Under the pieces are notes generated by a model, which was not told the origin of the DNA, searched no databases, and worked only from the letters and a program-made list of their open reading frames with translations. A stretch of 25,678 nt of DNA from IMG/VR virus record IMGVR_UViG_3300029955_000786, positions 1 through 25,678 of that record; one strand, given 5' to 3'. The position numbers and the translations under genes were made by a program. The stretch is from a virus. The stretch's first letter is position 1. Every line of letters starts with the position of its first letter. This document shows, one piece after another, positions 1 to 25,678 of this stretch.

Positions 1-230
1 AGGCGTTCCAAAGTCTCATCTGCCAGGCTGACATTCGTTTCATAGAACAGATCCACCACGCGCCTGGAAAATTTCGGAATGAACAAAACCTCCACGTCTC
101 CCACCTCCAATTTACGGCGGCGGAGGGAACCCGCCACGATCAGGCGATCAACCGAGGGCCTCAAGGCCCGGCACAATTCCGCCGCCACTTCCATGGCGGC
201 CGCCCGGGGATATTTTTTCTTGTTGCTCAT
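1..230 (-). CDS. Pol-beta-type nucleotidyltransferase, partial (C-terminus outside window)
   Basis: A minus-strand reading frame starts with ATG at 230 and runs off the left edge after 76 codons. Residues 34-48 read GSLRRRKLEVGDVEV, which is the nucleotidyltransferase signature of the DNA polymerase beta/PolX superfamily: a Gly-Ser followed by two Arg, then an acidic pair (Asp45, Glu47) that binds the catalytic metal. Short phage proteins with this GS-RR-GD-[IV]-[ED] pattern are usually annotated as nucleotidyltransferases of unknown substrate. The gene follows dnaB, suggesting a role in phage DNA synthesis or repair. The family assignment is fairly safe; polymerase activity cannot be judged because most of the protein is missing. 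Confidence 0.75.
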   Translation of the reverse strand, partial: MSNKKKYPRAAAMEVAAELCRALRPSVDRLIVAGSLRRRKLEVGDVEVLFIPKFSRRVVDLFYETNVSLADETLER

Positions 231-232
231 GG

Positions 233-322
233 TCAATTGGATGGTGGCAACGGTTTGGTCCAGGCCGGAACATAAATCACAGATTGAACCCCCATTGTGC
301 GGGCCTGATGGGTCAGTTTCAC
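233..322 (-). CDS. possible 29-aa peptide between dnaB and the nucleotidyltransferase
   Basis: A GTG codon overlaps the dnaB stop (GTGA) and opens a 29-codon frame that ends TGA two bases before the ATG of the nucleotidyltransferase. It exactly fills the gap between the two genes, which fits the tight overlapping style of this operon. It contains no recognisable motif and could simply be an intergenic spacer. Confidence 0.25.
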   Translation of the reverse strand: MKLTHQARTMGVQSVIYVPAWTKPLPPSN

Positions 323-1746
323 GGCGCATCCTCCTCCCGGATCTTCGCGCAGCTCTCAAAGCGTGTATACTCTTTCAGCAGCGTCAGATGGATATAGCCG
401 GTCGGGCCGTTGCGTTGTTTGGCCACCAGCAGGTTGACCGGGATCCCGTCGTGCTCCGCCGCCAGATCATCATCCTCGGTCTCGGGCTTGTACAGCATCC
501 CCACCAGGTCCGCATCCTGTTCGATGGATCCGGACTCGCGCAGATCCGAGAGGCGCGGTTTACGGCTCTTATCCTTTTCCAGTTCGCGGTTCAACTGGCT
601 CAGGACAATGATCGGCACGCGGAGTTCCTTGGCCAGGGCTTTGAGGCCACCGGAAATTTCGGAAATCTCAATCTGGCGATTCTCCTTGCCCTTGCGACTG
701 CTGGAGTTGAGCAACTGGAGGTAATCCACCACAAACAGCTTGATGCCGTGCTGTGCGTGCATCCGGCGCGCCCGCGCGCGGAGCTGGAGGATGGACAGGC
801 CCGCGCTGTCATCTATATACAGAGGTGCACCATTGATGCGCGCGGAGGAGGCCATCAGCTTGGGGAAATCGGCCTCATTCATGAAGCCGTCGCGGATATT
901 GCGCAGGTTCACCCGGCCCACGGAACACATCATGCGTAGGATCAGGCTCTCGCCGGGCATCTCCAAGCTGAACACGCCCACGGGCAACCGCAGATCCAGC
1001 GCCACATGTTCGGCGATGTTCATGGCCAGCGAGGTTTTGCCCATGCTCGGCCGGGCGGCGATGATGATCATCTCGCCCGGATGCAGGCCATCGGTCATTT
1101 GGTCCAGGTCCGTGAAGCCCGTGGCCAGGCCGCTGATCTCGCCCTGGCGATTGAACATGTGCTCAATGGTTACCAGCCCGGATTGCACCAGGTCGGAGAG
1201 TTTGCGCGTGCCGGATTGCGCGCGCGAATCGTTGACGTGGCTGATCTCCTTTTCCACCTCGTCCAGGAGCTGTTCCACGTCGCCCTCAAAATCATTCACC
1301 CGGCCCACCACGCCGGCACAGGTCTGGACCAGCCGGCGGAGCATGAATTTCTCGCGCACGATGCGGAGATAATAATCCAGATTGGCGGCGCTGGGCACGG
1401 CATCCTGAACCTGGCTCAAATACGCGATGCCCCCGATCTGCTCCAGGAGCTGACGATCCTTTAAGTGCTGTTGAACGGTGATTAAATCAATCGGCGTGCG
1501 CGCGTTGAACATCCCTGCCAGCGTTTCGTAAATGGTCTGATGCCGCAGATCGTAGAATGCGGCCTGGCCGTCATCCTTCAGGGATTCGACACATTGGCCG
1601 ATGCAGGTATTGGGATCCACCAGGCAGCAACCCAGCACGCCCTGTTCGGCCTCCAGGCTATGCGGCGGCAACCGGTCGCAACTGGCCGGCGCGGTCGCGC
1701 GCACGCGGCGGGCGCGCTTCAGGTCAACTGGGGTGGATTCGTTCAT
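319..1746 (-). CDS. dnaB: replicative DNA helicase DnaB
   Basis: About 475 residues, the normal length for DnaB, the ring-shaped ATP-dependent 5'-3' helicase of the replication fork. The N-terminal DnaB domain spans roughly residues 25-130 and begins with the typical PHSLEAEQGVLG. The RecA-like C-terminal domain has Walker A ARPSMGKT at about 231-238, the motif VFSLEMP, and Walker B LFVVDYLQLL at about 338-347. ATG codons exist at 1755 and 1746; I chose 1746 because its ATGA overlaps the stop of the upstream gene, as at most junctions here. Phage Mu borrows the host DnaB, so a phage copy in a transposable-phage early operon is notable. Family confidence is high. Confidence 0.93.
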   Translation of the reverse strand: MNESTPVDLKRARRVRATAPASCDRLPPHSLEAEQGVLGCCLVDPNTCIGQCVESLKDDGQAAFYDLRHQTIYETLAGMFNARTPIDLITVQQHLKDRQLLEQIGGIAYLSQVQDAVPSAANLDYYLRIVREKFMLRRLVQTCAGVVGRVNDFEGDVEQLLDEVEKEISHVNDSRAQSGTRKLSDLVQSGLVTIEHMFNRQGEISGLATGFTDLDQMTDGLHPGEMIIIAARPSMGKTSLAMNIAEHVALDLRLPVGVFSLEMPGESLILRMMCSVGRVNLRNIRDGFMNEADFPKLMASSARINGAPLYIDDSAGLSILQLRARARRMHAQHGIKLFVVDYLQLLNSSSRKGKENRQIEISEISGGLKALAKELRVPIIVLSQLNRELEKDKSRKPRLSDLRESGSIEQDADLVGMLYKPETEDDDLAAEHDGIPVNLLVAKQRNGPTGYIHLTLLKEYTRFESCAKIREEDAP

Positions 1747-1985
1747 AACTGCCATTTGCCCAGAAATTGCGATTTGATTTCCGATGCAATCCTTTCCATC
1801 CGCTGTTCAATTTCCCTGCGAAAGCTTGGGTGGGCAAAAAGCACCCCATCGGCCATAAACATCCGTGGAACATAACGGATGTTCTGTTCGCGCTGGGTCC
1901 ACTTTGCCCGCTTGCGCTTGTTTTTCGTCCTCGGGAAACGAAATTGGATGCGTTCCACAACCGCCATTGAATAGAAAATTTTCAT
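1743..1985 (-). CDS. small basic protein of unknown function, 80 aa
   Basis: An 80-codon frame ends in a 4-nt overlap with the dnaB start, indicating translational coupling. The protein is basic, with a Lys/Arg-rich stretch near residue 20 (TKNKRKRAKW), and has a helical C-terminus (about residues 55-75). I do not recognise a family. A second in-frame ATG at residue 7 is an alternative start. Upstream, a 14-codon frame (2036 to 1992) overlaps the preceding stop by ATGA and bridges the gap to this gene; it may be a leader or only spacer. Confidence 0.6.
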   Translation of the reverse strand: MKIFYSMAVVERIQFRFPRTKNKRKRAKWTQREQNIRYVPRMFMADGVLFAHPSFRREIEQRMERIASEIKSQFLGKWQL

Positions 1986-2032
1986 GATCGGTTAAACGCC
2001 GCTCTCCATGACCGCGTTTATGAGTAGGTGTC

Positions 2033-2470
2033 TCATGATTGCACCTCCAGCATCCCATCCTTGAACGCCCCCTTGACTCGCCCCCAATGCTCGACCAGCA
2101 ACCACTCAAGGGCCATGCCAGGCTTTCCTGACAGGGATTTGAAAATGATCATCCCGCCGTATTGGACGTAATTGCCCGGCTTGGCGTTCTCCCACCCATT
2201 TGGATCTGACAGGCGATCCAATGCTTGTTGCGCCTCGCGTGCCAGTCGCTCAGCGGACGGCGGCCAGCCAGAACGCGTCCATTCAGCAAAGCTTTCATTG
2301 ATCGGGATGGGCTCCCCCACTTCCCGGCACCAACGCCAACCCGCATCATGAAAGGCTTTGGCCAGCCGATCCCAGTCAGGGATGATGATTCCCGCCTTGA
2401 CTGGCATAATCGGCCCTTTCAACGGCGGCACATCCGCCAGATCATAGCACCATTCAGCGTCACAGTTCAT
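2033..2470 (-). CDS. unknown protein, 145 aa
   Basis: A 145-residue acidic protein rich in Trp (about ten), with several Trp-Arg and Trp-Asp pairs. It has no transmembrane segment, signal peptide or Cys-pair zinc site. The start ATG at 2470 overlaps the stop of the gam-like gene by 4 nt, so it is probably translated from the same message. The composition and position among early genes suggest a small cytosolic phage protein, but I recognise no family and assign no function. Confidence 0.65.
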   Translation of the reverse strand: MNCDAEWCYDLADVPPLKGPIMPVKAGIIIPDWDRLAKAFHDAGWRWCREVGEPIPINESFAEWTRSGWPPSAERLAREAQQALDRLSDPNGWENAKPGNYVQYGGMIIFKSLSGKPGMALEWLLVEHWGRVKGAFKDGMLEVQS

Positions 2471-2988
2471 GATTCCACCTCGCTCTTCGCCTCGCCCAGG
2501 GATTTCTGGACCAAGGCTTCGATGTCATCATCATTCGCACGCACGACGGGTTTGTCGGCGCCGGAAACGATGTTGCAGCCGAGGCGTTGGAGCAGCTCGC
2601 GCGGGAGCTTTTTGAACGCGGTCTTGATGATGCTCACGGAGCGATCGAGAACCGTCTCCGCCTGTTTGGCCGGCAATAGCTTTTCAATGCGATCCACCAG
2701 GATGGTGGTCTCCGGCATGGTGATGGCATCCTGCTCCTTGACGAAGCCCACGATGATGCCGCTGAACTCCACGGTCTTGGGCTTTTTGAACAGGTCGCGA
2801 CACGTCTCCAGATTGGCGACCAGGGTCGCGCGGGTACTGGCACAGGCGCCTTGCAGCTCGCGGATGGTTTGATCCAGCTCGCGCGTGGCGAGGCGGATGG
2901 TTTTCTGGCGCTCCTCAAATTTCCGGCGCAGTTTGGCACGGTCCTCGGCGAGCTGACGGCAGTTTTCGGCAATAATGGCTTGGCTCAT
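2467..2988 (-). CDS. gam: Gam-like host-nuclease inhibitor
   Basis: A 173-residue protein with the layout of Mu Gam. Gam binds the ends of linear phage DNA and protects them from host exonucleases such as RecBCD, and is related to eukaryotic Ku. The first 75 residues form a long Glu/Arg/Lys-rich coiled coil. Then comes a beta segment, KKPKTVEFSGIIVGF at about 69-83, which corresponds to the PKS...GKVGF block of the family. A helical C-terminus follows, with RLGCNIVSG near 138 matching the conserved LG-x-x-[IV] stretch. Gene order (transposase, ATPase, small genes, gam) parallels the early region of Mu. Assignment is by pattern, with low sequence identity expected. Confidence 0.78.
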   Translation of the reverse strand: MSQAIIAENCRQLAEDRAKLRRKFEERQKTIRLATRELDQTIRELQGACASTRATLVANLETCRDLFKKPKTVEFSGIIVGFVKEQDAITMPETTILVDRIEKLLPAKQAETVLDRSVSIIKTAFKKLPRELLQRLGCNIVSGADKPVVRANDDDIEALVQKSLGEAKSEVES

Positions 2989-2989
2989 G

Positions 2990-3145
2990 TTATTCTTTCG
3001 ATGGTTGCTGCTGGATTGTGGCCCAGCGGCGGTTTTCAGATTCGATCAATTGCTGGACGTTCTCTTCGGCATCCTGGCTCTGGCAGGCTGCCAGCCGCGC
3101 TTCCAGTTCGCGCAGCCGGGCTAAATGTTGGGTTTCATCATTCAT
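2990..3145 (-). CDS. small coiled-coil protein, 51 aa
   Basis: A 51-codon frame from ATG 3145 to TAA 2990, ending two bases before the gam ATG. The product is highly charged and almost entirely helical, with heptad-like Leu spacing in the first 20 residues (HLARLRELEARLAAC), then a Gln/Glu-rich tail. It fills the gap between the zinc-ribbon gene and gam and has normal codon use. Function unknown; the coiled coil suggests a binding partner, possibly Gam, whose N-terminus is also a coiled coil. Confidence 0.6.
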   Translation of the reverse strand: MNDETQHLARLRELEARLAACQSQDAEENVQQLIESENRRWATIQQQPSKE

Positions 3146-3157
3146 AATTCATCCTTC

Positions 3158-3382
3158 TTACTTGGCTGTTGGCAGTTCCGGGCAGGCCGCTTCATCCACG
3201 GCGCGGCGCATGGCCGCGAACCATTCCGCCGGGAGCATCTTGCGCGTGATGGGAGCCGGGATGAAGTTGCAAGCCAGATGCCCGCAGCGCGGACAGGCCA
3301 CATTGGCTTGCGTGATCGCCTCATAACTCATGAAGACGACATCGTCGCAGTGATCGCAGAACCAATGGCCTTTGGCTTTCAT
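3158..3382 (-). CDS. zinc-ribbon protein, 74 aa
   Basis: A 74-residue protein with two Cys pairs: CDHC at residues 9-12 and CPRC at about 30-33, the knuckles of a treble-clef or zinc-ribbon fold. The C-terminal half is helical, with one further Cys near the end. The start ATG overlaps the stop of the upstream 40-aa frame (ATGA). Zinc ribbons of this size are common in phage early operons as adaptors to nucleic acid or host proteins. I infer metal binding from the Cys spacing; no specific role can be given. Confidence 0.75.
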   Translation of the reverse strand: MKAKGHWFCDHCDDVVFMSYEAITQANVACPRCGHLACNFIPAPITRKMLPAEWFAAMRRAVDEAACPELPTAK

Positions 3383-3501
3383 TCGGGATATGGCGACGAC
3401 AGCGCCGAGGTCTTGCGGCCTGCGCGGCGGGCATGGTAGGTTGTGAGGCTCATAAATTCACCCATTGCGCGGCCATGGCGGGTTAGTGGTAGCGGGCTCA
3501 T
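3379..3501 (-). CDS. possible 40-aa basic peptide
   Basis: A 40-codon frame whose ATG (3501) overlaps the stop of the Cys-rich peptide upstream and whose TGA (3379) overlaps the ATG of the zinc-ribbon gene, both by ATGA. The double coupling is the main support. The peptide is rich in Arg, Ser and Pro and has no motif. A second in-frame ATG at 3453, preceded by GGGTGA, could give a 24-aa product instead. Confidence 0.4.
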   Translation of the reverse strand: MSPLPLTRHGRAMGEFMSLTTYHARRAGRKTSALSSPYPE

Positions 3502-3614
3502 ATGCCATCACCATCAATGAATCCATGGCCGCACCATTGGCATATATCCCTCGTCAATTCGTTGTACCGGCAGCACTGCCAGCACTGCCAACAATTTGTC
3601 AGAATTGTTTTCAT
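3498..3614 (-). CDS. mini zinc-ribbon peptide, 38 aa
   Basis: A 38-codon frame beginning 17 nt after the stop of the MuB-like gene. It has six Cys, including CWQCWQCC at residues 8-15 and CQWCGH at about 29-34. The two Cys pairs are spaced like a rubredoxin-type zinc knuckle. It ends in a 4-nt overlap with the next frame. It is too short for most gene callers, but the Cys pattern and coupling argue that it is real. It is probably a zinc-binding peptide of unknown target. Confidence 0.6.
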   Translation of the reverse strand: MKTILTNCWQCWQCCRYNELTRDICQWCGHGFIDGDGI

Positions 3615-3630
3615 GGTTTCTCAGGTGACC

Positions 3631-4698
3631 TCAATTGCGGGTTGCAAATTTCAGGTTGCGGTTCAATTCCCGGCTCACCTTGGTGATGGCGGATTCCACG
3701 CGGTCCTGGGTGGCGGCCGTGTCGCGCTGCAAAAACTTCTGAAGCCGAGCGACCAGGCTGTAATGGCCGAAATTCGAGGCGGAATCCGCAATGAGCTTCA
3801 AGGCCGACGCGCGATCGGCGAATTGATCCTCGCCGAAGAACAGGCCGGCATCGGCTGGGGAGATGACGCTCACGCGCACCACTGCATGCGTGCGCCGGTC
3901 AATCTGATTGGCCTCGTCCGGGTAATAACGGTGCCAGGCCACATTGGCCAGGGGCGTGCAGGTGAGCACCAGCACCATCTTGGTGCGGTTCAGCAAGTCA
4001 ATGAACAGGTTCAACGGATAGGTGGAAAGGAACCGGCCCTCCTCAATGAATACCAGGGTGGATTTCCGGCGCAGTTGATCCACGAGCGCGTCTTCAATGT
4101 CCGTGGACATGTCGTAGCGGAACTGGTTGAGCGGCTCGCCCAGGCGGATTTTCAATCCCGCGCAAATATCCTTCAGCACCGTCAGCTTGGCGCGCTGGCG
4201 CAGATCCCGCGTGGCCGGCTTCCAGGAATCCCGGCAATTGACGAAGCCCATGGAAAAATCGTTCTTGAGCTTTTTGGCCAGATGCTGAAACAGGAAGCTC
4301 TTGGAACCGCCCGTGGGGGCGATGTATTGGATGGCGCGCTCCGGGCTTTTCTTGTCGCGGCATTCCCGGGCGGCGATCGCCGTGGCCGCGAAATGCGAGA
4401 GGGGCAGAATCTTGACATCCTCCGACATCATCCGGCGCTGCTGGAGTTCAGGCAGTTCATCCATGAACTCCGCCAGCTCCCGCATCAGCGCCTCGGGATC
4501 TTCAATCTTGTTGAAGTAACTGGTTTTGCCCGCCTCCAAGGCATCCAGGATTTGGGAGAGCTTGCTCGGCGTGCCGATGCAGGAGGAACCAAACTCCGCG
4601 CAGAATTCCGCCTGGTTGGCACCGGACTCCTTTTGCAGGGCCAGCAAGGTGGCGCGCTGCGTTTCGTTCGGACTCCATTCGTTCTTTTTGTTACTCAT
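3631..4698 (-). CDS. MuB-like AAA+ ATPase, transposition protein
   Basis: 355 residues. Residues 20-65 look like a small helix-turn-helix, as in the N-terminus of Mu B. An AAA+-type core follows: a P-loop at 127-134 reading APTGGSKS, Walker B LVFIEE at 215-220, and a sensor-1-like LVLTCTPLANVAW near 243-255. MuB binds DNA as ATP-dependent filaments, selects target DNA and activates the transposase. Here the P-loop lacks both standard Gly of GxxxxGK and Walker B has Glu for Asp, so ATP handling may differ. It lies downstream of the transposase, with one 103-aa gene between them. Reported as MuB-like rather than orthologous. Confidence 0.8.
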   Translation of the reverse strand: MSNKKNEWSPNETQRATLLALQKESGANQAEFCAEFGSSCIGTPSKLSQILDALEAGKTSYFNKIEDPEALMRELAEFMDELPELQQRRMMSEDVKILPLSHFAATAIAARECRDKKSPERAIQYIAPTGGSKSFLFQHLAKKLKNDFSMGFVNCRDSWKPATRDLRQRAKLTVLKDICAGLKIRLGEPLNQFRYDMSTDIEDALVDQLRRKSTLVFIEEGRFLSTYPLNLFIDLLNRTKMVLVLTCTPLANVAWHRYYPDEANQIDRRTHAVVRVSVISPADAGLFFGEDQFADRASALKLIADSASNFGHYSLVARLQKFLQRDTAATQDRVESAITKVSRELNRNLKFATRN

Positions 4699-4715
4699 AT
4701 TTGGCCTTCGTTGAT

Positions 4716-5027
4716 TTATTCGCGGCAGATGTCCTGGATCAGCCGCATTTCCGTGTTGGTGCTGCTATCCGCAATGTCCCGGATGCGATCCAATTTTTCA
4801 GAAGCAGACTGGCGGGTAAGTTGGATGAATGTGTTTTCCTCAATCTCGTCCTCCGACATGCCAGTCAGCGCGGCATGGGCGGCTTTGACATCCTCAAAGG
4901 TTTGAGTGTAGGCTCCCATGTGGTATCTCACATCAGGATTTTCCCGGATGCGTTTCAGGACGCCGCCCAATGCGGTCCTCGCCAGTTGGATGGTTTCCTT
5001 TTTGATTTCAGGAGGTGTGTCGATCAT
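4716..5027 (-). CDS. unknown acidic helical protein, 103 aa
   Basis: A 103-residue, mostly helical, acidic protein lying between transposase and ATPase genes, with no motif I recognise. Upstream of its ATG is a GAAGG sequence at good spacing. The 17 bases spanning this leader and start codon are identical to those at the start of the ATPase gene (TCATATTTGGCCTTCGT on the plus strand at 5024-5040 and 4695-4711). The shared leader suggests similar translation control. Its position could indicate a transposition accessory role, which is inference only. Confidence 0.65.
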   Translation of the reverse strand: MIDTPPEIKKETIQLARTALGGVLKRIRENPDVRYHMGAYTQTFEDVKAAHAALTGMSEDEIEENTFIQLTRQSASEKLDRIRDIADSSTNTEMRLIQDICRE

Positions 5028-5061
5028 ATTTGGCCTTCGTGTTGTTTGTTGCTGTTGGTTT

Positions 5062-5090
5062 GGAACTCGCGGGCAGACGCCCGCACTAAA
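5062..5090. repeat. palindromic repeat copy A
   Basis: The core reads GCGGGC-AGAC-GCCCGC (5069-5084), preceded by GGAACTC and followed by ACTAAA. It lies directly after the transposase stop codon (minus strand), so its RNA would fold into a 6-bp GC stem there and could act as a 3' processing or weak termination element. It shares the GAACTCGC-stem-GCGC-AC pattern with copies at 8819, 17813, 22147 and 25431. Confidence 0.8.
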
Positions 5091-7127
5091 TTAGTCAAAT
5101 TGGGTATCCGGCGCGGCGGTTTCGCGGGCCAGCAGGTCGCTGGTGCAATCGGGTTCGGCCTTGACCAGGACTGGCTCGGCGGCCAGGGGCTGGCCTTTGG
5201 CCACGGTGGCGTTGTGGGCGCAGCGGGCGATGTCCTCGCGGGTGATGGCGCCGGATAACTGGCGGGCATCGGCGATCAGCGGGGCCAGGGCCGCGCGCTT
5301 GGCGGCAAAGGCGGAATGCAGGGCGGAGGCATCGGTCCGTTCCACGCGACCGTAATTTTCGGCGCACCCGGCAAAGCTGCCGTCCGCGTTGTACAGCCAC
5401 GCCTGGCGCGGATCCACAGGATTGACGCGCACCAGGTACTTGTCATCCTCGCGGAGCGGTTCCACCGTACCGCGGCCGTCGCGGCGGGTCAGACCGAACC
5501 GCAGCGGTTCATCCGGATCCACTTCGCTGCACTGCACTTCCAGCATGCCGCGCTTGACCGCCTTTTCCACCACGGGGCCGGATTCAATGCGGGCCATCAT
5601 CACCGCGGCCACGGCCAGCGGCAGCTTGGTAAACCGCGCCGCCCCGCGCGCAAAGACTTCGGCCGGCGAAAGATTCCGCTCCCGCTTTAGCGCGGGATTG
5701 GCGGCCAGCACGGCCGCGAGCGCGGCCACATCATGCGGGGCAAACTCCAGCAATTTCTGTTCGGGTTGCCAGGCGGCGGCGAGCTGGGGACGCCATTCCG
5801 TGATCACATGCCCGCATTTCCGCCAGCCTTCCAGCGAATGGTCCGTGCGGCAATTGATCAATTCCACCAGGTCATGCAGCCGGGCGATGGCTTCCACATG
5901 ATTCAGCATGCCGTGGCGGAGCAGATCGGCGCGCTCCAAGGGCAGCTTTTGGGCCAGCTTGATCAGCAGCTTCACATCGCGTTCCATCCCCGGCAATCCT
6001 TCAGGCATGGGCAGGCCGGATGAATACGATCCGGTCTGACCGGGAAATTCCAGCAGGCCGGCGGCGCGATTGCGCTGGAGGTTGAACCACGTTTCCAGCG
6101 GGGCTTTCCAGCGGGGGTTGCCGCCGCCCGGCCCAGTGAACAGGGCGGGAATGCCCGGACCGCCGCCGGCGGGGCCGCGATTGACGGTGATCGGGATCCC
6201 GAAATCGTGGAAAATCTGCTCAATCCATTCCGGCACATTGGCCGTGCCCTTTTCGCAGATGATCCCGGTACCGGCCGTGCGGTACCCAATGCCGGTGAAC
6301 ATGGCCACCAGCAGGAAAATCATTTCGCGGTTTTTCAACCCCTGCAACGCGCCCACTTCATCGCGGATCGCGGGCTTGTAACCGCGCATCACATTGGACC
6401 CGCTGAACAGGTCCAGCACATGGAATCCCAACAGCCGGCACGTCTGCGCAAACGCCGTGACTTTGAAATCCTCCCATGAATCGTCCAGGATCAGGAATTG
6501 TCCCGGCTCCAGCCCCACCCGCGTGGAGAGGATCATGGGGGCCAGCTGGCTGGCCGCACTGGGGCCGCGCTGGATCAGCCGGCGGGTGAATCGGGGCACG
6601 CGTTTCTTGGCCACCAATCGCAGATTGCCTTCGGTCCAGCCCTTGGGCACTCCGGCCACGGATTTGGGATCCGCCGGCGGCGGGGCATCATAGCCGGGAA
6701 TGGCACAGCTGGCGTCGCCAGCGCGCCATTTATCCAGGCGGATGACGAGCTTGGTGTAGATGGACCGGAACTTATCGCGCTGGTTCAGCGCCCATTCCGA
6801 GGCCAGATAATCCACAAACGCAGCGGGCAATTGGGCTTGGGAAGGATTCTGCCAGGCTTTGCCGGCGATCGCGGAATCCACCAGCACCTTCCAATCGCCC
6901 GCCGCCTGCAAAAACTGCCGGTAAAGCTGATGCAATGAGGCCACGTTCATGCCGCGCACGCCTGCATTGGCGGCGGCCACGGCCTTGCAGCCGTCATTGA
7001 TGCTGCCGGTCTGGGCCATGGCGTGGATCGTGCGCAGGGCGGCCAGGCGGCGTTGCACCACGAATTGCGCCCGCTCATTCAACGAAGCGAACAGGTCAAT
7101 GTCACTGGCGATGTGGAATAGCTTCAT
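5091..7127 (-). CDS. Mu-type transposase (MuA-like, RNase H/integrase fold)
   Basis: 678 residues from ATG 7127 (an upstream TTG at 7163 would overlap the previous gene). The N-terminal 200 residues are helical and should bind transposon ends. The catalytic core follows: ILDDSWEDF with the first acidic residue at Asp215/216, IICEKGTA with Glu292 where the family normally has Asp, and KAPLETWF with Glu345. Spacings of about 76 and 53 resemble those of MuA. A beta-barrel-like C-terminal domain contains KYLVRVNP and WLYNADGSFAG (about 565-590), as in the MuA barrel. The enzyme would cut and join phage DNA ends for integration and replicative transposition. The MuB-like gene lies nearby downstream. 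Highly confident of class. Confidence 0.92.
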   Translation of the reverse strand: MKLFHIASDIDLFASLNERAQFVVQRRLAALRTIHAMAQTGSINDGCKAVAAANAGVRGMNVASLHQLYRQFLQAAGDWKVLVDSAIAGKAWQNPSQAQLPAAFVDYLASEWALNQRDKFRSIYTKLVIRLDKWRAGDASCAIPGYDAPPPADPKSVAGVPKGWTEGNLRLVAKKRVPRFTRRLIQRGPSAASQLAPMILSTRVGLEPGQFLILDDSWEDFKVTAFAQTCRLLGFHVLDLFSGSNVMRGYKPAIRDEVGALQGLKNREMIFLLVAMFTGIGYRTAGTGIICEKGTANVPEWIEQIFHDFGIPITVNRGPAGGGPGIPALFTGPGGGNPRWKAPLETWFNLQRNRAAGLLEFPGQTGSYSSGLPMPEGLPGMERDVKLLIKLAQKLPLERADLLRHGMLNHVEAIARLHDLVELINCRTDHSLEGWRKCGHVITEWRPQLAAAWQPEQKLLEFAPHDVAALAAVLAANPALKRERNLSPAEVFARGAARFTKLPLAVAAVMMARIESGPVVEKAVKRGMLEVQCSEVDPDEPLRFGLTRRDGRGTVEPLREDDKYLVRVNPVDPRQAWLYNADGSFAGCAENYGRVERTDASALHSAFAAKRAALAPLIADARQLSGAITREDIARCAHNATVAKGQPLAAEPVLVKAEPDCTSDLLARETAAPDTQFD

Positions 7128-7144
7128 ATTGGGTCCAGCGCTGG

Positions 7145-7867
7145 TCAGCGTTCTGAGGTCCAAGTGGGTTGACCCTTGCGCGCCGTTAAAATGTCTTTAA
7201 CGCGGTCGCTGGCGCCCTTCAGGATGGTTTGCAATTTCATCAGCGTGGCCGGGGACGTCCGTTCGGCGTTGTCTTCCATCAGCAGCATGTTCAGATCGCC
7301 GCAACACACCAGCGCGAGCTGATCATCGGCCTCGCCTTCCACAGTCTTGGTGGAATTGCCGCCGCGCTTGGCCCCGGGATTGGCGCCGGTGCTGCCGCCC
7401 TTGGCGATGCCCAGTTCCAGCATGAATTCCAACTGCCCCTTGCCATCCGTGCATTTGTGGGTGGCATCGCTGATCACTTTCATGTCCGCTTCGCCCCATT
7501 GGCTGGGCGGCAATTCCATCAGCTTGCGCAGCCGATCCTGCACCGGGAGCGATTTCCACTGCTTTTTGATCCCCTGCGCCATGTCGATCCAGCGGCGGGC
7601 AGTGTCATCACTGATGCCCGCCTCAGCCTTGCAGGCGTCGGCAAAAGTGGCTGCCTTGATCAAGACCGCATCGTGCGGTCTTGATCCTGATTTGCGGTCT
7701 CCGCCATGCTGAAAACCCTTCTTCAGCTCATGCAGGGTAAACCCGGCCATGACTTGGCAGGCCAGGCTGGCGTGTTGGAAGCGGGAGGCATCCTGGACCC
7801 AGCGGCGGACATCGTTCCAGGAGTTTTCCACCGGTAAACCGGGTTCAATTTTTTGGAGTGCTTGCAT
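7145..7867 (-). CDS. unknown early protein, 240 aa
   Basis: A 240-residue protein directly upstream of the transposase, with 17 nt between its stop and the transposase ATG. It contains FQHGGDRKSGSR at about residues 53-64, a basic loop seen in several phage DNA-associated proteins. A helical segment near 80-98 (GISDDTARRWIDMAQG) reads like a helix-turn-helix. The middle region is Gly/Asn/Thr-rich and the C-terminus helical. I infer DNA binding with low certainty. The start codon lies just after a CTGAACA tandem repeat whose sequence is duplicated at 20424. Confidence 0.7.
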   Translation of the reverse strand: MQALQKIEPGLPVENSWNDVRRWVQDASRFQHASLACQVMAGFTLHELKKGFQHGGDRKSGSRPHDAVLIKAATFADACKAEAGISDDTARRWIDMAQGIKKQWKSLPVQDRLRKLMELPPSQWGEADMKVISDATHKCTDGKGQLEFMLELGIAKGGSTGANPGAKRGGNSTKTVEGEADDQLALVCCGDLNMLLMEDNAERTSPATLMKLQTILKGASDRVKDILTARKGQPTWTSER

Positions 7868-7870
7868 AGA

Positions 7871-7902
7871 AAAGTGTCAAGTGTTCAGTGTTCAGTGTTC
7901 AG
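7871..7902 (-). repeat. tandem heptamer spacer (CTGAACA)3 CTTGACACTTT
   Basis: Read on the minus strand, three CTGAACA units and one CTTGACA unit are followed by CTTT, then TCT and the ATG of the 240-aa gene. The first CTGAACA supplies the TGA stop of the preceding gene (7899). The 32 bases are identical to plus-strand 20424-20455 and share 18 bases with 12126-12143. Confidence 0.9.
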
Positions 7903-8348
7903 CTCTGCAACCGGTGTTTCAGAAATTCCACCAGGCTGGCGCGGGAGATCCGGCCGGGGCCGAGCAATTGCAGTTCACCCGCCTTGATCAGCGCATGGAC
8001 GATTTGATGCGAGCAGACCCATTCGCATTCCATCCGGCCGGTGCGCACGGCCTCGCCCTGGCCGATGATGCCCATGATCACTTGATCCAGGGTCAGCTTG
8101 GCGGCAATTTCCGGGGCAATCAGTTCGGTCGCGTAGAAGCGGAGATCGCGACGGGAATCCAAGTTCACGGCGATGTTGAAGGCCCAGCGAATCTGGCCAT
8201 TGTCCACGCGCGCCAGAACGCTTTCCGCATCGCATTGCAGCGCCTGGCGCCAGGCCCCGATATCCACCATGACCGTGCGGACTTCCACATGGAGGGGCAA
8301 CCGCGCCTGGCGGGGCACTGAACTTGAAACTGAACACGTGTCATTCAT
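7899..8348 (-). CDS. excisionase/MerR-like DNA-binding protein, 149 aa
   Basis: A 149-residue protein whose last 35 residues resemble the winged-helix of excisionase-type proteins: SHQIVHALIKAGELQLLG, then GRISRASLVEFLKHRL. That matches the usual pattern of a recognition helix, a short hairpin and R-[IV]-x-x-x-x-L-x-x-[FY]-L. The rest is a mixed alpha/beta domain of unknown type (residues 20-110). The N-terminal 13 residues are Ser-rich and encoded by a variant of the heptamer repeat read in reverse, so the true start may lie a few codons downstream. A regulatory or DNA-architectural role is likely, but its target is unknown. Confidence 0.6.
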   Translation of the reverse strand: MNDTCSVSSSVPRQARLPLHVEVRTVMVDIGAWRQALQCDAESVLARVDNGQIRWAFNIAVNLDSRRDLRFYATELIAPEIAAKLTLDQVIMGIIGQGEAVRTGRMECEWVCSHQIVHALIKAGELQLLGPGRISRASLVEFLKHRLQS

Positions 8349-8616
8349 GGAGACTCCAATTGACTTTGTGGTCGCAGAGGAAGCAGGCCAAAAACCAGCA
8401 GCAAATCACCACCGGGATCCAGATCAGGGCCACGGCCACACAAGCCAGCAGGGCGATCAACCAGCGCTCCAGCTGATAGCAAAACAGCCGGACTTGCGCC
8501 GGGCGCTCGCGCCAGAGCTGCAGCAGCCAAGCCGCGCCCACGGCCAGGCCGATGGACACCAGCAGCAACGGCAGACACACCGCCAGGCGATCCACGACGG
8601 GGGCTAGGGCGTTCAT
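8341..8616 (-). CDS. small inner-membrane protein, two TM helices, 91 aa
   Basis: Two hydrophobic helices are visible, at residues about 11-32 (LAVCLPLLLVSIGLAVGAAW) and 53-80 (LIALLACVAVALIWIPVV and following). A short Arg-rich loop between them and a small charged C-terminus suggest an inner-membrane hairpin. Its start overlaps the previous gene by 4 nt and its end overlaps the next by 8 nt. Early phage membrane proteins of this size can act in superinfection exclusion or host take-over, but nothing here is specific. A holin is less likely because the gene is in the early operon. Confidence 0.65.
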   Translation of the reverse strand: MNALAPVVDRLAVCLPLLLVSIGLAVGAAWLLQLWRERPAQVRLFCYQLERWLIALLACVAVALIWIPVVICCWFLACFLCDHKVNWSLHE

Positions 8617-8807
8617 TTGGCACCTCCGATTGCCTCTAGGACGTTGGCGGCATGTGCCTCAGCCACCGCCGACCGGGTGCGTGCCAGTGCGCGTTTATCG
8701 CGCTGTTTAGCGAGCCCGGCGGCCTTCTGGTCGGCCAATACTTTGCGCTGATTCGCGCCGCAGTTCATGCATGTGCCTAGGTGCCAGGTGTGATAGTGCT
8801 GTTTCAT
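8613..8807 (-). CDS. small zinc-knuckle-like protein, 64 aa
   Basis: A 64-residue basic protein. Residues 4-20 contain HYHTWHLGTCMNCGA, whose Cys pair and nearby His could form one zinc site. The remaining residues form a Lys/Arg/Ala-rich helix. It is bounded by ATGA overlaps on both sides, so it is part of the same translation unit. No family recognised; nucleic-acid binding is plausible from charge and the Cys/His cluster. Confidence 0.6.
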   Translation of the reverse strand: MKQHYHTWHLGTCMNCGANQRKVLADQKAAGLAKQRDKRALARTRSAVAEAHAANVLEAIGGAK

Positions 8808-9076
8808 TGGCGTCCTTTGGAACTCGCAGGCGGGACGCCTGCGCTACGATGGGCCACCACGGCCATCACGTCGCTTAAGGCCACGCGGATATCGTCATGT
8901 CGGGAGCCCACGGCCGTGCGCGCGCGACGCTCGCACAATTCGCGCTCAGGGCCGGTCAACTGATAGGCATTCGCCGCCGAGTTGGCATGCGGCCCCCACA
9001 GCACGCCCTTGGGCGATGGCTGCGGAAACACCAGGATCACCCGCTTGGGCGCAAAGCCCGTTTCAGTCTTGCTCAT
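8804..9076 (-). CDS. unknown protein, 90 aa, C-terminus made by a palindromic repeat
   Basis: A 90-residue protein joined to its neighbours by ATGA overlaps. Residues 1-75 have mixed composition with PSPKGVLWGPHANSAANAYQ near 20-40. The last 14 residues (RSAGVPPASSKGRQ) are encoded by a dispersed GC-rich palindrome, so the original C-terminus was probably replaced or extended by repeat insertion. No function can be assigned. Confidence 0.6.
   Translation of the reverse strand: MSKTETGFAPKRVILVFPQPSPKGVLWGPHANSAANAYQLTGPERELCERRARTAVGSRHDDIRVALSDVMAVVAHRSAGVPPASSKGRQ
8819..8847. repeat. palindromic repeat copy B
   Basis: GGAACTC followed by stem GCAGGCG-GGA-CGCCTGC (8826-8842) and GCTAC. It encodes the C-terminus of the 90-aa minus-strand protein and lies just upstream of the ATG of the next gene at 8807. 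Two compensating changes relative to the other copies (AGGC/GCCT in place of GGGC/GCCC) keep the stem paired. Confidence 0.85.
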
Positions 9077-9318
9077 TTGGAGGCTCCTTTCTTGGGGTGG
9101 CAGACTTTACCCGGTCTGCCAGCGGGCCTAGGTGCGCTGTGGGACGCTAAATTGGATTCCCCTTTGATGGCCTGAAACCGGGCGTTCACCGCCGACTGGA
9201 TGCGCGATTCGCTGGCCCGGCTCAATTCAGGATCGCCTTTGGACAGGGCGAGCAACTCGCCCAGCTCCGCCGCCGTGGTGGCCATCTGGATTGCTTCGAG
9301 GTATTCGGCGGGTCTCAT
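9073..9318 (-). CDS. unknown protein, 81 aa
   Basis: An 81-residue protein, helical for its first 55 residues (EYLEAIQMATTAAELGELL and following) with a basic Pro/Lys-rich tail ending in KVCHPKKGASK. The start and stop both overlap neighbours by 4 nt. The basic tail could contact nucleic acid. No family recognised. Confidence 0.6.
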   Translation of the reverse strand: MRPAEYLEAIQMATTAAELGELLALSKGDPELSRASESRIQSAVNARFQAIKGESNLASHSAPRPAGRPGKVCHPKKGASK

Positions 9319-9497
9319 TGGGTACCTCCGTTATGGATGGTGGCAATTTCGGAGGCGTGGCGGGCAAACGTCTTGGTTTTGGCGCGGGTGTATGCCCGGT
9401 CAATTTCGCTGAAGGAGCGGTTGGTTTCGCTAGCCAATTGGTGCCAGTCGCGGTCCTGATTCGCCCAGACGAATGCTTCCAGTTTGGAGAGTTTCAT
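9315..9497 (-). CDS. possible small DNA-binding protein, 60 aa
   Basis: A 60-residue protein. Residues 5-45 read like a short SANT/Myb-like or helix-turn-helix fold: LEAFVWANQDRDWHQLASET, then a turn and SFSEIDRAYTRAKTKTF with regularly spaced aromatic residues. It is the second gene of the early operon, coupled by ATGA to the Ner-like gene above. A regulatory function is inferred only from fold impression and position. Confidence 0.55.
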   Translation of the reverse strand: MKLSKLEAFVWANQDRDWHQLASETNRSFSEIDRAYTRAKTKTFARHASEIATIHNGGTQ

Positions 9498-9673
9498 GCA
9501 GCCTCCTTCCAGGCGTTGTAGCGCCTTAGCAGCGAATGGCTGGTGCGTTTGCCAGATAGCACCAGATATAGGTGATTGCGGTGAACCCCGAGGGTTTGCG
9601 CCGCAGTCATCAGCCCCGGAAAGCGCACTTGACGAAGTGGCTTTTTAAGGGATGCTTTAGTGTCGCGTTGCAT
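9494..9673 (-). CDS. Ner-like helix-turn-helix regulator, 59 aa
   Basis: The first gene of the leftward early operon. From ATG 9673 the product has 59 residues, containing LMTAAQTLGVHRNHLYLVLSGK at about 21-42. That is a typical helix-turn-helix with the G-V-[HS]-x-x-x-[LI]-Y-x-[VL]-L-x-G-[KR] recognition-helix pattern. The frame is open up to 9733, but that extension would run through the operator, so 9673 is preferred. In Mu, Ner is the small HTH protein first in the early operon and dampens early and repressor transcription. Position and divergence from the repressor gene match. Confidence 0.7.
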   Translation of the reverse strand: MQRDTKASLKKPLRQVRFPGLMTAAQTLGVHRNHLYLVLSGKRTSHSLLRRYNAWKEAA

Positions 9674-9735
9674 GTGACTACTTTGCCACAAGTGTTCACA
9701 AGCGTCAACATGAAAGTGAACATTTGTGAACATTT
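9674..9735. promoter_or_regulatory. divergent early/repressor control region with GTGAACA operators
   Basis: The gap between the leftward early operon and the rightward repressor holds a perfect 9-bp inverted repeat, TGTTCACAA (9693-9701) and TTGTGAACA (9724-9732), and two directly repeated 10-mers GTGAACATTT (9716-9725, 9726-9735). A minus-strand -35 candidate TTGACG lies at 9708-9703, with a poor -10 (CAAAGT, 9685-9680) at 17-bp spacing, inside the operator cluster. That promoter would give an almost leaderless Ner-like message. The repressor GTG start lies in the last half-site, implying autoregulation. The repeats are seen; the promoter is inferred. Confidence 0.7.
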
Positions 9736-10283
9736 CTCATAGACTCGAAAATTTGAGGCTCAAAATGAACTGGACGTGGGATGAGCTTGGAGCGCAACTC
9801 GACCTCAAAAGGTCAATGCTTCACTACGTCCGCAAGGGCGAGCGCAACATGAGTGATCTTTCGATTCACCGGCTTGAGGAACTTGAAAAAGCTGCCGGCA
9901 TTGCGCTGGTGGCATCTGGTCCTTCTGACGCCCTATCCGGGGCTGATTCCAGTTCAACGGCGTATTTGGAGGATGCCTTTCTAGGCGAAGTCTCGGCGGA
10001 ATTGCAAAACCTCCGGGAAGCCGTATTGGCTTTGGAGCGCAAATTGGGCGGCGTCAGGGCTGCGCGTGAAATTAATAAAATGCGGGTTCATCGCAAATTT
10101 GAGCCCACGCAGGTTGCCTCAGGGCGGCAGAGCTTAGACGAGATCAAGGCCCAAATGGATGTGGCCACTGCGATGCCAAGGCCATCTAGCGTTAGTGCGG
10201 TGGCTCGTGCGGAGGATGAACCGCTTTTGGCCGCCTTGGAAGAGGCTGAGCCTGCTTCTCCATCACGACGGCGGAAACCATGA
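9726..10283 (+). CDS. XRE-family phage repressor, 185 aa
   Basis: From the GTG at 9726, residues 4-60 form an XRE/Cro-type helix-turn-helix: RLENLRLKMNWTWDELGAQL, then LKRSMLHYVRKGERNMS and a fourth helix RLEELEKAAGI. The rest (about 95-125) is a short coiled coil and a basic, low-complexity C-terminus ending SRRRKP. There is no S24/LexA-type protease domain, so induction by RecA-stimulated self-cleavage is not expected, as for Mu Repc. It diverges from the Ner-like gene over shared operators and most likely controls lysogeny. An ATG at 9764 is possible but would remove helix 1. Confidence 0.75.
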   Translation: MNISHRLENLRLKMNWTWDELGAQLDLKRSMLHYVRKGERNMSDLSIHRLEELEKAAGIALVASGPSDALSGADSSSTAYLEDAFLGEVSAELQNLREAVLALERKLGGVRAAREINKMRVHRKFEPTQVASGRQSLDEIKAQMDVATAMPRPSSVSAVARAEDEPLLAALEEAEPASPSRRRKP

Positions 10284-10407
10284 GCTGCCGATTCCATCGT
10301 GCAAGTTTCTCTGCCTCGGCACGACGCCTTGCTGGAGTCCATAGCGCGGCCACCTTTTCTAGGGCGGGCTCTAAAATCACCGGACAAAACCCCTTTTTAA
10401 TAGGCAT
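10192..10407 (-). CDS. possible small basic protein, 71 aa (overlaps repressor 3' end)
   Basis: A minus-strand frame whose first 41 codons lie outside the repressor gene and whose 3' part overlaps the repressor end antisense by 92 nt. The protein is basic. Residues 20-40 contain ALWTPARRRAEAEKLARW, which resembles TWTPVKRRTVARQL of the adjoining upstream minus-strand gene. That similarity, and the overlap with that gene, make it more credible than a chance frame. It may serve to limit repressor expression by convergent transcription, but this is speculative. Confidence 0.45.
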   Translation of the reverse strand: MPIKKGFCPVILEPALEKVAALWTPARRRAEAEKLARWNRQLMVSAVVMEKQAQPLPRRPKAVHPPHEPPH

Positions 10408-10597
10408 AAACCCCTCCTTTAACTATGGCCGAAATCTTTGATTTTGGAAGTTGCCTGGCCACGGTCCTGCGCTTTACCGGCGTCCAGGTTGCCATTAGGG
10501 TCAAGGCTTCAAAGGCCCGATCCTGCCTCAACAACTGGATGAACTGCTTGTCTTTTTCCCATTCCATTCTATTTTTCATACGCATCCATCCTCTCAT
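10397..10597 (-). CDS. possible small basic protein, 66 aa
   Basis: A minus-strand 66-codon frame with several Met codons at its beginning. An AGAGG lies suitably before the ATG at 10585. The protein has a charged helix (KDKQFIQLLRQDRAFEALTL) followed by MATWTPVKRRTVARQL and a short hydrophobic end. The WTP-x-[KR]-R-R motif is shared with the next minus-strand frame at 10192-10407, suggesting a tandem duplication. Upstream is an intergenic region with two palindromes. Function unknown. Confidence 0.5.
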   Translation of the reverse strand: MRGWMRMKNRMEWEKDKQFIQLLRQDRAFEALTLMATWTPVKRRTVARQLPKSKISAIVKGGVYAY

Positions 10598-10603
10598 GGG
10601 AGG

Positions 10604-10643
10604 TTGGACATTAGCTGTCCAAGGTCCGATTTTTGATCAAAAA
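10604..10643. promoter_or_regulatory. intergenic palindromes between divergent small genes
   Basis: Two perfect symmetric elements lie side by side: TTGGACA-TTAGC-TGTCCAA (10604-10622) and the 14-bp palindrome TTTTTGATCAAAAA (10630-10643). They sit between a leftward gene starting at 10597 and a rightward gene starting at 10658, where operators for a dimeric regulator would be expected. No clear -35/-10 pair can be read. Confidence 0.5.
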
Positions 10644-10657
10644 CTTATTCACCGGAT

Positions 10658-10870
10658 ATGCACTGGTTTGAGTACATAATTGTGATCGTCGCCGTGCCTC
10701 TTCTGGTTTGGATGTTGATTGGCTGGCTCAAGGCGGATTATCGTTGGGAAGAGGAAAAGCGGCTTGACCGGCTGTATGGCGGAAAGTCGCCCGAAACAAT
10801 CGAGCGGGAAAAAGCGTTGGCACTGCGGCGATGGAAAGGCAAAAATGAAAAATCAAAAACTCATGATTGA
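10658..10870 (+). CDS. small single-span membrane protein, 70 aa
   Basis: Residues 4-24 form one hydrophobic helix (FEYIIVIVAVPLLVWMLIGW), followed by a strongly charged cytosolic tail rich in Lys, Glu and Arg with RWEEEKRLDRLYGG. The stop TGA overlaps the next coding region, so the two are probably coupled. The topology (short N-terminus, one helix, charged tail) fits an inner-membrane anchored peptide. No family recognised. Confidence 0.55.
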   Translation: MHWFEYIIVIVAVPLLVWMLIGWLKADYRWEEEKRLDRLYGGKSPETIEREKALALRRWKGKNEKSKTHD

Positions 10871-11033
10871 TTGCGTCTGCGGTAAAGAAGTCAGCAGGGA
10901 GGCGGCCACGTGTCCGTCCTGTGGCCATCCCCTAAAGCACAAACAAAGCCTTGGTTATAATCTTGGGATATTGGTAATCGCCATAATCCTCATCCTCCTT
11001 GCGGTTGATGCGTGGATGCGCAGGTTGGGATAG
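10845..11033 (+). CDS. zinc-ribbon membrane protein, 62 aa
   Basis: From ATG 10845 (alternative in-frame ATG 10863) the product begins with a zinc ribbon, CVCGKEVSREAATCPSCGH (about residues 10-28), whose two Cys pairs match the zinc_ribbon_2 pattern. One transmembrane helix follows, LGILVIAIILILLAVDAW, at about 38-55. Proteins with this exact layout are widespread in bacteria as small membrane-attached zinc ribbons of unknown role. It overlaps the 3' end of the previous membrane gene and ends about 100 bp before a strong terminator, so the two form a small transcription unit. Confidence 0.7.
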   Translation: MKNQKLMIDCVCGKEVSREAATCPSCGHPLKHKQSLGYNLGILVIAIILILLAVDAWMRRLG

Positions 11034-11035
11034 GT

Positions 11036-11083
11036 AAATTCCCGGTCGTTGGGAATTTGGCAATGCGTCTCACGAGACGCATT
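11036..11083. terminator. two tandem hairpins after the small membrane genes
   Basis: AAATTCCC-GGTCGTT-GGGAATTT (11036-11058) and AATGCGTCT-CACG-AGACGCATT (11062-11083) are perfect inverted repeats directly after the stop at 11033. The second is followed by TTTAAAAATAATT, only a weak T tract, so these may be processing or attenuation hairpins rather than full terminators. Confidence 0.5.
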
Positions 11084-11135
11084 TAAAAATAATTCGTGAC
11101 AATTCCCAGCGTTCGCGGATAGAGTAATCCCCACA

Positions 11136-11172
11136 CGGAGGCCAATTCGTCAGGCTTCCGTTTTCTTTTTTT
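11136..11172 (+). terminator. rho-independent terminator
   Basis: The stem CGGAGGCC / GGCTTCCG (8 pairs, one G-U) with a 9-nt loop is followed immediately by TTTTCTTTTTTT. This is the best intrinsic terminator in the window and separates the repressor-side genes from the late/accessory region. A weak promoter-like GTGACA (11096) and TAGAGT (11120) lie just before it. Confidence 0.85.
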
Positions 11173-11203
11173 ACCCTCCCTTTCGATTCGGGTCGCGGTG
11201 ACC

Positions 11204-11362
11204 TCACGTCTTTCTCCTGGCAGTGGCATGCTCGCGTCTGTGCAGGCCAATCGTCATCAACTCAGCAAATTTCCGGGTGGATTCCTCCAGCCCCGGCCGT
11301 CGCATGGGCTCCTTGACGAATTGGCCTTCGTGTACCCGTGCGGCGGTGTTTTTCGCCGCCAT
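11204..11362 (-). CDS. small basic protein of unknown function, 52 aa
   Basis: A minus-strand frame from ATG 11362 to TGA 11204, divergent from the outer-membrane protein gene. Its product is strongly charged and helical (PGLEESTRKFAELMTIGLHR near residues 23-42), with a basic end HATARRKT. Support for a real gene is the GATGGTT heptamer repeat directly before the ATG, the same arrangement seen before other starts here, and an AAGGAG before the internal Met20. It is too short for routine gene calling. A 45-codon GTG frame overlapping its stop (11207 to 11070) continues in the same direction but crosses the hairpins and is left uncalled. Confidence 0.45.
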   Translation of the reverse strand: MAAKNTAARVHEGQFVKEPMRRPGLEESTRKFAELMTIGLHRREHATARRKT

Positions 11363-11386
11363 CAACCATCAACCATCAAATCATCC
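11361..11386. repeat. ATCAACC tandem heptamer between two divergent start codons
   Basis: ATCAACC-ATCAACC-ATCAAAT-CATCC fills the space between the minus-strand ATG at 11362 and the plus-strand ATG at 11387, with no recognisable ribosome binding site on the plus side. It belongs to the set of short tandem repeats at gene junctions described in the findings. Confidence 0.8.
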
Positions 11387-11992
11387 ATGAAAAAAGTGTT
11401 CTGTGTTCAGTATTCAGTGTTCAGTCTGGCGCTCGCCGGGCTGTTGGCAATCTGCCAGCCGGCAGCGGCGCAAGTCGAGGCCACCTCCAGCAACGGGATC
11501 ATCACCATCACCGGTACCACCACGAATTCGGTGACCACGATCCCGAATTTCTTCACCACGGCCATGGCGTGGGCCACGGTCATTGATACCAACTACACCT
11601 GGGCCGGTGTCGGGCTCCAGTTTGAGGATGGCTATGCCCAGGAAACCGGCCTCGGCGCCGCCGACTACGTGCGCGCCCAATATAACTTCGGCCGCTGGAA
11701 CGTGGCCTTGGAAGGTCAATTCTTCGGCGTGGGGAGTTCCTTCAACGGATTCCTTGCGGGTGGCGGTTACGCCATCGTGCAGAAAGGGGATCTAAAGATC
11801 GAAGTCAATGGCCTGTTGGGTGAGCAGAAAGTCTCCGGATCCCGGGCGTTTGCGGCCCTGGGCGAAGTCAAGCTGACCAAGTTCATGACCAAGCTGACCT
11901 ATATGACCATCGGCCTGGGTGTGCCCTATGTGCAAAACCAGACCTTTGACGGCACGCCGGTATTCCGCACCGGCTTCGGCTTCATCTTCTGA
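11387..11992 (+). CDS. predicted outer-membrane beta-barrel protein, 201 aa
   Basis: From ATG 11387 the protein starts with a signal peptide: basic MKK, a hydrophobic core around residues 11-23, and PAAA|Q as cleavage site at 28/29. The mature part alternates polar and hydrophobic residues, is rich in Gly, Thr, Tyr and Phe, and ends FRTGFGFIF. A C-terminal Phe preceded by alternating aromatics is the recognition signal for BAM-dependent outer-membrane barrels. At about 173 mature residues it would be an 8-stranded barrel. Part of the signal peptide (FCVQYSVFS) is encoded by a GTGTTCAGT-type repeat. It is probably a lysogenic-conversion or lysis-associated gene, not a virion part. Confidence 0.7.
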   Translation: MKKVFCVQYSVFSLALAGLLAICQPAAAQVEATSSNGIITITGTTTNSVTTIPNFFTTAMAWATVIDTNYTWAGVGLQFEDGYAQETGLGAADYVRAQYNFGRWNVALEGQFFGVGSSFNGFLAGGGYAIVQKGDLKIEVNGLLGEQKVSGSRAFAALGEVKLTKFMTKLTYMTIGLGVPYVQNQTFDGTPVFRTGFGFIF

Positions 11993-12038
11993 CCAACGTG
12001 ACGTTGGATCCAATTATTCACGAAATTTTAAACCATAA

Positions 12039-12137
12039 ATGAGTACAGAGACCCAAGAAAAGGTTTGTCGGTGGTATCCGAAACAGGGTCGCGAGCAATG
12101 CGCATGCTCTCAAAAACCGTCAGCGCTGAACACTTGA
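12039..12137 (+). CDS. possible 32-aa Cys-containing peptide
   Basis: A 32-codon frame starts at ATG 12039 and ends with the TGA contributed by the CTTGACA unit of the repeat at 12126-12143. It has three Cys (one at residue 10, CAC at 22-24) and mixed charge. Ending on a repeat-supplied stop is what the 149-aa gene at 7899 also does, which is the main reason to list it. It could be chance. Confidence 0.3.
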   Translation: MSTETQEKVCRWYPKQGREQCACSQKPSALNT

Positions 12138-12143
12138 CACTTT
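12126..12143 (+). repeat. CTGAACACTTGACACTTT leader, third copy
   Basis: These 18 bases are identical to the 3' part of the 32-bp repeats at 7871-7902 (minus) and 20424-20455 (plus). As in those two, a start codon follows at once: here CC then GTG at 12146, the likely start of the lipase gene. Confidence 0.85.
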
Positions 12144-12145
12144 CC

Positions 12146-13000
12146 GTGAACCTCAACGCCAAACAATTCGACCTGTGCAACGCCCGGGCCTGTGCCCGCG
12201 CCAGTGCCGATGCCTACCAGCGCACCACGATCTCCGTGACCGGCACGGACACGCACGCCCTGATTGTTGAATCTCCGGACTGCATCATCATCGCATTCCG
12301 TGGCTCGGTGAGCATTCGCAATTGGATCACGGATGCGGAGTTTGCGCGGGTGACCGTGTTGGCGGGTATGACGACAACGGTGAAGATCCACGCCGGATTC
12401 AATGCGGCGATGAACAGCATTTTGGTGCCATTGATCACGACCGTGCGCGGCAAGCGTGGCGAACTCCAGATGGACGGCGGCGCGCCATCACAAAAGCCCA
12501 TCTTCCTCACTGGGCACAGCCTCGGCGGGGCATTGGCCGTTCTGGCCGCGATCGCCCTGCATCGCGCCGGATTCGAGATTACCCAGGTCTATACCTTCGG
12601 ACAGCCGCGTGTGGGCAACTCAGATTTCAAGGACTGGTACAATCTCTATCTGGGCTGGCGCACATTCCGCATGGTTTACCAGGAGGATATCGTCCCGCGC
12701 ATCCCGCACCTTCCGGCCTTTCGTGATCCCTACCGGCACGTGGGGCAGGAGGTGTTCGTTCCGAGCGTCAGCCCGGTTCAGACCATGGATGATCTCTGGT
12801 TCAACCCGCCGCTGTGGCGATTGCTGATGTCGGATATATGGGGACTTTACCGCGCCTGGCTGGTCTCCAAATTTGATGCCGCTCTGGATCCGGCCCGGGA
12901 CCACCATGTCGGCAACTACACTGGCACGCTAGCGGCCATCATCAATCCACCCATCCAGCAATCCAACAATCCATCAATCCAGACGGATGATTCTCGCTGA
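12146..13000 (+). CDS. class-3 (fungal-type) lipase / alpha-beta hydrolase
   Basis: From GTG 12146 the protein has 284 residues. It shows the class-3 lipase plan: IIAFRGS (oxyanion region), nucleophile elbow GHSLGG with Ser125, TFGQPRVGN, the acid QEDIVPRIP with Asp181, and a His in DHHVGNY (253/254). The family hydrolyses acylglycerols or phospholipids. No signal peptide is visible, so the enzyme would need lysis or a holin-like route to reach membranes. It lies where Mu-like phages often keep lysis genes, between a barrel protein and a membrane-anchored coiled coil. The last 17 residues are encoded by an AATCCANC octamer repeat. An earlier ATG at 12065 is less likely. Confidence 0.85.
   Translation: MNLNAKQFDLCNARACARASADAYQRTTISVTGTDTHALIVESPDCIIIAFRGSVSIRNWITDAEFARVTVLAGMTTTVKIHAGFNAAMNSILVPLITTVRGKRGELQMDGGAPSQKPIFLTGHSLGGALAVLAAIALHRAGFEITQVYTFGQPRVGNSDFKDWYNLYLGWRTFRMVYQEDIVPRIPHLPAFRDPYRHVGQEVFVPSVSPVQTMDDLWFNPPLWRLLMSDIWGLYRAWLVSKFDAALDPARDHHVGNYTGTLAAIINPPIQQSNNPSIQTDDSR
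12944..12983 (+). repeat. AATCCANC tandem octamer, five units
   Basis: Five consecutive 8-mers (AATCCACC, CATCCAGC, AATCCAAC, AATCCATC, AATCCAGA) encode the C-terminus of the lipase and end three bases before the ATG of the next gene at 12987. Confidence 0.85.
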
Positions 13001-13382
13001 AACCATCGCCAAAGACGTCAACTGGTCGCTCATTGCCTCCATTGTGATGGCCATTGTCTCCACGTTGATGTGGTGGGACGCGCGCAAAAACAAGAGCGTG
13101 CAAATCAGCGGCCAGGTCACGGGCACACCGCCGGATAATTCCATTTTGGCGCGCGACATGAAATCCCTCAATCACCGGGTGCGCGCGCTGGAGAATTGGC
13201 GCGCGCAGCTCATCTCCAAGCTGGATGATGACAAAACCGAGGTGCTGGCCGCGGGCGAGGATCGCGCCCGGCGGACCTATGGCCATGTGGATGACGTGCG
13301 CAAGGAGCTGGCCGGCAAGCTGGACGGGATGCCCTCGCGCATCATCGCCGATCTCCGCAACGCAAAGGGTCTGCTGGACTGA
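12987..13382 (+). CDS. membrane-anchored coiled-coil protein (DUF2730-like position), 131 aa
   Basis: An N-terminal helix at about residues 13-30 (WSLIASIVMAIVSTLMWW) should cross the inner membrane, followed by a soluble tail with a long charged coiled coil (about 55-125). In Mu-like phages a small protein with this layout (DUF2730 class) precedes the terminase genes, as here. It may be part of the lysis machinery (spanin-like) or a holin partner. The start overlaps the end of the lipase gene by 14 nt, so the two are linked. Confidence 0.65.
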   Translation: MILAETIAKDVNWSLIASIVMAIVSTLMWWDARKNKSVQISGQVTGTPPDNSILARDMKSLNHRVRALENWRAQLISKLDDDKTEVLAAGEDRARRTYGHVDDVRKELAGKLDGMPSRIIADLRNAKGLLD

Positions 13383-13385
13383 ACC

Positions 13386-13412
13386 CATCAATCCATCATC
13401 CAATAATCCATT
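13386..13412 (+). repeat. AATCCATC-type tandem repeat before a start codon
   Basis: CATC-AATCCATC-ATCCAAT-AATCCATT occupies most of the gap between the stop at 13382 and the ATG at 13419. It is the same unit family as 12944-12983, with one unit shortened to 7 bases. Confidence 0.7.
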
Positions 13413-13418
13413 TCCCTC

Positions 13419-13673
13419 ATGATTGAACGCGACATCAAACAATTCATCCTGAAGGCGCTCTTGCGCGCCAAGGATCAACCCATCAATGACGACACGCTCA
13501 AGGGGCTCGTGCGCGCTGCGTTCCGGCATGTGGCGCTCACCGATGCGGATCTGACCCAATGGATCAAGGAGCTGGAGGAATCCGGCATCCTCACGGGCAC
13601 GAACGATGACGTGTTCGGCCTGAACTGGACCCTATCCCTGGCGGGCAAAGCCAAAGCCCAGCAAATCAAGTGA
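13419..13673 (+). CDS. small winged-helix-like phage protein, 84 aa
   Basis: An 84-residue protein with three helices and a short hairpin, reading like a winged helix: FILKALLRAKDQPINDDTLK, then DADLTQWIKELEESGIL followed by a wing and SLAGKAKAQQI. Small proteins of this kind sit directly before the terminase genes in many Mu-like phages (gp26 position). Function is unknown; DNA binding is inferred. The stop is followed immediately by the ATG of the next gene. Confidence 0.7.
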   Translation: MIERDIKQFILKALLRAKDQPINDDTLKGLVRAAFRHVALTDADLTQWIKELEESGILTGTNDDVFGLNWTLSLAGKAKAQQIK

Positions 13674-14360
13674 ATGAGCGCCAACCAACCCAACGCAGAA
13701 ATCATGGCCGTGCTGGAAGCCCACCGGCTGGATTGGCAGACCTTCAGCGAACTGCGCTCGGACAGTTACGAGCAAAAACTCGCGGCGGATTCGCCCGAAA
13801 AGCTGGATGCGTTTTACTCGCTCTTGTTTGCGCCGGGATTGTCGCTGGCGCAGATTGCGGCGCAATGCCCGGCGTGGCCAGGTGGGACCAAAAACGAGGG
13901 GGCACAGCCGACGCAGCGACTGTTATCCGAAGTGGCCACGCGCTGGAATGGGTTGCGGACGCTGGATGTGGTGGATCAAGTCTCCACACTGATGGAGAAG
14001 TTCAAAACCAAGATGGCTGGCCTGCCCAATGCGGCCACGGACAATGTGACCGATGGCCTGCTGGGCATGTTGTCGCAGGAATTGATGACCGCGAAACTGG
14101 AGGGAACCAGCCTCAGCCAACAAACGCGCGCGCTGGCACAGCTTTTGAAGAAACAGAAGCTCAACCAGGATCAGCAGGAACTGGATCTGGCGCGGGACAA
14201 ATTCGAGTTCGACGCGGCCAAGCTGGCCTTGGCAGCGGTGACCAGGCTAAAGACGATCTCGGCCAGCAAGCTGACGGATGTCGAGAAGATAGATCAGGCC
14301 CGCCGGGCGCTGTTTGGGGCATTGCCCGAGGACCAGCGTGTCGCTGGACCCCAATTATGA
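13674..14360 (+). CDS. candidate small terminase (DUF3486/gp27 position), 228 aa
   Basis: A 228-residue, mainly helical protein ending in ATGA overlap with the large terminase. Residues about 15-75 are a helical N-terminal region that includes GLSLAQIAAQCPAW, a helix-turn-helix-like segment. Residues 145-195 form a long coiled coil rich in Gln, Lys and Asp. In Mu-like phages the gene before the large terminase encodes gp27 (DUF3486), the small terminase that recognises DNA and assembles as a ring, and the domain layout agrees. Similarity at residue level is weak, so the assignment rests on context and length. Confidence 0.65.
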   Translation: MSANQPNAEIMAVLEAHRLDWQTFSELRSDSYEQKLAADSPEKLDAFYSLLFAPGLSLAQIAAQCPAWPGGTKNEGAQPTQRLLSEVATRWNGLRTLDVVDQVSTLMEKFKTKMAGLPNAATDNVTDGLLGMLSQELMTAKLEGTSLSQQTRALAQLLKKQKLNQDQQELDLARDKFEFDAAKLALAAVTRLKTISASKLTDVEKIDQARRALFGALPEDQRVAGPQL

Positions 14361-15877
14361 AATCCCCCAAAGCCAAGCCGGTGGGCTTCCGCCGGTACCA
14401 GAAGCCGATCTTCAATGATCGCGCCCTGGGCATCATCCTGCTGCACTGGTCCCGGCAGATCGGCAAGTCCTTCACCCTGGCATCGTGGGCGGTGGATCGC
14501 ATCCTCGACAAGCTCAAGACGAATGATTCGTGGTTAGTGACCGTCCTTTCCAACTCGCGGGACAACGGCGCAGAGTTCGTGATCAAAGCTCAAGAGGTTT
14601 GCAACAAGCTCGGGATATATATGCAGACCAGCGACGATTCTCCCGACCTGGTCTATGACAACATGAAGATGGAGGTCAGGATTACCGTTGAGATCAACGG
14701 CATCAAGCGCACCGGCCGCATCAAAGTGCTGGCGGCCAATCCGCGCACGGCGCGCGGTTTCAGCGGTGATTTGATCCTGGACGAATTTGCCTTCCACGAA
14801 AACAGTGCGGCCATTTGGGAAGCGGCCGAGCCGATCCTCTCCAGCAACCCCGAATTCCTCTGCCGCATCTCCAGCACGGGCAACGGCAAGCACAATATGT
14901 TTTTCCGCATGGCCAGCGGGGCGGGTCCGAATGACGGCACCCTGTTCAAGAGCACCGCCGGCTTCATGGTTTGCCGGGTCACGCGCACGGAAGCCTGGAA
15001 GATGGGCGTGAAGATATATGACGCCAACACACGTGCCCCGATCACTCCCGACCAGGCGCGGGCGGCCGCCCTGGACAAGCGGGCCTATGACCAAAATTAC
15101 GAATGTGCCTTTAACGATGAAAACATGTGCCTGCTCACCAATGAGCTGATCCAGCAAGCCATGCGCGAGGGCATTCCGATTGATGAACAGGCTTGGTCAG
15201 CGGTGAGCATCGCGCGCATGTTTCGCGCTGAGGGCAATCTATATCTCGGCCAGGATGTGGGTCGCAATCATGACTTGAGCGTGCAGGTGGTGGGCGAAAA
15301 GCGCGACAACGAATTGAAAGTCATCGCCATGTTGCGCATGGCGGGGATGCGGTTGCCCGATCAGCAGCGGCAACTGGAGATCGTGGGCAAGATGCCCCGC
15401 TTTCGCGAGGGTTGCATTGATATGACCGGCCTGGGCCTGGGCCTGGTTGAGTACGCCCAGGAAGAATCCTGGGGCCGAACCAAAATCCGGGGCATCAATT
15501 TTGCCACCACCGAACCCATCAATGATTTCATCCTGTCGGAAGGCCGCAAAGCGCCCACGGCGCGCGTGACTGAAAACATGGCCACGGCCACCCTGAAACG
15601 GTTTGAGGACAAAACCGTCACGTTCGAGGTGGAGCTGGATACCAACGCCATTGAAGATTTGCGCAAGCCCGAACGCATCACCAGCCCGGGCGGCCGCACC
15701 AGTATCGCTGCGGTCCGGGATGAGGCGGGCCATGCAGATCATTTCTGGGGCGTCTGCCTCATGATCCGGGCAGCGGAATCCAGCTCTGCCCCGGTGGCCT
15801 TTGCGAAATGCAGCATCACCCAATCCACTGTCGGCAAGATGGGTCTGGGCAAGGTGAAAGGAATGTCAATTTTATGA
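14357..15877 (+). CDS. terminase large subunit (Mu gp28-like)
   Basis: 506 residues from ATG 14357, coupled by ATGA to the previous gene. The ATPase domain has P-loop SRQIGKS (about 32-38) and Walker B LILDEFAFHE (139-148), followed by the coupling motif CRISSTGNG. The C-terminal RNase-H-like nuclease has acidic residues at Asp300 (GQDVGRNHD), Asp355 (CIDMTGLG) and Asp461 (HADHFWG). The enzyme cuts phage DNA and drives it into the prohead at the portal. Length and motif spacing fit Mu-type terminases. A long open frame continues upstream through the small-terminase gene but has no domain content and is ignored. Confidence 0.95.
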   Translation: MKSPKAKPVGFRRYQKPIFNDRALGIILLHWSRQIGKSFTLASWAVDRILDKLKTNDSWLVTVLSNSRDNGAEFVIKAQEVCNKLGIYMQTSDDSPDLVYDNMKMEVRITVEINGIKRTGRIKVLAANPRTARGFSGDLILDEFAFHENSAAIWEAAEPILSSNPEFLCRISSTGNGKHNMFFRMASGAGPNDGTLFKSTAGFMVCRVTRTEAWKMGVKIYDANTRAPITPDQARAAALDKRAYDQNYECAFNDENMCLLTNELIQQAMREGIPIDEQAWSAVSIARMFRAEGNLYLGQDVGRNHDLSVQVVGEKRDNELKVIAMLRMAGMRLPDQQRQLEIVGKMPRFREGCIDMTGLGLGLVEYAQEESWGRTKIRGINFATTEPINDFILSEGRKAPTARVTENMATATLKRFEDKTVTFEVELDTNAIEDLRKPERITSPGGRTSIAAVRDEAGHADHFWGVCLMIRAAESSSAPVAFAKCSITQSTVGKMGLGKVKGMSIL

Positions 15878-16056
15878 TTTCACGTATCACGCCGGGAATG
15901 CCCCAGGAGCGTTTTGGGGGTATAATGTGCCGTCCTCGCCTCCAAGGGCGGTTGTTTAAGCCATTTAAGCCGGGTTCCGGGCATCCTGGTGGCATGGTTG
16001 CACCCCGCCTTGCACCCCAATCGGCAATCAGCAATCGGCAATCGGCAATTTTATGA
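15874..16056 (+). CDS. possible 60-aa linker gene between terminase and portal
   Basis: ATG at 15874 overlaps the terminase stop, and the TGA at 16056 overlaps the portal ATG, both by ATGA; the frame exactly fills the gap. The product is basic, rich in Gly, Pro and Arg. Its last 11 residues (SAISNRQSAIL) are encoded by the CGGCAAT heptamer repeat. It may be real or may only keep translation coupled between terminase and portal. Confidence 0.4.
   Translation: MISRITPGMPQERFGGIMCRPRLQGRLFKPFKPGSGHPGGMVAPRLAPQSAISNRQSAIL
16022..16049 (+). repeat. CGGCAAT tandem heptamer, four units
   Basis: CGGCAAT-CAGCAAT-CGGCAAT-CGGCAAT is followed by TTT and the portal ATG at 16053. The unit differs in sequence from the CTGAACA and GCATCAC families but has the same length and place. 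Confidence 0.88.
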
Positions 16057-18569
16057 ACCCCTCCGGCATCTCTTTGTTCAACCAAGCCAGGATCGAATGG
16101 GCCATCCGGCTCAAATATTCGCCCATGCCGTCCCTGGACATGGACGTTCTGTCTGGCCAGTTGAATGCCTTCCGGATCGGGGATTTCCGCCAGATCGGCA
16201 AGACTTGGGAAGTGATGATGGAGCGCGATGGGGAACTGGCGGTCAATTCCGACAAGCGCAAGGCCGATGCGGCCGGCCTGGAATGGCAGATTGTCAGCGA
16301 CGGCTCGCCGGATGGCGACCGCCACGCGGCCAGCCTGCAGTATTGCTACGAGAATCTCACGGCCACGGAGGCGCTCGACCAGGATGTGACCGGCGGCGCA
16401 GATGAGCTGATCTACCAGGTGGCCTCCGCGATTGACTATAAATACAGCATCCATGAAATGCTCTTGCGTGTGGACAATGCGGCCGCGCGCGAGGTGACGG
16501 CGGAATTCCGGCACACGCCGCTGTGGTTCTTTGAGGCCCGGCGCGGGTATCTCGGTTACATGCCGCACATTTTTGATTTGTACGGCATTCCCTGCATCCA
16601 GGGCGAATGGCTCACGGCCGTCAACATCGGCTGGATGCGGCCACTCTCCATGGCTTATGCCATGAAGATGTTCCCATTGCGCGACTGGCTGCTGTTCTGC
16701 GCGCGCTACGGCAGTGGCTTTCTGGACGCCACCACGGATGCGCAGGTCAACTCACCGGAATGGGATCAGGCGCAAGAGGCGCTGAACACCCTGGCCAATG
16801 ACGGCGCGGTCTTGCACAACGCCGGCGTCAAGTTTGAGTTCCTGGAGCAGTCCGCGCGCAATTCGCTGCCGTTTCATCCCATCGTGGAAATGATCAACGG
16901 GCTGTATGCCAAGTGCTATCGCGGCGTGGATCTAGCCACCGGCTCGCGCGGCGCGGCCTCGGGCGAGGGTGGCACCAGCGGCGGATCCGGCAAAGCCCCT
17001 GTGGGCGCCTCGGTGCAAAAAGAGGAATCCGGCATTTTCCTGGTCAAAGACGCCAAATGGGTTACCGGCGTCTTCAATGAGCGCGTGGATCGCCCGATCA
17101 TTCGCTACCTGTACAATCAGGAGCCGCGCGCATGGTTCGTGCTGATGCCGCCGCTGAATGACACCAGCGGACAGGACCTGGCCGCGCTGCAAGGGTTGGT
17201 GCCGATGGGCTTCAAGGTGATGTTAAAGGAGGTTTACAAACGGTTCCGCTGGTCGGTGCCGGAAGTGGGTGAGCCGTGCCTGGCTGCTCCTGCCCCGCCG
17301 CCAGCCCCCGGGATTAATGGATCAATGGATGATGGATTGGCGGGCAAGGCAAAGCCGGCGGCGTCCGACGAAGATTCCCCCCAACCATCCAAAAATCCAC
17401 CAATCCAAAAATCCACGCCCCCGGCGGCCGTGGATGCGGCTGGTGAAGAAACCGACCCGCTGTTGAAGGGCGAGGAAAAGACGGCCGCGACCGCGCCGTC
17501 CCGGGTGCCAGAGAATACGCCCATTGGCGCGGGGGCGGATCCCCGGCGCAATCCTGGTCTGGCCAGGCCTGGCAATCCTTACTATGCGCAAACGGCCTCG
17601 CGCCAGATGCCCATTCCCACAAATCGGCAGGGCCAGCCCCAGGTGAACGATTCCGCCGCCTGGAGCGTCGCCGGCCTGCAATCGCCGGCGCTGGGCTATT
17701 CAATTCCCAATAGTGACGAGGGCATCATCCGAGTTCCCATTTCCCATCTGGAAACCCTCACGGCTGTCGGCTTGGGCAATTCGCGAGCTGCCCAGGCATT
17801 ACGACGGTCGGTGAAACTCGCGGGCCAGAGGCCCGCGCCACTATCCCTCGGCAATTCCAGTGAGCCCATCGTTCAATTGCGCACGGCCCATGTGGACGAT
17901 CTCGCCCCGGTGCGCCACGCCCTGGCCGCGATTGAAAACATCTCCGACGATGCGCTGTTCGTGAAAAAGCTGCGCGAGTTCGCGGCCGATCATGGCCCGC
18001 TCATTGCGCTCCTGGGCGACATCAACGCCTATCCCAAGGCGGCGAAAGTCTTGAATGACTTCACCACGGAACATCTGACGAGGGCTTTGACGCAAGGGCG
18101 CAAGGGCGCAAAAGCGCTGGCGAATGCGGGCGATATTCCAGGTCACGCATTTCGCGGGAATCAATATACGGCGGCAGAGCAAATAAATGACGTGCTGGAT
18201 GGCAAACGGGATGAGGCGGCATACGCGAAAGTTTCCCCAGACGTGGCCGCCAAGATCAAAGCGGCCACCGGCCTTGATGTCAGCGGCCATCAACATTTTG
18301 TTGATCACGACGCATTGGTCCACATTGACCGGCAGCATGGGGTGGGCAAGGAAGATCAAGAAGGTCATTTGCCGGTCACCAAGGAGGACATCCAGAAGAT
18401 TCCGCAAATTGTCAGCAACCCGGATTCGGTCACCGATGGTGGCAAGTCCGCGCGTGGGTTGCCAACCATCAAATACGCCAAGCGCTTCAAGGACACGACG
18501 TATTACGTCGAAGAGGTCTGGAGCAAAGACAAGCTGCTGGCGACAAAAACGATGTTCAAAACGAAGTAA
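16053..18569 (+). CDS. DUF935 portal protein with C-terminal BECR-type nuclease domain
   Basis: 838 residues, far longer than the roughly 500 of Mu gp29. Residues 1-420 are the DUF935 portal, the dodecameric ring through which DNA enters the head, with ELIYQVASAIDYKYSIHEML, FFEARRGYLGY, GSGFLDATTD and a typical Gly/Ser loop. A long Pro/Ala linker holds tandem octamers and a palindromic repeat. Residues 615-675 are the usual helical portal tail. GDIPGHAFRGNQYT follows at about 692-705. The last 125 residues resemble phage BECR (Barnase-EndoU-ColicinE5/D-RelE) nucleases: VHIDRQHG, VTKEDIQKIPQIVSNPDSV, YYVEEVW and a terminal LLATKTMFK. The fusion suggests an effector carried in the virion. Confidence 0.85.
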   Translation: MNPSGISLFNQARIEWAIRLKYSPMPSLDMDVLSGQLNAFRIGDFRQIGKTWEVMMERDGELAVNSDKRKADAAGLEWQIVSDGSPDGDRHAASLQYCYENLTATEALDQDVTGGADELIYQVASAIDYKYSIHEMLLRVDNAAAREVTAEFRHTPLWFFEARRGYLGYMPHIFDLYGIPCIQGEWLTAVNIGWMRPLSMAYAMKMFPLRDWLLFCARYGSGFLDATTDAQVNSPEWDQAQEALNTLANDGAVLHNAGVKFEFLEQSARNSLPFHPIVEMINGLYAKCYRGVDLATGSRGAASGEGGTSGGSGKAPVGASVQKEESGIFLVKDAKWVTGVFNERVDRPIIRYLYNQEPRAWFVLMPPLNDTSGQDLAALQGLVPMGFKVMLKEVYKRFRWSVPEVGEPCLAAPAPPPAPGINGSMDDGLAGKAKPAASDEDSPQPSKNPPIQKSTPPAAVDAAGEETDPLLKGEEKTAATAPSRVPENTPIGAGADPRRNPGLARPGNPYYAQTASRQMPIPTNRQGQPQVNDSAAWSVAGLQSPALGYSIPNSDEGIIRVPISHLETLTAVGLGNSRAAQALRRSVKLAGQRPAPLSLGNSSEPIVQLRTAHVDDLAPVRHALAAIENISDDALFVKKLREFAADHGPLIALLGDINAYPKAAKVLNDFTTEHLTRALTQGRKGAKALANAGDIPGHAFRGNQYTAAEQINDVLDGKRDEAAYAKVSPDVAAKIKAATGLDVSGHQHFVDHDALVHIDRQHGVGKEDQEGHLPVTKEDIQKIPQIVSNPDSVTDGGKSARGLPTIKYAKRFKDTTYYVEEVWSKDKLLATKTMFKTK
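17311..17414 (+). repeat. two octamer arrays in inverted orientation inside the portal linker
   Basis: GGATTAAT-GGATCAAT-GGATGAT-GGATTGG (17311-17340) and AACCATCC-AAAAATCC-ACCAATCC-AAAAATCC (17383-17414) are reverse-complement versions of the same AATCC family. They flank about 40 bases of unrelated linker sequence. Both stay in frame and encode low-complexity Pro/Asn/Ser/Gly stretches. Confidence 0.75.
17813..17842. repeat. palindromic repeat copy C, in frame in the portal
   Basis: GAAACTC precedes stem GCGGGCC-AGA-GGCCCGC (17820-17836), followed by GCCACTA. Read in the portal frame it gives KLAGQRPAPL, lying in the linker before the helical tail domain. Confidence 0.85.
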
Positions 18570-18649
18570 AAACACGCCGGGGAATAGTGCGACTGCCGAG
18601 GCAGGCTTCTCTCACACGTCCGAAACGTCCGGCGCAGACAAACCATACC
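18570..18649. other. short intergenic gap after the portal gene
   Basis: The 80 bases between the portal stop and the protease ATG hold a small stem, CTGCC-GA-GGCAG (18593-18604), but no convincing T tract, promoter or ribosome binding site. The protease frame is open through part of it, but the first ATG is at 18650. Confidence 0.4.
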
Positions 18650-20143
18650 ATGAATCAAAAATCTTGCAATCAAACTCTCGGGAGCATCGCCCTGGCAAAC
18701 GCTTTCGATCCCGACCAGACGCGGGGCGAGGCAGGCAACTTCAGCGCCGATCTGGCCGATGCCATGGGGGCCGCGCATGCCGCCAGCGCCACCGCCCATG
18801 CCAAAGCGGACGCCGAATCCCATGCCCGGGCCGCCAAGCTGCACCGCGTGGCCGCCAAGCGCGCCACGGCGGAAAACAAACCCGCCCAGGCCACGACCCA
18901 CGAAGGCATCGCCCAGGGCCACGACGCCATGGCCGCGTGCTGCGCGGATGAACCGGTGCTGGCCAATGACTCCACGGATGCGATCGACAATGAGGGCTGG
19001 GCGCTGATCGCCCCGTTTGGCAACCATCCCAAAACGCGCGTCTTTACGGATGGCGGCCGGGTGAAGGAACAGAAGTTCATTCAAGTGCTGGACAATGAAT
19101 CCGCCGACGCCTTGCTGGACAATGAGAATTCTTTCTTCCGCAAACTGAAGCGCGCCCTGGTGGGCATCCCGGTTTACAAGGGCCACGGCGATTTGAACGA
19201 CCACGATCCCAAGGCACTGGCCAATGAGACGCAGAAAATCAAGCTGGGGGTTGTGGACCAGATCCGCAAAGCCGAACCCCGGCCTGGCCGCCCCGGGGGC
19301 ATTGAAGCGCATTTCACTTTGGACAATGACGGCGCTGAAGCCGTCGCGGCGGGCTGGAAGCTCCCGTCCGCTTTCTGGCTGGTGATGCCCATTGGCAATG
19401 AGGGCGACGCCATTCTGGCGCGTCCCTTCAAGTTGCTGTCGGTGGCGCTCACCCAGTTTCCAAATATTTCCGGCGTGGAGTCCCTGGCAAATCAGCGCGA
19501 AGCTGGTTCCCAATCACGGGCAGGGCACGCCGCGAGAACAGTAGACACCATGAAACAACTATTGATCGGGTGGCTCGCGGCTCAGGGCCTGGCCCTGGCA
19601 AACGATGCCACGGAACAGTCCGTGTTTGATGCGTTCCTCAAAGAGATGCAGACGCGCAGTTCCAGCATCTCCGCCCTGGGGAACGAAAAGAGCACGCTCA
19701 ACGGCAGCCTCACCACGCTGACGGCGGATCGCGACGCGCAGAAAAGGCGCGCGGATGAAACCGCCCAAGCCCTGGGCAACGAACAGACCGCCCGCAAGGC
19801 GGAGCGCAAATACGCGGCCAGCCTGGCCGTGGATCTGGCCATTCAACGCGGCAAGGTCACCGTGGCGGATCGCGAGACCAAAATCACCGCGCTGGAAAAC
19901 TCCGCAACCTTTGACGCGGAAGTGAAAGCGCTCTTGGAAGGCAAGCCCGTCATCAAGACGGAGGCGGTCAGCGGCCGGCAGTCCGCCGCGCTGGGCAATG
20001 AGGTGCAAGCCCTGCAAAACGAATACCAGCAGGCGTTCGCCACAGAGTTGGTATCCGCCGGCCAGGATCCCATCAAGGCGCATCAGAACATCATGCGCCT
20101 GCCCAAATATGCCGGCCTGGCCGCCAAGCTGGCACCGAAATAA
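18650..20143 (+). CDS. prohead protease and scaffold precursor (Mu I-like)
   Basis: 497 residues. Residues 1-100 are an Ala/His-rich helical leader. The protease domain (about 110-285) has VYKGHGDLN with His179 and KLPSAFWLV with Ser240, matching the His...Ser arrangement of Mu I-type prohead proteases, which mature the head by cleaving scaffold and sometimes capsid proteins. The C-terminal third is a coiled-coil scaffold (about 330-430) with a helical capsid-binding tail. An internal in-frame Met at residue 301 probably starts a separate scaffold product, as Z does within Mu I. The words LANE, LAND or LGNE recur eight times. Confident by layout and order. Confidence 0.82.
   Translation: MNQKSCNQTLGSIALANAFDPDQTRGEAGNFSADLADAMGAAHAASATAHAKADAESHARAAKLHRVAAKRATAENKPAQATTHEGIAQGHDAMAACCADEPVLANDSTDAIDNEGWALIAPFGNHPKTRVFTDGGRVKEQKFIQVLDNESADALLDNENSFFRKLKRALVGIPVYKGHGDLNDHDPKALANETQKIKLGVVDQIRKAEPRPGRPGGIEAHFTLDNDGAEAVAAGWKLPSAFWLVMPIGNEGDAILARPFKLLSVALTQFPNISGVESLANQREAGSQSRAGHAARTVDTMKQLLIGWLAAQGLALANDATEQSVFDAFLKEMQTRSSSISALGNEKSTLNGSLTTLTADRDAQKRRADETAQALGNEQTARKAERKYAASLAVDLAIQRGKVTVADRETKITALENSATFDAEVKALLEGKPVIKTEAVSGRQSAALGNEVQALQNEYQQAFATELVSAGQDPIKAHQNIMRLPKYAGLAAKLAPK
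19550..20143 (+). CDS. nested in-frame scaffold protein (Mu Z-like), 197 aa
   Basis: ATG 19550 is in frame 300 codons into the protease gene and begins MKQLLIGWLAAQGLALAN, just after the protease domain ends. The product would be only the coiled-coil scaffold part. Mu and lambda (C/Nu3) both make scaffold from such internal starts. No strong Shine-Dalgarno is visible upstream, so the internal start is inferred from domain boundaries. Confidence 0.55.
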   Translation: MKQLLIGWLAAQGLALANDATEQSVFDAFLKEMQTRSSSISALGNEKSTLNGSLTTLTADRDAQKRRADETAQALGNEQTARKAERKYAASLAVDLAIQRGKVTVADRETKITALENSATFDAEVKALLEGKPVIKTEAVSGRQSAALGNEVQALQNEYQQAFATELVSAGQDPIKAHQNIMRLPKYAGLAAKLAPK

Positions 20144-20176
20144 GGCCAATAACCCACGCAATCAAATCCATTATTT

Positions 20177-20422
20177 ATGGCTACTGACAAAGACGAAGAC
20201 TTGAGCAAGCTCATCAAAGATGAGCTGATCGCCCGGCTCACCGCCGCCAATACCCAGCTCGCCACCTATGCCGCCGCCAGTGCGCAGCGCGCAAAGGATG
20301 AACTGGCCATCACCCAAAAAATGGCCCTCGGCTTAAGCCGCGACCAGGCCATTGCCGTCATTGAGCGGCAGAAAGCCCACGACCAAGCGGAGACGGACGC
20401 GAAAGCCGCCCCCGCCCTTTAA
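20177..20422 (+). CDS. small helical phage protein, 81 aa
   Basis: An 81-residue, entirely helical, charged protein between scaffold and cement genes, with LSKLIKDELIARLTAANTQL at its start and a Lys/Asp/Ala-rich end. It lacks Cys, Trp and any membrane segment. Its stop is directly followed by the CTGAACA repeat. Small helical proteins at this point may be scaffold or capsid accessory factors; no family recognised. Confidence 0.65.
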   Translation: MATDKDEDLSKLIKDELIARLTAANTQLATYAAASAQRAKDELAITQKMALGLSRDQAIAVIERQKAHDQAETDAKAAPAL

Positions 20423-20423
20423 A

Positions 20424-20455
20424 CTGAACACTGAACACTGAACACTTGACACTTT
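20424..20455 (+). repeat. tandem heptamer spacer (CTGAACA)3 CTTGACACTTT, plus copy
   Basis: This is identical over 32 bases to the minus-strand copy at 7871-7902. It lies between the TAA at 20422 and the ATG at 20462 of the cement gene, with AACGAA between repeat and ATG. Confidence 0.92.
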
Positions 20456-20461
20456 AACGAA

Positions 20462-21034
20462 ATGAAAAAATTGAAAATCCAACTGGCGCTGATGCTTGGC
20501 ACGCTCTGCGACCTCGGTGAACGCCTCTTCAAAGCCGGCCGGCCCGTGGCCCTGGCCAACTCGCTGGGTTTGCTTAATGAGCATGGCATTGAGTCGCTGC
20601 TTATTGATCCCGCGTCCACGTCACTGCCGTTCACCAACCGCTATCTGCTGATCCAGCGCGGCGCGTCGGGGTACCAATACGGCGATCTCTGCGCTGGCGG
20701 TGCCAGCGGCGCATTGCCGCTGGGCATCACGTCGGACGCGGCCTATGCCGTGAACGACGTCCTGAATGTGCGCCGCCTGGGTGCCCGCCCGGGATTGGAG
20801 ATTGGCATTGCCGCAGCCGCCATCACGATTGACCACCTGGTCTATTCAGCGGCCGGCGGCAAAATCGCGGACCTCACCCTGGCCGGCAACGGCACATATT
20901 GGGTGGTCGGACGCGCGGCTGCCACGGTGGCCGCCAACAACAGCACGATGGAATGCCCCTTCGTGCCCGATGTGCCTTATCAGGTGACCGTCTCCAACGG
21001 CGGCGGCACTTACGCCTTTGTAGCCGGCACTTAA
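20462..21034 (+). CDS. capsid cement/decoration protein candidate, 190 aa
   Basis: 190 residues. The N-terminal 55 are helical. Then comes a beta-rich domain starting FTNRYLLIQRG, with ALPLGITSDAAYAVNDVLNVRRLG and a GKIADL...GTYWVVGRAAA stretch. That is the typical order of small beta-barrel head-decoration proteins (DUF2190 and related): a PLG-[IV]-x-x-[DG] turn, a loop with a Val-Ala strand, then GTYW-x-[IV]-G. Such proteins stabilise expanded capsids at the three-fold axes. Position just before the major capsid gene supports this. The assignment is by pattern. Confidence 0.7.
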   Translation: MKKLKIQLALMLGTLCDLGERLFKAGRPVALANSLGLLNEHGIESLLIDPASTSLPFTNRYLLIQRGASGYQYGDLCAGGASGALPLGITSDAAYAVNDVLNVRRLGARPGLEIGIAAAAITIDHLVYSAAGGKIADLTLAGNGTYWVVGRAAATVAANNSTMECPFVPDVPYQVTVSNGGGTYAFVAGT

Positions 21035-21078
21035 ACCGCCGTTAACCGACCTAAAATGCAGTTAAAGATCAAAATCAA

Positions 21079-22125
21079 ATGAAAATTGCCAAACCTTCCG
21101 CCCCGGCGGTCGCCCTGCACAACAGCGCCATTGCGCGCGCCTTGGGCAGCCAGGGCGTCGTCCTGGCCAATGACATGAACGATCTTCAGACGGGACAAAT
21201 TGTCCTGGCGAATGATTCCATCCTCCGCACGGCCGTGCCGATTGAGGAGCTCACGCTCTTCGCGGCCAGCTATGACTCCATGGTGGGCAACGGCCTGGTG
21301 CGGTTGCGCGATTTCCTCGCGCCGCCCCGCCCCACGCCCAGCCGCATCTTCCGGCTCACCACGTACAACGAAAACGAGCCGTGGGAAACGGTGGATTACA
21401 ACAAGGTAAAGCGCGGCATGCTCGCGGACTTCAGCGAGGTGCGCCAGCGCACGGCCAGCAAGAGCGATCTGCAAGGCTTCAATCGCGGCCTGTCCGTGAT
21501 CCTGGATCGCGACGAATTGAAGGACAAGCCCGAGTGGCAGCAGATGCACACCAAATGGCTCATTGACCTGCTGAATCGCGCTTCGATCCTGGAAACCATG
21601 GCCATCTATCAGGCGGCGGCCATCAACGCTGGTACGACTTGGGATAGCGCGGCCAATCCCGACCTGGACGTGCGCACCCGCATCCTCACGCTGGCCAATA
21701 CCACGGGCTTCTACCCGCAAAATGTGGCCTACGGTGACCAGGCCCACCTCAAGCGCCAGAATTCCTACGAATCGGCACTGACGGCCGGCTCGCTGGCGCG
21801 GGCCGGGCTGTTCACGGAACAGGAGTTGGCCACCGCCCTGGGCGTCAGCCAGGTGCTGATCAACGCGGAGCGTTACCAGAACACGAACACGACCAAGCAG
21901 GAAATCATTGGTCAGAACGTGCTTATCTTCACCGGCCTCAAAGATGCCGGCCCGATGGATCCCAGCAACATTGTGCGCCATGTGTTCAATGGCAACCTGG
22001 GCGGCGGCGAATATGCCGTTTACATCACCGATCTGGGCGTCAAGAAAGTGGCGCTCACGGTCGAGAATTACGAGCTGATCCACACCCAGCACACCACGGG
22101 CATTCAATTGCTAGCCGTCAGCTAA
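21079..22125 (+). CDS. major capsid protein
   Basis: 348 residues with HK97-fold characteristics. There is a helical, possibly removable N-terminal arm (residues 1-60, containing VVLAND and IVLAND). A central region has a long helix DLQGFNRGLSVILDRDELKD and WLIDLLNRASILETMAIYQA, and the C-terminal sheet has VYITDLGVKKVALTVENYELI. Order after protease, scaffold and cement genes, and length, are right for the coat protein of a Mu-like or lambda-like phage. I see no close resemblance to Mu T itself, so this may be a different coat family combined with Mu-type genes. Confidence 0.8.
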   Translation: MKIAKPSAPAVALHNSAIARALGSQGVVLANDMNDLQTGQIVLANDSILRTAVPIEELTLFAASYDSMVGNGLVRLRDFLAPPRPTPSRIFRLTTYNENEPWETVDYNKVKRGMLADFSEVRQRTASKSDLQGFNRGLSVILDRDELKDKPEWQQMHTKWLIDLLNRASILETMAIYQAAAINAGTTWDSAANPDLDVRTRILTLANTTGFYPQNVAYGDQAHLKRQNSYESALTAGSLARAGLFTEQELATALGVSQVLINAERYQNTNTTKQEIIGQNVLIFTGLKDAGPMDPSNIVRHVFNGNLGGGEYAVYITDLGVKKVALTVENYELIHTQHTTGIQLLAVS

Positions 22126-22146
22126 CCAAAAGGCGAATGATAACCT

Positions 22147-22177
22147 TGTGGCACGGGCCTTCCGGCCCGTGCGACTC
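22147..22177. repeat. palindromic repeat copy D
   Basis: Stem GCACGGGCC-TTCC-GGCCCGTGC (22151-22172), followed by GACTCAAAA. It lies in the gap between the capsid and secreted-protein genes and is in the opposite orientation to copies A-C. In the RNA it would form a stable 9-bp hairpin after the capsid gene, possibly lowering downstream expression. Confidence 0.85.
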
Positions 22178-22200
22178 AAAAACAAATAAATATCAATATT

Positions 22201-22749
22201 ATGAATCGCTCCACGCATCCCGCATCCCGCACTCCCCGCCGCTTGCTTCTGGCGGCCAGCCTGACGTGCGGGCTCGCCATCTCCGCCTCCGCGCAGGTCG
22301 GCACTTACGTTGCTCCCCGCATCAACACCGTGTTCAACCAGCCGGTGAGCAATACCGTCACCTACACGTTCTATGGCACCAACTGGCTCAACATGACCGG
22401 CTGGCACAACATGAACTGGATATTCAGCGAATATGCCTATGGCCCGGGCGGCACCAACCAGATTGGCACCAACCAGCTCGCGGTTAACCTGTACGGCAGT
22501 CCCGGCAACGGCAACAACTACACCAATGCTGCGGCCGGAACGAACTTCGTTTTCATTCCGACCCCGCTGCAAAATTGGACCAACAACCTCACTGCCAGCA
22601 ACACGCTGGCGGCCGGGTTCTGGACCAACACGACCCAGAATCTGGGTGATGGGTTCCTGTGGTTCAAGGGTGCGGTCACGGTGGGCTGCACGAACGCCGC
22701 CGTTTCCAACCAGTTCTACCTGCAAATTGACCAGATCATCACCCCTTGA
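22201..22749 (+). CDS. secreted Asn/Thr/Gly-rich protein with signal peptide, 182 aa
   Basis: The N-terminus is a Sec signal peptide: basic TPRR, a hydrophobic core LLLAASLTCGLAISA and cleavage site ASA|Q at 31/32. The mature part is rich in Asn, Thr, Gly, Trp and Phe, with repeated TN words (NQPVSNTVTYTFYGTNW, GTNQIGTNQLAV, NWTNNLTASN), suggesting a beta-structured extracellular or envelope protein. It lies between capsid and head-tail genes but should be exported, so it is probably a cargo (moron) gene. The signal peptide begins with a stretch encoded by GCATCCC heptamers. No family recognised. Confidence 0.7.
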   Translation: MNRSTHPASRTPRRLLLAASLTCGLAISASAQVGTYVAPRINTVFNQPVSNTVTYTFYGTNWLNMTGWHNMNWIFSEYAYGPGGTNQIGTNQLAVNLYGSPGNGNNYTNAAAGTNFVFIPTPLQNWTNNLTASNTLAAGFWTNTTQNLGDGFLWFKGAVTVGCTNAAVSNQFYLQIDQIITP

Positions 22750-22756
22750 CTGACGA

Positions 22757-22808
22757 GTGATGCGTGATGCGTGCAAACGCGCATCACGCATCACGAATTA
22801 CGCATCAC
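22757..22808 (+). repeat. 15-bp hairpin and GCATCAC tandem heptamers
   Basis: GTGATGCGTGATGCG (22757-22771) and its perfect complement (22780-22794) form a 15-bp stem with an 8-nt loop. The second arm is part of a GCATCAC-GCATCAC-GAATTAC-GCATCAC heptamer array (22781-22808). It follows the stop at 22749 and has no T tract, so it is more likely a processing or stabilising hairpin than a terminator. Confidence 0.85.
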
Positions 22809-22847
22809 AAATATGAATCCTTACTTGGAACCTTGGGAGAGAAATAT

Positions 22848-23282
22848 ATGACCATCTGGTCCGCACTCACCACAACGGAAGTCCTCGCGCAATTCAACGA
22901 TAGCGAGACGACGGCTTACGACACATCCAAAGGCGATTCCACCCAGGCGTCGCTGACGGACATCATCACCAAGGTGTCGGACCAAATCGTCCAGGCATAT
23001 GCGGATGCCGGCCGGTTGATTGACCCCGTCACAGGCCTTGCGCCCGCAAATGGCACCATTCCGCCAGGGGAAAAGAATCGCGCGATCGCGCTGGTGCGCT
23101 GGAAATATCTGCTCGCCATCCCGACCGGCAAGTCTCTGGCCGAGAATCGCGCGGAGGAAGCCAAAAAGGCCGAGGAATATTTGCTCCTGGTCGCCCAGCG
23201 CAAATTCAAATTCAGCGGCGTGGCCACCAAACCCGGCCGCCGCCTGCACCCCTTCAGTTTCGACGCCATCGGCCAGACATAA
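22848..23282 (+). CDS. head-tail connector, Mu gp36/J-like (DUF1320 type), 144 aa
   Basis: The start at 22848 is preceded by GGGAGAG at good spacing, one of the few strong ribosome binding sites here. The protein has the DUF1320 plan: an N-terminal ALTTTEVLAQFND helix, SLTDIITKVSDQIVQAYADA, an IPPGEKNRAIALVRWKYLL helix and a charged helical end AEEAKKAEEYLLLVAQRK. In Mu, gp36 lies between capsid and tail genes and helps join head and tail. A 12-codon frame (22813-22851) overlaps the ATG and may be a coupling leader. Confidence 0.72.
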   Translation: MTIWSALTTTEVLAQFNDSETTAYDTSKGDSTQASLTDIITKVSDQIVQAYADAGRLIDPVTGLAPANGTIPPGEKNRAIALVRWKYLLAIPTGKSLAENRAEEAKKAEEYLLLVAQRKFKFSGVATKPGRRLHPFSFDAIGQT

Positions 23283-23302
23283 TCACGCATCACGCATCCC
23301 GC
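23283..23302 (+). repeat. TCACGCA heptamers bridging stop and start codons
   Basis: TCACGCA-TCACGCA-TCCCGCA begins directly after the TAA at 23282. Its final A is the first base of the ATG at 23303, so the repeat fills the entire intergenic space. No Shine-Dalgarno sequence is present. Confidence 0.88.
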
Positions 23303-24220
23303 ATGCCCTCCCTCGCGCAAACCTTATCCGATGCCCGGTCCGATCTGCCCAATTCCCTGGGCACGGCGGATCTGCGGAAATTGGGCGCGAACATTCTGCG
23401 GCAATCCATTTTCTCCGCCCGCATGAGCAACGCCACGGCCGTGCAGGCCGTGCGCGAGGCCATTACCGGCGTTCTGTCCGGGGTGAAGGGCCAAAGCGCC
23501 GACAACGTGGCCGAGGCGCGCCTGAAGCTCAAATACATCGGCCAGGCGCTCAGCTACGATCCGGCGAGCGGCTTCCCTGGGGAAAACGCGGAGCCTGCCG
23601 AGGCGGGCAGTCTGCGCGATCTGTTCAGCACCGACCGGATCAACCTGATTTTGAAAACGCAGGAGATGATGACCCAAGGCGCGGCCAAAAACATCTGGGG
23701 CAATGAGCCCGATGCCCTGGAGGAATATCCCGCCTGGGAATTGGTCCGCGTGGCGGCCGTGGAAGTGCCCCGGGGCGAGAAGCGCACCAAGGCCGGCCTG
23801 GTGGATGTGCCCACCGATGCCTGGGACAGCGCCAACGGCCGCTGGGTGGCCGCCGCCCGGGAATCTGGTGATGGTGACGCCCTGCGCATCTTTGAGGCCA
23901 CCGGTCGCATGGTGGCGCGCAAGGATTCGCCCATCTGGCAGGCGCTCGGCGATGGCGCGGGCGGCTACGACGATTGCCTGGGCAATGACTATGAGCCGTT
24001 CGCTTTCAACAGCGGCATGGGCCGCGAAGAGGTTTCCGCCGGCGAATACGAGGAACTGGGTGGCGACGGCCGGAACGTTGGCCAGTCCGGCACGGACTTC
24101 GGTCCGGATGAAGTGGCCGTCCGCAAGGACCGGTTTGATCCGGATATTCTGAAGGCGCTCAAGGCTGGCCTGGAATCCGGCGATTTGAAATTCCGCGTAC
24201 GCGTGGAGGTGACCCCATGA
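23303..24220 (+). CDS. MuF/SPP1-gp7-type minor head protein candidate, 305 aa
   Basis: 305 residues. The central part, STDRINLILKTQEMMTQGAA, then YPAWELVRVAAVEVPRG, resembles the core of MuF/SPP1-gp7 minor head proteins (R-[LI]-x-x-I-x-x-T-N-x-x-x-A...Y-x-x-[FW]-x-x-V). It is followed by RMVARKDSPIWQALGDGAGG and EPFAFNSGMGREEV, found in a branch of that family where the zinc-like C-x-C site is lost. MuF proteins are injected or structural minor head components that contact the portal. In Mu, F precedes the protease; here it follows the J-like gene. Its ATGA overlap with the next gene matches the F-G pairing of Mu. I am moderately sure. Confidence 0.6.
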   Translation: MPSLAQTLSDARSDLPNSLGTADLRKLGANILRQSIFSARMSNATAVQAVREAITGVLSGVKGQSADNVAEARLKLKYIGQALSYDPASGFPGENAEPAEAGSLRDLFSTDRINLILKTQEMMTQGAAKNIWGNEPDALEEYPAWELVRVAAVEVPRGEKRTKAGLVDVPTDAWDSANGRWVAAARESGDGDALRIFEATGRMVARKDSPIWQALGDGAGGYDDCLGNDYEPFAFNSGMGREEVSAGEYEELGGDGRNVGQSGTDFGPDEVAVRKDRFDPDILKALKAGLESGDLKFRVRVEVTP

Positions 24221-24882
24221 ATCTGGCCGTGAAAATCGAAGTGGACACCGCCACGCCGGCCCTCCGCCAAATGCTGGACATGCTGGGCGAAGAAGGCCGG
24301 GGCGAAATCGTGGGCGCAATGGGTCGGCGCGTGGTGCGCGATACCTCCCGGCATGTCTCCCAATGGGGGCTTTCGCATCCCAACAAGCTCGGCGGCCGCC
24401 GCACGAACTATTGGTCGGGCATTGCGGCGAAAATCAATCCGGCTGACACGCTGCAGGTGGACGGCGGCACGGCCACCATGACACTGGGCGGTCCGGAAAT
24501 GCCGGGGATCACGCGCGCCTTTGGCGAGGTCACCATCGTGCCCGGCACCAAAACGCCTGGTGCCAAATACATCCCGGTGCCGGCCAATGCATCGGCTTAT
24601 GGCTTGCGGCCGCGTGAAATCGCCGGCCTGGTGCTGTTCTGGAAGGGCAAAGGCCAGGTGGGCGGTCTGGCGCAAGGCGTGGCCGTCACACGCACCAAAA
24701 ACACCCGCAAGGGCCCCAAAGGCTCCAAATATTTCCGGCCAGGCCTGATCATGTTTTGGTTCGCGGACCGGGTCACGCAACCGCAGGATCGTTCGATTCT
24801 GCCCAGCGATCAGCAATGGTCCGACTCCGCCAATGCCGGCGCGGCGGAATGGGTCAACCTCCAGTTGAAAAAGCTGAACTGA
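24217..24882 (+). CDS. virion morphogenesis / tail completion protein (Mu G-like)
   Basis: 221 residues, coupled by ATGA to the gene before. Its plan is of the Mu G/HK97-gp10 type: an N-terminal strand LAVKIEVDT, a long helix ALRQMLDMLGEEGRG, then a beta-rich body containing HPNKLGGRRTNYWSGI, where family members have N-x-x-G-x-x-x-x-x-[FYW]-[YW]. G is needed for tail attachment in Mu; gp10 proteins join at the head-tail interface. The C-terminus WVNLQLKKLN is helical. Family placement is fairly safe. Confidence 0.75.
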   Translation: MNLAVKIEVDTATPALRQMLDMLGEEGRGEIVGAMGRRVVRDTSRHVSQWGLSHPNKLGGRRTNYWSGIAAKINPADTLQVDGGTATMTLGGPEMPGITRAFGEVTIVPGTKTPGAKYIPVPANASAYGLRPREIAGLVLFWKGKGQVGGLAQGVAVTRTKNTRKGPKGSKYFRPGLIMFWFADRVTQPQDRSILPSDQQWSDSANAGAAEWVNLQLKKLN

Positions 24883-24909
24883 AAATTGGATTAAACGTCA
24901 CGTTTATTT

Positions 24910-25678
24910 ATGAAATACGAAGATCTCTGGCCGCTGATCCAAAAGGACATTTTGGGCGCTCTGCAAGCCGATGAAGTGATTGGCACACGCAAAGGTGTGG
25001 CTGTGGAACCGGGCGACGTTGAGGATGCCCTGGAACGAAAAGTCAAGACCGCGATCGGGGCGGGTCTGGATGATCATATTGGCATCGGCTTCCTGGTATT
25101 GCCCATTGAAGAGGCGTCCGACGAGAACCCGAATATTCCCGGGGGCCCGCTGAAGCTGACCATCCGGGTGCAATTCGTGGAAAATGTGACCCTCAATCGC
25201 GGTCCGCGTGGCACGGGCCTGCCGTGCCGGGTATGGACGGCCCTGGCGGAAAAGGTGCTGAAACTCTACACACCGGTGGGCCTCACGCAAAATCTGGTGC
25301 CAGCCGTGCCGACGATTTCGGAATTCACGCCCGATCGCGATTCCAGTCTTCGCGTGGGGCAAGTCACCTTTTATACCGCCGAGGCGGATTTCCGGCCGTG
25401 GTTCAAAGTCAATCGTCCGCAGATCAGCGTTAGTGGCGCGGGCGTCTCGCCCGCGAGTCCCAACAGCTACCAACTCACCGGCACTGCTACCGTGACCGTG
25501 GCCGCGCCTGGTGCCGACATGATTTTCTACACCACGGATGGATCGCATCCTTACGAAGGCAATGCCGCCGCCCAACCTTATACCGCGCCAGTCCAGATTG
25601 TCGGGCCTGGTCTTTTCCGCGCCCGCGCTTTCGCGCGCGGCAAGGCCGGCAGCGACACGGCCGCCGTGAAATTTTTCC
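24910..25678 (+). CDS. tail protein, gp37-like (DUF1834 type) fused to an Ig-like domain, partial
   Basis: Starts at ATG 24910 and runs off the right edge after 256 codons. Residues 1-172 read like Mu gp37 (DUF1834), a tail terminator-type protein: a helical start, the central GIGFLVLPIEEASDENP, and LKLTIRVQFVENVTLNRGPRGTG. Palindromic repeat E encodes residues 174-184 (SGAGVSPASP). After it comes an Ig-like domain of the Fn3-associated/chitobiase-C type with FYTTDGSHPYEGN and LFRARAFARG (about 210-245). These domains often bind surface carbohydrate. The fusion point coincides with the repeat. The part beyond the window is unknown. Confidence 0.7.
   Translation, partial: MKYEDLWPLIQKDILGALQADEVIGTRKGVAVEPGDVEDALERKVKTAIGAGLDDHIGIGFLVLPIEEASDENPNIPGGPLKLTIRVQFVENVTLNRGPRGTGLPCRVWTALAEKVLKLYTPVGLTQNLVPAVPTISEFTPDRDSSLRVGQVTFYTAEADFRPWFKVNRPQISVSGAGVSPASPNSYQLTGTATVTVAAPGADMIFYTTDGSHPYEGNAAAQPYTAPVQIVGPGLFRARAFARGKAGSDTAAVKFF
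25431..25461. repeat. palindromic repeat copy E, in frame at a domain junction
   Basis: Stem GCGGGCG-TCT-CGCCCGC (25438-25454), followed by GAGTCCC, the reverse orientation of copies A-C. Translated as SGAGVSPASP, it separates the gp37-like domain from the Ig-like domain of the tail protein. Confidence 0.88.

Follow-up and report, generated by a model that had tools for sequence, protein, structure and literature searches.

Repeat arrays between the genes of a Mu-like phage

The window analyzed here, a stretch of 25,678 nt covering positions 1-25,678 of virus record IMGVR_UViG_3300029955_000786, belongs to a Mu-like transposable phage, as judged from phrog_310, phrog_2 and phrog_113 matches (transposase, Mu-type terminase, portal and protease set). 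Its protease matches PF10123 (Mu-like_Pro), and relatives match Portal_Mu (PF06074). Phage relatives are found in Verrucomicrobiota MAGs; a host search by portal alignment returned two MAGs, and a search using the terminase gave no match. The phage host is probably a member of the Verrucomicrobiota.

An earlier note on this DNA had described the gaps between genes as filled by tandem 7-8-mers, with a different unit at each place. We checked the arrays by TRF, by direct reading and by an exact-run search (Table 1). Six heptamer arrays, (CTGAACA)3 in two places, (CCATCAA)3, (CAATCGG)4.6, (CGCATCA)4 and (ATCACGC)3, were confirmed and stop 0-15 nt before a start codon. The octamer arrays at 12943 and 13385 are degenerate, the former lying inside the 3' end of a lipase-like gene (lipase match) that ends at 13000, and the element at 12126-12143 contains a single unit. 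An octamer array at 18091 and a heptamer array at 22214 are both intragenic.

Gene 7899-8318(-) takes its TGA stop from the leader at 7871-7902, which ends 3 nt short of the ATG at 7867(-). Gene 11387-11992 encodes a signal-peptide protein, and the antisense (CTGAACA)4 copy within it codes for the signal-peptide core MKKVFCVQYSVFSLALAG. In the 20423-20455 leader, the (CTGAACA)3 array proper spans 20423-20446. The inverted arrays 22757-22773 and 22780-22796, the latter being the first 17 nt of the (CGCATCA)4 array, are predicted to form a 17-bp hairpin (-32 kcal/mol, z = -5). Downstream of it, a putative short ORF ends in a TGA that overlaps the start codon (ATG, 22848) of the following gene.

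Table 1. Repeat arrays, leaders and associated elements in the window
Feature	Position	Strand	Context
Non-array leader ACGAAGGCCAAAT-ATGA, copy 1	4695..4711	-	gene start 4698-
Non-array leader ACGAAGGCCAAAT-ATGA, copy 2	5024..5040	-	gene start 5027-
Leader element, (CTGAACA)3 then CTTGACACTTT	7871..7902	-	CTGAACA array 7880-7902
(CCATCAA)3 array	11359..11379	+	7 nt upstream of ATG 11387
CTGAACA x4, imperfect, antisense	11395..11425	-	within signal-peptide coding sequence
Single-unit leader copy, CTGAACA + CTTGACACTTT	12126..12143	+	2 nt before in-frame GTG 12146 of the lipase-like gene
Degenerate CAATCCA/CAATCCAT array, period 8	12943..12982	+	4 nt before ATG 12987
Degenerate CCATCAAT array, period 8	13385..13411	+	between stop 13382 and ATG 13419
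(CAATCGG)4.6 array	16018..16049	+	3 nt before portal ATG 16053
Leader element, (ACTGAAC)3 + CTTGACACTTT	20423..20455	+	most of gap between stop 20422 and ATG 20462
(GTGATGC)2.4	22757..22773	+	hairpin left arm (17 bp)
(CGCATCA)4 array	22780..22808	+	4 nt upstream of ATG 22813
Putative 12-codon ORF MNPYLEPWERNI	22813..22851	+	3' of (CGCATCA)4 array
(ATCACGC)3 array	23282..23304	+	entire gap between stop 23282 and ATG 23303

Period and placement of the arrays

Under one scoring rule the window contains 10 period-7/8 arrays, compared with a total of one in 20 Markov shuffles. For six of these, most of the array falls in the 30 nt preceding a start; such zones account for 3.5% of the window (binomial p = 3e-7, with start positions that were partly hand-curated). 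The observation made in the earlier note is confirmed in part. Period spectra reveal that period 7 outnumbers every other period, with almost no arrays in shuffles, and in-gene arrays are also mostly heptamers. Upstream of starts, the viral loci have 39 different units on the sense strand, and the note's view that unit length is conserved and unit sequence is not holds far outside the window. No single unit dominates a genome (4 units in the window, 7 among the 11 arrays of relative L006, whose units differ from those of the window).

Phage arrays cluster in co-directional intercistronic gaps. Within gaps, 11 of 17 arrays lie at most 20 nt from the start versus 27% expected at random placement (p = 0.0014), and a second comparison gave 30 of 73 versus 30% expected (p = 0.026). 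In the Mu-like set, arrays are nearer the stop than the start in 10 of 13 cases (p = 0.007). The sense strand of phage arrays contains 0.41 A and 0.15-0.18 T; this A bias is absent from chromosomal arrays (0.25 A, 0.29 T). The clustering of phage arrays at gene junctions agrees with the note. In host chromosomes, arrays are also intragenic or in other intergenic sequence, at 0-10 per 100 kb depending on lineage. The length of 7 and the position of the arrays are clearly not due to chance, and start proximity together with the phage-only A bias makes some selection on position or strand possible.

Spacers with and without arrays

Array and non-array spacers are equivalent in the properties that we compared. 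Predicted folding energies are -2.2 and -3.1 kcal/mol, respectively (p = 0.74), a further structural comparison revealed no difference (p = 0.15), and Shine-Dalgarno (SD) motifs occur in 8% of array and 10% of non-array spacers, which is no clear difference. Both spacer types are far less structured than intragenic controls (-12.7 kcal/mol, p = 2e-20), and for most of the window's array regions predicted folding does not exceed that of their own shuffles. An apparently greater openness of array spacers disappeared against spacers of similar length. Selection of units for low self-folding was not supported (p = 0.16; 39 units), and we rejected stop codons in all frames as the purpose of the arrays (stop triplets in 14 of 39 units, either strand). 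SD motifs are also infrequent upstream of chromosomal starts (0.09-0.12 in three related host-class genomes), and SD-scarce Verrucomicrobia are on record (PMC10783764).

Variation between relatives and copying of leaders

Unit number differs among relatives at 91-95% identity, and at one site so does unit sequence. The AAAGGCT array of L130 and L158 differs by 14 bp, and another site of this pair contains AAAGCAGx3 or AATGCAGx5.7 in 91%-identical flanks; L105 and L119 have ∼3.7 and 5 CTGAACA units, respectively. The junction before gene 23303 carries ATCACGCx3 in the window and TTTGAGAx3 in L010, and is a gap of 0-1 nt or an overlap, without array, in L003, L004, L005 and L011. Before gene 20462 the window and L006 carry different arrays, and most other relatives have plain A/C-rich spacers of similar length. 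Most relatives retain the junctions without arrays. The variation in unit number raised by the earlier note exists as whole-unit changes between relatives. Near-identical contigs (L002 and the window; L006 and L007) have identical unit numbers and thus give no sign of rapid switching of the kind seen in phase-variable contingency loci.

We rejected a tie between arrays and one phage gene family. Array number follows lineage instead, with 2-11 arrays in L158, L130, L151, L172 and L175, 0-1 in homologues at 52-61% amino-acid identity, and none in certain other relatives. Arrays are not a hallmark of Mu-like prophages either: a Mu portal is present in only 8 of 49 records, most of them fetched by array patterns, and Mu-like prophage regions in eight other genomes of the class contain 2 arrays in 176 kb, against none in 186 kb of control sequence. 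One Mu-like prophage of genome G057 contains 5 arrays in 20 kb versus 3 in 336 kb (p = 3e-5, in a post hoc comparison of a single element), and in G066 arrays are concentrated in a polysaccharide gene region.

Units vary between sites in the window, as the note had it, except that CTGAACA is reused: 7871-7902 and 20424-20455 form a perfect 32-nt inverted copy that extends past the array. A copy on the opposite strand requires a copying step other than slippage. A non-array leader is likewise present in two copies (Table 1). The CTGAACA leader is not a host word, as its 17-18-nt core is absent from all other viral contigs and from 15 of 15 genomes. The units AAAGCAG, CTGAACA and AAACGTG recur in unrelated phages, and inverted heptamer pairs are found in the window (22757-22808), in L142 and in three others.

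Origin and possible function of the arrays

The contig stems from a metagenome, in which short repeats may be misassembled, but an artefact or chance is extremely improbable given the near absence of arrays from shuffles, the same features in many independent contigs and MAGs, and a second IMG/VR record that is 100% identical across 13.8 kb, a stretch with three exact heptamer arrays. A regulator that binds RNA or DNA in a sequence-specific manner, the role suggested for TAACTGA repeats in Beggiatoaceae, might explain why arrays precede starts and why three units recur across unrelated phages. We nevertheless consider such sites very unlikely: there are at least 4 different units in the window and seven in L006, orthologous junctions carry different units, and CTGAACA is found in spacers on the sense strand as well as antisense within coding sequence. 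A constant length of 7 with varied sequence speaks for a generator of 7-nt repeats and against one protein-binding site, and here we concur with the earlier note, which had pointed to a mechanism that acts on spacing or generates repeats.

The arrays could also act as spacers for translation initiation or reinitiation, forming an open, A-rich landing platform in which unit number tunes the stop-start distance. Their location near starts, where they fill the stop-start gap, their A bias and paucity of SD motifs, their poor folding and the varying unit number of relatives all fit such a role. The non-array spacers at the same junctions share these properties, however, most relatives do without arrays, units show no selection on folding or stops, the Mu-like arrays lie nearer the stop and some arrays are intragenic, and we regard this explanation as rather unlikely. 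A junction-specific regulatory role, which the note had put forward, is possible but unsupported. A dedicated 7-nt process (a templated copier, or else a polymerase or an end-processing activity that works in a 7-nt register) writing repeats into mobile DNA would account for the constant length over dozens of unrelated units and phages, for the inverted heptamer pairs and for the array clusters in G057 and G066. It is unlikely, since the other Mu-like prophages of the class are almost free of arrays, the G057 enrichment comes from a post hoc comparison of one element, and no candidate gene was found. In addition, the heptanucleotide excess across distant prokaryotes has been put down to polymerase slippage, as far as that work is summarized in a later paper (Mrazek et al. 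2007, cited in PMC4679880).

On balance, we consider it probable that the arrays belong to the heptanucleotide long simple sequence repeats (SSRs), generated by slippage or duplication and kept in SD-poor, unstructured spacers, with some leaders copied within the phage. Arrays would lengthen, shorten and homogenize by whole 7-nt units through replication slippage or a similar short-repeat duplication, and may persist in short intercistronic spacers, where their cost to the phage would be tolerable. The spacers of this phage family are A-rich, G/T-poor, nearly SD-free and unstructured, their composition and openness seemingly being maintained and their sequence not. Each site may expand its resident word, and units would differ between sites for this reason. 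Some whole leaders (array plus flank) have also been copied between genes inside the phage. We infer slippage as the generator, a dependence on host lineage and SD-independent initiation from the spacers. Slippage alone does not explain why 7 is used over 6 or 8. It appears improbable to us that SD-poor Verrucomicrobiota and their phages have a lineage-specific process that writes and rewrites 7-nt tandem units, direct or inverted, in mobile DNA, with phages using the units as ready-made leaders (open spacers, hairpins) and copying these between genes.

To our knowledge, the heptanucleotide excess has been recognized since 2007 without agreement on the reason for 7. The question becomes testable in phages that combine many independent units in a small genome and whose relatives have a different unit, or no array, at a given junction. 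There, a generator that always uses 7 can be told apart from the features retained by selection, namely open, SD-free spacers. Our findings bear on gene starts in SD-poor Verrucomicrobiota and caution against reading every repeat-filled start region as a binding site.

Relation to known repeats

Heterocystous cyanobacteria, hosts other than the window's, contain dispersed intergenic heptanucleotide tandem repeats (STRR) with few fixed units. Our literature search, which was of partial coverage, returned no paper describing heptamers in the spacers of phages. The novelty claimed in the earlier note was nevertheless overstated, as heptanucleotides are the commonest long prokaryotic SSR unit and start-codon-proximal heptamers are published (PMC4679880). 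Long SSRs in prokaryotes have units of 5-11 nt beyond chance, most commonly heptanucleotides, and slippage was proposed as their origin (Mrazek et al. 2007, via PMC4679880). As far as that summary goes, the window arrays resemble them in exceeding chance, in favoring heptanucleotides and in changing by whole units (in relatives, not in the window's twin), and differ in being dense in single phage genomes, with many units each and mostly intercistronic.

TAACTGA repeats of marine Beggiatoaceae, some Cyanobacteria and Bacteroidetes occur in 2-6 copies, mostly directly upstream of starts (MacGregor 2015, PMC4679880). They share with the phage arrays the heptamers just upstream of starts, the few SD motifs and some overlap with the upstream ORF end, but use one fixed unit, related heptamers being rarely repeated there (PMC4679880), whereas the phages use dozens of units that are replaced between relatives. 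The window contains no TAACTGA array.

Borg tandem repeats also belong to extrachromosomal elements and have many A-enriched units that are intergenic or overlap ORF ends (PMC9879509). They are fast-evolving, independently formed and rare in the host chromosome (PMC9879509); phage arrays are A-enriched and differ in unit at one junction, and the chromosomes examined contain 0-10 arrays per 100 kb, depending on lineage. Borg unit lengths vary, those in ORFs being multiples of three (PMC9879509), whereas the phage arrays are short with units of ∼7 throughout. GGGNATC repeats of Xanthomonas and Nostoc are non-coding heptamers between co-directional ORFs, near stops or starts, with about four units preferred (PMC4692102). 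They consist of a single G-rich, quadruplex-forming unit type (PMC4692102), whereas phage units are mostly A-rich and are not G4 candidates.

Distribution of the tandem arrays

The window, a virus record of 25,678 bases, contains the genes and leader copies listed in the table. Other virus contigs carry relatives of its portal and of the protein encoded at 21079-22125, as do MAGs, of which one is named Verrucomicrobia subdivision 3, and we infer that the phage host belongs to the Verrucomicrobiota.

Phage genes and copies of the CTGAACA leader in the window
Feature	Position	Strand	Family or context
DnaB helicase	319-1746	minus	
Transposase-like protein	5091-7127	minus	phrog_310
(CTGAACA)n-CTTGACACTTT leader copy	7871-7902	minus	before ATG
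(CTGAACA)n-CTTGACACTTT leader copy	12126-12143		before GTG
Mu-type terminase	14357-15877		phrog_2
Portal protein	16053-18569		phrog_113
Mu-like protease	18650-20143		PF10123
(CTGAACA)n-CTTGACACTTT leader copy	20424-20455		before ATG

Tandem Repeats Finder and exact-run searches recovered the intercistronic arrays described in the earlier note, except that the array placed at 12126 holds a single unit. Exact heptamer runs are located at 7880, 11359, 16031, 20423, and 22214; the runs at 11395, 22757, 22780, and 23282 are shorter or imperfect, and both octamer arrays are degenerate. A single scoring rule gave 10 period-7/8 arrays for the window and 1 in total for 20 order-2 Markov shuffles. Six of the 10 have most of their length in the 30 nt preceding a start, and such positions make up 3.5% of the window (p = 3e-7), with start codons partly hand-picked (11387, clear signal peptide; 12146, leader copy). 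Because of this choice, and because the gene finder throughout was a simple, home-made codon-usage script, single start positions are uncertain.

Nine non-redundant Mu-like relatives, counting the window, were selected on portal sequence irrespective of repeats. Together they contain 23 period-7 arrays versus 13 for the remaining periods in the range 5-12. Of the 23, 15 have their center in the 60 nt preceding a start, positions that make up 7.4% of the sequence. Numbers in this set are small and uneven, with most arrays in the window and L006 (seven distinct units) and none in L005, L011, and L012. L006 also carries a ∼50-bp sequence (GGACGCGTTGGGGG, then TTGGGGTGCAATCCATGCC) twice, at intergenic positions 9787-9860 and 16131-16190, adjoining heptamer arrays.

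Pattern scans of IMG/VR returned 18 stretches with (CTGAACA)3 and 39 with (AAAGCAG)3 (reversed control, 3). These loci are also rich in heptamers other than the query; with the query unit left out, the AAAGCAG set has 58 period-7 arrays versus 16 of other periods. Array density is biased here because the loci were picked by heptamers; the non-query units were not directly selected. One phage, L142, contains several copies (341-607, 7924-8021, 10528-10747) of a dispersed intergenic element of ∼100 bp, in which inverted heptamers flank a short palindrome, (AGTCGAG)n-GCCAGCNNGCTGGC-(CTTCGAC)n.

Turnover and host lineage

Arrays come and go at orthologous junctions of Mu-like phages. The gene at 23303 is preceded by ATCACGC units in the window and by TTTGAGA units in L010; in L003, L004, L005, and L011 it overlaps its upstream neighbor by one base or is separated from it by 0-1 nt. 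The junction before 20462 carries different arrays in the window and L006, and most others have plain A/C-rich spacers of 32-75 nt. Between L130 and L158 (∼91% identical), an AAAGGCT array differs by two whole units, and at a second site with matching flanks AAAGCAG ×3 in one corresponds to AATGCAG nearly ×6 in the other. L105 and L119 differ in CTGAACA unit number. Arrays are identical within the near-identical contig pairs window/L002 and L006/L007, whose members may come from the same or related sites. Slippage may generate the arrays.

Array occurrence may depend on host lineage. Homologues of the L158-type phage (query protein 52-61% identical) have 0 or 1 array; L158, L130, L172, and L175 (near-twin, L151) have 2 to 11. 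In genomes of the host class, (AAAGCAG)3 occurs in 9 of 285 (reversed control, 0 of 285) and (CTGAACA)3 in 3 of 188, and Mu-like prophage regions of eight other genomes have almost no arrays. A different Mu-like prophage (L060; genome G057, contig 1, 1-20000), with MuB-like, Gam-like, Mu protease, and major head matches, holds five period-7 arrays, out of eight arrays found in 356 kb, a post hoc comparison on one element. Period-7 and period-8 arrays of genome G066 cluster in a polysaccharide-synthesis region (L231 and L232; contig 4, 30-70 kb), one of them, AGTCCCAA, being ∼118 bp long; three other 20-kb stretches of G066 contain no period-7 arrays. Chromosome stretches totaling 1.77 Mb, picked in part for their arrays, have 21 arrays inside called genes, 10 upstream of starts, and 16 elsewhere between genes; these arrays show no A bias.

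Properties of the spacers

Among spacers of 15-100 nt, the 12 with arrays and the 78 without show no difference in predicted structure (-2.2 versus -3.1 kcal/mol, p = 0.74) or in SD frequency (8% versus 10%), and length-matched intragenic segments fold to -12.7 kcal/mol (p = 2e-20 versus spacers). The other, pattern-selected viral loci give a like picture with higher SD frequencies (24% with and 29% without arrays). The 39 distinct sense units do not self-fold less than their own letter permutations (p = 0.16), and their stop triplets show no strand difference in frequency. SD-like motifs are scarce upstream of starts in the related genomes G134, G149, and G157 (9-12%), and SD-poor Verrucomicrobia have been described (PMC10783764). 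We conclude that an open, SD-free, A-rich spacer is what is kept, arrays being one of several routes to it. Initiation from such spacers would be SD-independent. Within gaps, arrays are nearer to starts than when randomly placed (p = 0.0014 and 0.026); in the Mu-like set they are still nearer to the upstream stop than to the start (10 of 13, p = 0.007).

Comparison with known repeats

In most prokaryotic genomes surveyed by Mrazek et al. (2007), heptanucleotides were the most frequent class of long SSRs, and the polymerase was suggested to contact a length of 7 nt (as cited in PMC4679880). The window arrays fit a dense, phage-borne variant of these SSRs. They resemble the TAACTGA repeats of Beggiatoaceae in placement and SD poverty, but a single unit is used there; with Borg tandem repeats they share diverse units and A enrichment, and they may also resemble these in having arisen independently and in being rare in the host. 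They differ from each of the two systems in a tested feature.

Leader copies and the hairpin junction

One leader, (CTGAACA)n-CTTGACACTTT, accounts for the three longest dispersed repeats of the window, and each copy lies 2-6 nt ahead of a start. Its core is shared with the window's twin but with no further virus contig and with 0 of 15 genomes of the class, so the leader was probably disseminated within this phage lineage. In antisense, a CTGAACA array (AGTGTTC units) codes for the signal-peptide core of gene 11387-11992, so one unit can serve as spacer or as coding sequence. The next-longest repeat is a 17-nt non-array leader, ACGAAGGCCAAAT-ATGA (ACGAAGGCCAAATATGA), of two adjacent minus-strand genes (4695-4711 and 5024-5040).

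An inverted array pair at 22757-22796 is predicted to form a 17-bp hairpin (-32.2 kcal/mol, z = -5); L003 and L010 carry GC-rich inverted sequences of different makeup at this junction. Immediately 3' of the hairpin array lies a 12-codon ORF (MNPYLEPWERNI, 22813-22851), a possible coupled leader peptide, whose own TGA overlaps the ATG of the next gene.
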